Notes under the pieces: model-generated
Database searches by the model: none
Told to the model about the DNA's origin: nothing
Seen by the model: only the letters and a program-made list of their open reading frames with translations
Shown here: positions 1 to 64,000 of the stretch, one piece after another
Layout: every line of letters starts with the position of its first letter
How positions within the stretch are numbered: position 1 is the first letter of the stretch
Position numbers and translations under genes: made by a program
Assembly: GCF_020099275.1 (NCBI RefSeq)
Contig: NZ_CP083646.1
Coordinates: 620,001 to 684,000, forward strand
Reading direction: 5' to 3'
DNA: 64,000 nt
From: Corynebacterium falsenii
Lineage (GTDB): Bacteria > Actinomycetota > Actinomycetes > Mycobacteriales > Mycobacteriaceae

Positions 1-774
1 GTCTACGGCGTGGAACGACTCGAAGGCGAGCTCAGCGAACGCGTGGCGCAGTACCTCGACGAGATCGTGGAACTCGCCGCGGGTCAGCCCGTCATCCTCA
101 GCGGATGGAGCTTCGGCGGCGCATTGGCCTACGAGGCCGCGCACCAGCTCGCGCAACGGGCCAAGGCAGGCGAGCCGAGCGCGGAGGTCGCACGGATCGT
201 GCTGCTGGATACCGTGCAGCCGAAGAACCCCGCGCCCGACACCGCCGAGGAGATGCACGCCCGGTGGGACCGCTACGCCGACTTTGTGCAGCGCACCTAC
301 GGGCTGCCGCTGGAGATCCCGCACGAGCTGCTGGACGAGCACGGCGAATCCGTGATGCTGACGCTGTTCCAGCAGTTCCTCGAATCCCCCGAGGCCAAGG
401 GCATGGGACTGCCGGCGGGCGTGCTGGAGCACCAGCGGGCCAGCTTCGTGGACAACCGGATCCTGGACTCGCTGGACTTCGCTGCGTGGTCGGATGTGGA
501 TGCGCCGGTGACGCTGTTTAGGGCGTCCAGGATGCACGATGGCGCCATTGAACTGGAACCCGCCTATGCTGAGATTGCTGAAGACGGCGGGTGGTCGCAG
601 ATCGTGGACGATCTGGAGATCGTGCACCTGCGCGGCGACCACCTGGCGATCGTGGATGAGCCGGATATTTCCACGGTGGGCCGGATTGTGACGGAGCGGA
701 TTCGGCAGATGCAGGCCGGCGAGGCCGAGGCTGGCGAGGCCGATAAGGCCGGCGACGGTAACCGAGAGAGCTAG
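1..774 (+). CDS. pks13: Pks13 polyketide synthase, C-terminal thioesterase domain (5' end outside window)
   Basis: The open frame runs in from the window start, so only the last ~257 residues are present. They form an alpha/beta-hydrolase thioesterase: the nucleophile elbow GWSFGG has its serine codon at 109-111, and a GDH motif near 640 supplies the likely catalytic histidine. In Pks13 this domain releases the condensed alpha-alkyl beta-ketoester and transfers it to trehalose at the end of mycolic acid synthesis. The tail after the domain is rich in Glu, Ala and Gly and probably disordered. The next gene begins 11 nt after the stop and encodes a mycolate-type carboxyltransferase, the conserved pks13-accD4 order of Corynebacterineae. 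Family assignment rests on the domain and this order; the ketosynthase and acyltransferase parts cannot be seen. Confidence 0.9.
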   Translation, partial: VYGVERLEGELSERVAQYLDEIVELAAGQPVILSGWSFGGALAYEAAHQLAQRAKAGEPSAEVARIVLLDTVQPKNPAPDTAEEMHARWDRYADFVQRTYGLPLEIPHELLDEHGESVMLTLFQQFLESPEAKGMGLPAGVLEHQRASFVDNRILDSLDFAAWSDVDAPVTLFRASRMHDGAIELEPAYAEIAEDGGWSQIVDDLEIVHLRGDHLAIVDEPDISTVGRIVTERIRQMQAGEAEAGEADKAGDGNRES

Positions 775-785
775 AGGGATTACTT

Positions 786-2390
786 GTGACTGACACGACG
801 CAACCAGAGGGCACCAACCCCGAGGATGCTGCGGGCGGTGCTGTGAACGGCGCGACGGCGCAGAAGCTCGCGGACCTGCACGCCCGCCTCGAAAAGGCCC
901 AAGACCCCGGCTCCGAGAAGGCCAAGGCAAAGCGCGACGAAGCAGGCTTCACCACCCCGCGCCAGCGCATCGCCGCGCTGCTGGACGAAGGTACCTTCGT
1001 CGAGATCGGTGCCCTCGGCCGCGCGCCGGGCGATGAAGACGCGCCCTACGGCGACGGCGTGGTCACCGGTTACGGCCAGGTCAACGGCCGCACCATTGCC
1101 GTGTACGCGCACGATAAGACCGTCTACGGCGGCTCCGTGGGCGAGACGTTCGGCAAGAAGGTCGTGGAGGTCATGGACATGGCCACCCGCATCGGCTGCC
1201 CCATCGTTGGTATCAACGACTCCGGTGGCGCCCGCATTCAGGACGCCGTGATGTCCCTAGCTATGTACTCCGAAATCGGCCGCCGCCAGTTGCCGTTGAG
1301 CGGACAGAGCCCGCAGATCTCCATTCTGCTCGGCCCCTCCGCTGGCGGTGCCGTGTATGCGCCCGTGACCACGGACTTCGTTGTGGCCGTGGAGGGTCGC
1401 ACGCAGATGTTCGTCACCGGCCCCGCCGTGATCGAGTCCGTCACCGGCGAGAAGGTCTCCATGGAGGAGCTCGGCGGCGCGCGCCAGCAGGCCCGCAACG
1501 GCAACGTCTCCTACGTGGCTCCCTCCGAGGAAGAGGCCTTCAACTACGTCAAGGATCTGCTGGACTTCCTACCCAGCAGCGCGTTCGACCCCACGCCGGA
1601 GTTCTGGAGTGCTTCCGACGAGCTGACCGCCCGCGATTACGAGCTCAACGACATCATCCCGGACGACCCGAACGCCGCCTACGACATCATGGACGTGCTC
1701 ACGCGCATCTTCGATGACGAGAACGTGCTCGAGGTCCAGGAGGATTACGGCTCCAACGTCATCACGGCATTCGCCCGCATCGATGGTCATTCCGTCGGCG
1801 TGGTCGCCAACCAGCCCATGGTCTTGGCCGGGTGCCTGGATGCGGACGCTGCCGATAAGGCCGCCCGTTTCATTCGTATTTGCGACGCCTACAACATCCC
1901 CTTGGTCTGGGTCGTGGACACGCCTGGATACATGCCCGGCGTGGAGCAGGAAAAGGTGGGCTTGATCCACCGCGGCGCAAAACTGGCCTTCGCCACGGTG
2001 GAAGCCAGCGTTCCGAAGATCACCGTGGTCGTGCGCAAGGCCTTCGGCGGTGGCTATGCCGTGATGGGTTCAAAGAACCTGGGCGCGGACATCAACCTGT
2101 CGTGGCCCACCGCGCAGATCGCCGTGATGGGCGCGGAGGCGGCCGTGGTGATGATGCAGGGCAAGGCTCTGGCAGCGATGCCGGAGGAGCAGCGCCCGGC
2201 GGCGAAGCAGATGTTCATGGACTTCTATAACGCGAACATGACCAGCCCGTACGTGGCTGCGGAGCGTGGCTACCTGGATAGCGTTATTACTCCCGAAGAG
2301 ACGCGCGTGCGCCTGCGTCAGGCGCTGCGCCAGTTGCAGCACAAGTTCCAGCTGGATCCGCCGAAGAAGCACACGATCATGCCGATGTAG
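786..2390 (+). CDS. accD4: Acyl-CoA carboxylase carboxyltransferase (beta) subunit, AccD4 type
   Basis: A 534-residue biotin-dependent carboxyltransferase. It should move CO2 from carboxybiotin on an alpha (AccA) subunit to a long-chain acyl-CoA, giving the carboxylated extender that Pks13 condenses into mycolate. The N-terminal half shows DSGGARIQ near residues 145-152 and the oxyanion-loop motif GPSAGGAVYAP near 183-193; the C-terminal half shows GGGYAVMGS near 422. Length is typical of the family. The GTG start follows an AGAGGGA ribosome site and lies 11 nt after the pks13 stop, so the two are almost surely one transcript. The gene is called accD4 in mycobacteria and accD3 in C. glutamicum. 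Confidence 0.93.
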   Translation: MTDTTQPEGTNPEDAAGGAVNGATAQKLADLHARLEKAQDPGSEKAKAKRDEAGFTTPRQRIAALLDEGTFVEIGALGRAPGDEDAPYGDGVVTGYGQVNGRTIAVYAHDKTVYGGSVGETFGKKVVEVMDMATRIGCPIVGINDSGGARIQDAVMSLAMYSEIGRRQLPLSGQSPQISILLGPSAGGAVYAPVTTDFVVAVEGRTQMFVTGPAVIESVTGEKVSMEELGGARQQARNGNVSYVAPSEEEAFNYVKDLLDFLPSSAFDPTPEFWSASDELTARDYELNDIIPDDPNAAYDIMDVLTRIFDDENVLEVQEDYGSNVITAFARIDGHSVGVVANQPMVLAGCLDADAADKAARFIRICDAYNIPLVWVVDTPGYMPGVEQEKVGLIHRGAKLAFATVEASVPKITVVVRKAFGGGYAVMGSKNLGADINLSWPTAQIAVMGAEAAVVMMQGKALAAMPEEQRPAAKQMFMDFYNANMTSPYVAAERGYLDSVITPEETRVRLRQALRQLQHKFQLDPPKKHTIMPM

Positions 2391-2639
2391 ATCGGATCCA
2401 GACGGGATCCCGACCGGTTAAGTATGTGAAATCGCTGAGAAAGTGGCGACGGAATAGTAACATTTCGGTCTGCGAAAGCGTTTCAATTATTACGTGACAA
2501 TCGTGATGAGAGATAACTGATCGATCACGAGGTTAGCGACGTAGCCCCGGCAGGGCACAACCATGCGCACAGTGCTGGCGAGGTGCATGGAGTGCCCGCC
2601 GGGAATCTGCCGTCTTTAGCCTCAATTGGAGAGGATCCT

Positions 2640-4343
2640 GTGGGAGAGAAAGCAACAGTAAAGCAGCGCCTGGAAAACGCCAGGTACGGCGCAGAGGCGC
2701 TGGCTTTTGAAGTGAAGACGATTGCGAAGGGCCTCGGCCCCTTGCTGCGCTCCGGTGCCGTGCACCGCGGCGGCGGCTTGAAGACCAAGGCCAAGCTGGT
2801 GGAGGGCATCCTCCGCTACCACTTCACCAGTGCTCGGCACGTGTGGTACGCCGCAGAGATCGAGCCCAACCGCCTCGGCCTCATCGACGACATGGGCGAG
2901 CGCACCTTTAAGGAGATGCGCAGCGACATTCAGGCCCTCGCTCGGGCTTTCCAGCACCGCGGTCTCGGCAAGGGCTCCCGCATTGGCGTGATGGCCCGGA
3001 ACTCCCGCGTCATTATCTACCCGCTGACGGCCAAGGGCTTCATCGGCGCGGACATCTACTTGCTCAACCCGGCGTCCTCGCCCACGCAGCTGCAGAAGAG
3101 CATCGACGAGCTCGGCATCGAGATAGTCATCCTCGACGAGGAGTTCGCTGGCCACCTACCCGCTGATTACGACAAGGCCACGGTGGTGATCGGCCACGCC
3201 GAGGATCTGCATAACCCGAAGGCCCCCAACCCGGAGTGGCCGACCTTCCAGCAGCTCATCGACGATGCCCCCTCCGCCGAGGAAGAGAAGCTGCCCACGT
3301 TCCCATCCGCTGGACACATCGTCATCATGAGCTCCGGTACCTCCGGAACCCCGAAGGCCGTGATGCACCGCGAGCCGCTCTTCCCAACCCCTGTCATTGA
3401 TCTGGCCTACATGATCCCGTGGCGGCCGTTCCAGATGATCCAGCTGACGGCGTCGATGTTCCACTCCTGGGGATGGGCGAACATCAACATCCTGTTCGCG
3501 CACCGGTGCACCGCCCTGGTGCGGCGCAAGTTCGACCCGAAGCAGGCCATGGAGGATGTGGAGAACTACAAGGTCAACGGCATCGTGACCTCGCCCATCT
3601 TCGTCAAGGAGCAGCTGAAGGTCGCCCAGCAAGGCCACTACGATCACTCCAGCGTGGAGTTCATCGTGAGCTCCGGCAACGCGATGCACGAGGACCTCAT
3701 CCGCGGACTCAACGAGCAGTTCGGCGAGGTGACCGTGAACTTCTACGGCTCCACGGAGGCTTCCGTGTGCGCCGTGGCGACGAAGGAGGAGCTGGCGAAG
3801 GACCCGGCTCTGGCCGGCCGCGCTGTCTCCGGCGTGCGCCTGAAGATCCTGGACGACGACGGCAACGTCCTGCCGCCCAATGTCCCAGGCAGGATCTACA
3901 CGCGCTGCAGCATGACGATGCGCCGCTACGTTCACGCCCGCGACAAGATGAAGATCAAGCGCGGCCTGCTGGAAATCGGCGACCGCGGCTACATGGATGA
4001 GGACGGCCGCCTATACGTGCTGGGTCGCGCCGACGACATGATCATCGTGGGCGGCGAGAACGTCTACCCGCGGTCCATGGAGGAAGTCCTGGCGCCGATG
4101 CCCGGCGTGAAGGACCTCTACGCGCACGGTGTGGACGACGAGGAGACCTTCAAGCGCCTGGCCGTGTGGCTGGTGCGCGAGGACTCCGAGGCCGGCCGTG
4201 CGCTGACGAAGGAGAGCATCCAGGAGTGGGTGCGTTCCGAGCTGGCTGAGCACTCCGTGCCGCGTGACGTGGTCTTTATGGATCGCCTGCCGCGCAACCC
4301 CACCGGCAAGGTGATGCCGCGCATGCTACCGCCGAGCCGGTAG
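2640..4343 (+). CDS. Acyl-CoA synthetase (AMP-forming, FadD-like)
   Basis: A 567-residue adenylate-forming enzyme that should activate a fatty acid as acyl-AMP and then acyl-CoA. The P-loop SSGTSGTPK lies near residue 230, YGSTE near 370, GDRGYMD near 446, GRADDMIIVGGENVYP near 461, and the catalytic lysine in NPTGK near 556. The frame opens upstream at 2583, but GTG 2640 is preferred because GGAGAGGA lies just before it and the N-terminus then resembles the family. A 249-nt gap separates it from accD4 and contains AT-rich promoter-like sequence and the palindrome TGATCGATCA (2518-2527). It is not FadD32, which should lie upstream of pks13. Its fatty-acid substrate cannot be told from sequence. 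Confidence 0.85.
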   Translation: MGEKATVKQRLENARYGAEALAFEVKTIAKGLGPLLRSGAVHRGGGLKTKAKLVEGILRYHFTSARHVWYAAEIEPNRLGLIDDMGERTFKEMRSDIQALARAFQHRGLGKGSRIGVMARNSRVIIYPLTAKGFIGADIYLLNPASSPTQLQKSIDELGIEIVILDEEFAGHLPADYDKATVVIGHAEDLHNPKAPNPEWPTFQQLIDDAPSAEEEKLPTFPSAGHIVIMSSGTSGTPKAVMHREPLFPTPVIDLAYMIPWRPFQMIQLTASMFHSWGWANINILFAHRCTALVRRKFDPKQAMEDVENYKVNGIVTSPIFVKEQLKVAQQGHYDHSSVEFIVSSGNAMHEDLIRGLNEQFGEVTVNFYGSTEASVCAVATKEELAKDPALAGRAVSGVRLKILDDDGNVLPPNVPGRIYTRCSMTMRRYVHARDKMKIKRGLLEIGDRGYMDEDGRLYVLGRADDMIIVGGENVYPRSMEEVLAPMPGVKDLYAHGVDDEETFKRLAVWLVREDSEAGRALTKESIQEWVRSELAEHSVPRDVVFMDRLPRNPTGKVMPRMLPPSR

Positions 4344-4432
4344 GCCAGGCTCGTAGGCTGAGCTGCTCCCTCCCTAGGAGAAAGATCTCCTGAGGAGCGG
4401 AATCCTCTGAGGGGAAGGGGAGCACAAATGAC

Positions 4433-4472
4433 CCCGCCTCCCAACCACATTTCTGGTTGGGAGGCGGGTTTT
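4433..4472 (+). terminator. Rho-independent terminator after the acyl-CoA synthetase
   Basis: A perfect 14-bp stem (arms 4433-4446 and 4455-4468) with an 8-nt loop is followed by TTTT. It lies between convergent genes and may also stop transcripts from the minus-strand DUF6114 gene, although the T-run on that side is weak. Confidence 0.9.
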
Positions 4473-4499
4473 CCTATGCCCAAGTGGGGCGAGCTGGAG

Positions 4500-6032
4500 C
4501 TAGTCGCCGATCTGAGTGCCCGGGCCGAGATCCAGCTGGTCAGCCTTCACGAAGTAGGTGTCCATCACACCGTTGAGCATCACCAGTTGCGAGGCCAGGG
4601 CTTCTGGTTGACCGAGTCCGACCTTGGACAGCTCCTTTTGGAGCTCAATCGGGGCCATGCTGGCATCAAGGGTGATGGGGAAGGTGGTGACTCCGGAGAC
4701 TTGCGGCGTCACCGTGAGTTTCCGAACGATGATGTGGAAATTTCCGGTGAGCGTCGAAATCTGACCGGGGCCGCTGCGCTGATTACGCGAGACGTAGTTA
4801 TTCGCCGGGGTTCCGGGGAACTGCACGGAGAGGTTATCGAGGATGGCCTTGTCGGCGTCGATACGCAGGGCGGGCTCGGGGCCACGCGTGGTGGGTTGCT
4901 GGATCAGCGAGAACTTTACGTGGCCCACCAGCTTCGTGGAATCGGACTTGATCTCGAACATCGAGTCCTGCACCGGAAGCTCGTCCGGAATCGGGGATGG
5001 TGGGGAGAAGTCGAAACGCAAATCCTCGGGAATCTGCGGAGAGTTCGCCAGATCCTGCAGCGACGGGGGAGGGGGCAGCTGCGGTAGCGTGGGGAGCCCC
5101 GGAACCTGAGGCGCCTGGGGCTGATTTGTATCCTGCTGCGATGGCTGACCACCCTGACCCGGCTGGGCAGGCTGCTGACCCGGCATTCCCGGCAGCTGAG
5201 GAAGCTGGGGAAGCGGGATCTGAGCCTGGGCATTCGGCGCGTCGTAGGTCACCACACCAGCGGCGGTACCCATGGTGACGAGGAGCGCCAGAACGGTGGT
5301 CTTGGAGCCCCGGCGCAGCTTGCTCCATGGCTTACGGCGCTTCGGCTCGGCGGTTTCCTCGACTGTGGGGATGACCTGAGTCTCGGACTCGTCGGCGGCC
5401 GGCTGGGGATCGAGGGCGGCGGTGTCGTGCTGGTCAGTGTGTTGCAACCGATCAGACTGAGATGCCGTTTCAGCTGGCTCCACCGGCTCCGCTGCCACGC
5501 TCGAGGCGGGTACCGTGGCGGCAGAGGCATCAACGGAGGCTTCTTCAGTGTGTTCAGAGTGCTCGGCTTGCTCAGACTGCTCAGGCTGCTCAGACTCGGC
5601 TTGTTCAGCTACGTCGTCCGGGTTCTCGGAATCGTAGACAACGTCGCCGTCACGATCCTTGTCCTCCGGAGTCCATGACAACGCCAGCGCGCCACCAATC
5701 AGCGCCAGTAGCGTGCCGATGATGAAGCCGCCCAAGTTGGACATTGGCAGCGCCACAATGCCCAGGATCATGGCCGCCACGCCAGCGAGTAGGCGCATCT
5801 CCGGCTTGTACCACGCCATGATCGCGCAGGTCGCCAGGAGAGCACCGATCAGCAGCGTGGACACGCCGGAGATCGTCGAGACCTGGATGATGATGTTCGA
5901 GACCTCGAACGAAAGGTACGCCGGAGTGACCATGACGATGCCGGAAAGTAACATGAACAGTCCGGCTGCGAACGGTCGGCGCCTACGCCAACCGCCGAAA
6001 CCAGTAGCGCGTTTGCTACTAGCACTTGGCAT
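4500..6032 (-). CDS. DUF6114-type membrane protein with long linker and extra C-terminal domain
   Basis: A 510-residue protein of unknown function. Residues ~20-120 hold three to four membrane segments resembling DUF6114. Next comes an acidic linker (~125-225, many Glu, Ala and Ser), a hydrophobic segment (~232-255, TVLALLVTMG), and a stretch rich in Pro, Gln and Leu (~260-330). A probably extracytoplasmic beta-rich domain fills ~335-510. The start codon overlaps the end of the DUF6230 gene by 14 nt, so translation is likely coupled. DUF6114 and DUF6230 genes are known as neighbours in other actinobacteria. The linker and second half make this protein clearly longer than a plain DUF6114 protein. 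The molecular role is unknown. Confidence 0.8.
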   Translation of the reverse strand: MPSASSKRATGFGGWRRRRPFAAGLFMLLSGIVMVTPAYLSFEVSNIIIQVSTISGVSTLLIGALLATCAIMAWYKPEMRLLAGVAAMILGIVALPMSNLGGFIIGTLLALIGGALALSWTPEDKDRDGDVVYDSENPDDVAEQAESEQPEQSEQAEHSEHTEEASVDASAATVPASSVAAEPVEPAETASQSDRLQHTDQHDTAALDPQPAADESETQVIPTVEETAEPKRRKPWSKLRRGSKTTVLALLVTMGTAAGVVTYDAPNAQAQIPLPQLPQLPGMPGQQPAQPGQGGQPSQQDTNQPQAPQVPGLPTLPQLPPPPSLQDLANSPQIPEDLRFDFSPPSPIPDELPVQDSMFEIKSDSTKLVGHVKFSLIQQPTTRGPEPALRIDADKAILDNLSVQFPGTPANNYVSRNQRSGPGQISTLTGNFHIIVRKLTVTPQVSGVTTFPITLDASMAPIELQKELSKVGLGQPEALASQLVMLNGVMDTYFVKADQLDLGPGTQIGD

Positions 6033-6606
6033 TGTCAGGATCCTCCAAAGTGATCTTGCTGCCCGCCGCAGTGAGCTGATCGGCGGAGATGGATGAGGTC
6101 TCGATGCCCTGATCCTTCGCGATGATCTCGGAAGCGGTCAGGCCCCACGCGCCCTTCGGGGCGTCGCTATCCACCAAGTTAGCGTCAATGCCGATCTGCG
6201 GCTTGTTCAGCGTCAGCGCGCCGCCGATGTTCTTGGCGCCGATGATGAGGTTCTGTGCGGAGAAGTTCTCGCCCGGCACGAGCATCTGGAACTTCTTATC
6301 GCCCACACCCGGGATCTTTACCGGGGCGGTCATGCACACGTCGGTAACGTGCGCGTCCTTGATACGCATGCGCGAGATTGCCTCATCGCCGTAGTGCATC
6401 TTGTCGGCGTCAGTGAACAGGCTGAATCCCTCTCCACGGAGCTGACCGACTTTCATGTTGAAGAGCGTGTTGGACAGAGCAAGGTTTGCGGAGACGCCGC
6501 CCTGAGCGACGGCAACTCCCATACCGGCGGTAGCCAGGAGTCCGACTCCCAGGACGCCGACGAAGCGTAGTTTACGTGTGTGACCCATGCATGTGATGCT
6601 ACTCAC
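6019..6606 (-). CDS. DUF6230-type secreted protein
   Basis: A 195-residue protein with a basic N-terminus (HTRKLR) and one hydrophobic segment ending in GMGVAVAQG, a likely signal peptide or anchor. The rest is a soluble beta-rich region with the DUF6230 pattern. Two cysteines occur, one in VTDVCMT and one at the very C-terminus. The frame begins at GTG 6606; ATG 6588 is an equally good start, and no strong ribosome site separates them. It overlaps the downstream DUF6114 gene by 14 nt, so the two products probably act together at the envelope. An AT-rich tract (6620-6650) upstream is the likely promoter. Function unknown. Confidence 0.8.
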   Translation of the reverse strand: MSSITCMGHTRKLRFVGVLGVGLLATAGMGVAVAQGGVSANLALSNTLFNMKVGQLRGEGFSLFTDADKMHYGDEAISRMRIKDAHVTDVCMTAPVKIPGVGDKKFQMLVPGENFSAQNLIIGAKNIGGALTLNKPQIGIDANLVDSDAPKGAWGLTASEIIAKDQGIETSSISADQLTAAGSKITLEDPDNAKC

Positions 6607-6708
6607 ATAGATGTTTGTTTCGAAGCAAAATTCAAAAAAAAGTTTCTGTTTTGAACCCTAAAGCAACAAAACGCCAGGTAAACTGATGTGGTTTTGGTGC
6701 AAAAAGCA

Positions 6709-7908
6709 CTAATTTTTCCCGCGTTCGGCCTTTACCCTGACGGCCGTCACAAAAGCGACTAGGAACAGCGCCGCCAGCCACAGCACCAACACGGACCACC
6801 CGAAGTCGAAGAAATATCCAGAGATCCATCCCAGCAACGAGCTACCTAGGTAGTAGGACAGGATATAACAGCTCGAGGCCTCAGCGCGGTCATGCGTCGC
6901 AACTTCCCCCACCCACGCACTGGCCACCGAGTGGGCCGCGAAGAACGCCGCGGTAAACAGCAGAACCGCAATGAGCGTCGTCACGAAGGATGGAACCAGC
7001 AGCAGCAACAGGCTCCCCAGCGCCAGGGCAGTGCACCCGGCCACCACGGAACCGCTGCCGAAGCGCGCCACGTACGTGCCCGCCCGCGCCGATGACCACG
7101 TACCGGACAGGTACATGATGAACACCATCGCCGCCAGCGACTCCGGCAGTCCAAAGTGCGAGATCAGCCGGAACCCCAGGTAGTTATACAGCGACACGAA
7201 CGCGCCCATCATCAAAAACGGCAGTACGAACAGCTTCAGCAACGTGGGGTTGCGCAGGTGTTGCGCAAACGCCTCCACCTCGTGCGACAGGGTGATCTTC
7301 TTCGGCGTAAAGAAGCGCTGCTGTGGCAGCAGGAGCACAGTAATGATCGCCATGACCACCGCAAAGATCGCGCTAAGCAGGATCGCGATCCGCCAGCTCG
7401 CGAAGTCCAACGTGATGCCGGGGATGAGGCGCCCGATGAGCCCGCCCAGCGAATTGCCGGCGATATAAAAGCCCATAATCCGGGGCAGGTACTTGCGGTC
7501 GACCTCCTCCGAAAGGAATGCCATCATCACTGCGGGTACGCCCGCCACCGCGAAGCCCTGCACCAGCCGCACGGCAATGATCGACTGGATCGAGGGCAAC
7601 AGCACCAGGGCCAGCGACAGCAGCGTGGAGGCCATCACCGAGATCTGAATGATCAGTCGGCGGCCCACCCGTTCCGAGATCACGCTGGCGGGAACCACCA
7701 TCAGAGCCAAACCGCCAGTCGTGGCGGATACTGTGAGCGCTGTAACTGTTGGCGTCACATGAAAATCATCCGCCAAGGCGGGGAGAATTGCCTGCGTAGC
7801 GTACAGGGCATTGTAGGAGGCCAGCCCGGAACAGAGTGAGGCGGCGAGGGCCTTTTTGTAGCCCGCGTCGGTGGGTGTGAGGGGGATGGGTTTTTCTGGC
7901 GACGCCAT
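6709..7908 (-). CDS. MFS transporter (YnfM-like efflux permease)
   Basis: A 399-residue integral membrane protein with about 12 predicted hydrophobic helices and the MFS loop motif between helices 2 and 3 (ERVGRRLI, residue ~82). The N-terminal pattern ALYATQAILPALADDF is typical of the YnfM group of proton-driven exporters. A strong AAAGGAGG ribosome site precedes ATG 7908. The gene is divergent from a LysR regulator 138 nt away, the usual arrangement for a regulated exporter. Substrate not predictable; arabinose, sugar and drug efflux have been proposed for relatives. Confidence 0.85.
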   Translation of the reverse strand: MASPEKPIPLTPTDAGYKKALAASLCSGLASYNALYATQAILPALADDFHVTPTVTALTVSATTGGLALMVVPASVISERVGRRLIIQISVMASTLLSLALVLLPSIQSIIAVRLVQGFAVAGVPAVMMAFLSEEVDRKYLPRIMGFYIAGNSLGGLIGRLIPGITLDFASWRIAILLSAIFAVVMAIITVLLLPQQRFFTPKKITLSHEVEAFAQHLRNPTLLKLFVLPFLMMGAFVSLYNYLGFRLISHFGLPESLAAMVFIMYLSGTWSSARAGTYVARFGSGSVVAGCTALALGSLLLLLVPSFVTTLIAVLLFTAAFFAAHSVASAWVGEVATHDRAEASSCYILSYYLGSSLLGWISGYFFDFGWSVLVLWLAALFLVAFVTAVRVKAERGKN

Positions 7909-8022
7909 CAGGGGCCTCCTTTTTGCCGTGTCATACTGGGATCGTGAGGGGTGATTCCTGTCACCTCAATTGTGGTGGATGAGAACTCAATTCTGTAAAT
8001 GCAATAATCAGGCCTTCGTGTC

Positions 8023-8044
8023 CCAAAATGTGCAACAATTTTGG
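8023..8044. promoter_or_regulatory. Inverted repeat in the MFS-LysR divergent region, candidate LysR site
   Basis: CCAAAAT (8023-8029) and ATTTTGG (8038-8044) are a perfect 7-bp inverted repeat with an 8-nt spacer, ending two bases before the lysR start codon. Position and form suit an autoregulatory LysR-type operator. The whole 138-nt gap is AT-rich compared with its surroundings. Confidence 0.45.
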
Positions 8045-8046
8045 AT

Positions 8047-8955
8047 ATGAAGGAACTTGAGTGGTTCTTGGATCTCGCGCGCACCCAAAACATGGTGGAT
8101 TCCTCGCTGCACCTGGGGATTAGCCAATCGGCGCTGTCGAGACGGCTGTCGTCTTTGGAGAAGGAGGTCGGCTGCGCGCTGTTCGACCGGCACGGCCGGC
8201 ACCTCTCGATCAACGAATGCGGCCGAGCGTTGGCGCAACGTGCGGGCGAGGCCACGAGCGTGTGGCAGCGCGGCATCGAGGAAGTGCACCGGCTCATGGA
8301 TCCGGAAACGGGCACGGTGCGGCTCGATTTCATGCACTCGCTCGGCACGTGGCTGGTGCCCGATCTGCTGGGGAACTACCGCAAGGAACACCCGCAGGTG
8401 ACGTTCCAACTGGTGCAGGGCGCAGCGCAGGTACTCATCGATCATGTGCTCGCCGGGGATGCGGACGTTGCCCTGGTGGGGCCGAAGCCGACGAGCTTCG
8501 TGGAATCCGGGGAGCTGAAGTGGCTGCAGTTGGCCACGCAGCGGCTGGCCCTGGCCGTGCCCGCGACGCATCGGTGGGCAGGGGGGGAGTCGATCAGCAT
8601 CGCGGAGGCTGTGGATGAGCCGTTCGTGGCCATGCTGCCCGGGTATGGAACGCGGATGCTGCTCGACGAGCTTACGGCCCGCGCCGGGTATCGCCCCCGG
8701 CTCGTGTTCGAGTCGATGGAGCTCACCACGCTGGCGGGGTTGGTCTCGGCGGGACTGGGAGTGGCCCTGCTGCCGCTGGGGGATCCGAACATTGTGGTGC
8801 CGGGAATGGTAATGCTCCCGCTCACGGAAACCCGTGAACGGGAGCTGGGGATGGTGTGGCGGTCGCACGCCTCGCGGGCGCCGGCCGCCGACGCTTTCCG
8901 GGAGTTCGTTGCCAGCCGCGTGCATGCGGGCCAGCCGCAGTGGCACGCCGACTAG
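8047..8955 (+). CDS. LysR-family transcriptional regulator
   Basis: A 302-residue regulator. The N-terminal ~60 residues form the winged helix-turn-helix (SQSALSRRLSSLEKEVG, with the recognition helix near residues 28-44); the rest is the periplasmic-binding-protein-like effector domain. The frame could begin at TTG 8041, but ATG 8047 gives the normal family start (KELEWFLDLARTQNM). It probably controls the divergent MFS exporter and itself. The inducer is unknown. The gene ends within a 10-bp tandem repeat that also holds the stop codon of the convergent phoX gene. Confidence 0.88.
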   Translation: MKELEWFLDLARTQNMVDSSLHLGISQSALSRRLSSLEKEVGCALFDRHGRHLSINECGRALAQRAGEATSVWQRGIEEVHRLMDPETGTVRLDFMHSLGTWLVPDLLGNYRKEHPQVTFQLVQGAAQVLIDHVLAGDADVALVGPKPTSFVESGELKWLQLATQRLALAVPATHRWAGGESISIAEAVDEPFVAMLPGYGTRMLLDELTARAGYRPRLVFESMELTTLAGLVSAGLGVALLPLGDPNIVVPGMVMLPLTETRERELGMVWRSHASRAPAADAFREFVASRVHAGQPQWHAD

Positions 8956-8985
8956 CGCCGACTAACGGGGACTAGCGCCGACTAG
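8946..8985. repeat. Four 10-bp tandem units spanning two convergent stop codons
   Basis: Units CGCCGACTAG, CGCCGACTAA, CGGGGACTAG and CGCCGACTAG run head to tail. The first contains the lysR stop codon (8953-8955) and the last the phoX stop on the other strand (8982-8984). A related 10-mer array lies at 15381-15410. Confidence 0.9.
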
Positions 8986-11096
8986 TTCGTGCCGATGGTG
9001 CCGAAGTCGTCCTTCCACGCCACGACAGTGGCGGGGCGAGCCAGGGAGTTGCCGCCATCCGGCCAGTGAGACTTGGTGTTTTCCACGGTGGCTTCCTCGT
9101 CCTCGCCTGGGTGCTGAACGTTGACGATCACGCGCTTTTCGAACACCAGCGGGCCACAGGTCTCGGCGCCAGCGGGCACGGTGAGGAACTGCTTGGTCAT
9201 GCCGCGGGTGTCGCCCTCGAGGGACACGGCGAACAGGCCGTCGTTGGACTTCAGTGCGTTGCCGTCCGTGGCGACCCACAGGTTGCCGAAGGAGTCGAAG
9301 GTCACGTTGTCCGGGCAGCTGATCGGGGAAACCTTGGACTTGTCGAAGCCGCCGAAGTAGGTCTCGGCCTCGTTCGGGTCACCACACACGAGCAGCAGGT
9401 TCCACTTCATGTCCTCGCCGGTGTGGTTGTCCTCGATCTCGATGATCATGCCGTTCTTGTTCTCCTTGATCGGAGCGTACTCGGCGATGGGGGCATCATT
9501 CTTGCCGTCGCGGTTGGCGCCACGGTACTTGTTGTTGGTCAGCGCAGCGTAGACGTTGCCGGTCACGGGGTGCGGCTCAACGTCCTCGGGGCGGTCCATC
9601 TTGGTGGCCTTGACCTTGTCGCCAGCCTCGCGGGTGTACACGGCGACCTCTTCGGCGCTCATGCCGTCCACGTGGGACTCAGCGGAGCCGTCCTCCTTGA
9701 CGGTCAGCAGCTTGATCCACTTGCCGGTGCCGTCGTACTTGCCGTCCTTCGGCAGCTTGCCGGACTCGGAAAAGTCGGGGGAGTTGCCCTCGAAGTTGGC
9801 CACGTACAGGGTGCCCTCGTCGAGGATCTTCATGTTCTCGCGGCGGTCCTCCGGGGAGTTGCCGCTGCGGACCTTGCGGGAGGAGACGAACTTGTAGAGG
9901 TACTCGAAGCGGGAGTCGTCGCCGGAGTAGGCCACTGCGGTGCCGTCGTTGGTCACGAAGATGTTGGCACCCTCGTGCTTGAAGCGGCCCATGGCGGTGT
10001 GCTTGACCGGGCGGGATTCCGGATCCCACGGGTCGATCTCCACCACGTAGTTGAAGCGGTTGGGCTCGTTTTCCACCTTGGTCACGTCGAAGCGATCGTA
10101 GAAGCGCTCCCAGTGGCGAGGAGTCTCGGCATCCTCGATGCCGTAGCGCTTGAGGTGCTTGCGAACCTCTTCGTTCTTGACCTTCTCGCCGCCGGCGAAG
10201 TACTGGTCCACGTTCTCCTCGCCGGAGAGCACGGTGCCCCACGGGGTCACGCCGCCGGAGCAGTTGTTCAGGGTGCCCAGAACGGTCTTGCCTTCGGGGT
10301 CGTCCTGCGTCTTGACCAGGTCGGTGCCGGCGGCGGGGCCGCGGAGCTCGAACTTGGTGCTGCTGTCGATGCGGCGGTTGTACTTGCCCATGACGGGCTT
10401 GAGCTTGCCGTCCTTGTCGTTGCCCTCGACCTCAACCACGGTCATGCCGTGGCTGGCCATCTCGATGTCCACCTGCTCCTTGGTGGGGTTGTTGGCATCG
10501 TAGCCCGGGAACATCTGCTGCGGGGTGGTGTACTCGTGGTTGCACACCAGCAGGTAGCGGTTGTTTTCACCCTCGATGGGCAGCAGGCCGGCGAAGTCGT
10601 TGTTGAAGCCGTACTGCTTCGCTGCGGACTCGGGGGTCTGCTTGTTGATGTCGAACTCAGGCGCGCCCTCGATGACGGGATCGCCCCAGCGGATGACGAC
10701 CTCGGACTTGTAGCCCTTGGGTACAATAACCTTGTCCTCGGTGTTGGGTGCAACCATGTCGAACTGCAGGCCCTTCGGCGGCTGTACGTCTGCAGCAGCC
10801 GAGGAGGAAGCGGAACCGGATGCGGAGGAGGAGCTGGAGCCGCTGCCGCCGTTGTTGGAATCGCTGCAGGCCGCCAGGAAGGAAGCGCCACCGACGGTGA
10901 CAACTGCGGCGCCACCGGCGCGCAGCGCGGTACGGCGGGAGAAGGTTGCCTTCACGATGTCGCCGAAGTAGCTGTTGTCGGAGGTGTTGGGGACGGGCTT
11001 CGAGCAGGCGTCGCCACACTTGTATACGCAGGTGCGGTGCGAACGGCTGGAGGTGAAGTCCATCTTGTCAAGCAGGTTTTTACCCAGAAGGCCCAT
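8982..11096 (-). CDS. phoX: PhoX-family alkaline phosphatase (DUF839), Tat-exported lipoprotein
   Basis: A 704-residue protein of the PhoX/DUF839 family, calcium- and iron-dependent phosphatases that release phosphate from organic monoesters outside the membrane. An unusual ~50-residue N-terminal extension carries three cysteines (TCVYKCGDAC) and is followed by a twin-arginine motif SRRTALR (~53-59), a hydrophobic stretch and a lipobox LAAC with Cys77. The protein is therefore likely a Tat-exported lipoprotein or cleaved exoenzyme. A Ser/Gly linker precedes the beta-propeller domain. Actinobacterial homologues share the cysteine-containing extension, which supports the ATG at 11096. Phosphate-responsive control is likely but no clean box was identified. 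Confidence 0.88.
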   Translation of the reverse strand: MGLLGKNLLDKMDFTSSRSHRTCVYKCGDACSKPVPNTSDNSYFGDIVKATFSRRTALRAGGAAVVTVGGASFLAACSDSNNGGSGSSSSSASGSASSSAAADVQPPKGLQFDMVAPNTEDKVIVPKGYKSEVVIRWGDPVIEGAPEFDINKQTPESAAKQYGFNNDFAGLLPIEGENNRYLLVCNHEYTTPQQMFPGYDANNPTKEQVDIEMASHGMTVVEVEGNDKDGKLKPVMGKYNRRIDSSTKFELRGPAAGTDLVKTQDDPEGKTVLGTLNNCSGGVTPWGTVLSGEENVDQYFAGGEKVKNEEVRKHLKRYGIEDAETPRHWERFYDRFDVTKVENEPNRFNYVVEIDPWDPESRPVKHTAMGRFKHEGANIFVTNDGTAVAYSGDDSRFEYLYKFVSSRKVRSGNSPEDRRENMKILDEGTLYVANFEGNSPDFSESGKLPKDGKYDGTGKWIKLLTVKEDGSAESHVDGMSAEEVAVYTREAGDKVKATKMDRPEDVEPHPVTGNVYAALTNNKYRGANRDGKNDAPIAEYAPIKENKNGMIIEIEDNHTGEDMKWNLLLVCGDPNEAETYFGGFDKSKVSPISCPDNVTFDSFGNLWVATDGNALKSNDGLFAVSLEGDTRGMTKQFLTVPAGAETCGPLVFEKRVIVNVQHPGEDEEATVENTKSHWPDGGNSLARPATVVAWKDDFGTIGTN

Positions 11097-11231
11097 AGTC
11101 AGTGGTTCCCATCGTTGAAACGTTAGTTGTGAACGGGAGAGAGGTTATGGGCCTCAATTGACATCGTGATGGACTGAAGGTGTACGAACGGTTAACTCCG
11201 CCGAAATTGTTAGAAATCCTTAGGCAGCGTT

Positions 11232-11654
11232 TTAGGCCTTTCGCGACCGCAGCCGCAGAATCCCTCGCCACCCCAGCAGCAGGATCGCAGACATGATCGT
11301 GGCGACCAGCATGAACGACCAGTGCGGCACCTGACCGTGGCGCAGCCCCCACACCAGCAGCCCCACCACGACGGCGAAGATCCACACCACTACACCAGAC
11401 GCCATATCGTGCCCACTACCCCCATTGCGCAGCTGCGGCAGCACCCCGAACCACAGCAGCGCCCACGCCAGCGCCACGCCGAGCAGGAACGGCCAGGTGG
11501 TATCCAGCCACCCGACGAAGCTCAGCGGCATCTCCGGCGTATTGTGCGCGATCCTCGCCAGCAGCGCGAACACCGCAATGGCGATCACATCGGCGACAAG
11601 CGCCGACACGGGGCTTCGATGAGTCGAGCTTCGGTGCGTCCTCGTTGCGTTCAT
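11232..11654 (-). CDS. DUF3054 family membrane protein
   Basis: A 140-residue protein with four hydrophobic segments after a basic Thr/Arg/Ser-rich N-terminus. The pattern VADVIAIAVFALLARIAH at the start and a PHWSFMLVAT segment near the end match DUF3054, a small actinobacterial membrane family of unknown function. The frame extends up to 11726, but ATG 11654 (MNATRTHRSS) is preferred because the extra 24 residues are Arg-rich and lack a ribosome site. It is monocistronic between phoX and the YbhN gene. Confidence 0.75.
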   Translation of the reverse strand: MNATRTHRSSTHRSPVSALVADVIAIAVFALLARIAHNTPEMPLSFVGWLDTTWPFLLGVALAWALLWFGVLPQLRNGGSGHDMASGVVVWIFAVVVGLLVWGLRHGQVPHWSFMLVATIMSAILLLGWRGILRLRSRKA

Positions 11655-11699
11655 ACCTGTCAGTCTAAGCCCTCTCAACTTTCGCCGGTTATCCATATC

Positions 11700-11709
11700 C
11701 GACGCCACA
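11700..11709 (-). repeat. Dispersed TGTGGCGTCG element
   Basis: One of four copies with T in the first position (the rest begin GG). It lies on the minus strand in the gap between the YbhN and DUF3054 genes, upstream of the DUF3054 start. Confidence 0.7.
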
Positions 11710-11781
11710 ACCTTTCCTCTCCACACCCTCCCCGAGGTATGGCACGCCAGCCCCGGTTCGGGGCTCTAGGTTGGGGCAGTG

Positions 11782-12828
11782 CTACGCAGAGGCGGAGTCT
11801 TGCGCGATTCCGGCCGGTTCGGTCTCCTCGGCAGCGCGGGGGTTAGCCAGCTTGGTGACGAAGAAGACGATCCAGCCCACCAACGCCAGCCCGATGAAGC
11901 TAAGCATGCGGAACACGATCACCGAGGCGAAGGCCTGCACGGAGGTCATGGCGCCAAAGCCTACCAGGGTACTCGTCAGCGCGAGATCGACCGGACCCAA
12001 GCCACCGGGCGTGACCTGCGCCTGGCCAGCCAGCTTGGCGGTGAGGAAGCTCAAGATGACACCGGCGACCGGCGGTTGCGCGCCGATGGCGAAGATGCAG
12101 GCCATGAGGCACAGGATCTCGAAGATCCAGTTCAGCAAGGACGCGGTAATCGCGGCGCTCAGGCGCGGCAGCGGCAGCTTCACGGCGGACAATTGCTGAC
12201 CCAAACCGAGGATCGCTTCGGTGAAGCGATCCTCCGGCTTGCGCTGCCAGCGGTTGAAGCGCCGAACCTGGCGAAGCAGCCAGTTCTCGACCTGCCGCGG
12301 GTGGGTGGCCACCCAGTTCGTGGCGATAGCCAAGGCGATGACGCCCACCACGGACAGCGCCAGCGTCAGCGGCTTCACGGTAAGGCCAAGGAAGAAGATC
12401 GAACCGATCGCCAAGATGGCCATGCCACCGCTGGCCAGCACGCCAGACAGCACCATGTACCAGCTGGCGATGACTGGGGTGGCGCCCCACTTCATCTGCT
12501 CGCGGAAGATCATGGCGGCGGACAGGGCAGGGCCACCGGGGAAGGTCGCGGACCAGGCATTGGCGGCCAGCCCCAGCATGTTCGCGCTGAGGCGCTTGAC
12601 CTGCACCCCAGCGCTGCGCATGAGGATCACCATGACCTCGGCCTGCGCCACCATCGACAGGGCCAACGCGAGGACAGCTAGGCTGATCCACTTGTTGTTG
12701 GCGTGTTCCAGCTCCCGCCAGCCATCGCCGATGAAGTGCAAGTGCTCCCGGGCAATGACCCCAATCGCAACGATCAGGATCAGAGCCAGGGCAGCTCTCA
12801 CGGAGGGTTTCTTGAGAAAGGACATCAT
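11782..12828 (-). CDS. YbhN/UPF0104-type integral membrane protein
   Basis: A 348-residue protein with about eight membrane segments and the UPF0104/YbhN pattern (related to the lysyl-phosphatidylglycerol synthase membrane region). It includes GGPALSAAMIFREQMK near 115 and TPGGLGPVDLAL near 275. Its ATG overlaps the stop of the upstream mmpL gene by 4 nt (ATGA), implying coupled translation. The mycobacterial region around mmpL3 also holds a membrane gene of this size (Rv0204c). A role in lipid transport or flipping together with the exporter is an inference. Confidence 0.8.
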   Translation of the reverse strand: MMSFLKKPSVRAALALILIVAIGVIAREHLHFIGDGWRELEHANNKWISLAVLALALSMVAQAEVMVILMRSAGVQVKRLSANMLGLAANAWSATFPGGPALSAAMIFREQMKWGATPVIASWYMVLSGVLASGGMAILAIGSIFFLGLTVKPLTLALSVVGVIALAIATNWVATHPRQVENWLLRQVRRFNRWQRKPEDRFTEAILGLGQQLSAVKLPLPRLSAAITASLLNWIFEILCLMACIFAIGAQPPVAGVILSFLTAKLAGQAQVTPGGLGPVDLALTSTLVGFGAMTSVQAFASVIVFRMLSFIGLALVGWIVFFVTKLANPRAAEETEPAGIAQDSASA

Positions 12829-15287
12829 GAGTGGCGATCACCAGAATCATCGCGGCGATCGTTGACGCGCTTCATGAGCTCGCTAAACGGCAGCGTGCGT
12901 TCGTGGCGGGAAGGATCGATGAGTTCGCCGGACGCATCGGTCTCGCCAGCGCGGCCAGCACCGCTACCCATTGCGTGGTGGTTGTACTGATCGTGATGCT
13001 CTCTGCGATCCTTGCGGTCCCGGTGTTCCCGGTGCTCCATGGCTTCCGCGAGGTCGGCCACCCGCAGGCGGGAGCCCGTGGTTTCCGCTGCGGATTCGGG
13101 GCGAGCACCAGCACCGGCGCCCACTCCAGCGCCGACTGCAGCTGGCACTGCAGCGGAGTGCCCGTCGAGTTGCTCGTTGTGGCCCACCTTCTCAGACAAC
13201 TTCTGTACCCAGCGCGGAGCCCACCAGTTGTCGTCACGCAACAAGTGCATTACCGCAGGAACGAGGAACATGCGGATGACTGTGGCGTCGAGAATAAGGG
13301 CAATGACCATGCCGAACGCGATGTACTTCATCATCACAATCGACGAGAACCCGAACGCCCCACAGACCACAATCATGATCAACGCCGCAGCGGTGATGAT
13401 GCTGCCCGTCGTGGCGGTGCCGAAGCGGATCGCCTGATCCGTCGACGCGCCGCGCGCCCGCGCCTCCACCATGCGGGAGACGAGGAAGACCTCGTAGTCC
13501 GTCGACAGGCCGAAGAGGATCGCGATGATGAGCACCAGCACGGGGCTCATCAGCGGACCCGGGGTGAAGTTGAACAGATCCGCGCCCATGCCGTCCACGA
13601 AAATGAGCGTGAGCATGCCCAACGTGGCGCCGATGCCCAAGATGTTCATGATCACCGCCTTGGCCGGGATGATCAGCGAGCCGAAGATCATCGCCATGAG
13701 CACAAAGCTGACCACCGCGATGTAGAGCAACATCCACGGCAGCTTGTGGAACAGCGCCTCGATGGACTCGACCTCCAGCGCCGGGGTGCCCGCCACGAGG
13801 ACAGTCGCGCCGGGTACGTCCAGATTCTCGAGCTCGCGGACGATCCGGCCGTTATCCTCACGATTGACGATGCCGGTGGACAGTACCGTGACATTGTCCT
13901 TGGTGGGACGGGTGACCTGGAACGGTCCGGTGAGGCCCTCGATCTGGTAGGTCTTCTGGTAGACGGCAGCGATGGCCTGGTTATCGCCCTCGATGACCAG
14001 CTTGATGGGGTCGGTACGGAACTTCGGGAACTCCTCGTTGAAGTGCTCCTGCGCAATGCGGGTCTGGTTAGTCGGCGGCAGGTACGTCTCGTTGATGCCA
14101 CCCAGCTTGATCCCGGCAATCGGCACGGTCAGGGCCAGCAAGCCAGCGACCACGAGGAACGTGAGCTTCTTCGAGTGACGCATCGCGAAGGCGGGGATCT
14201 TGCCCCACATGCCGCTCACCACCTCCGCGCGCTTGCGCGGGCGGCGGCGGATGGCGAACTTATCGATGTTCTTGCCTAGCAGGGCGAAGATGCTCGGCAG
14301 CACCGCAACGGACAGCAGCGCGGCCAAGCCCACGGCGGACATTGCGCCGAACGCCACGGACTTCAGGAACGCCTGCGGGAAGATCAACAGGCCGGACAGT
14401 GCCACGGCCACCATCGCTGCGGAAAACAGCACGGTCTTACCTGCCGTGGCCGTGGTGTTGCGCACGGCCGTGCGCACGTCGTTGCCTTCCTCCAGCTCCT
14501 CGCGGAAGCGAGACACCATGAACAGGCCGTAGTCGATGGCCAGGCCCAGGCCCAGCAGCGTGACCACGGACTGGGCGAACACGTTGATCTGCGTGAACTG
14601 CGCCAGGATGGACAGCACACCCATGGATCCCAGGATGGACAGCGCGCCCACCAGCAGCGGGATCAGCGCAGCGACCACGCCGCCGAAGACGAACAACAGC
14701 AAAATACCCACCGCGGGCAGGGCGAAGATCTCCGCGCGGTGAATATCCCCGGCCATGCCATCATCGAGGGCATCGGAGATCGCGGTGGCACCGGCGATCT
14801 CCACGGTCACACCGGGGGCCTGGATGGACTCCAGTTCGCTCTTGATCTTGCGGAAGTTGATGAGCACATCGTCTTCCACGCCTTGGAGGGACACAATGGC
14901 GAAGGCCGCTGTGCCGTCCTCATTGGCCAGCACGGCCGGGCCACCGTTGAAGTAGCTGGTAATGCTCGCGACCGCATCGGGATGGTTCGCCTTGAGCGCA
15001 TCGAGCTGGGCGCCGATATCCTGCTTCACCGCAGGGGACGTGGCCGATCCCGGCTGGTCGCCGTTGACCAGCACGATGACGTCTCCGTTGGCATCGCGGC
15101 CGAACTCCTCCTGCTCCAGCTGCGCAGCGCGGGTGGACTGCGAGTTGGGATCGTCCCAACCCTCCTGGCTCATGCGGTCGCCCAGTTGCAGCCCAAAAAT
15201 GGCATAGAGAGCCACCACGGCAGAGATGATCACCAGGGGGATCAATCGGCGGAACCGGTATGCGGTATCGCCCCAACTCATGAACAC
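12825..15287 (-). CDS. cmpL1: MmpL3/CmpL1-type RND transporter (trehalose monomycolate exporter)
   Basis: An 820-residue MMPL-family protein: one N-terminal helix, a periplasmic loop (~45-170), a five-helix block, a second helix and loop (~380-530), another five-helix block, and a cytoplasmic tail. Helix 4 has GLGLAIDYGLF, where the Asp-Tyr pair is the proton relay in this family; the matching helix in the second half has LFGLSTDYEVFL. The tail (~690-820) is rich in Ala and Gly, then His, Arg, Asp and Glu. GTG 15287 is chosen because AAGGAGGA lies just upstream; the frame opens earlier at 15344. Neighbours (NYN protein, trmB, Rv0209/Rv0210-like genes, pckG) match the mmpL3 locus of mycobacteria, supporting trehalose monomycolate export. 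Confidence 0.9.
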   Translation of the reverse strand: MFMSWGDTAYRFRRLIPLVIISAVVALYAIFGLQLGDRMSQEGWDDPNSQSTRAAQLEQEEFGRDANGDVIVLVNGDQPGSATSPAVKQDIGAQLDALKANHPDAVASITSYFNGGPAVLANEDGTAAFAIVSLQGVEDDVLINFRKIKSELESIQAPGVTVEIAGATAISDALDDGMAGDIHRAEIFALPAVGILLLFVFGGVVAALIPLLVGALSILGSMGVLSILAQFTQINVFAQSVVTLLGLGLAIDYGLFMVSRFREELEEGNDVRTAVRNTTATAGKTVLFSAAMVAVALSGLLIFPQAFLKSVAFGAMSAVGLAALLSVAVLPSIFALLGKNIDKFAIRRRPRKRAEVVSGMWGKIPAFAMRHSKKLTFLVVAGLLALTVPIAGIKLGGINETYLPPTNQTRIAQEHFNEEFPKFRTDPIKLVIEGDNQAIAAVYQKTYQIEGLTGPFQVTRPTKDNVTVLSTGIVNREDNGRIVRELENLDVPGATVLVAGTPALEVESIEALFHKLPWMLLYIAVVSFVLMAMIFGSLIIPAKAVIMNILGIGATLGMLTLIFVDGMGADLFNFTPGPLMSPVLVLIIAILFGLSTDYEVFLVSRMVEARARGASTDQAIRFGTATTGSIITAAALIMIVVCGAFGFSSIVMMKYIAFGMVIALILDATVIRMFLVPAVMHLLRDDNWWAPRWVQKLSEKVGHNEQLDGHSAAVPAAVGAGVGAGAGARPESAAETTGSRLRVADLAEAMEHREHRDRKDRREHHDQYNHHAMGSGAGRAGETDASGELIDPSRHERTLPFSELMKRVNDRRDDSGDRHS
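13281..13290 (+). repeat. Dispersed TGTGGCGTCG element inside mmpL
   Basis: The core is followed by AGAATAAGG. It lies antisense within the mmpL coding region near the last membrane block. Confidence 0.6.
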
Positions 15288-15380
15288 TGTGGGGTCCTCC
15301 TTCGGGTCAGACTGGGCTGGGCGGTCGTGTGATGTGGCGACCACCCGGGTGCGCGGTGTGGTGCCACCACGCTGGTGGGG

Positions 15381-15410
15381 TGCGGACTAATGCGGACTAG
15401 TGCGGACTAA
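15381..15410. repeat. Three 10-bp tandem units, TGCGGACTAR
   Basis: TGCGGACTAA, TGCGGACTAG and TGCGGACTAA stand head to tail in the gap between the NYN gene and mmpL. They differ from the 8946-8985 units at only two positions. Confidence 0.9.
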
Positions 15411-15417
15411 TCCACGA

Positions 15418-16050
15418 TTAATCCAACAAAGCGGAAAGCGGCCGGAAGGGCTGCAGCCACGCGCCCTCGTCCGGGAGGGAGTCCAGGTTGACGCGCGGCA
15501 AGGGTTCGCGGAACACCCCAGGGATGTCCTCTAAGTCTATGAACTCCAGCAGCGGTGATCCGACAGCCCACGTGGCGTGTTCCTGGAAACCCAGCACAAA
15601 CACGGGGATCTCATCCGCCAGCTCTTCCAACAGATCCTTGAAATTCTGCCCGTCAGCGCTGGCCACCACAAGTCCATCGAGCATTCCTTGTTCGCGACGC
15701 AGCCGAATATGCGCCAGCATATTCGGGTCCACATCCGAATCCTCGTCGACTTTTGGCTTGGCGAACACGGCGAAACCAACGTTGCGCAGTGCCTCCACCC
15801 ACGGGCGCACAACATCGGCGCTACCAGGGGCGATGTTGGTGAACACCGTGGCTTCCGGCTCCACTGCCTCGCCAAAGGTGTTCTCTAATTCCTTGGAGTG
15901 ATCCAGCAGCCAGCGGCCCACCGCATCGAAGCGAGGGCGATGCGCTGCGTTGGGGCGTCCGCCGAGGATGGACCCCAGCCCCATGTCGATGTTCGGCGCG
16001 TCCCATACCAGCAGCAGCCGGGGCGTGGTGGGCTCGTCGTAATCAAGCAT
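15418..16050 (-). CDS. NYN domain protein (Rv0207c-like)
   Basis: A 210-residue protein with a NYN/PIN-like nuclease fold. The first acidic motif is [12 protein letters not shown] near residues 14-25, followed by conserved acidic positions around [10 protein letters not shown] (~100) and the pattern [12 protein letters not shown] (~125). PIN-like domains usually cut RNA with a metal ion. Its ATG overlaps the end of trmB by 8 nt, so it is co-translated with a tRNA methyltransferase. The same pair lies next to mmpL3 in mycobacteria. An RNA-processing role fits but is not proven, and the link to mycolate export may be only positional. Confidence 0.82.
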
Positions 16051-16882
16051 GTTCTTCTCCCTCTGCTTCTGCGGCGCCCGCTTTCTTCCGCCACAGGTAC
16101 TCCTTAATCACGTGGTCTTTATCCAGACCCTTGCCCTCGAACTTCGTGATCACCTGCCGGTCCGTAAGCACCGGAATGTCCTTCATCCCCTCGGCATCGG
16201 GCCAGCCCAGGTACTCCAGCTGCTCCTCTACCTCCACGCGCTCGTCGATCCACTCGGCGTAATCCGCATGGTCCGTCGCCACGTGCAGAATCCCGCCGGG
16301 CTTCAACCGCGAGGCAATAAGGTGCAACGTGCCCGATTGAATAATGCGGCGCTTGTGGTGACGCGCCTTCGGCCACGGATCCGGGAAGAAAATCCGCACC
16401 CCAGCCAGCGACTCCGGCGCGAACATGCGCTGCAGCACCTCCACGCCGTCACCGCGGACCATGCGCACGTTGTCGATATCGCCGCGCACCACGGACCCCA
16501 GCAGCTTCGCCAGACCCGGGCGGTACAGTTCCACCGCCACGATGTTCGTCTCCGCTTCCAGCGGCGCCATCGCCGCCGTGGAGGTACCTGTGCCGGACCC
16601 GATCTCGACGATCGTTTCGGCGTCGCGACCAAACCAATCCTGCAGGTCAATGACGTTGTCAGAGAGCACAGTGCCCAGCCGCGGCCAGTGCTGCTCCCAC
16701 AGTGCTTCCTGGTTGTCGGTCAGGGTGCCGCGGCGGAAGCTGAAGTTGCCCAGTCGCGGATAGTCGCGTCCATCGTTAAAATCGGTTTGCAGTGGCCGGC
16801 CCTGGGGTAGGGAACCGGTTGAACGAGCATCATTATCTGTCTTATCGGGACTCTTATCAGAATTATTCATCCCGTTCATTGT
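16043..16882 (-). CDS. trmB: tRNA (guanine-N7)-methyltransferase
   Basis: A 279-residue Class I SAM-dependent methyltransferase that makes m7G46 in the tRNA variable loop. The SAM loop [15 protein letters not shown] lies near residue 90, and the TrmB signature [17 protein letters not shown] near 170 includes the catalytic Asp and tRNA-binding basic residues. The frame continues upstream to 17143, but that part is the shadow of the divergent gene. ATG 16882 (or ATG 16873) gives the normal N-terminus, although the ribosome site is weak. The first ~30 residues are polar and variable. Confidence 0.9.
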
Positions 16883-16913
16883 GGCAGATGTACGGGGGAA
16901 AGTGGGGGAAGCT

Positions 16914-17900
16914 GTGACCAAGACGGTCTCAATTATCGGCCCGGATAGCGCACGGGTGACTGCGTGCGCGGAGAAGCTGCGGGAGCTCGTGCGCCCCGGC
17001 ACTACGGTCATCGTGGGCGCGGGTCCGGAGGCGCGGCCGGATGTTGTCGTGGCGGTCGTGGGCGATCCCACGGCCGAGGATGTGGATATCGCGCAGGCGG
17101 TCTCTGAGTCCGTGGGGTTTGTTGTTCTTATTGTCGACGCCACACCCCGGCCCTGGCCCCACTATCCCGGGTGGCACTCGGTGGAATCCGTTGAGGATGC
17201 GGCCACGCTGGTGAACCGCGCGTGTGTGGATCTGACTGCCTGGGCCGGCGATGCCCAACGGGCGGACGCCGAGCGGCTCGAACGGGTGCGCATGGCGATC
17301 CGACTGGCCTCGCACCGGATTTCCGCGGAGCTGCTGGGGGAGGTGTTAGGGGAGTCACCGGGCGAGCAGGCGAAGGCGCGCGACCGGAAGGGCGGTGCGG
17401 GCTCGGGCGCTGGCGTGAGCGAGTCCGAGGCCGAGCAGCTCCACCACCGCTTCGTGCAACGGCTGCGCGTCGCGGTGGCGGAGCAGGGCGTGTGTTTTCC
17501 GCGCGTGGACACGGGGAGCGCAGCTTTGTCCGCCGCACCTCACTCACCTACCGCCCCGCATTCATCCCCGCGACCCACGCGCGAACGCATCTCTGGCTGG
17601 GCCCTCGCCGCCGCCGGTGGCCTGGCCGGCGCGGCGGGGGTGGGAGCACTGACGTACCGCATCACCGGCAGCGCCTTCGCGGCCATCGTGGCGGCGCTGC
17701 TCGTGTGGTGCGCGCTGGTCGGGGTGCGGCTGTGGCTGGTCCGGTCGCGACACCGCGCAGCCCAGCGGCGTGCCAACGCCCAACGCCTCCGCGAGGTGTG
17801 GATCGCGCTCGTCGCGGACGTCATCTCCCGCCTCCACATCCCCCGCATCGCCGACACCATCCCGACCCTCCCGAGAGGACTGAACACCCATGCCCGTTGA
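16914..17900 (+). CDS. Conserved actinobacterial membrane protein (Rv0209-like position)
   Basis: A 328-residue protein without an assigned family. The N-terminal ~110 residues look like a Rossmann or P-loop-like fold (alternating strands, [18 protein letters not shown], then [10 protein letters not shown] and [12 protein letters not shown]), but no complete Walker A motif is visible. A polar middle is followed by two membrane helices (~225-275, [17 protein letters not shown]) and a basic C-terminus. GTG starts at 16881, 16902 and 16914 are all in frame. 16914 has the best upstream GGGGGAA and avoids overlap with trmB. The position between trmB and the pck-side gene matches Rv0209. The next gene overlaps by 11 nt. 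Confidence 0.7.
17135..17144 (-). repeat. Dispersed TGTGGCGTCG element
   Basis: Minus-strand copy inside the Rv0209-like gene; the core is followed by ACAATAAGAAC. In the host protein it encodes the variable stretch VDATP. Confidence 0.6.
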
Positions 17901-18498
17901 GCACTACTTTGACTTCTCCGGCGACGGATTCAACGACCCGCTCGCCCCCCTCGAACCCATCGGCCCCGAAGGCCTCACCACCAGCTACGGCAACCACGGC
18001 TTCCTGGTGGACCCGCTCGGCGGCATCGATGACCCCTCCGACGCCACCAGCATCCGACCCCCCATCATCCCCGAGGGGCCACCGCCAGCGAACCCCCTGG
18101 AGCACCTCATCAACAGCCCCCACGTCCAGCTCGCGCCTCACCCCGAAGCGGGTGGAGAGGCCAACAGTGAGATGGCGTATCTGTTTTTTGATTACAACGG
18201 CCAGCGGTACGCCGTGGGAGCCCCTACCACAACTGGCACTGTGGAATCCATCACATTGGCGGACGACACCACCATGAACATCCTCTCCGACACGAACGGA
18301 GACGGGCGGGTCGACTACCTGTCTTCCGTCTGCTTCCAGGGAGGATGGTCAGCCTGGAGTGCTGTGGAGGACGAGGAGGCTGGTGGCGTCGAAGAAAAGA
18401 CGAGCGATAGCGAGCAACCCCCCGCTACCCCCGATGGTGGTCAGCAAGAGTGGAAAACGGAAACGTGGAAATGTGTGGAACGGGGGGACTGGGGCTAG
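17890..18498 (+). CDS. DUF6802-type protein (Rv0210-like position)
   Basis: A 202-residue acidic protein of unknown function. It begins with [18 protein letters not shown]. Residues ~95-155 form a compact beta region (YLFFDYNGQRYAVG, then LSDTNGDGRVDYLSS). The DTNGDGRVD stretch resembles a calcium-binding loop (D-x-D/N-x-D-G), seen in the sequence but not tested. The C-terminus ends in a Trp-containing polar tail. It has no signal peptide. The ATG overlaps the preceding gene by 11 nt. The tail carries a copy of the dispersed GGTGGCGTCG element, suggesting it is under little constraint. Confidence 0.72.
   Translation: MPVEHYFDFSGDGFNDPLAPLEPIGPEGLTTSYGNHGFLVDPLGGIDDPSDATSIRPPIIPEGPPPANPLEHLINSPHVQLAPHPEAGGEANSEMAYLFFDYNGQRYAVGAPTTTGTVESITLADDTTMNILSDTNGDGRVDYLSSVCFQGGWSAWSAVEDEEAGGVEEKTSDSEQPPATPDGGQQEWKTETWKCVERGDWG
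18039..18048 (-). repeat. Dispersed GGTGGCGTCG element
   Basis: Minus-strand copy within the DUF6802 gene; the tail is G-rich rather than A-rich. Confidence 0.55.
18382..18400 (+). repeat. Dispersed GGTGGCGTCG element with A-rich tail
   Basis: The core is followed by AAGAAAAGA. It lies in the variable C-terminal tail of the DUF6802 protein, where it reads as GGVEEKT. Confidence 0.75.
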
Positions 18499-18625
18499 GG
18501 TGTGTTGAGAACCATATGTGGCGAACGCGAAACCTTCTAATAACAGTCCCATTCGCAATTAAAGTAGAGGGTAGGAAACGTTCCACATACCTATCAACGC
18601 TCAAAACCTTGAGGGAGAAACAGCG

Positions 18626-20446
18626 ATGACCATTAAAGGGCTTGTCGGCGAGGCACCCACGAACAACAAGGAGCTGCTGAAGTGGATTGAGGAGAGCGTT
18701 GAGCTCTTCCAGCCCGATTCCGTAGTTTTTTGTGACGGTTCGGATGAAGAGTGGGATCGACTTGCAGCCCAGCTCGTGGAGCATGGCACCCTCATCAAGC
18801 TGGACGAGGAAAAGAACCCCAACTCCTTCCTCGCCCGGTCCAACCCCGCGGACGTGGCCCGCGTGGAGTCCCGCACCTTCATCTGCTCCAAGGACGAGGG
18901 CGATGCGGGCCCGACGAACAACTGGGTCGACCCGGAGAAAATGCGCGCTGAGATGCGCGAACACTTCTCCGGCGCGATGCGCGGCCGCACCATGTACATC
19001 GTGCCCTTCTGCATGGGCCCCATCAGCGACCCCGAGCCGAAGCTGGGTGTGGAAATCACCGATTCTCCCTACGTGGTCATGTCCATGCGCGTGATGACCC
19101 GCATGGGTAAGGAAGCCCTGGACAAGATCGGCGACGACGGCGAGTTCGTCAAGGGCTGGCACTCCGTGGGCGCTCCGCTGGAGGCCGGCGAGGAAGACGT
19201 TGCATGGCCCTGCAACGACACCAAGTACATCACCCACTTCCCCGAGGACCGCGAGATCTGGTCCTACGGCTCCGGCTACGGCGGCAACGCCATCCTGGCC
19301 AAGAAGTGCTACGCACTGCGCATCGCCTCCGCCATGGCGAAGGACGAGGGCTGGATGGCTGAGCACATGCTCATCCTCAAGCTCATCAGCCCGGAGGGTA
19401 AGGACTACTACATCTGCGCCGCATTCCCCTCTGCCTGCGGCAAGACCAACCTCGCCATGATCCAGCCGACCATCGAAGGCTGGAAGGCCGAGGTTGTGGG
19501 CGACGACATCGCATGGCTGCGCTTCGGCGAGGACGGCCGCCTGTACGCCGTGAACCCGGAGAACGGCTTCTTCGGCGTGGCACCGGGCACCAACTACGCC
19601 TCCAACCCCGTGGCCATGAAGACCATGGAGCCCGGCAACGCGCTGTACACCAACGTTGCCCTCACCGAGGACGGCGACGTGTGGTGGGAGTCCAAGGAAG
19701 GCGAGCCGCAGAAGCTCATCGACTGGCTCGGCAACGAGTGGACCCCCGAAGACGGCAGCGTGGCCGCCCACCCCAACTCCCGCTACTGCGTGCCGATCGA
19801 GCAGTGCCCCGCGGCCGCACCGGAGTTCAACGACCCGAAGGGTGTGCCGGTCTCCGCAATCCTGTTCGGCGGCCGCCGCCCCGACACCGTGCCGCTGGTG
19901 ACCCAAGCCCACTCCTGGAACCACGCCACCTACATCGGCGCCACCCTGGCCTCCGGCCAGACTGCCGCCGCTGCCGAGGCCGCAGTGGGATCCCTGCGCC
20001 ACGACCCCATGGCCATGCTGCCCTTCATCGGCTACAACGCCGGTGACTACTTGCAGCACTGGATTGACATGGGCGAAAAGGGCGGCGACAAGATGCCCGA
20101 GGTCTTCCTGGTCAACTGGTTCCGCCGCGGCGAAGACGGCCGCTTCCTGTGGCCCGGATTCGGCGAGAACTCCCGCGTGCTGAAGTGGATCGTGGACCGC
20201 ATCGAAGGCCGCGTGGAAGCCGACGAGACCGTGGTGGGCTACACCGCCCGCTACGAGGACCTGGACACCGACGGCCTCAAGGAGACCGAGGAGGACATCC
20301 GCGAGGCACTGTCCGTGAACCCGGCCGACTGGGATGCCGACATTGCCGACAACGAGGAATGGCTGAAGTTCCTGGGCGACCGCGTTCCCTCCGAGGTCTG
20401 GGACGAGTTCAACGACCTCAAGGCTCGCGTGGAGGCTGCGAAGTAG
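18626..20446 (+). CDS. pckG: Phosphoenolpyruvate carboxykinase (GTP)
   Basis: A 606-residue GTP-dependent enzyme converting oxaloacetate to PEP, CO2 and GDP in gluconeogenesis. It shows the kinase-1a loop [12 protein letters not shown] near residue 267 with the reactive cysteine, and a C-terminal lid region. The length equals that of the mycobacterial enzyme. GAGGGAGAAA lies 6 nt before ATG 18626. The 127-nt gap upstream contains AT-rich sequence (18535-18566) with a TTAAAGT box, the likely promoter. Gluconeogenesis would matter for an organism growing on fatty acids, which fits the fadA/fadB and fadD genes in this window. Confidence 0.97.
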
Positions 20447-20510
20447 CAGCGCAGCTTAGGACGTCTTTGCTTTTCTTAGGGGCCATTCGCTTAGGGCAGC
20501 ATGAGATTGG

Positions 20511-20539
20511 TTGCCACCGTGAAATGCCATCTCTATAAC
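20511..20539 (+). promoter_or_regulatory. SigA-type promoter giving a leaderless transcript
   Basis: The -35 TTGCCA (20511-20516), 17-bp spacer and -10 TATAAC (20534-20539) lie so that the expected start site falls on, or one base before, ATG 20547 of the DUF2231 gene. No ribosome site is present, as expected of a leaderless mRNA. Confidence 0.75.
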
Positions 20540-20546
20540 TTGTGGC

Positions 20547-21020
20547 ATGCTATCAACGATTGCCGGTGTGCCTGCGCACCCCCTGTTTGTCCACGCAGCC
20601 GTGGTGTTTGCCCCACTCGCTGCGCTCATCAGTATCGCGTGGGCTATTCGCCCGCAAGCCAAGACGCTCGGCTACACCGCCGCAGCCGTCAACCTTCTAT
20701 CCCTCGGCTTCACCTGGCTCGCCCGCTCCTCGGGTGAGACGCTGCTGAAGATGCAGGGCTTCACCGAAGAAGACCCGGGCCCGCTGGCCAAGCACGCCGA
20801 ATACGCTAACTACCTCACGGGCAGCGTGATCGCCCTCGGCGCCGTGGTGCTGGGGTTCTTCGTGATCAGCCGTTTCGTGGCTATGCCCGGCTGGCTGCTC
20901 ACCTTAGTTCGAGTGCTGACCATCGTTGCCGCCATCGCTGTGATCGTCACGGTCATCATGACTGGTCACGAAGGCGCTATGCAGGTCTGGAACAATGACG
21001 AGACCGCCCCAGCTCGCTAG
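20547..21020 (+). CDS. DUF2231 membrane protein
   Basis: A 157-residue protein with four membrane helices and the DUF2231 start pattern GVPAHPLFVHAAVVFAPLAAL, in which the two histidines in the first helix are a family feature. A short extracytoplasmic loop (LLKMQGFTEEDPGPLAKHAEYAN, shown here in parts: GFTEEDPG and KHAEYAN) lies after helix 2. The family is sometimes linked to membrane redox or electron-transfer proteins, but its function is not established. The start is supported by the promoter placed 7 nt upstream. The SRPBCC gene follows after 9 nt. Confidence 0.85.
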   Translation: MLSTIAGVPAHPLFVHAAVVFAPLAALISIAWAIRPQAKTLGYTAAAVNLLSLGFTWLARSSGETLLKMQGFTEEDPGPLAKHAEYANYLTGSVIALGAVVLGFFVISRFVAMPGWLLTLVRVLTIVAAIAVIVTVIMTGHEGAMQVWNNDETAPAR

Positions 21021-21029
21021 TCTGGGGTT

Positions 21030-21569
21030 ATGAGTACCACAGAGAACACCAGCACGAACACCACCAACTTCGCTGATACCGCCGATGGTGCTGACCATTG
21101 GAAGGTCAGCAACTCGGTCGATATCAACGCCGCAGCCGAGCACGTCTACGACCTCATCTCCGATGTCACCCGCACCGGGGAATGGTCGCCGACGTGCAAG
21201 TGGTGCGAATGGCTCGGCGAAGCTGGCAAGGTCGGCAGCCGATTCAAGGGGCACAACGAGACCCCGGAGCGCACTTGGGAAACCGAATCCGAGGTGGTTG
21301 CTGCAGATCGCCCGCACGAGTTCGCTTGGGTTGTTGGCCCCGACGCCGTTGAGGGCGGTTTTGTCCGTTGGGGGTACCGCGTCGAAGAGATCGATGCTGG
21401 TACACGACTCCACGAGGATTGGGACTTCCACCAGCCGGGCCGCGACGCCTTCTTCAAGAAGTGGGGCGACCGAGGCGCATCCGAGGCAGAAGAGCGGCGC
21501 AACTCCGCTATCAAAGGCATCCCCGAGACGTTGGCTGCCATCAAGAAGGTCGCCGAGTCGGGAAAGTAG
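21030..21569 (+). CDS. SRPBCC (START-like) family protein
   Basis: A 179-residue soluble protein with the polyketide-cyclase/dehydrase SRPBCC fold, which forms a deep hydrophobic ligand pocket. The domain covers residues ~23-160: VDINAAAEHVYDLISDVTRTGEWSP at the start (broken here as AAAEHVYDLI and TRTGEWSP), VGSRFKG and LHEDWDFHQPG in the middle, and a long C-terminal helix (ETLAAIKKVAE). It is likely co-transcribed with the DUF2231 gene, 9 nt away. Ligand and role are unknown; relatives bind lipids or modify coenzymes. Confidence 0.85.
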   Translation: MSTTENTSTNTTNFADTADGADHWKVSNSVDINAAAEHVYDLISDVTRTGEWSPTCKWCEWLGEAGKVGSRFKGHNETPERTWETESEVVAADRPHEFAWVVGPDAVEGGFVRWGYRVEEIDAGTRLHEDWDFHQPGRDAFFKKWGDRGASEAEERRNSAIKGIPETLAAIKKVAESGK

Positions 21570-21587
21570 GTCCGGTTCGCGAAAGCT

Positions 21588-21644
21588 GGCGCCGGTATAG
21601 ACCTGACACCCGCACAGATGTGGCACCGGCACAGACCTGACACC
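21588..21644 (+). repeat. Two imperfect 23-bp direct repeats
   Basis: Copies at 21588-21610 and 21622-21644 share the 12-mer AGACCTGACACC and differ at only three positions overall. They lie between the SRPBCC stop and its terminator. Confidence 0.75.
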
Positions 21645-21655
21645 TGAACGACAAC

Positions 21656-21690
21656 AAGCCCGGCCCCTGATACAGGAGCCGGGCTTTAAT
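21656..21690 (+). terminator. Terminator between SRPBCC gene and ahpF
   Basis: Arms AAGCCCGGC (21656-21664) and GCCGGGCTT (21678-21686) form a stem with a partly paired loop, followed by TTAAT. The stem is palindromic, so it probably works for both convergent genes. Confidence 0.85.
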
Positions 21691-21764
21691 TGTGCCTAAA
21701 CAAATCCGAGCGAACGTGCCGGGAAAAGTACTCCAGGTCCTATGGAACCGGGGGCTTTGGGAGC

Positions 21765-23375
21765 CTACTGGGCCGGAGCCTCCACCGGAGCCGGTCCGGT
21801 CACGGAGTACTCCCAGGCCGACAGTCCAGCGGTTGCGCCCGCACCCTCGGCGACCACGATCTGCTTGAACGGGATGGCGGTGCAGTCACCGGCGGCGAAC
21901 ACACCGGGGATGTTGGTGGCGTTGTGGCTGTCGATGACGATCTCGCCCATCTTGTTCAGCTCAATGCCGGAGTCCTTCAGCCACTGGGTGTTCGGCACCA
22001 GGCCGATCTGCACGAACACACCGGAGAGCTCCAGCGACTTGGACTCGTCGTTGGTGCGGTCGGTGTACTTCAGGCCGGTCACACCCTTGTCATCACCCAC
22101 GATTTCCGTGGTGGCGGCACTGGTGATCACGTCCACGTTGTCCAGCGAGTTCAGCTTGTCCATGAGCACGTCATCCGCGCGGCACTGCTCGCCGAACTCC
22201 AGCACGGTCACGTGCTTGACGATGCCTGCGAGGTCGATAGCAGCCTCAACGCCAGAGTTGCCGCCGCCGATCACGGCGATGTCCTTGCCCTTGAACAGCG
22301 GACCATCGCAGTGGGGGCAGAAGGTCACGCCCTTGTTGCGGTACTCCGACTCGCCCGGCACGTTCATCAGGCGCCAGTTCGCACCCGTCGCGATGACGAC
22401 CTGACGCGCCTTCAGGGAAGCCTCGTCGCCGAAGTGAACCGTGTGCGCCTCGCCGGGGTTGGCGGCGGGCGTGAAGCCGGTGGCGGACTGAGCCTTCATC
22501 ACGTCGACCTCGTAGTCGTTGACGTGCTCCTCAAGGGCAGCGGCCAGCTTGGGGCCTTCGGTGTACTTCTGGGAGATGAAGTTCTCGATGGCCATCGTGT
22601 CCAGCACCTGGCCGCCGAAGCGCTCACCCACCAGACCCACGTTGAGGCCCTTACGGGCGTCGTAAATAGCAGCGGTGGCACCAGCGGGGCCCTGACCCAC
22701 GACGAGCACATCGAACTCGCCCTTCTCATTGAGCTTCGCGGCTTCACGAGCGGCGGCGCCGGAATCAAGCATGCGCACGAAGTCCTCGATGGAGGTACGG
22801 CCGGAGGTGAACTCCTCGCCGTTGAGGTACACGGTCGGCACGGCCTGGATGCCGTTGTCGTTGACCTCGTCCTGGAACAGGGACCCCTCCACGGCGGTGT
22901 GCTTGATGTGCGGGTTGAGCACGGACATCGTGTTCAGTGCCTGCACCACGGTGGGGCAGTTCTGGCAGGACAGGGACATGTAGGTGGTGAACTCCAGGTC
23001 CTTGCCATCCGCGGCCAGGCCCTTGACCTGGTCGATGACGTCCTGGTCTTCCTTGATGGGGTTGCCGCCGACCTGCAGCAGGGCCAGCACCAGGGAGCTG
23101 AACTCGTGCCCCATCGGGATGCCGGCGAAGGTCACGGCGATGTTCTCGTCGTTGCTGCGCACGATGGTGAAGGCGGGCTTGCGGTCGTGCGCGTCGTCAT
23201 TCTGGCGGGCGGTGATCTTGTCGGACAGCTCGGCGATGTCCTGCAGCAGCTTCTCCAGGTTGGCGGACGCATCGCGGTCGTCGAGGCTGTAGACCAGCTC
23301 GATGTCCTCGGTAATGCGGGGCACCAGGGAGCCGAGCTGCTTCTTGAGGTTGTCATCGAGAAGTTGCTTAGCCAT
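21765..23375 (-). CDS. ahpF: Alkyl hydroperoxide reductase subunit F
   Basis: A 536-residue NADH- and FAD-dependent disulfide reductase that recharges the AhpC peroxiredoxin. The N-terminal thioredoxin-like part has the redox pair SCQNC (Cys137/Cys140); the FAD-binding loop VVGQGPAGA follows near 220, and the thioredoxin-reductase-type pair FCPHC lies near 353-356. ATG 23375 is preferred because AGGAGA stands just upstream; the longer frame to 23594 is a shadow. The upstream ahpC gene is separated by 340 nt and a terminator, so ahpF may be transcribed by read-through or from its own promoter. Confidence 0.95.
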   Translation of the reverse strand: MAKQLLDDNLKKQLGSLVPRITEDIELVYSLDDRDASANLEKLLQDIAELSDKITARQNDDAHDRKPAFTIVRSNDENIAVTFAGIPMGHEFSSLVLALLQVGGNPIKEDQDVIDQVKGLAADGKDLEFTTYMSLSCQNCPTVVQALNTMSVLNPHIKHTAVEGSLFQDEVNDNGIQAVPTVYLNGEEFTSGRTSIEDFVRMLDSGAAAREAAKLNEKGEFDVLVVGQGPAGATAAIYDARKGLNVGLVGERFGGQVLDTMAIENFISQKYTEGPKLAAALEEHVNDYEVDVMKAQSATGFTPAANPGEAHTVHFGDEASLKARQVVIATGANWRLMNVPGESEYRNKGVTFCPHCDGPLFKGKDIAVIGGGNSGVEAAIDLAGIVKHVTVLEFGEQCRADDVLMDKLNSLDNVDVITSAATTEIVGDDKGVTGLKYTDRTNDESKSLELSGVFVQIGLVPNTQWLKDSGIELNKMGEIVIDSHNATNIPGVFAAGDCTAIPFKQIVVAEGAGATAGLSAWEYSVTGPAPVEAPAQ

Positions 23376-23715
23376 GGGGTCTCCTAAGTGTTCGGTTAGC
23401 TGAGTTTTTCGGTGAGTTTCTTTGGTGTGTTGTTGAGAGCGAGTTGCGGCGTGTGTGCGACCGCGGACCACCGCGGACCACGGCGCAAGACGGTGAGCGA
23501 TTGAAAAGGAGCGGAAAAAGCTAGTGCTAGCTACAGCGCCAGGTGGAGCCCGTGCGGGAGCCACGTCGGACCCACACCGGCCCCGCGCTGGCAAGACAAA
23601 AGCGGACGGGCACCAGGCCCGCCCGCCAGCTCAGCCGACGAGCGGTTGCCCGCGACGCCGACCGAGGAAGGGTTGTCTCAGGCCCTGATCACAGACCTGC
23701 TCGGTGAGATCTGTC
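23376..23715. other. 340-nt ahpC-ahpF intergenic region
   Basis: No convincing gene. It contains the ahpF ribosome site (next to 23376), an AT-richer patch (23395-23450) that could hold an ahpF promoter, a pair of perfect 10-bp tandem units CCGCGGACCA (23461-23480) and a terminator for ahpC (23598-23626). Confidence 0.6.
23598..23626 (-). terminator. Terminator downstream of ahpC
   Basis: Read on the minus strand, a 10-bp stem with one mismatch (arms 23617-23626 and 23602-23611, 5-nt loop) is followed by TTTT. It lies between ahpC and ahpF and should reduce ahpF transcription from the ahpC promoter. Confidence 0.75.
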
Positions 23716-24279
23716 TTAGATCTTGCCCACGAGATCGATGCCCGGGGTCAGGGTGTCCTCGCCCTCTTCCCACTTAGCGGGGCAGACCTCGCCCGGGTGG
23801 GAAGCGATGTACTGAGCAGCCTTGACCTTGCGGATCAGCTCGGCAGCGGAGCGGCCGATGCCCTCGGCGGTCTGCTCGATGTACTGGATCACGCCTTCGG
23901 GGTCAACCAGGAAGGTTGCGCGGTCGGCCTGGCCGGCGCCCTCGCGCATGTTCTGGAAGTTGTTGGTCAGCTGGCCGGTGGAGTCGCCGAGCATGTAGTA
24001 GTTGGCCTTGCCGACCTCCTCGGAGCTCTCGTGCCATGCCTTGTGCACGAAGTGGGAGTCGGTGGATACGGAGTAGACCTCCACGCCGAGGTCCTTCAGC
24101 TGGTCGTAGTAATCAGCCAGGTCGCCCAGCTCGGTGGGGCAGACGAAGGTGAAGTCGCCGGGGTAGAAGAAGAAGATGGACCAGTTGCCCAGCACATCGT
24201 CCTTGCTGACCTCAACGAACTCGCCGTTGTGGAAAGCCTGGGTCTTGAAGTCGAGAATCTCGGTGTTGATCAGAGACAT
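23716..24279 (-). CDS. ahpC: Alkyl hydroperoxide reductase subunit C (2-Cys peroxiredoxin)
   Basis: A 187-residue typical 2-Cys peroxiredoxin reducing H2O2, organic peroxides and peroxynitrite. The peroxidatic site FTFVCPTE has Cys47 and the resolving site EVCPAKW has Cys166; both are intact. ATG 24279 is chosen because AAGGAGA stands upstream and MSLINTE is the classic AhpC start. The enzyme is reduced by AhpF, encoded downstream. An OxyR-like site and a -10 box lie upstream. No oxyR gene is in the window. Confidence 0.97.
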   Translation of the reverse strand: MSLINTEILDFKTQAFHNGEFVEVSKDDVLGNWSIFFFYPGDFTFVCPTELGDLADYYDQLKDLGVEVYSVSTDSHFVHKAWHESSEEVGKANYYMLGDSTGQLTNNFQNMREGAGQADRATFLVDPEGVIQYIEQTAEGIGRSAAELIRKVKAAQYIASHPGEVCPAKWEEGEDTLTPGIDLVGKI

Positions 24280-24321
24280 AGCGTTCTCCTTGTTTGCTTG
24301 TCGGTTCCGCTGACACCACCA

Positions 24322-24370
24322 ACTATAGCCATTACCTTCACGTCTCTGCACGCCTATAGGTTAAACCTAA
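24322..24370 (-). promoter_or_regulatory. ahpC promoter with OxyR-like operator
   Basis: On the minus strand a TATAGT -10 box (24322-24327) stands 42 nt before the ahpC ATG. Just upstream, 24356-24370 matches the OxyR pattern ATAG-N7-CTAT at all fixed positions but the last, and contains the inverted repeat TAGGTT-AACCTA. The weak -35 (TGCAGA) suits an activator-dependent promoter. Confidence 0.6.
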
Positions 24371-24460
24371 TTAATGTGGGTGTAGTTTTAGCCTGACGCC
24401 ACGCCACGTTTCCCCCGCTTTGGGCTTCTGATCTGCGACTATCAGGGGATGTGGGCAGGC

Positions 24461-25696
24461 TTAGTGAACGGGGGTAACACGTTGGGACGTTAAATAGGCT
24501 GCGCGCGTATCCAACCCCATGGCGACCTCCGAGATCAGCGGAGCCACGAACCGCTGCCGATGGTTCGAGTCAGACGCAGCACTGGCGGCGAAGTTTAAGG
24601 CAGCCAACGCGGAAAGGATGAACGACACCTTGATCAGGGTCGGCGCGAAGGGAATCCGGTAGTGCTCCCACAACGTCTTGTCCACCTGGGCCTGGGTCCA
24701 TTGGAAAATGGTGGCGTCGGATACAGAAAGCTGGCCAAAAGCAAGGAAGAACAGGAACACCAACAGTGCGAAAAAGAGGGACTGAATAATCGTCACCAGG
24801 CTGGGGATGAGAACAATGTTGAGCCGCTCGGAACGGCGCAGATCGTCCGCGTGGTTGCTGAGGAGCTCCTGGACTTCGTCGCGGGTGGTGACGGACACGA
24901 GCAACAGTGTGAGCACTCCCAGGGCGGCCGCGACCTGAAGAATGCGCGGCCACGTGAGTGGCAACATGACTTGCCAGATCTCGGCGTTGTAAAACAGGAA
25001 AAGGCTGGCCAGGGTGAACAGGGGCAAGGTGCGCGCGATCATTGGGCCGAGGCTGAAAAGCTCTTGGCCCACGCGATGGATCGACCAGGACAGCACCGAG
25101 CCGATACCGATATACGTGGCGCCGAAGATGACCGCCGTGATGGCGACGCCCCAGAACAAAGCGGATAGCTTATCCGGCGAGGGAAACACCGGCAGCAAGA
25201 TCGTGACCAGCGCGCCGGCCACGCCCACTGCGGAGGCGAAGGCGTGCGACCGCTTGCGGCTGGTCAGCACCGCGGCAATGATGCCGAGAATGGGGGTTGC
25301 GACGAAGAAGATGACCGCGCCGCCCAGCGGGGCATAAACCTCCTCGGGGAGGTCCAGGTCCGACTCGCCGTCCGTGATCGGGGAGTCGGCGAGGATCACC
25401 ATGGCTCGATTGAGCAAGGCGATGGTGATCATGAAGCCTGCGACGAGCCACAGGGGAACGGCCACGCGGCGGAGCAGGTCCTGGGCGCGGTCGCGGGCGG
25501 AAAGAACCGACGGGAGGCCGAGCTTGCGCAGGGCAGTGACGAGCTCGCGGTGGGACGTAGGGGGAGCCGTGGTTACGGAGCTGGGCTGGGCGGGCTCAGT
25601 GTAGGTGCCGTCGAGTTGGTCGGCGACAGGGGAGATGTCGCCGGAGTCATCCGGGGAAGGAGAAGCAGACTGCGGAGAGCTGTTGATCATGTACAT
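24461..25696 (-). CDS. Integral membrane protein of unknown function
   Basis: A 411-residue protein not assigned to a known family. A polar, Ser/Pro/Thr-rich N-terminus (~65 residues) is followed by about nine hydrophobic segments from residue ~78 on (WLVAGFMITIALL, AVIFFVATPILGIIAAVL and others). A charged loop at ~280-295 (NHADDLRRSER) lies in the middle, and the C-terminus is short and cytoplasmic. The first ATG (25696) and the ATG two codons later both lack a clear ribosome site. It has no functional neighbour: the YkvI gene upstream on the same strand ends 48 nt away. A copy of the dispersed element lies inside it. Confidence 0.7.
   Translation of the reverse strand: MYMINSSPQSASPSPDDSGDISPVADQLDGTYTEPAQPSSVTTAPPTSHRELVTALRKLGLPSVLSARDRAQDLLRRVAVPLWLVAGFMITIALLNRAMVILADSPITDGESDLDLPEEVYAPLGGAVIFFVATPILGIIAAVLTSRKRSHAFASAVGVAGALVTILLPVFPSPDKLSALFWGVAITAVIFGATYIGIGSVLSWSIHRVGQELFSLGPMIARTLPLFTLASLFLFYNAEIWQVMLPLTWPRILQVAAALGVLTLLLVSVTTRDEVQELLSNHADDLRRSERLNIVLIPSLVTIIQSLFFALLVFLFFLAFGQLSVSDATIFQWTQAQVDKTLWEHYRIPFAPTLIKVSFILSALAALNFAASAASDSNHRQRFVAPLISEVAMGLDTRAAYLTSQRVTPVH
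24710..24719 (+). repeat. Dispersed GGTGGCGTCG element
   Basis: The core is followed by GATACAGAAAG; it lies antisense within the membrane-protein gene. Confidence 0.6.
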
Positions 25697-25744
25697 TAGT
25701 ATCTCTCATACCGCAGCCGGTGGGTAGATGCGCGGGGGAGGGGG

Positions 25745-26947
25745 CTACTCAGCCTTATCAGCCGCGCTGCTCGTACCTGTCGCGCTGTTCTTGTCGGCCG
25801 CGCCGGACGTGTTGCCCGAGCCACCCTTCTGCCCCTTGCGCAGCGGCCACGACCGGCGTACGCGGAAGTTACTCACCCACTTGATCTGGGTCCGGCGCCG
25901 CAGATACTCAACGCTGAGCAGCAGGAACAACACCGCCCCGATGTAACCCAGCACGGGGAACACATAACCCACGATATTGCTGAACCCCCAGAACGACAGC
26001 CCAAAAGCCACCACTGCCGTGACACTGTAGACCACATGAAAACGCATGCTCCTGCGATCCTCCACGAAACGGCACGTGAACGCGTACGTCATGCCCAGCG
26101 CACTGTTGAAGATCATCGCGTAAATCGCGATAGACATCAGCGTGCCAGCCGCGCCGCTGACGATAGTCACCGAGGACAACATGGGGAATTGGTCCATTCC
26201 GACGTCGCCCACATTGACATAAATGGTGAAGGCCACCATGACCAAAAGGATGCCGAACAACAAGCCACCCGCCACACCACCGATGCCAGCCACGCGGGTG
26301 TTAATGAACTCGCCGCCGATGACCAAGCCCATGGAGACGATAACGATCATGGAAAACCCCAGGTAGCTGATCACCGCGATGACCACATTGGGCAGAGTAC
26401 TGCTCGTGCTGGCCGCAGCGGCGTTGAGGGAATCGAGGCTCGTGGTGGCGTCGGAGGAAAAGGTCCAGACAGAATAGACGAAGGCGACGATGATGAGGAT
26501 CACCATCAGCGGAGTCGTCCACGCGATGACCGAGCTGATGCGCTCGCTGGGGGCGTTGCCCGCGATGAGGACCAGGACCAAGAGCAGCACCGACCCGACC
26601 CACGTGGGCAAACCCCACATCTGATTGAGGTTGGAGCCGCCGCCCGCGAACATCACCGTGGACAGGCTGAACACCGTGGCGATGACCGCGATATCCAGCA
26701 AGCGGGCGGGAATGGGGCTAAACGACCGCTGGAACACCACATTGTGATCGCTGGGCTGGTGAAACGACCCCAACTGCAACAGGATTCCGCCGGCCCAGCC
26801 CATGAGCAGCGCCACAACAACCGCCCCGATGAGGCCACCCACCCCGAAGTGAACGAAAAACTGCAGCACTTCCTGACCCGACGCGAAGCCGGCCCCCACC
26901 GACAATCCCACGAACGCGAGCGCTACGGTGACGATCCTCTTGAACAT
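25745..26947 (-). CDS. YkvI-type membrane transporter
   Basis: A 400-residue membrane protein with about ten helices of the YkvI family, distantly related to the amino-acid/LeuT-fold transporters. The N-terminus VTVALAFVGLSVGAGFASGQEVLQFF (read in parts) has a broken-helix GAGFASGQE motif near residue 20 that in LeuT-like proteins lines the ion and substrate site. ATG 26947 follows GGAGAG; the frame opens 18 nt earlier. The C-terminal ~45 residues are polar with Lys, Gly and Ser. It is divergent from budA. Substrate unknown. A copy of the dispersed element lies in the middle. Confidence 0.78.
   Translation of the reverse strand: MFKRIVTVALAFVGLSVGAGFASGQEVLQFFVHFGVGGLIGAVVVALLMGWAGGILLQLGSFHQPSDHNVVFQRSFSPIPARLLDIAVIATVFSLSTVMFAGGGSNLNQMWGLPTWVGSVLLLVLVLIAGNAPSERISSVIAWTTPLMVILIIVAFVYSVWTFSSDATTSLDSLNAAAASTSSTLPNVVIAVISYLGFSMIVIVSMGLVIGGEFINTRVAGIGGVAGGLLFGILLVMVAFTIYVNVGDVGMDQFPMLSSVTIVSGAAGTLMSIAIYAMIFNSALGMTYAFTCRFVEDRRSMRFHVVYSVTAVVAFGLSFWGFSNIVGYVFPVLGYIGAVLFLLLSVEYLRRRTQIKWVSNFRVRRSWPLRKGQKGGSGNTSGAADKNSATGTSSAADKAE
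26444..26462 (+). repeat. Dispersed GGTGGCGTCG element with A-rich tail
   Basis: The core is followed by GAGGAAAAG. It lies antisense in the YkvI-type gene, in an extramembrane loop coding part. Confidence 0.65.
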
Positions 26948-27062
26948 GGTTCTCTCCGTCTGCACGCCGTTTCGGTGGGACGTGCTTCGCTTAGAAAATC
27001 CACATTAACACTCCGAATTGCTATGGCCAGCCCCTTCGGCGGATTGTGGCAAAGTTATATCC

Positions 27063-27794
27063 ATGACTGATCGTCCGCTCACAAGGCACACAATCTTCCA
27101 AACCTCGCTGATGACCGCACTCCTCGACGGCATCTACGAAGGAGACATGACCGTTGGTGAACTCCTCGGCAAGGGCAACTTTGGCATCGGGACCTTCGAT
27201 GGGCTCGACGGCGAAATGGTGATCGTTGACGGCGTGTGTTACCAGGTACGCCACGACGGCTCGGCCACCCGGGCCGACCTGGAGGCCTGCAGCCCCTACG
27301 CGGTAGCGACGAACTTCGTGCCGCGTATCCGCAGGAAGGCACCGGAAAATATCCGCCGCTCGGAGCTATCCGAATTCATCGACGGCATGACACCCAGCGA
27401 AAACTACATGTACGCGCTGCGGATCACGGGGCACTTCTCGAACGTGAAGACCCGCACCGTGGTGAAGCAGGAGAAGCCCTACCGCCCCATGACGGAGGCC
27501 ACCGACGAGGACGAAGAACAGAACTTCAACGACATCTCCGGGGTGATCGTTGGTTTCCGTACTCCCATCTATGAGAAGGGCATTAGTGTGCCTGGGTGCC
27601 ATGTGCATTTCATTGATGATGAGCGCCGTGTTGGCGGGCACGTCCTGGATTTCACCCTGACGGAGGGGGAGATCGAGCTGTGCCCCGGCACGGACCTCGA
27701 GCTGCGGTTGCCGCTGGATTCGGGCTTTTCTAAGGCGAACTTGGACCCGGAGGACTTGGACGAGCAGCTGCACAAGACCGAGGTGAAGGACTAG
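27063..27794 (+). CDS. budA: Alpha-acetolactate decarboxylase
   Basis: A 243-residue enzyme converting 2-acetolactate to acetoin with loss of CO2, an overflow route from pyruvate that also removes acid. The family's zinc ligands are intact: CHVHF gives His180 and His182, and GGHVLDF gives His193. The usual start pattern FQTSLMTALLDGIYEGDMT (residue ~12) is present. ATG 27063 is used; the frame opens 45 nt earlier without support. No acetolactate synthase gene is adjacent. A run of G-tracts begins at the stop codon. Confidence 0.93.
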   Translation: MTDRPLTRHTIFQTSLMTALLDGIYEGDMTVGELLGKGNFGIGTFDGLDGEMVIVDGVCYQVRHDGSATRADLEACSPYAVATNFVPRIRRKAPENIRRSELSEFIDGMTPSENYMYALRITGHFSNVKTRTVVKQEKPYRPMTEATDEDEEQNFNDISGVIVGFRTPIYEKGISVPGCHVHFIDDERRVGGHVLDFTLTEGEIELCPGTDLELRLPLDSGFSKANLDPEDLDEQLHKTEVKD

Positions 27795-27830
27795 GGGGTT
27801 TGGGGTTTGGGGGTTTGGAGTTGGCCGGGG
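27794..27830 (+). repeat. G-tract array (quadruplex-forming potential) at the budA stop
   Basis: G-tracts of 5, 4 and 5 bases separated by TTT (27794-27813) are followed by a fourth at 27827-27830. They begin at the last base of the budA stop codon and lie on the coding strand, so they would also be in the mRNA. Confidence 0.6.
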
Positions 27831-27950
27831 TGATGTTTGGGATTGGACCTGGCCGGGGTGGTGTTCGGCCGGGGTGGGGCGGGGGACCTGGCTCCGGGCT
27901 GAGGTAGGGGTGTTTTCGCAGTTCGGGAGGTGTCAATGCTGGCCTGCAAG

Positions 27951-28107
27951 TTTTGTCAAGGCGGGCTGCGAGGAAAGGGTCCAGAAGTGGACGGGAGCCT
28001 TGACTAATTTTGCTGCTGAGCCTTGACAGGCTCTCAACGGGCTCTCGATCGGCTATTTGGCGGGGATCTTGACGGAGTTTTGAGAGCCTCGGGTCAAGAT
28101 CCTTGAC
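27951..28107. repeat. Cluster of CTTGAC motifs
   Basis: Copies: GCCTTGACAAAA on the minus strand (27951-27962), AGCCTTGAC (27996-28004), GAGCC-TTGACA-GGCTC, itself a palindrome (28018-28033), ATCTTGACGG (28067-28076), and GTCAAG-ATC-CTTGAC, an inverted pair (28093-28107). The same motif clusters at 34829-34913. Confidence 0.65.
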
Positions 28108-28256
28108 GGGTTGAAGGGCAAGTCCTCGACCGCGGAGGCCGGACGGTCCCTGGTTGGCAAAGTGCCCCTAGTTTTCAAGGCTGTGGATAACTCACTCCAC
28201 GTTCCACAGGTGCGCATATCAGGTAGGTGACTATCGGATGCGGTGAGTGCTTCACT

Positions 28257-28331
28257 ATGGCCATGAGGGCTATGAGGGCTATGAGGGCCATGAGGGCCAT
28301 GAGGGCCATGAGGGGCATTAGGGGTATTTAG
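28257..28331 (+). other. Possible leader ORF made of a 9-bp minisatellite
   Basis: From ATG 28257 a 24-codon frame reads M-A-(M-R-A)n and ends with TAG at 28329-28331, four bases before the endonuclease start codon. The DNA is about six near-perfect 9-bp units (CATGAGGGC/TATGAGGGC, 28262-28315) plus two to three decayed ones. Changing the unit number would keep this frame open. Translation is not shown; the ribosome site upstream (GTGAG, 28244-28248) is weak. Confidence 0.4.
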
Positions 28332-28335
28332 GGGT

Positions 28336-29487
28336 ATGAAGGGGCTGACATCGAGCAATGCTGTCGTCTTGAGGGAGTTAGGGGTGCAGACGACATTGGG
28401 GATCGAGGAGCTCAGACAATTTGGTGTCTCCGGGTATCAACTTCGTACCAGGTATTCCCGAGTTCTCAAGGGAGTTTACGTTCCCGGGCGGTCTGTAAGC
28501 CCCGTCAAAGACCATAGGGGTAAGGAACTGTTCGTCCTGGATGCTGTGGAACGCGCGAGGGCATATCACCTGGCGAACCCCAGGGCCGTGATAGCTGGAT
28601 TCGGAGCCCTAGCCCTCGCCAAGATGAAGTATTTCGTAGACGAACAGCCAACACTGGCGCTGACAAAGAGCCCTAGAGACGACAAGCTATTTTTCCCCGG
28701 CCTGAACCTTGATACCCCGGGGAATCGCTTGCATACTCGGCAAGCCCGATGGGGGACTCCTTCCGGAAAGTTGTGGAGACCGGATTGCACTAACCCGGAA
28801 CTCCATGCGGTTCGTCCCATGGTCGCGTGCGCTCAGGTGATCGCGGCTCTCGAATCTGGCGACGAGAGGGCCGTAGTGCCCTGGGATATTCCGGCTTTCT
28901 TGGAACCCTGGGGCAAGGAAATACGGCAGATTCAAATATTGGACGCCACCCTACGGACGCAACCAATCAGGAGGCGACGGGTAGACAAAGTCGTGGAACA
29001 GATTGCGGGGAGTTGCGATGAAAAGCTGTTCCGGTGGGTATGGGAAAGAGCGGATGCGGGGTCGGAGTCTCCACCGGAATCGCTCATGAGGATCCAACTG
29101 CGAGGAATACTGAAGAAAAACGGGTATGAATACCTGACTCAGGTTGCCATAGTGAGCGGTGATCGGGTTATTACCGTGGTCGACGCCTTACTCGTGCACA
29201 CCACCAGGTTGCGCCTCGTGGAAGAGATCCCCAACCCCAAGTCTTGGAGTGAGGCATACCCTTGCCGAATTCTCAAAGTTCCGGACAAGGGCAAGGTTGG
29301 TGGAGGAGGCCAAGGGATTGTGGCGCTCATGTTTGATGGCAGCCATCACCTCAGCAATGAGCAGAAGAACCGCGATTCGGAAATCTCGGCGGTTCTTTTG
29401 GGTGCAGGTATTCCAGTGCTGCGGGTGACGATGGCAATGTTGAAAATCGGCGGCCGAGTGCCGGCCAGGGTGGAAAAACTTCTGTAG
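28336..29487 (+). CDS. Putative DUF559/Vsr-like endonuclease with AbiEi-like N-terminus
   Basis: A 383-residue protein, not recognised by name. Residues ~15-60 look like the AbiEi-type winged helix common in actinobacteria (GIEELRQFGVSGYQLRTR, then LKGVYVPG). The C-terminal third matches the pattern of DUF559/Vsr-like PD-(D/E)XK nucleases: SPPESLMRIQLRGIL (~255), an Asp in TVVDALL, MFDGSHH (~335) and QKNRDSEISAVLLGAGIPVLRVT (~345-367, read in parts). It lacks a partner gene, and the surrounding DNA is repeat-rich. The start is the ATG right after the minisatellite, with AGGGGT upstream. Antitoxin, defence or DNA-repair roles are possible; none is shown. Confidence 0.65.
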   Translation: MKGLTSSNAVVLRELGVQTTLGIEELRQFGVSGYQLRTRYSRVLKGVYVPGRSVSPVKDHRGKELFVLDAVERARAYHLANPRAVIAGFGALALAKMKYFVDEQPTLALTKSPRDDKLFFPGLNLDTPGNRLHTRQARWGTPSGKLWRPDCTNPELHAVRPMVACAQVIAALESGDERAVVPWDIPAFLEPWGKEIRQIQILDATLRTQPIRRRRVDKVVEQIAGSCDEKLFRWVWERADAGSESPPESLMRIQLRGILKKNGYEYLTQVAIVSGDRVITVVDALLVHTTRLRLVEEIPNPKSWSEAYPCRILKVPDKGKVGGGGQGIVALMFDGSHHLSNEQKNRDSEISAVLLGAGIPVLRVTMAMLKIGGRVPARVEKLL

Positions 29488-29559
29488 AGAGGTGGTGGGG
29501 AGGCAGGGCGCGCCGCGCAGTGCCGCGCCGCGCCAGCCCCTAGGCAAGTGCCTCCTAGT

Positions 29560-29582
29560 CACCCCAGGAGGAGACTGGGGTG
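29560..29582. terminator. Inverted repeat between convergent endonuclease and fadB genes
   Basis: CACCCCAG (29560-29567) and CTGGGGTG (29575-29582) form a perfect 8-bp stem with a 7-nt loop. There is no T-run on either strand, so termination is only suggested by position. Confidence 0.4.
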
Positions 29583-29592
29583 GTGGGCGGCT

Positions 29593-29602
29593 GGTGGCGT
29601 CG
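29593..29602 (+). repeat. Dispersed GGTGGCGTCG element
   Basis: Intergenic copy just 55 nt from the fadB stop; the tail reads GCTCAAAAA. Confidence 0.65.
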
Positions 29603-29657
29603 GCTCAAAAATACCCAGCCCACCCGAGCCAACCCAGCCACTCCGCCAGCCGGAACG

Positions 29658-32039
29658 CTAGCCCTTCAGGGAATCCAGCGGGGTGAAGCGCTCGCCGTAC
29701 TTGGCGGCCAGCTCCTCGGCGCGGGCAACGAAACCTGCAACGCCGGTGGTCGGGTAGTCCCCGCCGTCAACGTCAGCGGTCTTGCCCTCCGGCAAAGTAG
29801 CGGCGGCCGGGCGCGCGTAGTTCTTGATGTACTGGCGCGTGCCGCCGGTCCATGCGGGGAAGCCGATGCCCATGATGGAGCCGATGTTGGCATCTGCATC
29901 GCTGGTCAGCACGCCTTCATCGAGGCACTTCTGGGTCTCCAGAGCCTCGCTGAACAGCATGCGCTCGATCAGGTCGATGAAGGCCGGAGCCTCGGCGGGC
30001 ACGTCCGCGCCGGCGGGGGTGCCGGTGGAGATGCCCTCTTCGTTGCCGTCGCCGGCGGAGGCGTGGCCTGCAGCCTTCTTCACGGCACCTGCGGCAGCGG
30101 TGTCCAGGCCGTGGCCGGAGAGGGCGGACTCGGCATCGGCGACCTTGACGGTGCCAGCGCCCAGCTCGTCCCACAGGCCGCGCCACAGGCCGGTGCGGCG
30201 GCCTTCCTCGTTGTACTCGTAGAAGCCCTTGCCCTCGAGCTTGCCGGGGCGGTCGTACTCGTCGAGCATCTTGTCGATGATGCCGGTCACACCGCCATCG
30301 TCCACGGAGATGCCAGCGGCCTCCTGGGCTGCCTTGGTCTCGGAGTTGATCTTGCGGGCCAGCTTGAGGTTCAGCTCGTCCTGCAGCTGCAGCGGCGGGG
30401 CGGGGTAGCCTGCCTGGCGGCCTGCTGCCTCGATGACTGCCGGGTCCACGCCTTCGACGAGCATGCGCATAGCTTCGTTGAGGAAGAAGCCGATGACGCG
30501 CGAGGTGTAGAAGCCGCGGGAGTCGTTGACCACGATGGGGGTCTTGCGGATCTGGGCGGCGAAGTCGAGGGCCTTGGCCAGGGTGGCGTCCTCGGTCTGC
30601 TCGCCGGAGATCAGCTCGATGAGCGGCATCTTGTCCACGGGGGAGAAGAAGTGGATGCCGATGAAGTCACCCTTGCGCTCCACGCCCTCGGCCAGGCCGG
30701 TGATGGGCAGGGTGGAGGTGTTGGTGCCGAGCACGCAATCGGAGGGCACAGCGGCCTCGATTTCGGCCCAGACCTTGTGCTTGAGCTCGGTGTTCTCGAA
30801 CACGGCCTCGATGACGATGTCACAGTCGGACAGGTCTGCGTAGTCGGTGGTGGGCTTGATGCGGTCCAGCAGCGCCTTGGACTTCTCCTCGGTGGTGCGG
30901 CCGCGCTCCAGGGCCTTCTTCTCCAGGCCCTCGGAGTAGGACTTGCCCTTTTCCGCGGCCTCGATCTTGATGTCCTTGAGCACAACTTCCATGCCGGCCT
31001 TGGCCGCCACGTAGGCGATGCCTGCGCCCATCATGCCGGCGCCGACCATGCCCAGCTTCTTGAACTGGGTCTTTTCGAACTTCTCGCCGGAGGCGTTCTT
31101 CGGGCGGGAGCCGCCGCCGTTGATGTACTGCAGGTCGAAGAAGAATGCCTGCATCATGTTCTTCGCGGTCGGGCCGGTGACCAGTTCCACGAAGTAGCGG
31201 GTTTCCACGCGGGTGGCTTCTTCGATGTTGCGCAGCTGCGCGCCTTCCACAGCGGCCTTGAGGATGGCCTTCGGCGCGGGCATCGGGGCGCCCTTGATCT
31301 GCTTGGTGACGTTCGCCGGGAAGCTGGGCAGGAACTGCGCCAGCGCCGGGGTGGAGGGGGTGCCGCCGGGGATCTTGTAGCCCTTCTGGTCCCAGGGCTG
31401 GGTTGCTTCGGGGTTGTTCTTGATCCAGGTCTTGGCGGTGTCGATGAGTTGGTCGGCGGGCACGACCTCGTCGATGAGCCCGGCCTTCACGGCGGCCTCG
31501 GCGGTGAACTGCTTGCCAGTGGTCAGGACCTTCATGAGGGCGTCCTGGATGCCGAGCATGCGCACCACGCGGGTCACGCCGCCACCGCCGGGCAGCAGGC
31601 CGAGGGTGACTTCGGGCAGGCCGAACTTGGCGCCCTTCGCGTCGGTGGCGATGCGGTGGTGGGTCGCCAGGGCGATCTCGAGGCCGCCGCCGAGCGCCGC
31701 GCCGTTCATCGCCGCGACCACGGGCACGCCGAGGGTTTCGAGTGCGCGCAGGTCAGCCTTCATGCCGTCGATCTGTTTGGTGAGGGCTTCGGCGTCTGCC
31801 GGGGTGGCCTTGATCATGGACTTGATGTCGCCGCCGGCGAAGAAGGTCTTCTTCGCGCTGGTGATGACCACGCCCTTGATCTCGCCGGATTCCACGCCGG
31901 ACTTGATCTTTTCCACGGTGGGGGTCAGCGCGTCCTGGAAGGTCTGGTTCATGGTGTTGACCGGCGCGTTGGGGTCGTCCATGGTGAGGGTGAGGATGCC
32001 GTCAGCATCCACGTCCCATCCGAACATGTTCTCGCTCAT
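29658..32039 (-). CDS. fadB: FadB-type multifunctional beta-oxidation enzyme
   Basis: A 793-residue fusion of an enoyl-CoA hydratase (residues ~10-200, with GAALGGGLEIAL) and an L-3-hydroxyacyl-CoA dehydrogenase (NAD loop VGAGMMGAGIAYVAA near 331, then the C-terminal helical domains). It should catalyse the middle two steps of fatty-acid beta-oxidation with FadA. ATG 32039 is chosen for the AAGGAG site in front; a longer frame to 32066 lacks one. It is the second gene of a fadA-fadB pair, 161 nt apart. The fatty-acid degradation set supports growth on host or exogenous lipid. Confidence 0.95.
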   Translation of the reverse strand: MSENMFGWDVDADGILTLTMDDPNAPVNTMNQTFQDALTPTVEKIKSGVESGEIKGVVITSAKKTFFAGGDIKSMIKATPADAEALTKQIDGMKADLRALETLGVPVVAAMNGAALGGGLEIALATHHRIATDAKGAKFGLPEVTLGLLPGGGGVTRVVRMLGIQDALMKVLTTGKQFTAEAAVKAGLIDEVVPADQLIDTAKTWIKNNPEATQPWDQKGYKIPGGTPSTPALAQFLPSFPANVTKQIKGAPMPAPKAILKAAVEGAQLRNIEEATRVETRYFVELVTGPTAKNMMQAFFFDLQYINGGGSRPKNASGEKFEKTQFKKLGMVGAGMMGAGIAYVAAKAGMEVVLKDIKIEAAEKGKSYSEGLEKKALERGRTTEEKSKALLDRIKPTTDYADLSDCDIVIEAVFENTELKHKVWAEIEAAVPSDCVLGTNTSTLPITGLAEGVERKGDFIGIHFFSPVDKMPLIELISGEQTEDATLAKALDFAAQIRKTPIVVNDSRGFYTSRVIGFFLNEAMRMLVEGVDPAVIEAAGRQAGYPAPPLQLQDELNLKLARKINSETKAAQEAAGISVDDGGVTGIIDKMLDEYDRPGKLEGKGFYEYNEEGRRTGLWRGLWDELGAGTVKVADAESALSGHGLDTAAAGAVKKAAGHASAGDGNEEGISTGTPAGADVPAEAPAFIDLIERMLFSEALETQKCLDEGVLTSDADANIGSIMGIGFPAWTGGTRQYIKNYARPAAATLPEGKTADVDGGDYPTTGVAGFVARAEELAAKYGERFTPLDSLKG

Positions 32040-32050
32040 TGTGTTGCTCC

Positions 32051-32068
32051 TTTTTCTCGACGCCACCC
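32051..32068 (-). repeat. Dispersed GGTGGCGTCG element with A-rich tail
   Basis: Minus-strand core (32059-32068) followed by AGAAAAAG. The tail merges into the fadB ribosome site (AAGGAG), so the element forms part of the fadB leader. Confidence 0.8.
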
Positions 32069-32200
32069 TGCGGGCTTAGTGCGTCGACGCTGAGTCATGG
32101 GTTGTTGTGCGAAGTGCCTGGGGTTGAAGGGGGTCAGTGAGGGTGCGTCCTCGCTGGGGTTTGGGGTGCCCAGGCTGTGTTGGGTTTGTGGGCGCGGGGG

Positions 32201-33430
<1,230 letters not shown>

Positions 33431-33842
33431 GACAGTCCTTGGTTCCTAACTTCGGTCGTGACTAAAAGTCCGTGATCCGGTGGTGCGAAATGCACACCTT
33501 GTGTCCCACGCCACATTACCCGCTTTAGAGGCGAATAGTTGTAACCTTATCTGCAAATCTAGGGTTTCTAGCCCCACTGACTACCCCATCTGCAGCCGTC
33601 GCTGCGCTGTCATTGTTCAGTGTTGTCATTGTTTTGCGCTGCAGCTCTTCTATCGGCGCTCTCCGTCTTGAGCTGCAGTCTCTCCGTTTCCTATCCCTTT
33701 TCTTGGGGTGTTGGCGCTTTGGGGAATTCACAGCGAATGCTCGGCGAATGTTCGGGGAAGGCTCGGCGAAACATCCGCCACTGTGGGAACATAGGTCACC
33801 TGACGAAACATCTTTCACACTGACATGGGGAGACCGAACACG
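33431..33842. other. 412-nt divergent region between fadA and the lipoprotein gene
   Basis: No reliable gene. It holds an AT-rich part next to fadA with GTGC-GAAAT-GCAC (33483-33495), a 9-bp inverted repeat CTGCAGCTC/GAGCTGCAG (33639-33647 and 33670-33678) and repeated GCTCGGCGAA (around 33740-33775). Promoters for both genes should lie here; none is clear enough to place. Confidence 0.5.
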
Positions 33843-34796
33843 ATGACCAAGCAGCCCTCTGCAAAGCTGACCTCTGACCTGACCTCTGACCCGTCCTCAG
33901 GCACCAACACCCGAACCCACCGCTGGCAGGCGAAGAGCCTCGCGGGAATCGCGGCCCTCGGTCTCTTGGTCGGCGGGGCCACCGCCTGCTCCGATGACGG
34001 AAGTAAGGATAAGGACAGTGGGGTGGCGTCGAGCGACGAAAAGGCCACGAGCAGCGCGGCGGTGAACAAAGACTCCAACCTCAACGAAGCGATTCTCACG
34101 CCGCAGGACGGGCCGCAGGGCGCGGAATACTTCAACGTGGGTGCGACCTTCAACGAGCGGCAGGGAGCGCACCCCGAGGACGCGCAAATGTTCAGCCAAA
34201 TGGCGTCTGACACCACGTTCAACCCGCCCGAGTGCACGGGGCTGTACCTCTCCGGCGCGGACCTCATCGCGATGGTGGCGCGGGACCCGCAGAAGGTCGC
34301 GGCGGTGCAATACAGTGTCGGCGGTGCTGGCGACAATGCGGCCGAGCCCGCGAACCCCGAAGACCCCGCCGCGCAGGCCGAAGGCGACGCGGCAGTCGAA
34401 CAGCCCGGCACCGACACGGGCGCCGACGGGGCGACCTACTCCGTGGTGCTCAGCGGATCCGATTCGAGCCCGAAGGTGCCCCAGGACATCGGGGCGTGCA
34501 AGACGTTCACCCGCGAATACACGCAGATGAGCGGCGCGCGGGTGATGAACTTCTCCACCACGCCGTGGGATGCGGGCATCGACGGGGCGGATGAGCTCGT
34601 CGCGGCGGAGGAGAAGCTGGATAACGTGACGGTCGGCGGGCAGGATAGCGACATGCCCGGCATCGGGGAGACCAACTACCTGATCGCGGGAACGGTCAAC
34701 GGGGTGTACTTCCAGGTGGTGAGCCTGGGGAAGACGGCGAGCAAGGACGTGGTGAAGGAGCTGGCGCAGAAGCAGGTGGACCGGCTGCGCGGGTAG
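33843..34796 (+). CDS. Putative secreted lipoprotein
   Basis: A 317-residue exported protein of unknown function. A ~25-residue polar N-terminus with Arg and His precedes a hydrophobic segment (SLAGIAALGLLVGG) and GATAC, a slightly non-standard lipobox with Cys near position 49. A charged Ser/Asp/Lys linker follows. The mature domain (~85-317) resembles actinobacterial lipoproteins of the DUF5642 kind (FNPPECTGLYLSG), with an acidic, Ala/Pro/Glu-rich insert near 165-195. ATG 33843 has GGGGAGA upstream; an in-frame ATG lies 18 nt earlier. A copy of the dispersed repeat lies in the linker just after the signal region. Confidence 0.72.
   Translation: MTKQPSAKLTSDLTSDPSSGTNTRTHRWQAKSLAGIAALGLLVGGATACSDDGSKDKDSGVASSDEKATSSAAVNKDSNLNEAILTPQDGPQGAEYFNVGATFNERQGAHPEDAQMFSQMASDTTFNPPECTGLYLSGADLIAMVARDPQKVAAVQYSVGGAGDNAAEPANPEDPAAQAEGDAAVEQPGTDTGADGATYSVVLSGSDSSPKVPQDIGACKTFTREYTQMSGARVMNFSTTPWDAGIDGADELVAAEEKLDNVTVGGQDSDMPGIGETNYLIAGTVNGVYFQVVSLGKTASKDVVKELAQKQVDRLRG
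34022..34043 (+). repeat. Dispersed GGTGGCGTCG element with A-rich tail
   Basis: The core is followed by AGCGACGAAAAGG. It lies in the coding part of the lipoprotein linker (GVASSDEKA), a position of low constraint. Confidence 0.7.
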
Positions 34797-34828
34797 GGGG
34801 TCGTTGGGTAGGGGGAGTGGCTGATCAG

Positions 34829-34913
34829 AATTTTGTCAAGGCTAAATAGACAGTTTTCGCCAAAAAGTATGGGATAAGCCTTGACAAAATCCTGGTATTA
34901 GCCTTGACAAGAT
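34829..34913. repeat. Second cluster of AGCCTTGACA motifs
   Basis: ATTTTGTCAAGGCT (34830-34843) and AGCCTTGACAAAAT (34877-34890) form a perfect 14-bp inverted repeat; a third copy AGCCTTGACAAGAT follows at 34900-34913. The site lies between convergent genes, and the inverted pair could act as a terminator. Confidence 0.75.
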
Positions 34914-34994
34914 TTCGAACCAGCGCTGAAGAGGAGAAACGGAGCCCGAGGCCGGAGCTGGGAGATGAAGGGCGGGGAATCTGGGGCCTGGGGC

Positions 34995-35056
34995 ACCCGG
35001 AACTGGGGGCTGGGGCACCCGGAACCTGGGGCCTGAGGAACCCGGAACTGGGAACC
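34995..35056. repeat. Degenerate 22-23-bp tandem repeat
   Basis: Units begin ACCCGGAAC (34995, 35017, 35040) and continue with G-rich CTGGGG sequence. A decayed unit seems to lie upstream (34975-34994). The array sits 30 nt from the methyltransferase stop. Confidence 0.7.
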
Positions 35057-35088
35057 AAAGGGGAGAGGAATTCGGCCCTAGGGGAGGG

Positions 35089-36015
35089 CTAGCGCTTGCG
35101 CAGAACCAAGACCAAGTTCGAGACAGCGAATTCCCGCACGATGGGAATATTCACCATCCACCACGCCCACCACGGGTGGTAGCGGGGGAAGGATGCGAGA
35201 AGGTCGGCGTCGGCGCGGCGGGCGTAGGCCAGGCCGTCAGCTGCGGAGACGTCAAACAAACTCTCGCCCCAGCGGTTCTTCGGGCGCTTCCCATGGACCT
35301 TCTCATACCTCTGAGCTGCGAATTCACCGCCAACGTAGTGCTGCCACAGGCCGGTTTCGTGACCGCCGAACGGGCCCAGCCACACCGTATAGCTGTAGAT
35401 CACCACGCCCCCGGGGCGGGTGACGCGCAGCATTTCGTCGGCCATCCGCCACGGATCGGGTACGTGCTCGGCCACGTTGGAGGAGTAGGTGATGTCGAAG
35501 GAGTCATCCAGAAACGGCAGGTCCAGGCCAGATCCCCGCACAGAGGACTGCAGCGTGATCCCCGCCGCTGCCATCTCGCCCACGTCCGGTTCGCAGGTGT
35601 AGTAGTCCGCCTGTTCGCGGTCGAAGGCCACGCCGAAATACCCGGGGCCGCCTCCGACGTCGAGAATCTTCTTCCCCGCCAGCAGGCTCGGCTCTGCATT
35701 GGAACCCTCAGTACCATCGGCCCCGCCTAGGCCAGAACCTCCAGCCCCGCTGAGGTCCTCACCACCATCCCCGCCCACAACGCCGCGGTACACATCCCGG
35801 ATGAGCCCCACCGTGTCCTCGGCCAAGTGGCCGTAGAAGATGTCGGGCTGCGTCTGCTCGTACTTGAAGTCGTTCAGCAGCCCGAAGGAGCGGCGCAGCG
35901 TCGCGTGCTCCGCGAAGTACCGCAGGGCACTAGGAGCGGTGCCCGGAACTGCGCGAGCGATAGCACCCGGAATAACACGGGAAACAACGCGGGAGACAAG
36001 TCGAGGCAGTTTCAC
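35089..36015 (-). CDS. Class I SAM-dependent methyltransferase (Rv0224c-like)
   Basis: A 308-residue methyltransferase. The SAM loop is ILDVGGGPGYFG near residue 115, and post-I motifs include YTCEPD and DSFDITYSSNVAEHV (~180). A basic N-terminal helix precedes it, and a Gly/Asp/Ser-rich insert (~85-105) is peculiar. The C-terminus is hydrophobic with aromatic residues (YHPWWAWWMVN), hinting at membrane association. GTG 36015 has GGTAGGG upstream; the much longer frame above it is a shadow. It is divergent from a glycosyltransferase, the same order as Rv0224c-Rv0225 in M. tuberculosis. A role in modifying an envelope glycolipid is inferred; the substrate is unknown. Confidence 0.85.
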   Translation of the reverse strand: MKLPRLVSRVVSRVIPGAIARAVPGTAPSALRYFAEHATLRRSFGLLNDFKYEQTQPDIFYGHLAEDTVGLIRDVYRGVVGGDGGEDLSGAGGSGLGGADGTEGSNAEPSLLAGKKILDVGGGPGYFGVAFDREQADYYTCEPDVGEMAAAGITLQSSVRGSGLDLPFLDDSFDITYSSNVAEHVPDPWRMADEMLRVTRPGGVVIYSYTVWLGPFGGHETGLWQHYVGGEFAAQRYEKVHGKRPKNRWGESLFDVSAADGLAYARRADADLLASFPRYHPWWAWWMVNIPIVREFAVSNLVLVLRKR

Positions 36016-36159
36016 AGTGGAAACCCTACCGCAGCACCTCCGGCGACACGCCTGAGTTTCACCAACCCCACCCACACCACTGCTTACGTATCCACTTATA
36101 TCTACTATTTCTTCGAATACCGCCCATGCCCCCACCAGCGCATTAAGATAGTACCCACC

Positions 36160-37374
36160 ATGAAAATAGTGCTTCTGTGCTGGCGAGACACCAACCACCC
36201 CGAAGGCGGTGGCAGCGAACGCTACCTCCAAAGGGTCGCCGCCTACCTCGCCGACCAGGGGCACCAGGTCATCTTCCGCACCGCTAAGTACCCCGGCTCC
36301 GCCCGCCGCGAGGTCGTCACCGTCGACGAGGATGGCACGACGCCCCACGCGCCCGTCGTCTTTTCCCGCGGCGGCAGCAATCTCTCGGTCTACCCGCGCG
36401 CCCTCGCGGTTCTCCTTGCCGCACGCCTCGGCATCAAGCGCATCGGGTTCGGCCGCTTCTCTCACCGCTTGCCGCTGGCGGACATGGGCCGCCCGGATGT
36501 GGTCGTGGATACGCAGAACGGCGTGCCGTTCTTCGCCTCCCTCGTCTCCGGCGCGCCGACCGTCGTGCTCACCCACCATTGCCACCGCGAGCAGTGGTCG
36601 GTCGCCGGCCCGTTCCTGTCCCGCCTGGGCTGGTTCATCGAGTCGCGCCTGTCGCCCCTGATCCACCGCCGTTCGCCCTGGGTGACCGTCTCCGCTCCCT
36701 CCGCCGACGAGCTCGCTGAACTCGGGATCCCCCGCGATCACGTGCGTATTATCCGCAATGGCATCGATCCCGTTCCGGCGTCTCTCATACCCGACGCCCC
36801 ACCGCGCCAAACTTCCTCCGCCAGCGATGGGACCTCAACGGTGCACCTCGTTGCACTTTCCAGGTTGGTGCCTCACAAGCAGATCGAGCACGCCCTCGAC
36901 GCCCTCGCAGTTGTCATCCGCACGCATCCGAACGTGCGGCTGGACGTGATCGGCGATGGCTGGTGGTCGGAGAAGCTGCGCGAGCACGCCCGCGACCTAG
37001 GCGTGGAAGGGCACGTGGTGTTCCACGGTCACGTGTCTGAGGAGCTGAAGCATTTGCTCCTGGACCGGGCCGCGATCCACGTCATGCCGTCCCGCAAGGA
37101 GGGCTGGGGCTTGGCGGTTATCGAAGCCGCGCAGCACGGGGTGCCCACGGTGGGCTATGCCTCATCGGCTGGTCTGCGGGATTCCATTGTGGATGGCACC
37201 ACGGGCCTGCTGTGTGGCTCGCCCGGCGGGCTCATCAATGCTGTGGAGTATCTGCTGGATCACCCCGAGGAGGCCGAGCGGATGGGCGCCAATGCGAAGG
37301 CCCGCGCCCAGGAGTTCTCTTGGGAGGCTACGGGTCAGGCGTGGGAGCAGTTGTTGCGCCAGCTTGGCTCTTGA
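36160..37374 (+). CDS. GT4-type glycosyltransferase (Rv0225-like)
   Basis: A 404-residue GT-B glycosyltransferase. The N-terminal domain starts MKIVLLCWRDTNHPEGGGSE, where the Gly-rich loop binds donor phosphate; the C-terminal domain has SRLVPHKQIEHAL (~235) and the E-x7-E motif in EGWGLAVIEAAQHG (~310). Donor and acceptor are unknown, but the envelope gene block suggests a lipoglycan or glycolipid. The true start is ATG 36160; a TAAGAT box ten bases upstream indicates a very short leader. Its 3' end overlaps the convergent membrane gene by 47 bp. Confidence 0.88.
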   Translation: MKIVLLCWRDTNHPEGGGSERYLQRVAAYLADQGHQVIFRTAKYPGSARREVVTVDEDGTTPHAPVVFSRGGSNLSVYPRALAVLLAARLGIKRIGFGRFSHRLPLADMGRPDVVVDTQNGVPFFASLVSGAPTVVLTHHCHREQWSVAGPFLSRLGWFIESRLSPLIHRRSPWVTVSAPSADELAELGIPRDHVRIIRNGIDPVPASLIPDAPPRQTSSASDGTSTVHLVALSRLVPHKQIEHALDALAVVIRTHPNVRLDVIGDGWWSEKLREHARDLGVEGHVVFHGHVSEELKHLLLDRAAIHVMPSRKEGWGLAVIEAAQHGVPTVGYASSAGLRDSIVDGTTGLLCGSPGGLINAVEYLLDHPEEAERMGANAKARAQEFSWEATGQAWEQLLRQLGS

Positions 37375-39151
37375 GCCGCCGCAGCAGCGACCATAGCCAC
37401 AGTGAGGCACCCGTTCCGGACACGGACCAGTACAGCACCAACCCCAGCAGGGTGGCGGCCTTGCGCCGGAAGTCGGACGGCGAGTTGGCCACCTGCGGAT
37501 CACTCACTCGGTACAGGGCGAAGTTGTCGGCCGCGGCGGTTTCCCGGATGCCCGGCTGGGACAGCACAGACATGGCCTTGTCCATCTGCTTCTTGTCCTG
37601 GACGGATTCCCAGTCGATGAGCACCCAGCCCACCCCGTTTTCCCGGAGCGTGTTCCGCCCGTTCATCACGTCGCTGAGGATCCGCATGGTGGAGGGGTTG
37701 CCGTCGATGACCTTGCCATCGACCACGAGGAACCCCGGATCCAGCGGGTGGCCGGGGAGCAACTTCAGCGAGGGGGCGATGACCGGCCGGTCGCCAATCA
37801 TGCGGTAGTTGCCCGGCGGCAACAGCAGGGTGGAGCCGCTCGGTGATGCCACAATGGCCGTGCGCAGCTGAGCCCAGGATTCCGGGACCGTGACCTCCTC
37901 GAGCGGGGCGATATCCCTGGGGTAAGCAGGAACCGACAGGACACACAGCCCGCACAGCGCCGCCGCGGCGATCGTGGGGAGGTGCCGGGGTCGGCGGCGT
38001 GGGGTGGCGTCGAAAAAGAAAGAACCCCTGCGGACATCGCAGCGTTCCACAACAGTGGCGATGAGCAGCACATATCCCGGGATCGCGAGGGCCACGAATT
38101 TGGACGTATCGCGGAACAGGCCCGCGCCGGGAACGTAGTGCAACAGCCCACCCATGAAGGCGATGCCGGGGCCGGTGGCCAGCAGGGCGGGCAGCACGAC
38201 CGCGGCGACGGTGACGACGGCCACGGCGCGGTAGACCCGCCATAGCTCCCGTACCCCGAGCAGCAGGATGATGGCGAAGACCACGCCCGCGATGGAGGAA
38301 GCCACGGTGCGGGACGGGGGGATGGCGTCTGCGTTCCAGATGCCACCGAGGCCCGCCAGCGCGCCGAGGGTACCGACCCCAGTTTCCGCACGGGCGGCGA
38401 ACGCGGCGGCGGAGGCCGGGTCGGCGGTGGCGGCGCCGGGGGAGGGCGCCAGGATCATGGGTAGCACCCAGGGCATAGACGCCAAACCGCAGGCCACCAT
38501 ATTGCAGAGCCGATCGCGGGACGTGCTGGAAAACAGCAGCGCGACCACGGCGGCGAGGATCAACCCGGAGGGCACCATGGCGCACGCGGAAATGAGCAGA
38601 AGCAACAGACCACGGTGCCCCGGACCCGCCGCGGCGAGGTAGGCGATGGCCGGCAGCATCATGCCCGCCGCCGCCAGGGTCCACTGGCCTTGGAGGAGGC
38701 GCTCGATGACGAACGGGTTCCACGGGACGAACAGGGCCACGGCCAGCTGCGCGGAGAATCGGGCGCCGGCCATCTCGCGGGCCATGGCAGCGGCGAACCA
38801 ACTGCCCAGGGTGGCGGCCGCGATCATCAGCAAAGAGGCCAGCATGGATGCCGGGATGACGGGGCTGAAGATGGCCATGATGGCATCTTGCGGCAGTGCG
38901 CGCGGTGGCCCCTCCGCCGAGCCGAGGGTGTTGGCGTTGGCGATCATGCGGTAAGGCACGAACATGTCCCGCAACATGAACGCCCGTGATTCGCTGGGGC
39001 GCAGGCCGAGCCAGAACGGCCACAGCGTCACGATGGAGATAACGCACGACCACCCTGCCAACACCCACCAGCGGGCGGGGGACAGGGTGGTCGGGGGAAA
39101 GTCGGCACGTGAGCGCTCGGGGAGGGCGGCGGTCGGTTGCGGGGAGCTCAC
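37328..39151 (-). CDS. Polytopic membrane protein (Rv0226c-like)
   Basis: A 607-residue protein with about ten to twelve membrane helices and an extracytoplasmic C-terminal domain of ~150 residues before a last helix and basic tail. The layout is like that of GT-C-type enzymes (a long loop after helix 1 with RDMFVPYRMIAN near 60), but no family is certain. GTG 39151 is taken as the start because upstream residues are a shadow; the ribosome site is weak. It follows the DUF3068 gene by 28 nt and is presumably co-transcribed. Gene order equals Rv0226c-Rv0227c. A dispersed-repeat copy encodes FFFDATP in a loop. Confidence 0.82.
   Translation of the reverse strand: MSSPQPTAALPERSRADFPPTTLSPARWWVLAGWSCVISIVTLWPFWLGLRPSESRAFMLRDMFVPYRMIANANTLGSAEGPPRALPQDAIMAIFSPVIPASMLASLLMIAAATLGSWFAAAMAREMAGARFSAQLAVALFVPWNPFVIERLLQGQWTLAAAGMMLPAIAYLAAAGPGHRGLLLLLISACAMVPSGLILAAVVALLFSSTSRDRLCNMVACGLASMPWVLPMILAPSPGAATADPASAAAFAARAETGVGTLGALAGLGGIWNADAIPPSRTVASSIAGVVFAIILLLGVRELWRVYRAVAVVTVAAVVLPALLATGPGIAFMGGLLHYVPGAGLFRDTSKFVALAIPGYVLLIATVVERCDVRRGSFFFDATPRRRPRHLPTIAAAALCGLCVLSVPAYPRDIAPLEEVTVPESWAQLRTAIVASPSGSTLLLPPGNYRMIGDRPVIAPSLKLLPGHPLDPGFLVVDGKVIDGNPSTMRILSDVMNGRNTLRENGVGWVLIDWESVQDKKQMDKAMSVLSQPGIRETAAADNFALYRVSDPQVANSPSDFRRKAATLLGLVLYWSVSGTGASLWLWSLLRRLKSQAGATTAPTPDP
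38003..38022 (+). repeat. Dispersed GGTGGCGTCG element with A-rich tail
   Basis: Core (38003-38012) followed by AAAAAGAAAG. The bases before it (GGCGTGG) are shared with the copy at 42044, so the two copies match over more than the core. Confidence 0.85.
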
Positions 39152-39179
39152 GTGCCTAGTGTAGCCAACGGGCAGGACA

Positions 39180-40502
39180 CTAACGGTTGTCGAAGCTGTT
39201 GCCGTGGTTGTTGCCGTGCTCGTAGTGGTCGTACTCCTCACCGGCAGCGGCGCTGCGCTTGGAACCGCGGGCCAGCACGAATCCCACGACGAGCAGCAGC
39301 ACGCCGATGATGCCCAAGGTCCACGGCAGGATGGTGCCCATGAGGCGCAGCTTGTTCTTGCCCTCCATGGCCTTGTCCATCTGTGCATCCTTGGAAGCCT
39401 GGTTCCACTTACCGGGGTAGAAGGTCGCGGTGCGGGTGGGGTTGGCGATCTCCTGGTCGCGGTTCTTCGCGATCTCGTCCGCCTCGGCCTGGTCCTGCGC
39501 GTAGTACTGGAACACGTCCTCGTTACCGTTGACGATCACGCCTGTGTCCGGCTGCACCCAGATGGTGCGGTGCACGGTGTAGTAGCGGCTCATCTCCACC
39601 TCGGGGCCGAGGTCGTCTTCCTTCTTGTCGCGTGCGTCCACGGCTTCTTCGGCGTCAGTCTCTTCCACCGGCGGCTCGTTGTCCGTGACGTTGTTCTTGC
39701 GGATCTGATCCTCGGTAAGTCCCCACACCTTGGCGGGGAACTTCAGGCGCAGCGCGGCCAGGGTGCCTTCGTCGGCCACGGAGATGTCGCCATCTTGCTC
39801 CAGGCGCTCGCGGATCGCGGAGTACAGCTCGGTCGGCGGCACGGTCTGCTCGAAGCGGTAAACCTTCTGGCCGTCTTGCTCTTCCTCGCCCACGAAGTCG
39901 ATCGGGCGGGCCTTGAGGATCTGCATGTCGAAGTAGTCGTAGGACTTCCGGTCAGTGCCCATGGGGAACTGGTAAGTGATACCCGTGCGGGTAAACGGTG
40001 CCACGGATGCCTTCACCTCACCCGGGCCGCTCTGCGCCGGGGCGTTGATCTGCACGGTGGATACGGGGTCCGGTACGGGCATCTGGGTCTTGCGATCCAG
40101 GGTCACGCGGTCGATGGAGGCGCTGAGCAGGTTTTTCGGCTCCTCCCGGTCGTTGCGGAACAGAGTCTGGCCGACCTCGAGGGTGATGACCTTGTCGTTC
40201 GAGGGCTCCTGGGCAGTGGTGAAGCGCTGGGACTGCATGTCCAGGCCCTTCCACATAAAGCAGCTGATCTGGGGGTTCTTGCCTTGGCACTCGGGCTTGG
40301 AGCCGTTGTCTTGAACGGGCTTGCCGGAGGCGAGTGCGGAGGCATCCAGGAGGTTACCGGGCGTGGGGTCGGTGGCGGTCGTCGAGACCACGTCGAGGGG
40401 TAGAACCTTGCCCTTGGGGACTACGTAAGTGGGCAGTGCAATGGCGAAAACCAGAAGCATGGCGCCGAGCACAACCGCCGCGTAGGCGAAAAACTTCCTC
40501 AT
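39180..40502 (-). CDS. DUF3068 envelope protein (Rv0227c-like)
   Basis: A 440-residue protein with one helix at each end (FAYAAVVLGAMLLVFAIALP and ILPWTLGIIGVLLLVVGFVL, each read in part) and a ~340-residue extracytoplasmic DUF3068 domain between. The last ~30 residues are polar with Gly, His and Asn. Family members in Corynebacterineae are reported to be needed for lipomannan/lipoarabinomannan maturation and, in mycobacteria, to work with MmpL3 at the growing pole. The MmpL3-type gene here is 24 kb away. ATG 40502 is used. It is the first gene of the pair with the Rv0226c-like gene. Confidence 0.88.
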   Translation of the reverse strand: MRKFFAYAAVVLGAMLLVFAIALPTYVVPKGKVLPLDVVSTTATDPTPGNLLDASALASGKPVQDNGSKPECQGKNPQISCFMWKGLDMQSQRFTTAQEPSNDKVITLEVGQTLFRNDREEPKNLLSASIDRVTLDRKTQMPVPDPVSTVQINAPAQSGPGEVKASVAPFTRTGITYQFPMGTDRKSYDYFDMQILKARPIDFVGEEEQDGQKVYRFEQTVPPTELYSAIRERLEQDGDISVADEGTLAALRLKFPAKVWGLTEDQIRKNNVTDNEPPVEETDAEEAVDARDKKEDDLGPEVEMSRYYTVHRTIWVQPDTGVIVNGNEDVFQYYAQDQAEADEIAKNRDQEIANPTRTATFYPGKWNQASKDAQMDKAMEGKNKLRLMGTILPWTLGIIGVLLLVVGFVLARGSKRSAAAGEEYDHYEHGNNHGNSFDNR

Positions 40503-40635
40503 AGGACTTATTTTCCTGACTCTGTTCGATGGAATAGCTTGTCATACTGTAGCGAATGGAAACTTGTTTTAGTGACAAATTTGAATATTTCGTTGTATGC
40601 AACTTCAGCGGGGGCGTTCGGTAGACTGACTAGCC

Positions 40636-41892
40636 GTGAGATCCCCGATGTCCCGCCCGCCGGCGCCGTTCCTGCCTTCTCTGGAGGGCCTGCGCGCGGT
40701 GGCGTGTAGCGGCATCATCATCACCCACGTTGCGTTCCAAACCGGGTCGGATACGGGTTCGCTCATTAACCGCATGATGGCGCGCACGGATTTTTTCGTC
40801 CCCGTGTTCTTCGCTTTGTCGGGTTTTCTTCTGTGGCGGCGGCATCGAACTGATTTTTCTTTTTCGTTCGACGCCACCAGCCGGCGCACCATCGTGGGCT
40901 ATTACGTGAAACGCATTGGGCGCATCTTCCCGGCGTATTTGGCCACGGTCCTGATTGTCATTGCATTCTTTCCGGTTGCCGAGCGCCCATCGGTGGTGCA
41001 GATCTTGGCGAACGTGACGATGACGCAAATCTACGTGCCCGATGGCCTCGTGGGCGGGCTGACTCACCTGTGGAGCCTGTGCGTGGAAATGGCGTTCTAC
41101 CTGGTGCTTCCCCTGCTGGCCATCTGTTATGGGCGCATCACGCAGCGGTGGCGCATCACGGTGATCGTGGCGCTGTCCGTGCTGAGCTTCGGCTGGGCTT
41201 TCATCCCCGCCTTCGCTGATCCGCCCCCGCCGGGAGGCCTCAATCCGCACATCATGCCACCGGCCTTCACGGCGTGGTTCGCCGTGGGGTTCATCGCCGC
41301 GGAGCTGGAGGCGATGGTGCTGGCGAAGGTGGATAACGACCGGCGGGAGGAGCTGGCCGTGGTGCGCTTCCTGGCGCGGTTCCGCTGGCTGTTCTGGCTC
41401 ATCGCGGTGGGTGCGCTGGCCGTGGCGGCTTCGGATGGGCCGGAGGGGTTGACCCACTCCACCCCGGCGGAGTTCGCTCGCCGCACGTTCTACGGGCTGA
41501 TCTTCGCCGCGGCGCTCATCATTCCCTACGCGGTGTCCCCCAGGTCGCCGTGGCTCGAGTCCGCCGGGATGCAGGCGCTCGGCAGGTGGTCGTATTCGAT
41601 CTTCCTGTGGCACATGTCGATGTTGTCGCTGGTGTTCCCCCTGCTGGGAATTGGCTTGTTCCAGGGCTACGTCATCCCCGTGCTGCTGGGTACGTTCGTG
41701 CTCACGGTGCCGGTCGCAGCCCTAAGTTACTCGCTGGTGGAGGAGCCTTCGCGCCGCTGGATCAACTCTTGGTGGAAGGGTGTGGACGCGCGCTGGCGGG
41801 AACGCGGCACCCAGCGCAGCACTGAGCGCAGCACCACGGAGGCCACGGCCACGCCGGTCGCCCCGGCCACCAGCCACGAATCGCCGGCATAG
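40636..41892 (+). CDS. tmaT: Acyltransferase-3 family membrane protein, TmaT/Rv0228 type
   Basis: A 418-residue acyltransferase with about ten helices. Features are the early motif SLEGLRAVACSGIIITHV with the proposed catalytic His, the RTDFFVPVFFALSGFLL helix, and the terminal VEEPSRRW motif. The C. glutamicum relative acetylates trehalose monomycolate before its MmpL-mediated export. GTG 40636 lies 8 nt after a TAGACT -10 box, so the mRNA may be leaderless; ATG 40648 is an alternative. The last 166 bp overlap the 3' end of aftD on the other strand. A dispersed repeat encodes FDATSRR in a cytoplasmic loop (~80). Confidence 0.85.
   Translation: MRSPMSRPPAPFLPSLEGLRAVACSGIIITHVAFQTGSDTGSLINRMMARTDFFVPVFFALSGFLLWRRHRTDFSFSFDATSRRTIVGYYVKRIGRIFPAYLATVLIVIAFFPVAERPSVVQILANVTMTQIYVPDGLVGGLTHLWSLCVEMAFYLVLPLLAICYGRITQRWRITVIVALSVLSFGWAFIPAFADPPPPGGLNPHIMPPAFTAWFAVGFIAAELEAMVLAKVDNDRREELAVVRFLARFRWLFWLIAVGALAVAASDGPEGLTHSTPAEFARRTFYGLIFAAALIIPYAVSPRSPWLESAGMQALGRWSYSIFLWHMSMLSLVFPLLGIGLFQGYVIPVLLGTFVLTVPVAALSYSLVEEPSRRWINSWWKGVDARWRERGTQRSTERSTTEATATPVAPATSHESPA
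40852..40878 (-). repeat. Dispersed GGTGGCGTCG element with A-rich tail
   Basis: Minus-strand core (40869-40878) followed by AACGAAAAAGAAAAAT. It lies within the tmaT coding region, in the loop after helix 2. Confidence 0.8.
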
Positions 41893-44800
41893 CTCAGCCC
41901 GCCCCACGGGCCACGCGCGGCGAGCAGCACCAGCACGAAGCTCGAGGTGCCGAACGCCACGGGGAACGCGTACCGCCTGATGCCTCTGCGTGCCGAGGGC
42001 TCACTGGTGGTCACTGCAGCGACCGGGAGGCGGGATGGCGTGGGGTGGCGTCGAGAAGAAAAGACCATGAGCGCTGCGGCCAGGAGCAACAGCACCGCCG
42101 CGGCGGCCCCGGCCAGCAGCCACGCGCGGTACAGGTGCGTACCCGCGAACGTGATCGTGACCAGGCCAGACGCACCCGCGGGCACAATCCAACCCTGCTG
42201 CCAACCGTTGACCGTGACGGGCGTGAGGCGCGTGCCGTCCAACGTGGCCACGCGGCCGGGGTTCGCCTGCGACGGGGAGAACAGGATGCGCTGCTGATCC
42301 GAGGCGGCGAGGTTCGTGGACTGCTCGCCGTGGCCGTCCGGGGTTCCAGCCGGGGTGTCAGACTGGGTGAGCGGCTGCGCGGACGGGGTCTCGCGCACGG
42401 CGGCGCCATACAGCGGCTCGGCCACGGTCAGCGACACCCACCGATCCTTGGCCTCCAACCTGTGCGGGCCCGCGGTGAGGGTGAAGACCTCTCCGCAGGG
42501 GTGTGCCACTCCGTCGATGGTCACGCGAGCATCCTGGCCCCGCACGCAGCGATCCGTGTGCACCACCACCGGAAGCTCACCGGGGCGCTCCGGGGTGCCG
42601 CCGCCGACCGTGGCGGGCACGGTGAACTCGCGGGTCATGACACCCTCGGGGATCTCCTGGCCGTAGACCCAGCGGTTCGGCGCCGGGTGGGTCGGGTCGG
42701 TGGGCCACTCCGGCAGCGTGGGCACCCGGTGGGGAGTGACGTTCGTGGTGGAATCGCCCTGCGTGCTGATGACCGTGGCCGAAGAAATGCCGAAGTCACC
42801 GAAGGTGCCCACGATCGTCACGCGCACGGTATCGGCCAGGCCAGCGGGCACGGTGATCACGTTATCCTCGCCGGAGCGCACCGTGGCAGTCGTGCTGGCG
42901 ACCACGGACCCCTGTGCCTGCGAGGGGTCGATGCGCTCACCGATCTGATCGGGGTGCTGGTCGTTGTGGCGCAGGTACGTGGTGACCTGCACGCGCGCCA
43001 GCGACCCTTGGGTGCGCAGCTCGAGGCCCAGGTTGGCGTAAGCCTTCGGGAGCTGGAACTCGATGTACTGGCCCGCGGCTTGCCCGGGGGCGGGGCGCCA
43101 CGCGGTGAAAGTGGAACCATCGACCGCTGAGGTGGCCGAGGAGTAGGTCTCGGCGCCTCCGAATGAGGTAGGCGACGCCGCCGTGGACGATGCCACCACG
43201 GCCCCACCGGTGCCCACGACCTGGGTGTAGTCGCTGGCGGGGAGGGGAGTGTTGTCCGGGCTGGAGGTGTTGCGGACCGGGTAGTCGGTGATGGGGTTGA
43301 GTAGCGAAGAGGGGTCCTTGGATGACCGGATCTCCGAATCCGCGTGGGTGACGTTGCCGTAGTTGTGCTCCCGGAGGGCAGGGGTGTCGGTGGCGGTCTG
43401 GGATGGCGCCAGGGCGGCATCGTCCGGGGCTTGCCCGGCGAGGATGCGGGTGCGCGGGGTGCCGGTGCGGCCCAGGGCGCCGTCAGCGGAGTTGAGGCGG
43501 GGGAGGGCTTCGGGGCCGGCGGAGACGACCTCGACGTTGCGGGTGTCGATGATGCGCAGATCGCCGGCGGTGCCAGCAGCGGGAGCTGGGGTGGGGTCGA
43601 CCCGGTAGATCGTGATCTGCTCGTCTGTGGCGCCCGACTTGTCGCGGTTCTGACCGCTCTCGCCGCCAAAGGTGGCCACGGGTGTGAAACCGCCGGAGTA
43701 TTGCAGCGTTTTGTCCACCTGCTTGGCGCCCGGGGTGTCAGCTGCCCGCGTGAGGTCCCTGCGGACCAGAACGTAACCCACGCCCTGGCTCCACAGGGTG
43801 CCAGACAGTGAAGGGATGGCCACGCCGGTGTTGAGCTGCTGCTGCACACCGTCGAGCGCACGGATGGCCTCCGGCTGCACCAGCGGGACGGAATCGCGGA
43901 CCACCCACGGCACGTCGAGCAGTGGCTGAGCGGGTTCGTCCCTGGTGTTGCCCCAGGTCTGGCGTGCAAACCGGGCCTCCGGCAGGATCATCGTGCGCGG
44001 GGTGACATGCCCCGGCGAGGCCTGAGCATGCTCGTTGAGCCACCGCGCGGCCTCGATCCAGTAGCGGGGGACGCCGCGGTAGGCGTCGGCGGCGGGAAGC
44101 TGCCCGGACCACCCGGGGGCGGTGGCCACGGCCAGCAGCAGGCTCACGGCGATGGCCTTGACGACCTGCGGGTTTTTCTCCGGGTTGCGCCAGGCCACCC
44201 ACTTGTTCCGCGAACGCCCCGGCCATTCCAGGCCACGGAGCCCGTGGGCGATGCCCACCACCAGGGCGATGCGCACCACCGGATCGAACTTGTGCAGGTT
44301 ACGCAGCGGGGCGCCGGCACCGTCGAGGAACTCCCGGACAGGTTCGGCGATGGGGGAGAAGGGGGCCACGGCCACGATCATTGCCGACATGCCCACCAGC
44401 AGGATGAGCAGCCAGCGGCCAGCAAAGGCCAACCCCGGCCGGGACAGCCCCCACAGGCCGATGAGGGCAACGATGAGCGTGGCGACGATGAACACTGGCT
44501 CGGTGACCAGTGCATTTCCGGCCGGGCGTTCTGCGGAGATGAACGGCGTCCAGCTCGTGGCTCCGCGCAGCACCTCCATCGGGTTGAGCCAGCGCGTGGT
44601 CAGCGAGGCCGACTCGATGTAGTCGGTGAACGGAGGAGAGTACTTGCCCAGCAGAATCAGCGGGCCGATCCACCAGAAGGTGGCGAGCACTCCGGCGGGG
44701 ATCCACCACATGCCGAAGTACAGAGCGCGCCGCCGCTGGGCTGCTCGCAAGACTGCAGCGCGCCGCGAGCCGGCGGCACCGGCGGCACTGCTGGCACCGC

Positions 44801-45572
44801 TGCTTCCCGCGCCGAAGCCCACCACGGCCGACAGCCAAAACAGTGCCGCCGGAATAACAGCCACGGCCGTGGCCACCGCGTTAACCGCGCCGAGGCACAG
44901 GATCGCCACGCCGCCGAGCAACCCCTGCGTTGCGAGATAGCGCTTCGGCAGGCGGCCGCCCGGCTCGCGAGCACTCGCCCCGGTGGCGCTGCCAGCCCCG
45001 GTAGCGCTGGTAGCGCTGCCAGCACCACCTGCGCTGCTGTGCCGCCCCGAATAACTTCCCGCACTCACCGCGCGCACCACGAACAGCAGCACCCACGGCA
45101 CGAGCGCGCACACCCACGCCTCGGAACTAATCGCTCCAAGAGTGGTGAGGATGCGCGGCGACAGCGCAAACAGGATGCCCGCGATCACGCGCGAGCTGCG
45201 GCTGCCGATCCCCCGATCGCCAGCCGCCTCCAGCAGCCGCACCGTTCCGGCAAACGCAAGCCACAGCAGCAGCGTCCACCACAAGCGCTGCACAATCCAC
45301 GCCGGGAGCCAGCTCAGCAGCGCAAAAAACAAGCCGTGCGGGAACAGGTAACCGTAGGCCTGGTTCTGCAGCTGCCCCAGCGGGAACGTGTCCGTCCACG
45401 GGTAGAGGGCTTGGCGGAGGAACCCCCACGGGTCAGCCGTGAGGTCGAGCTTCGTGTCCGCGCTGATCAGCCCCGGCGATTGCAGAAAAGCAAAAAGCCC
45501 CCATGCCAGAGCACACAGCGCAAGGGTCCTACGGCTGAGTGGGGCGTGTGGGGGCGTGGTGGCGTCGACCAT
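41727..45572 (-). CDS. aftD: Arabinofuranosyltransferase AftD
   Basis: A 1281-residue GT-C enzyme adding arabinofuranose branches to arabinogalactan and lipoarabinomannan from decaprenyl-phospho-arabinose. About eleven N-terminal helices carry the GT-C loop with DTKLDLTADPWGFL (~40), where acidic residues near the membrane are expected to be catalytic. A large extracytoplasmic part follows, with a discoidin-like carbohydrate-binding region (~810-960, SSATSAVDGSTFTAWRP) and another beta domain (~1010-1120). C-terminal helices end the protein. ATG 45572 has an excellent GGAGGATCC site; ATG 45614 lacks one. The next gene upstream encodes a DUF2613 protein, as in Rv0236c-Rv0236A. Confidence 0.93.
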   Translation of the reverse strand: MVDATTPPHAPLSRRTLALCALAWGLFAFLQSPGLISADTKLDLTADPWGFLRQALYPWTDTFPLGQLQNQAYGYLFPHGLFFALLSWLPAWIVQRLWWTLLLWLAFAGTVRLLEAAGDRGIGSRSSRVIAGILFALSPRILTTLGAISSEAWVCALVPWVLLFVVRAVSAGSYSGRHSSAGGAGSATSATGAGSATGASAREPGGRLPKRYLATQGLLGGVAILCLGAVNAVATAVAVIPAALFWLSAVVGFGAGSSGASSAAGAAGSRRAAVLRAAQRRRALYFGMWWIPAGVLATFWWIGPLILLGKYSPPFTDYIESASLTTRWLNPMEVLRGATSWTPFISAERPAGNALVTEPVFIVATLIVALIGLWGLSRPGLAFAGRWLLILLVGMSAMIVAVAPFSPIAEPVREFLDGAGAPLRNLHKFDPVVRIALVVGIAHGLRGLEWPGRSRNKWVAWRNPEKNPQVVKAIAVSLLLAVATAPGWSGQLPAADAYRGVPRYWIEAARWLNEHAQASPGHVTPRTMILPEARFARQTWGNTRDEPAQPLLDVPWVVRDSVPLVQPEAIRALDGVQQQLNTGVAIPSLSGTLWSQGVGYVLVRRDLTRAADTPGAKQVDKTLQYSGGFTPVATFGGESGQNRDKSGATDEQITIYRVDPTPAPAAGTAGDLRIIDTRNVEVVSAGPEALPRLNSADGALGRTGTPRTRILAGQAPDDAALAPSQTATDTPALREHNYGNVTHADSEIRSSKDPSSLLNPITDYPVRNTSSPDNTPLPASDYTQVVGTGGAVVASSTAASPTSFGGAETYSSATSAVDGSTFTAWRPAPGQAAGQYIEFQLPKAYANLGLELRTQGSLARVQVTTYLRHNDQHPDQIGERIDPSQAQGSVVASTTATVRSGEDNVITVPAGLADTVRVTIVGTFGDFGISSATVISTQGDSTTNVTPHRVPTLPEWPTDPTHPAPNRWVYGQEIPEGVMTREFTVPATVGGGTPERPGELPVVVHTDRCVRGQDARVTIDGVAHPCGEVFTLTAGPHRLEAKDRWVSLTVAEPLYGAAVRETPSAQPLTQSDTPAGTPDGHGEQSTNLAASDQQRILFSPSQANPGRVATLDGTRLTPVTVNGWQQGWIVPAGASGLVTITFAGTHLYRAWLLAGAAAAVLLLLAAALMVFSSRRHPTPSRLPVAAVTTSEPSARRGIRRYAFPVAFGTSSFVLVLLAARGPWGGLSYAGDSWLVAGATGVAVASVVLRSVLRWVPRSRQRASTPFHQELIQRREGSSTSE
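42044..42064 (+). repeat. Dispersed GGTGGCGTCG element with A-rich tail
   Basis: Core (42044-42053) followed by AGAAGAAAAGA; antisense in aftD, in the cytoplasmic loop between two C-terminal helices. Confidence 0.85.
45558..45567 (+). repeat. Dispersed GGTGGCGTCG element at the aftD start
   Basis: The core overlaps aftD codons 2-5 on the opposite strand and is followed by ACCATGG, which includes the aftD start codon. Confidence 0.65.
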
Positions 45573-45753
45573 GGTGGATCCTCCACGCGGGGATGCGGCG
45601 GAGGGAGACATCATGGGACGCTAAGGAAAATCAGGGCAATCGCGCGGGCGCGGGCGGGCACAGGCATCAGGCAGGGCACACTAAAGAGGCGACCCGCGCC
45701 GCATCCCACCCACTCAGGGTGCGAATACGTGCAGATCACCGCGGCAGTGAGCC

Positions 45754-45963
45754 CTACTGGCCGAGGCGGCCGCCGTACTGGACGCTGCCCAGGAAGGCGT
45801 TATCCTGGTTCACCGCGATCTGCTCGTCCGAAGGCAGTGTGGTGGAATCCGCCATCGCGCCAGCACCGAAGGCCAATGCGCCACCGAGGACGATGCCTGC
45901 AACGGCAGCGACGATCAGCGCGCCAGCGGAACCGCGCTCGCGGGATTCGTTATCGTATGCCAT
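45754..45963 (-). CDS. DUF2613 small membrane protein (Rv0236A-like)
   Basis: A 69-residue protein with a charged N-terminus (YDNESRERG), one helix (ALIVAAVAGIVLGGALAFGAGA) broken here in report only, and a short polar extracytoplasmic C-terminus (PSDEQIAVNQDNAFLGSVQYG). It matches DUF2613, small actinobacterial proteins found just upstream of aftD. AGGATT lies near the ATG. The gap to aftD is 181 nt. A structural or regulatory role with AftD is suggested by conserved linkage only. Confidence 0.85.
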   Translation of the reverse strand: MAYDNESRERGSAGALIVAAVAGIVLGGALAFGAGAMADSTTLPSDEQIAVNQDNAFLGSVQYGGRLGQ

Positions 45964-46008
45964 GAATAATCCTGTTCTTCCAGGGACTGAGTTTCTCCAG
46001 TCTCTGCC

Positions 46009-46527
46009 TTAATCTTCGTCGCCGGCCGGGGGAACGATCAGCACCGGTCGGCCCGCATTCTTGATAATGCTATCCGACACACTGGAGTTTAGGAAAGATT
46101 TCCACCCAGAAAGTGCTCGCGTCCCCGTGACGATGAGGTCAACGTCTAGCTCCTCTGCAGCGTCCACGATGGCGCTCCAGACTGCTGTACCGGACTCTAC
46201 CAGGAAAGGTTCGGTGACAAACCCATTTTCGCGGGCAATATCCACGCCCTCAGAGCAGATGTTTACGGCCTCGGCGTAGGCGGGGTCGTTCTCCTCCGGG
46301 TCGCCATTGGCGGATTCGGAGGACCACCCGTGCTGCATCATCCCGCTCATTCCGGCGGCGCGGGCGGCCTGGCGATGGATCGGCTCCCACACCGTGAGGA
46401 TGTAAGCGTTTTTCGCGGACAGGAACCGTCCCGAGTGCTGTACTGCTCGTTTCGCCTGGTCGGAGCCGTCGTAGGCAATGAGGACCGTGTCGCCGTTCGG
46501 GTCGAAGGGCTGCTCGTTGGTGGACAT
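46009..46527 (-). CDS. Universal stress protein
   Basis: A 172-residue single UspA domain. The first strand is TVLIAYDGSDQAKRAV (~17-32), and the C-terminal nucleotide-binding region is VTGTRALSGWKSFLNSSVSD (~130-150), where the usual G-S/T of the ATP loop is replaced by NSS, so ATP binding is uncertain. The start at ATG 46527 is fixed by AGGAGGAAAG. It is divergent from the lpqI-type gene with 39 nt between start codons, so the promoters must overlap. A role in stress survival is inferred. Confidence 0.9.
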   Translation of the reverse strand: MSTNEQPFDPNGDTVLIAYDGSDQAKRAVQHSGRFLSAKNAYILTVWEPIHRQAARAAGMSGMMQHGWSSESANGDPEENDPAYAEAVNICSEGVDIARENGFVTEPFLVESGTAVWSAIVDAAEELDVDLIVTGTRALSGWKSFLNSSVSDSIIKNAGRPVLIVPPAGDED

Positions 46528-46566
46528 ATCTTTCCTCCTATTGTCTTCTGTCACTACGTTAGTCTT

Positions 46567-47742
46567 ATGCGCCGTTACCTTGTTGCCCTATCCGCGATCT
46601 GTTGTCTGGCTGTTGCTGGTTGCTCCTCATCGTCGACGCCACCAGACTCCACCACCTCCCCGTCCGCCTCGGTGGAATCGACCGGGTCCGCTGCCTCGGG
46701 GGAGGCCACGGGGGATGCCGGTGCTCCGGGGACGGCATCCTGTGACCAGATCAAGGACCAGTCCACGGAGAAGCTGGCGGCCCGCCTGTTGGGAGTGGGC
46801 GTGACGGATTACGCCTCCGCCGAGCAGGCAGTGGACCTAGGTGTGCGGCACCTGTTCATTGGATCGCAGACGGACAAGTCCATCCTCAACGGCCAGGGCG
46901 ACCCTAAGCGCAGCCTCGCGGAGTTGCAGCGGCGCGCGGGTGAGCCGCTGACGGTGAGCGTGGACGAGGAAGGCGGCTTGGTGCAGCGCCTGACCTCGTT
47001 GATCGGTGAGCTGCCGAGCGCGCAGCAGATGGCGCAAACGATGACTCCCGATCAGGTGCGCGACATGATGCGCGTCCACGGCGAGAAGATGCGGGCGCTG
47101 GGTATCACGGTGGACTTCGCTCCGGACGTGGATCTGGCCGGCGGCCAGGAGATCTCCGACAACGCGATCGGTTCCCGCGCGTTCAGTGCGGACCCGCAAA
47201 CGGTTGCGAACTACGGCCGCGCCTACGCGGAGGGCCTGCTGCAGGCGGGCATTACTCCGGTGCTCAAGCACTTCCCCGGCCACGGGCATGCACAGGGCGA
47301 TTCCCACAATGGTGAAGTCAAGACCCCGCCGTTGGATCAAATGGAGCAGGCGGACATGATTCCCTTCGCCCAGCTGGTGAGCATCCCCGGCGTGGATGTG
47401 ATGGTGGGACACGTGGAGGTTCCGGGGCTCGGCGCGCCGGGCACGCCGTCGTCCATCAACCCCGCTGCCTACGAGTTGCTGCGCAAGGGCGGCTACGCGG
47501 GCGCGCCGGGATTCAACGGTGTGGTGTACACCGACGATCTGACGGGCATGAAGGCCGTCACGGATAAGTATCCGGGCGGGTTGGCCGCGGTGGCGGCGCT
47601 GTCTGCGGGTGCGGACATTTCCCTGGCTGCGGCAGGTGCCGTGGATATTCCCACGGTGGTGAAGGAGATCTCTGCCGCCATTGATGATGGGCGGATTGAC
47701 CGGGCGCGCGCGGTGGAATCGGCGCAGCGCTCCTGCCGTTAG
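46567..47742 (+). CDS. lpqI: LpqI-type beta-N-acetylglucosaminidase lipoprotein (GH3)
   Basis: A 391-residue exported lipoprotein: signal MRRYLVALSAICCLAVAGC with lipobox Cys19, a Ser/Thr/Pro linker, then a GH3 domain. The NagZ-type motif KHFPGHGHAQGDSHNG (~237) carries the His of the catalytic dyad, and VVYTDDLTGMKA (~318) the nucleophile Asp. It should release GlcNAc from cell-wall fragments, as part of muropeptide recycling. ATG 46567 is the start. A dispersed repeat lies in the linker after the lipobox. The same gene (Rv0237) follows aftD in M. tuberculosis. Confidence 0.9.
   Translation: MRRYLVALSAICCLAVAGCSSSSTPPDSTTSPSASVESTGSAASGEATGDAGAPGTASCDQIKDQSTEKLAARLLGVGVTDYASAEQAVDLGVRHLFIGSQTDKSILNGQGDPKRSLAELQRRAGEPLTVSVDEEGGLVQRLTSLIGELPSAQQMAQTMTPDQVRDMMRVHGEKMRALGITVDFAPDVDLAGGQEISDNAIGSRAFSADPQTVANYGRAYAEGLLQAGITPVLKHFPGHGHAQGDSHNGEVKTPPLDQMEQADMIPFAQLVSIPGVDVMVGHVEVPGLGAPGTPSSINPAAYELLRKGGYAGAPGFNGVVYTDDLTGMKAVTDKYPGGLAAVAALSAGADISLAAAGAVDIPTVVKEISAAIDDGRIDRARAVESAQRSCR
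46634..46643 (-). repeat. Dispersed GGTGGCGTCG element
   Basis: Minus-strand copy in the low-constraint linker of the GH3 lipoprotein; tail ACGATGAGGAG. Confidence 0.65.
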
Positions 47743-47790
47743 GCGGGGATGGGGAAAAGATTACAAATTGGATCCAAATGGGCTAACAAA

Positions 47791-47820
47791 TTCACGGTTA
47801 GCTGCTTTCCGCGTTAAAAT
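47791..47820 (+). promoter_or_regulatory. Promoter of the VanW-family gene (likely leaderless)
   Basis: TTCACG (47791-47796) and TAAAAT (47815-47820) are 18 bp apart. The expected transcript start coincides with GTG 47827, and no ribosome site is present. Confidence 0.6.
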
Positions 47821-47826
47821 TGATGC

Positions 47827-49614
47827 GTGCAAAACTCGGGCAAAAATCACCATACTGCGAGCCTCCCCACCGGGGATGAGCTCGCAGCTGGTCATGATGC
47901 GCCGACCGTAGGCGATGGTGCTCGCCCGGTGAAGCCCCGCAAGAAGCGCCGTTTCCCCTTGTGGGCGTGGTTTCTCATCGCGCTGATCGGCCTCGGGGGC
48001 GTGCTCTATGGGGTGGACTACGCCATGAGTAAGGGGCAGGTTCCCCGTGGCGTGACCGTGGGCGGCGTGGATATCGGTGGCATGTCGGAATCGCAGGCCG
48101 AGCAGCGCCTCCGGCTCAAGCTGGGGGAGCAGGTCCGCGAGCCAGTCACCGTGAAGGCCGGCAACATGTCCTCGATGCTGGAGCCGACCCAGGCGGGCCT
48201 CCAGGTCGACTGGGGCGCCACCGTTAAGCAGGCGGGCAAGCAGCCGCTGAACCCGATCACGCGCATCCGGTCGTTCTTCGAGACGCGCGAAGTCGGCATT
48301 ATCTCGAAGATCACGGACGAGCCGCTGAACCGCGAGATGAACCGCGTCAGCCGCGAGCTGACCCGGGAACCGCAGAACGCGGCACTTACCGTGAATACCG
48401 CCGGTCGCGCGGACATCCGGGATGACATTCCTGGCCAGACGATCGATCAGTCCGTCCTGCGCCAGAATGTCGTGGATAACTGGCTGAACACCAACCGCAC
48501 GATCAACGGGCAGGCCACCATCGTGGAGGCCAATGTTCGCCGCGAGGCCGCTGATAAGGCGGTGAAGGATGTGCTCGATCCGGCGACGTCCGGCAACCTC
48601 GTGTTCCACGGCCGCGATGGCGTGGACGGGATCATCACCCCGCAGAACATGGGGCAGATCCTCACCTTCGTCCCTGATAACGGCGCGTTCCGCCCGGAGT
48701 GGAACACGGACGCGGTCCAAAAGATCCTTAGCGAGCAGCTGGGTTCCACCGAAACGGAGTACCGGGACGCTAGCTTCACCTTCGCGGGCAACGGTGTGAC
48801 CGTGGTTCCCTCCCAGGATGGAGTGTCCATCACGTGGGACAAGACGATTGGCGATTTCGCGAAGAAGGCTCTGGATACCAAGAACCGCCAGTATGACGTC
48901 ACCTACGAAGACAAGCCCGCCAAGTACACCACCGAGCAGGCGCAGAAGGCACACTTCGACGACGTGGTCGGCGAATTCACCACCGGCGGATTCTCGGATG
49001 CCTCGGGCGTGAACATCCGCCGCGTCGCCGAGATGGTCAACGGTGCGATTGTCCTGCCGGGGCAGACGTTCTCCCTCAACGGTTACACCGGCCCGCGTGG
49101 GCGGGCGCAGGGCTTCGTGGAATCCGGCATCATCATTGATGGTCACTCCGGCGAAGCCGTGGGTGGTGGCATCTCTCAGTTCGCCACCACGTTGTACAAC
49201 GCCTCCTACTTCGCGGGCATGGACGACGTGGCGCACACGCCGCACTCCTACTACATCTCCCGCTACCCGGCCGGGCGCGAGGCGACCGTGTACGAAGGCG
49301 CGATCGACCTAAAGTTCCGCAACCCGTTCGATACGCCCGTGCGCATCGTCACCTCGGCTGATTCCAGCAGCGTGACGGTGAAGATGTACGGCGTAAAGCA
49401 GGTCAACGTGGAATCCATCCCCGGTCCGCGTACGAACCCCACCCAGCCGAAGCGGATGGAGCTCAGTGGCGACAAGTGCTCTCCGTCGAGCGGTGCGCCC
49501 GGATTCACCACCACGGACACGCGAGTGGTGCGCAACCTCGATGGGTCGGAGCGCTCGCGCAAGACCACCACCACGGTCTACGATCCTCAGCCCATCGTGA
49601 GCTGCAAACCGTAG
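47827..49614 (+). CDS. VanW-family protein with peptidoglycan-binding-type N-terminal repeats
   Basis: A 595-residue membrane-anchored protein. A short cytoplasmic part with KPRKKRR precedes one helix (~45-65). Two extracytoplasmic repeat-like domains of the YoaR/PG_binding_4 type follow (~75-370; VPRGVTVGGVDIGGMSE marks the first). The VanW domain spans ~375-525, with NGYTGPRGRAQGF, GGGISQFATTLYNA and HSYYISRYPAGREATV. A C-terminal polar tail has two cysteines (KCSPSSG and SCKP). The VanW domain is found in vancomycin-resistance clusters, but its activity is unknown. A wall-associated role is inferred. GTG 47827 lies 6 nt after a -10 box. Confidence 0.88.
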   Translation: MQNSGKNHHTASLPTGDELAAGHDAPTVGDGARPVKPRKKRRFPLWAWFLIALIGLGGVLYGVDYAMSKGQVPRGVTVGGVDIGGMSESQAEQRLRLKLGEQVREPVTVKAGNMSSMLEPTQAGLQVDWGATVKQAGKQPLNPITRIRSFFETREVGIISKITDEPLNREMNRVSRELTREPQNAALTVNTAGRADIRDDIPGQTIDQSVLRQNVVDNWLNTNRTINGQATIVEANVRREAADKAVKDVLDPATSGNLVFHGRDGVDGIITPQNMGQILTFVPDNGAFRPEWNTDAVQKILSEQLGSTETEYRDASFTFAGNGVTVVPSQDGVSITWDKTIGDFAKKALDTKNRQYDVTYEDKPAKYTTEQAQKAHFDDVVGEFTTGGFSDASGVNIRRVAEMVNGAIVLPGQTFSLNGYTGPRGRAQGFVESGIIIDGHSGEAVGGGISQFATTLYNASYFAGMDDVAHTPHSYYISRYPAGREATVYEGAIDLKFRNPFDTPVRIVTSADSSSVTVKMYGVKQVNVESIPGPRTNPTQPKRMELSGDKCSPSSGAPGFTTTDTRVVRNLDGSERSRKTTTTVYDPQPIVSCKP

Positions 49615-49765
49615 CCCGAAGCCGCAGGTGTTTCCCGGGGGTCAAAAATCCCGGGTTCCCCGGTGAAATTGACAGTCAATCGACAGAGGGAAATATCCGT
49701 TCTGGGAGGGGCTTAAGCTACGATCTGATCTAGTTCGTACCAGCAAATTACATGATAGGCCCCTC

Positions 49766-52700
49766 ATGCCGTTGACCTCGCGTACATGGCGCGCCAAAGT
49801 GCCAGATATCGTTTCGTGGATCAGTGTTCTCGCAGCCATCTTTAGCGTGATCGAGTACTTCGAGCGTTATTCCCGAAACCACGTCCTTAGTGTCATTCGC
49901 CCCGTGGTCGATGTGTTCAACATCGTGCACGGACCATCGATCTTCCTCGCTCTTCTATTGCTGGTTTTTGCTAGCGCAGCGTATCGCCGCAAGCGAGTGG
50001 TTGTGTGGCTCATCTGCCTTGTTCAGGTGTTCATGCTGGTCGTGATTGGGGTGGAGCTCGGAGCTCGGGACGATGTCGGTCAACCGGCGGGTGACTGGTA
50101 CCTATATCTCAACGCGGCGATCTCCATCGTGATCCTGGTTGCGCTCCTACTGCTGCGCAACGAATTCACTTCTCACATCAACGCCGGTGCAGCGGTGAAA
50201 GGTGCTTTGGCCCTCGTGGTGGGACAGGCCCTGGTTTTGGTGCTCGGCTACTGGCTGGTGAACATTTGGCCGGGGCGTTTGGCCGAGGGATCAGTTCGGT
50301 TGGAATGGGTGGCGGCTTCCGCATTCGGCTACAACCTCTTTACCGAGGAATCGATTTTGCCGCACGGGGGTCACCTGTGGCTCGCGTGGGTCATTTCTGT
50401 GTTGTCGCTCGTTGCGCTTTTGGTGTCTTTGCGTATCTTTTTGCGCAGCCAAAAGCCTGGGTTGCGCTCCGCTCAGGATGACCTCGACCTGCATAGGTGT
50501 CTAGCCGATTATCCGGGCGATTCTCTGAGCTACTTTGCCACTGGCAATGTTCGCCAGGTGTGTTTCTCCCGCGATCGCAAGGCAGCGGTGAGCTATGCCG
50601 TGGTTGGCGATGTCGCCCTGGCGGGCGGTGATCCCATCGGCGACCCAGCGTCGTGGGAGGACGCGGTCAGTGAGTGGCTAAAGTATGTCTACCGCGCCGG
50701 GCACGTTCCCGGGGTCATTAGTTGCTCCAACACGGGGGCGCGTGTGTTCCGTGCCGCAGGCTTCCGCATCCGCGCCATGGGCGACGAGGCGATCGTGGTC
50801 GTCGACGACTTCAACAGCAACCTGCCAACCACCAAGCCCTTGCAGGAGGCCCGCCGCCGCGTGCAGCGCGCGGGCGTGGACATCGAATGCCGCAAGCTCC
50901 TGGCGCTCTCCGATGACGAGCGCGCGGAAGTCGCCGATGCCGCGGAGAGGTTCCGCCGCGGCGACGAGCGCGGTTTCTCCATGGCCTTAGATCGTTTCCT
51001 CGAGCCTCTCGACGGTGACCAGACCGTGGTGACCGCCCGGGATACCGAGGGCAACCTCGAGGCAGTGCTCACCTTCGTGCCCTGGGGCAGGCAGGGTCTC
51101 AGCCTCAACCTCATGCGCCGCAGCCGCACCAGTACCAACGGCGTGATTGAGGCCATGGTCCTCAACCTCATCGACTACTGCCGCGAACACCGCGTGGAAA
51201 AGATCTCCCTCAACTTCGCCATGTTCCGGCACGTCTTTGAAGAAGGCGAAGCCGTGGACGCAGGCTTCACCCAACGCGCCCTGCGCAACTTCATGGTGTT
51301 CGCTTCCAAGTTCTGGCAGCTGCAAAGTCTCTACGAAAGCAATGCCCGTTACCTTCCGGAATGGCAAACGCGCTACTTCGGCTACCCCGGCACGTGGCAG
51401 ATGACCTCCATCATCATTGCCTCCGGTCGCGCGGAAGGCTTCCTGCCCGGCCTGGGCTGGGAACCGCCGGGTACGCCCTCGTGGGTTCGCGACGAGGAGC
51501 ACATCCGTGCCGTGCGCAAGATCTATGAGGACGCCGTCCAGATCGACTACGAGCCCGCCAAACTCAACGAGCAGCAGCGGGTCCGCCGGGCGAAGGCAAC
51601 CCGCCTGGAGGCGGCCGGAATGCATCCCTACCCGCCGGGTCAACCCCAGGAACGCCCCGTCGCGGTGAGCCTGGTGGATTCCCACGACGGCGAGGAGATC
51701 TGGGTGCACGCTCGCATCCAGGCCAAGCGCAACCACGGCGGCCTGACGTTCGTGGATCTCTACGATGGCCTCTCGGGCACCCAGGCATTGTTCGGAAGCC
51801 ACGCGGCATCCGACTACGCGCTGGTCAGGCTCCTTGACGTGGGAGACACCATCGCGGTCCACGGCCGGGTTGGTACCTCGAATACCGGCGAACGCACGGT
51901 GTTCGTGGATCAGTGGCGCATGCTCGCCAAGTCGCTGCGCCCCGTCCCGCCACCGTCTGTGGCGATCGACCGCCAGACGTTGGCGCGCGACCGGACCCTG
52001 CAGTTCATCAACCAGCCCCGCAGCATGACGCTACTGCACTACCGCTCCCGGGCCGGAGCTGCCCTGCGCCGTTTCCTGACCGACGAGGGTTACTCCGAGG
52101 TGGAAACCCCCATCCTCAACCCGGTCAGCGGTGGCGCCAACGCCCGCCCGTTCTTCACGCACCTGAACGCCTACAACGCGACCGTGAGCCTGCGCATCGC
52201 CCCGGAGCTCTACCTCAAGCGGCTCGCCATCGGCGGCATGAAGGCCGTGTTCGAGCTGGGCAAGTCCTTCCGCAATGAGGGTGTGGACGCCACCCACAAC
52301 CCAGAGTTCATCTCGTTGGAGGCCTACAAGGCAGGCAGCGATTACACGGACATGCGGGAGATGACGGAAAGCCTCATTCGGGCGTCGATCCAAGCAATCC
52401 ACGGAAAGCAGGTCATCTGGCAGCCGAAGGATGTCATCGAAGATCTTCATGCTCGACGCCTCCCCACGGCGCCCGAACTGCACCTTTCTGAGGGACCCGG
52501 CGTGGCAGATCCGACCGCGAGCGAGGAGGAACGCGCCTACTCGGATGTGTTCCACAACAGCCCGGTTGAGCTGGTGGAAGTGGATGTGTCCGAGCCGTGG
52601 CCGGTCGTGACGGTTCTGGAGGGGATCTCCGTGGCGACCGGACAGCACGTGGATTCGGACACCAGTGTGGAGCAGCTGTGCGCGCTGGCCGAGAAGCACG

Positions 52701-53143
52701 GGGTAGACGTGGGTATTGAACCCTCATGGGCACACGCGGTGAACGAACTCTACGAGGCACTGGTGGAGCCCACCACCAGCTACCCGACGTTCTACACGGA
52801 CTTCCCTGCGGAAATTAGCCCGCTGACGCGCGGACACCGTTCGGACGAGAAACTGGCGGAGAAGTGGGATCTGGTGGCCTTCGGCATGGAGCTCGGCACT
52901 GCCTACACGGAGCTGACGGACCCGCGGGAGCAGGCGAAGCGCTTCTACGAGCAATCACTGGCGGCGGCCGCGGGCGACCCGGAGGCGATGAGCCTAGACC
53001 AGGACTTCCTCGATGCGATGGAGCTCGGTCTGGTGCCGACTGGTGGCATGGGCATGGGCTTCGACCGCATGGTGATGCTGATCTGCGGTACCGACATCCG
53101 CCAGGTCATCACGTTCCCCTACGTGCGGCCGCTGGAGCGGTAA
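49766..53143 (+). CDS. lysX: LysX: lysyl-phosphatidylglycerol synthase fused to lysyl-tRNA synthetase
   Basis: A 1125-residue bifunctional protein that makes Lys-tRNA and transfers lysine to phosphatidylglycerol, lowering membrane charge and giving resistance to cationic peptides. Residues ~1-220 hold about six or seven helices, ~235-570 the DUF2156 aminoacyl-transferase domain (TVVTARDTEGNLEAVLTF, near 420), and ~640-730 an OB-fold. The class II synthetase core follows, with motif 2 FRNEG (~830) and motif 3 GMGFDRMVML (~1100). ATG 49766 has only a weak ribosome site. The same fused form occurs in mycobacteria. Whether it is also the cell's sole lysyl-tRNA synthetase cannot be told here. Confidence 0.95.
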   Translation: MPLTSRTWRAKVPDIVSWISVLAAIFSVIEYFERYSRNHVLSVIRPVVDVFNIVHGPSIFLALLLLVFASAAYRRKRVVVWLICLVQVFMLVVIGVELGARDDVGQPAGDWYLYLNAAISIVILVALLLLRNEFTSHINAGAAVKGALALVVGQALVLVLGYWLVNIWPGRLAEGSVRLEWVAASAFGYNLFTEESILPHGGHLWLAWVISVLSLVALLVSLRIFLRSQKPGLRSAQDDLDLHRCLADYPGDSLSYFATGNVRQVCFSRDRKAAVSYAVVGDVALAGGDPIGDPASWEDAVSEWLKYVYRAGHVPGVISCSNTGARVFRAAGFRIRAMGDEAIVVVDDFNSNLPTTKPLQEARRRVQRAGVDIECRKLLALSDDERAEVADAAERFRRGDERGFSMALDRFLEPLDGDQTVVTARDTEGNLEAVLTFVPWGRQGLSLNLMRRSRTSTNGVIEAMVLNLIDYCREHRVEKISLNFAMFRHVFEEGEAVDAGFTQRALRNFMVFASKFWQLQSLYESNARYLPEWQTRYFGYPGTWQMTSIIIASGRAEGFLPGLGWEPPGTPSWVRDEEHIRAVRKIYEDAVQIDYEPAKLNEQQRVRRAKATRLEAAGMHPYPPGQPQERPVAVSLVDSHDGEEIWVHARIQAKRNHGGLTFVDLYDGLSGTQALFGSHAASDYALVRLLDVGDTIAVHGRVGTSNTGERTVFVDQWRMLAKSLRPVPPPSVAIDRQTLARDRTLQFINQPRSMTLLHYRSRAGAALRRFLTDEGYSEVETPILNPVSGGANARPFFTHLNAYNATVSLRIAPELYLKRLAIGGMKAVFELGKSFRNEGVDATHNPEFISLEAYKAGSDYTDMREMTESLIRASIQAIHGKQVIWQPKDVIEDLHARRLPTAPELHLSEGPGVADPTASEEERAYSDVFHNSPVELVEVDVSEPWPVVTVLEGISVATGQHVDSDTSVEQLCALAEKHGVDVGIEPSWAHAVNELYEALVEPTTSYPTFYTDFPAEISPLTRGHRSDEKLAEKWDLVAFGMELGTAYTELTDPREQAKRFYEQSLAAAAGDPEAMSLDQDFLDAMELGLVPTGGMGMGFDRMVMLICGTDIRQVITFPYVRPLER

Positions 53144-53161
53144 ACACCGCTGGCGCTTGAA

Positions 53162-53235
53162 TGGAGCCGATGACGGGAATCGAACCCGCGCCGCCTGCTT
53201 GGGAAGCAGGAGTTCTACCATTGAACTACATCGGC
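53162..53235 (-). tRNA. tRNA-Gly(CCC)
   Basis: A 74-nt tRNA on the minus strand with encoded CCA. Acceptor arms GCCGATG and CATCGGC pair, the T-loop GTTCGATTC is canonical, and the anticodon loop TTCCCAA places CCC at 34-36. It lies just after lysX and before dcd. Confidence 0.97.
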
Positions 53236-53355
53236 AAGGACACAAGACACTCGCGCGTACAGGGCGCCGTGCTGTGCTGATCAATGATCCTAGCACTGCG
53301 CCCGAAAACTCCCGAACAACAACCCCAACTAGCCCAACGCCGGTGGGAAAAACGT

Positions 53356-53368
53356 TAGACTGAACAAC
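53356..53368 (+). promoter_or_regulatory. -10 element of dcd (likely leaderless)
   Basis: TAGACT (53356-53361) ends 7 nt before GTG 53369. No ribosome site is present and the -35 region is weak. Confidence 0.5.
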
Positions 53369-53941
53369 GTGCTTCTTTCAGACCGTGACATCCGCGCCGC
53401 CATTGAATCGGGCGAACTTGCCATCGAACCTCACAGTGATGAGATGGTGCAGCCCTCGAGTATCGACGTGCGGCTGGACGGCCTGTTCCGGGTGTTCAAC
53501 AACTCTAAGTACACCCACATCGACCCGAAGCTCCCCCAAGAAGAACTCACCACGCTGGTGGAATGCCCCGATGACGAGGCCTTTATCCTCCACCCCGGTG
53601 AGTTCGTGCTCGGCGCAACGCTGGAGAAGTTCACCATCCCCGCTCACCTCGCGGGTCGCCTAGAAGGCAAGTCCTCCCTGGGGCGGCTGGGTCTGCTCAC
53701 GCACTCCACCGCGGGCTTCATTGACCCCGGCTTCAGCGGCCACATCACCCTAGAGCTGTCCAACACGGCGAACCTCCCGATCGCGCTCTACCCGGGCATG
53801 AAGGTCGGTCAGCTTGCTCTGTTCAAGATGACGAGCCCCGCCGAGTCCCCCTACGGGACCGGTTCGCTGGGCAGCAAGTACCAGGGCCAGCGCGGACCCA
53901 CCCCGTCCAAGGCCTACCTCAACTTCCGAAACAACACTTAG
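53369..53941 (+). CDS. dcd: dCTP deaminase (bifunctional DCD-DUT type likely)
   Basis: A 190-residue enzyme of the Dcd/Dut fold, same length as the M. tuberculosis enzyme, which both deaminates dCTP and hydrolyses dUTP to dUMP. Signatures are [11 protein letters not shown] (~29), the nucleotide-binding [13 protein letters not shown] (~105), HITLELSN with the catalytic Glu (~129) and a C-terminal TPSKAYLNF. It supplies dUMP for thymidylate. GTG 53369 is probably leaderless. The ABC-importer gene begins 12 nt after its stop. Confidence 0.95.
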
Positions 53942-53953
53942 ATACCACTTATC

Positions 53954-54775
53954 GTGCCACAACCAGCAATTTCCTTTAACCACCTCACCGTCACCTACCC
54001 ACCCACCACCACGCCGGCCGTCAAGGACTTCAGCCTCGACGTGGCCGAAGGCACCACCACCGTACTGCTGGGATCGTCTGGTTGCGGCAAGACCACCCTG
54101 CTGCGCACCGTCAATCGCCTCGTGCAGCCCACCGAGGGCACGGTCTACGTCAACGGCGATGATGTTCGCACCCAAGACCCCGTGAAACTGCGCCGCTCCA
54201 TCGGTTACGTGCTGCAAAATGCGGGGCTGCTGCCACACAAGACCGTGGCAGACAATATCGCCAGCGTGCTGCGCCTCAACAAGGTTCCCAAGAATGAGGC
54301 CAAGGAGAGGGCTGCTCACACCGCCGACCTGGTGGGCCTGTCTCCAGAGATGCTGAACCGCTACCCGTCCCAGCTATCCGGAGGGCAGCAGCAGCGTGCT
54401 GGCGTCGCCCGAGCGCTAGCCGCCGATCCGGATATCCTCCTGATGGATGAGCCATTCGGCGCGGTCGATCCGATTGTGCGCCGTGGCCTGCAAGACCTCA
54501 TGTTGGATCTGCAGAAGCGGCTGAACAAAACGGTCGTGCTCGTCACCCACGATGTGTCTGAGGCCATGACCCTCGCCGACCATATCGTGCTGCTCAAGGA
54601 GGGCGCGCAGATCGCGCAGCAGGGCTCACCCAAGGATCTGGCGTTACACCCGGCCGACGAGTTCGTGCAAGACTTCCTGCAGGCCACCACTCGCGATCTC
54701 AAGGTCGTCAGCCAGGATGGCCGGGATGTGGTCGTGGATTCCCGCGGTGGCATTGTGGGTGTGCTTGATGAGTAG
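53954..54775 (+). CDS. ABC transporter ATP-binding protein, osmoprotectant (OpuCA/ProV-like)
   Basis: A 273-residue ATPase with Walker A GSSGCGKTT (~37), Q-loop YVLQNAG, signature LSGGQQQRAGVARALA (~142), Walker B ILLMDEPFGA (~162) and switch His in VTHD. It energises the import system formed with the next three genes, probably for glycine betaine, choline or related solutes. GTG 53954 is the start. Its end overlaps the first permease gene by 8 nt. A CBS domain, present in some ProV proteins, is missing: only ~45 residues follow the ATPase core. Confidence 0.92.
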   Translation: MPQPAISFNHLTVTYPPTTTPAVKDFSLDVAEGTTTVLLGSSGCGKTTLLRTVNRLVQPTEGTVYVNGDDVRTQDPVKLRRSIGYVLQNAGLLPHKTVADNIASVLRLNKVPKNEAKERAAHTADLVGLSPEMLNRYPSQLSGGQQQRAGVARALAADPDILLMDEPFGAVDPIVRRGLQDLMLDLQKRLNKTVVLVTHDVSEAMTLADHIVLLKEGAQIAQQGSPKDLALHPADEFVQDFLQATTRDLKVVSQDGRDVVVDSRGGIVGVLDE

Positions 54776-55457
54776 CCCCGCAAGCAGCTGGCTCAACACG
54801 TCCTGGATCTCGTCGAACACGCAGATGATCTGGAACCTCACGGTGGACCACATCAAGCTGGCCGTGCCGGTGATCGTCCTCGTGTTCTTCCTCTCGATCC
54901 CCATCGGCTACGCCGCCCACCGCGCCGGGTTGTCGAGGCGCTGGAAGCCCGCGCGCTCGGCCGTCATCGTGGCGACGGGCATTCTGTACGGCATTCCTTC
55001 GCTAGCGCTGTTCGTGGTGTTGCCGGTGATCCTGGGAACGTCCGTGCTGAGCCCGCTGAATGTAATCGTTGCCCTGCTGCTGTACGGCCTGGCGCTGCAG
55101 GTTCGTGTGGTTGCCGAGGCGTTCGACGCTGCCGATCCCACCGCTAAACTCGCCGCCACCGCCATTGGCTATTCGATGTGGCAGCGCTTCTGGCTGGTCG
55201 ACTTGCCACTGGCAGGCAACTCCATCGTGGCGGGCATGCGCGTGGTCGCTGCATCCACAATTTCCCTGATCTCAGTCGGCGCGCTGATTGGTGTGAGTTC
55301 CCTGGGCGATCTACTCACCGCCGGTTTCCAGCGCAGTTTCCCCACCCAGATTTTGGTGGGGATCGTCGGGATCGTGGTGCTAGCCATTGTGGCTGACATC
55401 GTGCTCGTCATCGCCGGTCGGTTGGCTATGCCGTGGCGGTCGAAGGTGGTGGCGTAA
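54768..55457 (+). CDS. ABC transporter permease, osmoprotectant type (first)
   Basis: A 229-residue permease with about six helices and the EAA-type loop (AFDAADPTAKLAATAIGYS, read in two parts, ~125) contacting the ATPase. The translated start at ATG 54768 overlaps the ATPase stop (8 nt). The next permease begins directly after its stop codon. Together they form a heterodimeric channel of the OpuBB/OpuBD type. Confidence 0.9.
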   Translation: MSSPASSWLNTSWISSNTQMIWNLTVDHIKLAVPVIVLVFFLSIPIGYAAHRAGLSRRWKPARSAVIVATGILYGIPSLALFVVLPVILGTSVLSPLNVIVALLLYGLALQVRVVAEAFDAADPTAKLAATAIGYSMWQRFWLVDLPLAGNSIVAGMRVVAASTISLISVGALIGVSSLGDLLTAGFQRSFPTQILVGIVGIVVLAIVADIVLVIAGRLAMPWRSKVVA

Positions 55458-56138
55458 ATGTTGTCCCAAACCATCTCCATGCTCACGGATCCGGCCTCGT
55501 GGACCGGTTCCGGTGGGTTCATCGCCCGCATCGTGGAACACCTGCAGATCAGCTTCATAGCCCTAGCTCTCTCGCTACTCATCGCGTTGCCGTTGGGCCT
55601 GGTTATCGGTCACACGGGCCGCGGGCGTGGCCTGATCGTCGGGACGTCCGGCGCCCTGCGCGCGATCCCGTCGCTCGGTCTACTGACGGCGCTGGCGCTG
55701 ATCATTCCCGGCGGCGTTGCCAACGCCATGATCCCGTCGCTCGTGGTCCTGGTGGTGCTTGGTATCCCACCGATCCTCGCTGGAACGTATTCGGGTATCG
55801 ACGCCATCCCGGCCCCCATCAAAGACGGCTCCACCACGATCGGATATTCCCCGCTGCAGGTATTGGGCAGGGTAGAGATCCCGCTGGCCATTCCGCAGAT
55901 CATCGATGGCATCCGGTCCTCGCTGCTACAAATCATCTCGACGGCGACCATTTGTGCCTACCTGGGCATCGGTGGCCTGGGTCGGTACTTGATCGACGGC
56001 CTGGCCACGCGAGACTACCCAGAGGTGTTGTCCGGTGCGGTAATTGTGATTGCAATTGTCCTATTTTTCGAGATACTCCTGGCGAGCCTCGGTAAGCTGG
56101 TGGCACCCAAGGGCTCGCGAGAGTCCAGCCACAACTAA
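55458..56138 (+). CDS. ABC transporter permease, osmoprotectant type (second)
   Basis: A 226-residue permease with about five to six helices; the conserved GTSGALRAIPSLGLL (~62) and GSTTIGYSPLQVLGRVEIP (~122) segments are typical of OpuBD-like subunits. It follows the first permease with no gap. The substrate-binding gene starts 34 nt further on. Confidence 0.9.
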   Translation: MLSQTISMLTDPASWTGSGGFIARIVEHLQISFIALALSLLIALPLGLVIGHTGRGRGLIVGTSGALRAIPSLGLLTALALIIPGGVANAMIPSLVVLVVLGIPPILAGTYSGIDAIPAPIKDGSTTIGYSPLQVLGRVEIPLAIPQIIDGIRSSLLQIISTATICAYLGIGGLGRYLIDGLATRDYPEVLSGAVIVIAIVLFFEILLASLGKLVAPKGSRESSHN

Positions 56139-56172
56139 TCGCGATACGCGAAGAGGACCACGGATATACCCC

Positions 56173-57180
56173 ATGATGACCACCAAGACCACCCATTCAA
56201 CAGGCTTGTTCGGATCGATGAGCACTAAGATCGCGGCGGTGGTGGCCACCACCGTGTTGGGGTCTACTGCCCTTGTCGCCTGCGGAGCCAACGAAGACCC
56301 AACGGCGACTAATGACGGGAATGACAGCACCGTCGCCGTGGGTTCTGCGAACTTCCCAGAGAGCGAGATAATCGGGCAGCTCTACACACAGGTGTTGCAG
56401 AACGCAGGCGTGAACGCCAACTTCCAGGGCGGCATCGGTGCTCGCGACGTGTACCTAGCTGCCCTGCAGAAGGGCAGCATTGACCTCGTCCCGGAATACT
56501 CCGGGAATGCTGCGCAGTACTACGCCAAGGGCAAGCCGGAAGAAGCTGACCTGGGTCCAGGCACCGAACCTAAGGAGGTGCTGTCGACCCTAGACAAGGT
56601 GCTCCCCGAAGGAATATCCGCGGGAGAGGCTGCCCCCGCTGAATCCCGCGACTCGTACCGCGTGATGCCGGACTTCGCCGCACAGCACCACCTCACCAGC
56701 CTGAGCGATCTGGCCGCTTTCGCCGAGAACAACACGATCAAGCTCGCCGGCAATCCGGAATTAGAGACCCGCCCCTACGGCCCCGAGGGGCTCGAAAAGG
56801 TCTACGACGTTCCCAAGAGCAAGATCGAGTTCCAGCCGATCAGTGATGGTGGCGGCCCACTGACCGTCAACGCCCTCAAGGACGGCACCGTCAACATGGC
56901 GGACATCTACACCACTTCCCCAGTGCTGGATCGCTCGGGTAACGAGGTCTCCGTGGTGGAGCTCAAGGACCCCAAGCGCCTGATCCTGGCTCAGCAGGTC
57001 ATCCCACTCATGCGGACCGATTCCCTCAACGACAAGGCCAAGGATGCGCTGAAGAAGGTTCAGGAAAAGCTCACCACCGATGACCTCAAGCAGATGAACC
57101 TGCGCAACTCCGGCAAGGAAAAAGCCGAGCCCAAGCAGATCGCCCACGACTGGCTGAAGGACAAGGGGCTGGTGAGCTAA
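56173..57180 (+). CDS. Osmoprotectant-type substrate-binding lipoprotein (OpuBC/ProX-like)
   Basis: A 335-residue lipoprotein: signal ending in ALVAC (Cys ~36) and a solute-binding domain with VAVGSANFPESEIIGQLY (~53) and LVPEYSGNAAQYY (~100), the quaternary-ammonium-binding family pattern. It delivers ligand to the two permeases. ATG 56173 (or the next codon) is the start. The four genes 53954-57180 form one operon. Confidence 0.92.
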   Translation: MMTTKTTHSTGLFGSMSTKIAAVVATTVLGSTALVACGANEDPTATNDGNDSTVAVGSANFPESEIIGQLYTQVLQNAGVNANFQGGIGARDVYLAALQKGSIDLVPEYSGNAAQYYAKGKPEEADLGPGTEPKEVLSTLDKVLPEGISAGEAAPAESRDSYRVMPDFAAQHHLTSLSDLAAFAENNTIKLAGNPELETRPYGPEGLEKVYDVPKSKIEFQPISDGGGPLTVNALKDGTVNMADIYTTSPVLDRSGNEVSVVELKDPKRLILAQQVIPLMRTDSLNDKAKDALKKVQEKLTTDDLKQMNLRNSGKEKAEPKQIAHDWLKDKGLVS

Positions 57181-57234
57181 AACATCACCTCCACGTAAAC
57201 CTCCGTTTACTTCGTTCGGGTAAGAATGAACCCT

Positions 57235-58617
57235 ATGCGTATGACAGTTTTCGGTACGGGGTATCTCGGTGCCACTCACGCGGCCTGCATGGCTGAGCTG
57301 GGGCACGAGGTACTGGGAGTAGACGTTGACGAGGCCAAGATCGAGGCCCTAGCAGCAGGGAGGGTTCCCTTCTTCGAACCCGGGCTCCCAGAGATTCTTC
57401 GCCGGAATATCGATAACGGCAGGCTCTCCTTCACCACCGATTACGACCGCGCCGCCGAGTTCGCGAACGTGCACTTCATCGGCGTGGGCACCCCTCAGCG
57501 CAAGGGTTCTTATGCCGCAGACACCACGTACGTCCACGCCGTGATCGAGCGGCTCGCCAGCGTGGTGGAGGGCGATCACCTCATCATCGGAAAATCCACC
57601 GTGCCCGTCGGGACAGCCACCGAGCTGCAGTCCCGGGCGGATGTGTTGCTAAGGGAGCGTGGTGGCGTCGAGAATTACGGCGAAGCCGACAAGCCCACTC
57701 CGACCATGACCGTGGTGTGGAACCCGGAGTTCCTCCGCGAGGGGCACGCGGTGAAGGACACGCTGCACCCAGATCGGATCGTGGTGGGCGTGCCGGACTA
57801 CCTGGCCGGCAGCGGCGAGGAACCGCAGAGTGTGGGCACGATTCGGGAGATTTATGCGTCTGCGCTGGGTGAAGGCACGCCCTTCCTCGTGATGGATCTG
57901 CCGACCGCGGAGCTGGTGAAGGTCTCGGCCAATGCGTTCTTGGCCACGAAGATCTCGTTCATCAACGCCGTCTCCGAAGTCTGCGAGGCCGCGGGTGCGG
58001 ATGTGACGGCGCTCGCCGATGCCATCGGGTTCGACGAGCGCATCGGTCGGAAGTTCCTCGGGGCCGGGCTCGGATTCGGCGGCGGCTGCCTGCCGAAGGA
58101 CATCCGCGCGTTTATGGCCCGGGCCGGTGAGCTGGGTGCGGACCAGGCGCTCACGTTCCTCCGCGAGGTCGACGCGATTAACATGCGGCGCCGCGAAAAG
58201 ACCGTGGACATGGCCAAGGACGCGCTGGGCGGCAGCCTGATCGGGCGCAACGTGACCGTGCTCGGCGCGGCGTTCAAGCCCAACAGCGACGATGTGCGCG
58301 ATTCGCCGGCGCTGAGCGTGGCCGGATCGCTCTCGCTCGCGGGCGCGACCGTGACGGTGTACGACCCCGAGGCGATGGACAATGCTGCGAAGCTATTCCC
58401 CACGCTGAACTACGCTGCCAGCACCGACGAGGCGCTGGCGGACGCCGAGCTGGTCATCGTGGCGACGGAGTGGAAAGAGTTCCAGAACCTCGATCCGACC
58501 CGCACGAAGCAGCTCGTCGCGGGCACCCCGAAGGTCCTCGATGGGCGGAACTGCCTGCCGCGTCAGGAGTGGATTAACGTGGGCTGGGAGTTCCTGGCGC
58601 TGGGGTTAGGCGCGTAG
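57235..58617 (+). CDS. ugd: UDP-glucose 6-dehydrogenase
   Basis: A 460-residue NAD-dependent enzyme oxidising UDP-glucose to UDP-glucuronate. It shows the Rossmann loop VFGTGYLG at the N-terminus, the catalytic Cys in GFGGGCLPKD (~283) and a third domain with FKPNSDDVRDSPAL (~346). In-frame ATGs occur at 57226, 57235 and 57241. 57235 is preferred because a TAAGAAT box ends 7 nt upstream (probably leaderless). The product could feed glycan or glycolipid synthesis. It ends only 9 nt from the convergent alaT stop. A dispersed repeat lies inside at 57661. Confidence 0.93.
   Translation: MRMTVFGTGYLGATHAACMAELGHEVLGVDVDEAKIEALAAGRVPFFEPGLPEILRRNIDNGRLSFTTDYDRAAEFANVHFIGVGTPQRKGSYAADTTYVHAVIERLASVVEGDHLIIGKSTVPVGTATELQSRADVLLRERGGVENYGEADKPTPTMTVVWNPEFLREGHAVKDTLHPDRIVVGVPDYLAGSGEEPQSVGTIREIYASALGEGTPFLVMDLPTAELVKVSANAFLATKISFINAVSEVCEAAGADVTALADAIGFDERIGRKFLGAGLGFGGGCLPKDIRAFMARAGELGADQALTFLREVDAINMRRREKTVDMAKDALGGSLIGRNVTVLGAAFKPNSDDVRDSPALSVAGSLSLAGATVTVYDPEAMDNAAKLFPTLNYAASTDEALADAELVIVATEWKEFQNLDPTRTKQLVAGTPKVLDGRNCLPRQEWINVGWEFLALGLGA
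57661..57670 (+). repeat. Dispersed GGTGGCGTCG element in ugd
   Basis: In-frame copy in a variable loop (RGGVENYGE); the tail AGAATTACGG is only partly A-rich. Confidence 0.6.
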
Positions 58618-58626
58618 CGCTTAGCC

Positions 58627-59871
58627 CTACTGCTTGTACGAGGCCAGGAAGTTGCCGAGGCGCTCGATGGCATCGGAGAGGTCACGCGACCACGGCAGCG
58701 TGACCACGCGGAAGTGATCCGGGGTGGGCCAGTTAAAGCCGGTGCCCTGCACGAGGTGGATCTTCTCGGCGCGCAGCAGGTCGAACATGAACTGCTCGTC
58801 GTCGTGAATATCATGCACGTTCGGATCCAGCCGGGGGAAGGCGTAGAGCGCACCCATGGGCTTCACGCAGCTCACGCCGGGGATCTCGTTGAGCTTCTCC
58901 CACGCCGTGTTGCGCTGCTCCAGCAGGCGACCGCCGGGAAGCACGAGGTCGTCGATGCTCTGGCGGCCAGAGATCGCCACCTGGATGGCGTGCTGTGCGG
59001 GAACGTTCGGGCAGAGGCGGGTGCCGGCGAGCACGTTGAGGCCTTCGATGAAGCCCTGCGCGTGCCCCTTCGGCCCGGTAATGACCATCCATCCGGAGCG
59101 GTAGCCCGCCACGCGGTAGGCCTTGGACAGGCCGTTGTAGGTGATGCACAGCAGGTCGGGTGCCAGGGAGGCGATGTTGATGTGCTTCGCGCCGTCGTAG
59201 AGGATCTTGTCGTAGATTTCGTCCGAGAGGATGAGAAGGGAGTGCTCGCGCGCCACATCCACGATCTGCTGCAGAACTTCCCGGGAGTACACCGCGCCGG
59301 TCGGGTTGTTCGGGTTGATGACCACGATCGCCTTGGTGCGCTCGGTGACCTTGGCCTTGATGTCCTCGATGGAGGGCATCCAGTCGTTTTCCTCATCGCA
59401 GAGGTAGTGCACGGGCCGGCCACCGGACAGGGAGGTGGAGGCCGTCCACAGGGGATAGTCCGGGGAGGGGATCAGCACCTCATCGCCGTCGTTGAGCAGC
59501 GCCTGCATGGTCATGGTGATGAGCTCGGATACACCGTTGCCCAGGTAGACGTCCTCCACGTCGAACGTGGGGAAATCCGGGATAACCTCGTAGCGGCTGA
59601 AGATCGCGCGGCGGGCGCTGATGATGCCCTTGGAGGTGGAGTAGCCCTGGGCGGTCGGAAGCGCGGCGATCATGTCGCGCATGATCACGTCTGGCGCCTC
59701 GAAGCCGAACACGGCGGGGTTGCCGGTGTTGAGCTTGAGGATGCGGTGGCCGTCCGCTTCCATCCGCTCGGCCTCGGTGTTCACCGGGCCGCGGATTTCG
59801 TAGAGGACGTTTTGCAGCTTCGTGGACTGATCCAGCGTGCGGAGCTCGCTGGGCCGTTTCGGGGTACTCAT
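58627..59871 (-). CDS. alaT: PLP-dependent aminotransferase, AlaT type
   Basis: A 414-residue class I/II aminotransferase, close to AlaT (alanine-forming, Rv0337c position). The PLP lysine is in TYNGLSKAYRVAGYRSGW (~244), NPNNPTGAVYS lies near 180 and LGNGVSEL near 107. It should exchange amino groups between glutamate and pyruvate. ATG 59871 with AGAAAGA upstream is the start; the frame above is a shadow of the next gene. Gene order dcd, ugd, alaT, Rv0338c-like parallels the mycobacterial chromosome with intervening genes missing. Confidence 0.92.
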   Translation of the reverse strand: MSTPKRPSELRTLDQSTKLQNVLYEIRGPVNTEAERMEADGHRILKLNTGNPAVFGFEAPDVIMRDMIAALPTAQGYSTSKGIISARRAIFSRYEVIPDFPTFDVEDVYLGNGVSELITMTMQALLNDGDEVLIPSPDYPLWTASTSLSGGRPVHYLCDEENDWMPSIEDIKAKVTERTKAIVVINPNNPTGAVYSREVLQQIVDVAREHSLLILSDEIYDKILYDGAKHINIASLAPDLLCITYNGLSKAYRVAGYRSGWMVITGPKGHAQGFIEGLNVLAGTRLCPNVPAQHAIQVAISGRQSIDDLVLPGGRLLEQRNTAWEKLNEIPGVSCVKPMGALYAFPRLDPNVHDIHDDEQFMFDLLRAEKIHLVQGTGFNWPTPDHFRVVTLPWSRDLSDAIERLGNFLASYKQ

Positions 59872-59923
59872 TCTTTCTATTGTGCCATCTTCACTACCCG
59901 TCAGTGCACTGATCCCACTTGCC

Positions 59924-60874
59924 CTACTGGTTGGTCGGGCCTCCAGTGGTGACGGGAGGTTGCTGCGCCGTGGGCTTGGCCGTTGGTTGCTGGGTGGGCT
60001 GAGATGTTGGCTGGGTCGGCGGCTCATTGGTGCCGGGGTTACCAGTTTCCGGCTGCGATGGTGCCTCAGACGGTGTTCCTGGCTGCTGCTCCACTGCGGA
60101 TTCCTCGGGAGTATCTTCGCTCGTGGTCCTGCTCGTTGCGCCTGAGCCACCGCTGGAACCGGATCCGGATTGCGAGCCCGATCCGGAGCCATAACCACCG
60201 CTAGAGCCGCCCGTGTCTCGACCACCGCGAAGTGCGTTCTCCTTATCGTCGTACTTACCGGTGGTGGTCGCTGCAGGGTAGGAGGGGGTCACCTGTGTCG
60301 CTTCTCCCACGCCACCGGTCGTGGTGGTCTTGGCGCTGCTCATGACGGCAAACGATACGATCGCGCTGAGGAGGGCGAGCACCAGCCCAACAGCCAGGAT
60401 CCAGGCCCAGACTGGCATGAAATCTCTGGCCTTCTTCCAGATCGAGGTATTCTCGCCGCCAGTCTCCTGAGCCGCAGCCTTGTCGCCGTCGGATTTTTCG
60501 CTGTCGGCCTTCTCACTGTCGGACGTATCGCCGGTCTGCGTGGAGCTCTTAGCGCCCTGTGTCTTGTCATCCGTCGCGTCGGAATCAGCAGTCTTGTCAG
60601 TCTTTTCAGACGTGGCGCCGTCGGTTGGCTTTTTGAGCGGGGAGGATTCTTCTTCCGCATTGACCGCAGGGATGACGGCCGTATCGGCACTGTCCAACGA
60701 GTCTCGACCGCCGGTAGAGAGCTTGTTCTCTCCGTTGTGAGGGACGTTGGCACCCTGAGATGTTGCCTGTGCGTCCTTGGTGTTGGACGACGGTGTTGCC
60801 TTCGCCGGGGGCTGGGCATCGGCGGAGCCGTTGGCGTTCGGTTGTCCACCTTGTGTGGAATCGTCAGCAGTCAT
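59924..60874 (-). CDS. Low-complexity single-pass membrane protein, unknown function
   Basis: A 316-residue protein. An acidic cytoplasmic part (~1-150, rich in Asp, Ser, Thr, Lys and Glu) is followed by one helix (WAWILAVGLVLALLSAIVSF, ~158-177). The outside part is rich in Ser, Gly, Thr and then Pro/Gln/Thr (repeated QPT and SQP). It has no recognisable domain, and both ends look disordered. Composition suits a wall-spanning stalk or spacer. It lies between alaT and the Rv0338c-like gene on the same strand. Confidence 0.68.
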   Translation of the reverse strand: MTADDSTQGGQPNANGSADAQPPAKATPSSNTKDAQATSQGANVPHNGENKLSTGGRDSLDSADTAVIPAVNAEEESSPLKKPTDGATSEKTDKTADSDATDDKTQGAKSSTQTGDTSDSEKADSEKSDGDKAAAQETGGENTSIWKKARDFMPVWAWILAVGLVLALLSAIVSFAVMSSAKTTTTGGVGEATQVTPSYPAATTTGKYDDKENALRGGRDTGGSSGGYGSGSGSQSGSGSSGGSGATSRTTSEDTPEESAVEQQPGTPSEAPSQPETGNPGTNEPPTQPTSQPTQQPTAKPTAQQPPVTTGGPTNQ

Positions 60875-61000
60875 GGAGCCAGTATGTACCTTCAGATAAC
60901 GAGCGAGGGGGGATTTCTGCGGATATTTCTACTGTAGTCAAGTAGCCCCCGATATCCCATGTGCCCTGTTCAGGGCGGGTCCCTTTTCTTTCCTCACCTT

Positions 61001-61042
61001 CGACGCCACAAGGCCCGGCACCTATCGGTGCCGGGCCTTGTG
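61001..61042 (-). terminator. Strong hairpin downstream of the Rv0338c-like gene, fused to a dispersed element
   Basis: A perfect 16-bp stem (61007-61022 and 61027-61042) with a 4-nt loop lies 33 nt past the stop codon. There is no T-run. The dispersed TGTGGCGTCG core (61001-61010, minus strand) overlaps the base of the stem. A homopolymer of ten G (61065-61074) touches the stop codon. Confidence 0.65.
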
Positions 61043-61074
61043 GGACCTCAGGGGGCGTTGCCCCGGGGGGGGGG

Positions 61075-64000
61075 CTACTTACCTGGTGCGCCAGGGGCTC
61101 CCGGTGCGCCGGGAACAATCTGGCTCAGCTTGATCGCGCCGCCGTCGGTCGTGGCAGCGGGGCTAGCCGGGGTTTCCTGGGAGGATTCCTCCTGGGAGGG
61201 AGCTTCCTCTGCAGCTTCCTCAGCGGGGGCCGCAGATTCAATGGACTCAGCGGACTCTGGAGCCTCGGCATCCGAAGTATCCTCGGTCGGCTCAGCCTGC
61301 TGGACCTGCTCCGCCTCGGCCGGACGTTCGGCCTCAGCAGGCTCGCTTGCCGGAGCAGCCGGAGCTGCGGCGGCAGGTGCACTCGGTGCACTAGGTGCGC
61401 CGGGAGCGCCCGGAGTCATAGCACCGAGCTTGATGGGGCCGCCGTTCTTAGGAGCCTCCGCGACGGGCTGCTCGGACTGGGTTGCCGCAGCGTAGTCCTT
61501 CGGAGCTTCCTCAGTCTTAGGGGCAGCAGGTGCCTTCGGTGCGCTAGGAGCCGCAGGAGCTTCTGGTGCCTTGGTGGCCTCCTCTTCAGCAGGGGAGTCA
61601 GTGGATTCTGCCTTCGGCGCCGCCGGTGCAGCAGCGGCTGCAGCGGCTGCAGCGGCTGGGGCGGCAGCCGGAGCGCCTGGTGCACCAGGCGCACCCGGAG
61701 CGGTGGAGCTCAGCTTGATGGGCCCACCGTCCTTCGGAGCCTCGGGGACGGGTGCTGCAGCGTCGTCCTTCGGTGTTTCCTCAGCCTTGGGTGCTGCAGG
61801 AGCCTTCGTCGCAGCGGGAGCGGCCGGTGCGCCTGGAGCCTTGGGCGTGCCAGGGGCTGCAGGAGCGCCCGGAGCACTCGGGGCCTTCGGGGCGCCTGGG
61901 GCTGCGGGAGCCTTGCCCGCAGCAGGAGCACCTGGAGCAGCAGGTGCGCCGGGAGCCTTGGGAGCGCCAGGAGCAGACGGTGCCTTTGGTGCGCTGGGTG
62001 CGCCCGGAGCCGCGGGAGCCTTGCCTGCGGCAGGAGCGCCCGGAGCGGCAGGTGCCTTCGGTGCACTCGGTGCACTCGGTGCAGATGGTGCAGCAGGCGC
62101 GCTCGGTGCTGCGGGAGCCTTCGGGGCTCCAGCCACACCAGCAGCGGTACCAGCAGCAGCGCCGCCGGCGGCAGCAGCGGCCTGCTCCTTCTCGGCCTTC
62201 TTCTTCGCTGCCTCTTCGGCCTTGCGCTTCTTCTCGGCTTCGGCCTTCTTCTTGGCCTCTTCCTCGGCCTTGCGCTCGGCTTCCTCGCGGGCCAGCTTTT
62301 CCTCGTCAACCCAGCCACGCTCCGGCGGTGCCAGGAACTCGGGGCTCTTGGGTGCGGGCAGCTTGCCGTCGACCAGGATGGACTCGCGGAACATCTGGGA
62401 GATATCCAGGACCTGCGTGCGGTCGTTCTTGTCCTCGATGTCTGCCTGCCGGTTGTTCACACCATCGGTCATCATGGTTTTACAGAACGGGCAGCCAATG
62501 GCGATGGCTTCTGCGCCGGTGGCCAGGGCCTCGTCGGTACGGTTCAGGTTGATGCGCTCGCCGATGTTTTCTTCCATCCACATGCGGGCACCACCAGCAC
62601 CACAGCAGAAGCCGGTGTTGCGGTTGCGTGGCATTTCGTGGAGGTCAGCACCGGAAGCCTGGATCAGCTCACGCGGTGCCTCGAACACCTTGTTGTGGCG
62701 GCCCAGGAAGCAAGGATCGTGGTAGGTCACCTGGCGGCCGGACTGCGGTGCAGCGACCGGCTCCAAGCGGCCCTCGCGGATCAGCTTGTTGAGCAGCTGG
62801 GTGTGGTGGACAACGTCGTAGTTGCCGCCCATCTCCGGGTACTCGTTGCGTAGAGCATTGAAGCAGTGAGCACAGGTCACAACGATCTTGCGCTGCTTCG
62901 GCGGGACACCCTCGAAGGTGTTGTCTAGGATCTCGATGTTTTGCTCGGCCATCATCTGGAACAGGAACTCGTTACCGGCACGGCGTGCAGAGTCACCGGT
63001 ACAACCTTCGCCCTCGCCCAGCACGGCGAACTTCACACCAGCGGTGTATAGCAGCTCGGCGACGGCGCGGGTGGTCTTCACAGCGTTGTCGTCGTACACA
63101 CCGGCGCAACCGACCCAGAACAGGTACTCGGTGTCGTCGAAGTTCTCCACGTCCTCGCCGAAGACCGGCACCTCGATGCCGTCGGCCTTGGCCTTTTCGA
63201 TCCACTCGGAGCGCTTGTTGTTGTTCTGGCCCCAAGGGTTGCCCTTGGTTTCCATGTTCTTGAACAGGCCACCCAGCTCGGTGGGGAACTCAGACTCCAC
63301 CAGCACCTGGTAGCGGCGCATGTCAACGATGTGGTCGATGTGCTCGATATCCACCGGGCACTGCTCCACACAGGCGCCACAGTTGGTGCAGGACCACAGC
63401 ACGTCGGGATCGATGACACCCATCTCGCCGGCGCCCACGAGCTGCAGCAACGGCAGGTCAGCGTGTGCTTCCATCGCCGGATCGTCCAGCAGTGCGGTGT
63501 CTCCACCCTCGTGCTGGGTGAACATGCCCTGGCCACGATCTGCGTTAGCGCGGGTGGCCTGCAGGTACGGTGCGGAGTCGATGGCGTGGTCACGCAGGTT
63601 GGTGATCAACAGCTTCGGGCTCAGCGGCTTGGCAGTGTTCCATGCCGGGCACTGTTCCTGGCAACGTCCACACTCCGTACAGGAGGTGAAGTCCATCCAG
63701 CCCTTCCAGGTGAAGTCCTCGATCTTGCCGGCGCCGATGGTGTCCTCTTCAGGATCGGCGTTCTCCATGGTGAGCTTGCGGCCACCGGAGGTCAGCGGCT
63801 TGGCCTCGCCCAGCGCGTTGCGGCCGTCGGAGTTGCGCTTGAGGAAGATGTTGAAGAAGGCCATGAAGCGGTGCCATGCCACGCCCCACTTGATGTTCTG
63901 GCCCACGATGAACAGCCAGACCATGCCGGAGAGCAGCTTCACCAGCGCGAACACGCTCACGAGCAGCGGCGATTCGGGAAGGATCTTCGCCAGCTGCATG
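61075..64000 (-). CDS. Rv0338c-like iron-sulfur (heterodisulfide-reductase-related) membrane protein, 5' end outside window
   Basis: At least 974 residues; the frame is open to the window end, so the N-terminal membrane part is missing. A helix segment and a basic loop precede two ferredoxin motifs, CTECGRCQEQC and CTNCGACVEQC (~108-215). The CCG-type domains follow: GCAGVYDD, VTCAHCFNALRNEYPE, YHDPCFLGRHN and NTGFCCGAGGARMW (~300-490), typical of heterodisulfide-reductase-like electron-transfer proteins. A charged Lys/Glu/Ala coiled region (~565-610) leads to a ~360-residue Ala/Pro-rich tail with three GG(P/A)IKL motifs. It probably passes electrons from a quinone or flavoprotein; partner unknown. 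Conserved and reported essential in mycobacteria. Confidence 0.88.
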   Translation of the reverse strand, partial: MQLAKILPESPLLVSVFALVKLLSGMVWLFIVGQNIKWGVAWHRFMAFFNIFLKRNSDGRNALGEAKPLTSGGRKLTMENADPEEDTIGAGKIEDFTWKGWMDFTSCTECGRCQEQCPAWNTAKPLSPKLLITNLRDHAIDSAPYLQATRANADRGQGMFTQHEGGDTALLDDPAMEAHADLPLLQLVGAGEMGVIDPDVLWSCTNCGACVEQCPVDIEHIDHIVDMRRYQVLVESEFPTELGGLFKNMETKGNPWGQNNNKRSEWIEKAKADGIEVPVFGEDVENFDDTEYLFWVGCAGVYDDNAVKTTRAVAELLYTAGVKFAVLGEGEGCTGDSARRAGNEFLFQMMAEQNIEILDNTFEGVPPKQRKIVVTCAHCFNALRNEYPEMGGNYDVVHHTQLLNKLIREGRLEPVAAPQSGRQVTYHDPCFLGRHNKVFEAPRELIQASGADLHEMPRNRNTGFCCGAGGARMWMEENIGERINLNRTDEALATGAEAIAIGCPFCKTMMTDGVNNRQADIEDKNDRTQVLDISQMFRESILVDGKLPAPKSPEFLAPPERGWVDEEKLAREEAERKAEEEAKKKAEAEKKRKAEEAAKKKAEKEQAAAAAGGAAAGTAAGVAGAPKAPAAPSAPAAPSAPSAPSAPKAPAAPGAPAAGKAPAAPGAPSAPKAPSAPGAPKAPGAPAAPGAPAAGKAPAAPGAPKAPSAPGAPAAPGTPKAPGAPAAPAATKAPAAPKAEETPKDDAAAPVPEAPKDGGPIKLSSTAPGAPGAPGAPAAAPAAAAAAAAAAPAAPKAESTDSPAEEEATKAPEAPAAPSAPKAPAAPKTEEAPKDYAAATQSEQPVAEAPKNGGPIKLGAMTPGAPGAPSAPSAPAAAAPAAPASEPAEAERPAEAEQVQQAEPTEDTSDAEAPESAESIESAAPAEEAAEEAPSQEESSQETPASPAATTDGGAIKLSQIVPGAPGAPGAPGK

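Follow-up and report, generated by a model that had tools for sequence, protein, structure and literature searches.

The question raised by this locus is why a ten-base word, KGTGGCGTCG, recurs on both strands, inside genes and between them, throughout a window of 64 kb (the whole stretch of DNA that was analysed), and what such a word might be for.

Copies in the window and the source genome

An exact search of the window returned 17 copies, 13 spelled GGTG... and four TGTG..., ten on the plus strand and seven on the minus strand, against 0.76 expected (sd 0.87; maximum of 4 in 100 shuffles). This agrees with an earlier note on the same DNA, which counted 17 (13 and 4) where about one was expected; 16 of its 17 coordinates are exact, and the copy that it gave as 32059 starts at 32058, on the minus strand. 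The sites are as follows.

11700..11709, minus, TGTGGCGTCG: sense, about residue 6 of ORF 11232-11726 (DUF3054), ahead of the domain match at 43-156
13281..13290, plus, TGTGGCGTCG: antisense in the MMPL-family gene 12825-15344, encoding LDAT
17135..17144, minus, TGTGGCGTCG: spanning the 5' end of ORF 16043-17143 (Methyltransf_4)
18039..18048, minus, GGTGGCGTCG: antisense in ORF 17890-18498, encoding SDAT; no clear A tail
18382..18391, plus, GGTGGCGTCG AAGAAAAGA: sense in ORF 17890-18498, GGVE in an acidic linker
24710..24719, plus, GGTGGCGTCG: antisense in ORF 24461-25696 (no Pfam match), encoding SDAT
26444..26453, plus, GGTGGCGTCG: antisense in ORF 25745-26965 (no Pfam match), encoding SDAT
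29593..29602, plus, GGTGGCGTCG: intergenic, between ORFs 28336-29487 and 29658-32066
32058..32067, minus, GGTGGCGTCG AGAAAAAGGAGCAACACAATG: likely leader of the 3HCDH/ECH gene 29658-32066
34022..34031, plus, GGTGGCGTCG: sense; the ORF, 33825-34796, has no Pfam match, and the copy falls in low-complexity Ser/Asp/Lys sequence following Cys
38003..38012, plus, GGTGGCGTCG AAAAAGAAAG: antisense in ORF 37328-39388 (no Pfam match), FDATP
40869..40878, minus, GGTGGCGTCG AACGAAAAAGAAAAA: sense in ORF 40630-41613 (no Pfam match), GGVE
42044..42053, plus, GGTGGCGTCG AGAAGAAAAGA: antisense copy within AftD (41727-45614), giving RRHP close to the C-terminus and beyond the GT-C match at 38-773
45558..45567, plus, GGTGGCGTCG: a further antisense AftD copy, giving VDAT (residues 16-19), clear of the GT-C match and lacking a distinct A tail
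46634..46643, minus, GGTGGCGTCG: antisense in the glycoside hydrolase 3 gene 46330-47742, in a Ser/Thr/Pro linker following Cys, ahead of the match at 198-467
57661..57670, plus, GGTGGCGTCG: sense in the UDPG/MGDP dehydrogenase gene 57226-58617, GGVE at about residue 146, within the NAD-binding match at 4-191
61001..61010, minus, TGTGGCGTCG: between ORFs, on the 3' side of a strong terminator-like hairpin (z -6.2)

The Methyltransf_4 match of ORF 16043-17143 begins only at residue 175, leaving the true start of that gene uncertain, and the DUF6802 match of ORF 17890-18498 falls under its cut-off. At the 32058 site the A-rich tail contains the likely ribosome site of the 3HCDH/ECH gene (its start judged by eye), and at the 61001 site TGTGG of the word is base-paired in the hairpin stem. 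Copies in the window occupy permissive settings such as linkers and leaders; the description of these sites as lying outside conserved domains holds for most copies near a Pfam match and fails for 57661.

The element is real, and the window is the local edge of a larger phenomenon. The genome-wide count, for which a value near the shuffled expectation had been named beforehand as the outcome that would dispose of the element, lies far above expectation: KGTGGCGTCG has 253 + 241 = 494 copies in the source genome of 2,677,377 bp, compared with 47 + 39 = 86 for the reversed word in the same sequence, and GGTGGCGTCG was observed 63 times in a 464-kb sample against 7.1 from an order-3 model. Across 93 sampled copies, A has a frequency of 0.31 to 0.56 at every position from +9 to +18, bearing out the A-rich tail described after most copies (18039 and 45558 are among the exceptions), and the word with its tail, KGTGGCGTCGRVNNNAA, has 144 occurrences against 1 for the reversed control. 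The left flank of the sampled copies is G-rich from about -25 to -3, with T almost absent at -7 and preferred at -2; this G-rich side and the T at -2 had been overlooked.

Dialects across the genus

A survey of 242 Corynebacterium genomes and 246 genomes of other genera in the same order identified GGC(G/A)TCGnnAAGC as the form widespread across Corynebacterium. Genomes were sorted by three count thresholds: 50 or more copies of the G form, GGCGTCGnnAAGC; the A form; and a looser pattern in 3-fold excess. The G form reaches its threshold in 165 of the 242 genomes and totals 59,922 copies (29,966 forward, 29,956 reverse) against 985 for the reversed control; a further 17 genomes carry the A form (up to 578 copies against 2 for the control), and a further 20 show the looser pattern at 3-fold excess. 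The remaining 40 of the 242 fall under all three thresholds; a dialect is nonetheless visible in six of these, partly from sampled stretches (G138, G179, G265, G300, G460 and G470), and a clear one was not found in the sampled stretches of six others (G054, G275, G351, G358, G438 and G439). Copy number of the word reaches 976 in one genome, and comparable excess is absent from the 246 genomes of other genera.

Most of the 242 genomes carry the word, scattered in hundreds of copies and spelled differently from species to species. The dialects vary around a conserved inner core, GC(G/A)TC; several of them belong to the C. jeikeium-like group, among these the GTGGTGGCGTCGa of the window with its A-rich tail. 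The idea that the element is limited to 8 of 242 genomes proved wrong, as those eight share only the dialect of the window and other genomes use other dialects, and so did the idea that the motif is lost from genomes lacking an excess of GGCGTCVNNAA, which is wrong for 17 that bear the A form.

Conservation at orthologous sites, suggested earlier as a check, was compared at one 23-kb locus among C. jeikeium relatives only, at 87% identity. The core is intact at 10/10 tailed sites, against 12/39 words of the same composition with the same tail (Fisher P 8e-5), GGCGTC lacking the tail being intact at 6/15; in the reciprocal direction the tailed sites give 11/12 against 15/35 (Fisher P 0.006), with a weaker contrast to GGCGTC lacking the tail (5/7). 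Sites in these relatives keep their position and a nearly invariant core while their tails vary.

With respect to the machinery of DNA uptake, a comEA-comEC operon is present in the source genome, ComEC is found in 241 of the 242 Corynebacterium genomes, and a Tad-type ATPase (TIGR03819) scores above cut-off in 232. Among the matches listed, 13 genomes have a ComEC reading frame interrupted by a single stop, and 12 of them retain approximately 390-505 G-form copies. Because ComEC and the Tad ATPase are near-universal in the genus, a correlation between motif and machinery is impossible, and no contrast between the motif and the presence of either gene was seen across the 242 genomes.

Alternative explanations

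A by-product of base composition, codon pairs or some common peptide (GVEK, GIGK) would fit the dominance of two or three frames among coding copies and the 3-nt periodicity of the upstream G, which places many copies in codon register. However, coding copies occur in all six frames, antisense ones included, and number 67, where synonymous shuffles give 20.0 (sd 3.9) and the reversed word gives 17; codon bias in one frame, the refutation foreseen in the earlier note, therefore fails to explain them, and codon bias or a recurrent peptide was rejected on these shuffles. Copies outside genes number 26 against 2 reversed, and their density is higher in permissive places, at 357/Mb outside genes and 170/Mb inside. 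Words of each group's own dialect exceed the largest of 30 synonymous shuffles in 17/17 groups, a partly circular result in that the words were chosen from the same data, and GGCGTCVNNAA exceeds the largest shuffle in 14/17 (exceptions G138, G300 and G470). With whole-genome reversed controls near zero and other high-GC genera lacking a comparable excess, the chance of an artefact is negligible. Scattering through transposition of a small mobile or selfish element, such as a MITE or REP-like repeat, would account for a dispersed word in both orientations that is frequent in linkers and leaders, and one site of C. falsenii 355_CFAL does lie where 8 nt are inserted compared with C. jeikeium. Sequence sharing nevertheless ends at approximately 20 nt, beyond which flanks are alike in composition only, with no longer unit or alignable ends, and the sites of jeikeium relatives are stationary; a MITE/REP-type repeat was rejected on this flank analysis, and transposition is a very improbable origin.

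Frequent oriented chromosomal words are also expected of a recombination or replication signal, either a Chi-like helicase-nuclease hotspot or an FtsK-type orienting sequence. Polarity is required of orienting sequences by definition, and the test of strand bias relative to replication, proposed in the earlier note, came out negative, with 34/31 and 13/15 copies in the source genome and 117 and 111 copies by GC-skew sign in 11 relatives, indicating no leading-strand polarity. The left part of the word can read GCTGGTGG (site 18382), which published abstracts give as E. coli Chi, but the A tail and the AAGC block lie on the opposite side of the core from this Chi-like part, and such a signal is decidedly unlikely. 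A Corynebacterium-specific nucleoid or chromosome-organising protein, co-evolved with binding sites spread over the chromosome, would equally predict even spacing and dialect drift around a fixed core; close gaps, which count for the uptake reading discussed below as well, are somewhat under Poisson (10.8% of 325 gaps below 500 bp against 16.4%). Density in the source genome is lower at 1.28-1.56 Mb (6 copies/80 kb against 87/384 kb, P about 0.001, for a region picked after looking), as an organising protein might produce, but 11 relatives show no general mid-chromosome dip, the counts being 53 for the eleven stretches at 1.4 Mb, 48 for the eleven final ones (1.8-2.0 Mb) and 127 for the twenty-two at 0.3 and 0.8 Mb, with the origin position assumed. 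Many nucleoid-type proteins bind palindromes as dimers, unlike this asymmetric word, and fast dialect change in an essential chromosome site would seem costly, making a nucleoid-protein site a doubtful candidate.

A putative DNA-uptake-specificity sequence

Of the three options left open in the earlier note, the mobile element thus fails, the nucleoid-protein site has become less likely and the DNA uptake sequence is now favoured. We assign a probability of about 0.58 to the element being a local dialect of a genus-wide family of DNA-uptake-specificity sequences, as judged from sequence comparison. The best explanation is a putative third uptake-sequence family, a counterpart of DUS in Neisseria and USS in Haemophilus, and is suggested by an oriented, asymmetric word that is equally frequent on both strands, lacks polarity and is both genic and intergenic, by dialects with a common core, by the conservation of orthologous sites, by the genus-wide ComEC and Tad-type ATPase, and by its absence from two phages (0 copies in 92.9 kb, although their hosts may use other dialects). 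On the other side, two plasmids (78 kb), whose hosts may likewise use other dialects, contain 2 copies of the 13-mer and 8 of GGCGTCVNNAA against 0 reversed.

We infer a receptor, an uptake bias, natural transformation and molecular drive. A surface receptor, most likely a Tad/Flp-type minor pilin or a mycomembrane partner, would capture extracellular DNA by reading the oriented core GGC(G/A)TC with a clade-specific edge and tail, the latter nnAAGC in most species and A-rich in the jeikeium-like group. Captured DNA would pass to ComEA and ComEC and then to recombination; with preferential entry of fragments bearing the word, recombination would spread and repair copies until each chromosome carried hundreds, at neutral sites of both strands. 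Drift in receptor specificity would carry the word along with it, producing dialects.

On these genomic grounds, we consider it somewhat more probable than an even chance that a code for recognising its own DNA evolved independently in Corynebacterium, as the third uptake-sequence family and the first in Gram-positives, with at least half a dozen dialects. Most of the genus would then be naturally transformable via a Tad-type pilus, or would have been so until recently, and a receptor able to read sequence would sit at the mycomembrane. If true, a third unrelated family in mycomembrane Gram-positives would clearly exemplify convergent evolution. Natural transformation would be expected in this genus, although none of the papers listed by the literature searches reports it there, and the family would offer a practical design rule for transforming DNA in C. 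glutamicum and relatives, as well as a broad set of dialects usable in a receptor hunt by co-evolution. None of the listed papers dealt with the motif, or with uptake sequences of Corynebacterium or any other Gram-positive (subscription papers and preprints lay mostly outside the searches), and five spellings of the word had no match in the full-text literature searched. Even with another function, a word confined to one genus among the genomes examined would represent a strong, unexplained sequence-reading system.

Comparison with known systems

Like Chi and KOPS, the Corynebacterium element is a frequent, oriented short word; unlike them, it has no replichore polarity. The predicted pilus of Corynebacterium is Tad-type, and that of DUS hosts is type IVa. 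In Micrococcus luteus, transformation needs Flp pili and ComEA/ComEC, according to the available portions of PMC6370729 and PMC8467076; the term uptake sequence is absent from PMC8467076, and none is tied to M. luteus in those portions of PMC6370729. The same classes of machinery genes occur here (ComEC and the Tad-type ATPase nearly genus-wide, ComEA in the source genome).

Sequence-specific DNA uptake is described in species of two proteobacterial families in the accessible text of a 2016 review (PMC5031613). The DUS of Neisseriaceae is a 12-mer, ATGCCGTCTGAA, with dialects and the receptor ComP. Its invariant inner core, CTG, is given in the accessible text of PMC2397512, PMC12616744 and PMC5031613. 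For Neisseria, PMC2397512 ties the word to recombination: tracts are enriched for it and match its spacing in length, and it is absent from genomic islands. The Corynebacterium word is unrelated to it in sequence, is bipartite (GGCRTCG-nn-AAGC) and has a putative uptake role; its hosts are mycomembrane Gram-positives of high GC. Neisseria DUS often forms terminators from inverted pairs, which appear rare here: 8 of 325 adjacent pairs are closer than 150 bp, five of them in -+ order and one a perfect inverted repeat, in genome G272. As far as those sources describe DUS, both are short, oriented words with many copies, enriched in permissive places yet conserved, and both form dialects around an invariant inner core, GC(G/A)TC in Corynebacterium. 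The USS of Pasteurellaceae, AAGTGCGGT or ACAAGCGGT, has less conserved flanking blocks; more than one dialect occurs within the group (PMC12616744, in the sections available). It too is unrelated in sequence to the putative uptake word of Corynebacterium, which has just one A-rich tail and is rich in G on its left. What the two share, within the same sections, is an A/T-rich tract after the core, most pronounced in the jeikeium-like dialects (that of the window among them), and the presence of more than one dialect per group.

Word Abundance and Profile

An exact search of the window for KGTGGCGTCG returned the 17 copies that had been read by eye (13 of GGTGGCGTCG and four of TGTGGCGTCG; 10 forward, 7 reverse); the expectation, taken from 100 shuffles that preserve dinucleotides, is 0.76. 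All positions in the earlier note match except one, which starts at 32058 rather than 32059. The window occupies positions 620001-684000 of a single-contig genome of 2,677,377 bp, in which the word occurs 494 times and its reversed control 86 times. The A-rich tail described after most copies is also borne out, the tailed form KGTGGCGTCGRVNNNAA being found 144 times versus once reversed. A profile built from 93 copies in a 464-kb sample (the window and 20 further stretches), numbered from the first G of GTGGCGTCG, consists of a G-rich left flank from about -25 to -3, a favoured T at -2 (66%), the core GTGGCGTCG, A or G at +9, and A-rich sequence to about +19.

Read by eye, the A-rich tail of the motif at 32058-32067 apparently provides the ribosome-binding site of a 3-hydroxyacyl-CoA dehydrogenase-like gene. 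The TGTGG of the copy at 61001 forms part of the 3' arm of a terminator-like hairpin:

60985-61070, minus strand: very strong terminator-like hairpin, GGCCCGGCACC stem, energy z-score -6.2

Coding Context

Genes were called with a simple in-frame hexamer model, giving approximate calls in two runs with slightly different boundaries. Genic copies in the 464-kb sample number 66 to 67; synonymous codon shuffling leaves 20 (sd 3.8 to 3.9), and the reversed word occurs in genes 17 times. All six frames are used (antisense-2, 30; sense-0, 18; sense-1, 12; 2 to 3 in each of the others). Outside genes, 26 to 27 copies were found versus two reversed, a density of 357/Mb compared with 170/Mb in genes. 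The synonymous shuffles, the six-frame use and the excess outside genes rule out codon usage as the cause, including the bias in one reading frame that the earlier note had considered. Peptides encoded by the window copies include SDAT, LDAT, VDAT, FDATP, GGVE, RRHP and STPP; many copies do lie in linkers and termini, as had been claimed, but the copy at 57661 falls within an NAD-binding domain match. The own-dialect word exceeded the largest of 30 synonymous shuffles in 17/17 groups, the window's genome included, these words having been picked out of the data they were tested on; GGCGTCVNNAA, the common pattern, did so in 14/17 (exceptions G138, G300 and G470).

Dialects and Distribution in Corynebacterium

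Among 242 Corynebacterium genomes (G-numbers; G000 is the window's), the window's tailed form is strong in only eight: G000 (144 copies), G126 (C. suicordis, 107), G283 (C. dentalis, 63), G265 (49), G377 (48), G460 (45), G138 (29) and G300 (14), the remainder having nine copies or fewer. Dialects were sought by k-mer enrichment in sampled stretches against a Markov model and against synonymous shuffles; most are based on about 80 kb per genome, and some spellings were joined by eye from overlapping enriched 10-mers. Identical AftD gene coordinates identify G126 and G283 as the species named above, and also G409 (Corynebacterium sp. ACRPH) and G289 (sp. HMSC08A12); loci labelled C. jeikeium are contained in G471 and G472, and a locus labelled C. 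falsenii 355_CFAL in G473.

Dialects of the word
C. jeikeium group: GGGGGCGTCA(A/C)TAA
C. falsenii 355_CFAL: GGTGGCGTCCCCA
G300: GGGTGGCGTCGC
G448, G169: GGCGTCGATAAGC
G316: GGCGTCGAGAAGC
G309: GGCGTCGACAAGC
G381: GGCGTCG(G/T)CAAG
G189, G273, G346: GGCATCGGCAAG(C)
G253: CATCGAYAAGC
G179: CGTCAAAAAGC

The most frequent dialect form is GGC(G/A)TCGnnAAGC. Its G form, GGCGTCGnnAAGC, reaches at least 50 copies in 165/242 genomes, at least 200 in 131 and at least 500 in 32, with a maximum of 976 (G431; control 5). Over the 165 genomes it totals 59,922 copies versus 985 for the control, divided into 29,966 forward and 29,956 reverse. The A form, GGCATCGnnAAGC, reaches at least 50 copies in 27 genomes, 17 of them not among the 165 (for example G271, 578 versus 2; G189, 507 versus 1; G378, 481 versus 0). 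In 20 of the 60 remaining genomes GGCGTCVNNAA is at least three times as frequent as its reverse, bringing the total over any threshold to 202/242. Forty genomes fall under all three count thresholds, yet a dialect was seen in G138, G179, G265, G300, G460 and G470 from tailed-form counts or sampled stretches; the sampled stretches of G054, G275, G351, G438, G439 and G358 (for G358, a 20-kb sample only) gave no clear dialect.

Across 246 genomes of other genera of the order, GGCRTCGnnAAGC reaches at most 78 copies versus 33 reversed (in a 7.4-Mb genome), and ratios up to about 6 occur at small counts only (13 versus 2, 19 versus 3). Pooled loci of Rhodococcus (323 kb), Mycolicibacter/Mycobacterium (310 kb) and Williamsia (190 kb) contain neither the G nor the A 13-mer, and those of Gordonia (225 kb) just one and two. 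None of five counted patterns was found in two phages (92.9 kb), while two plasmids (78 kb) carry two copies of the 13-mer and eight of GGCGTCVNNAA versus 0 reversed, and are thus not free of the word; in both cases the patterns may not be the hosts' dialects.

Other repeated words were also met. G272 (stretches L197-L200) has a second abundant repeat, CAGGCAGATC / ATCTGCCTGA, with AGGCAGAT occurring 42 times versus 0.6 expected in 80 kb and GCCTGAGGCA-type words likewise in excess. G321 (L121-L124) has a separate word, AATGTCGTTA (7 copies versus 0.1 expected in 80 kb). The Mycolicibacter/Mycobacterium loci L045-L064 (a pool of 13) contain TGCTCAAGCA 33 times versus 2.7 expected in 310 kb, which may reflect shared ancestry because the loci are orthologous.

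Conservation at Orthologous Sites

Conservation was measured at one 23-kb region in the C. jeikeium group, where nucleotide identity is 87 to 94%. In 10/10 cases the tailed sites retain an intact GGCGTC core, versus 12/39 for same-composition words with the same tail (Fisher P 8e-5), 889/1835 for all same-composition words and 6/15 for tail-less GGCGTC. The reciprocal comparison gave 11/12 versus 15/35 (Fisher P 0.006), with 5/7 for tail-less GGCGTC. Core identity is 98.6 to 100%, compared with 80 to 83% at positions +6 to +8. At alignment column 1755 the tail is altered by substitutions and gaps and is still A-rich; at column 24422 the core is lost in one relative. In C. falsenii 355_CFAL (63% identity) the majority of sites are at other places.

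Putative Uptake Machinery

A comEA-comEC operon in the window's genome encodes ComEA, with SLBB and helix-hairpin-helix domains, and ComEC, followed by a gene for the delta subunit of DNA polymerase III; the genome also encodes a Tad-type pilus ATPase (match to TIGR03819 at 403.6 bits). ComEC is present in 241/242 Corynebacterium genomes and TIGR03819 is above cut-off in 232/242. Passages of PMC6370729 and PMC8467076 describe the same gene classes as required for natural transformation in another actinobacterium, Micrococcus luteus. Among the ComEC matches listed, those of 13 genomes have one in-frame stop. Twelve of these (G281, G326, G345, G413, G414, G433, G450-G453, G467 and G468), where the stop may mean a split gene or recent loss, have about 390 to 505 G-form copies each; the thirteenth, G283, has the window's dialect instead.

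Genomic Arrangement and Proposed Function

Spacing was compared descriptively, using adjacent gaps within stretches pooled over 14 genomes, and is somewhat more even than random: of 325 gaps, 10.8% are under 500 bp (Poisson, 16.4%) and 2.5% under 150 bp (Poisson, 5.2%). In G272 two motif copies 6 nt apart (GCTTATCGACGCC and GGCGTCGATAAGC; L198:258-289) form a perfect inverted repeat resembling the DNA uptake sequence (DUS) terminators of Neisseria; such inverted pairs were rare. Post hoc, the motif appeared sparse at 1.28-1.56 Mb of the window's genome (L010-L013; 6 copies/80 kb versus 87/384 kb elsewhere), slightly before the GC-skew sign change, which falls between the 1.54-Mb and 1.67-Mb stretches; no such drop is seen halfway along 11 other genomes.

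The absence of replication polarity speaks against a Chi-like signal. The first half of the window's genome has 34 forward copies and 31 reverse, and its second half 13 and 15; in 11 relatives, 117 copies are on the positive-GC-skew strand and 111 on the other. A mobile repeat is disfavoured by flanks that are not shared between copies. The main rival to uptake is recognition of the word by a genus-specific chromosome-binding protein.

The combined traits of the word resemble the signature of DNA uptake sequences as described in passages of PMC2397512, PMC5031613 and PMC12616744: an oriented, asymmetric word, strand symmetry without polarity, genic and intergenic copies, dialects around a fixed core, and a core kept amid changing surroundings. 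On the strength of this likeness, we propose that the Corynebacterium word is a putative uptake sequence that would work like DUS and USS, the uptake words of Neisseriaceae and Pasteurellaceae, as a candidate rather than a proven member.
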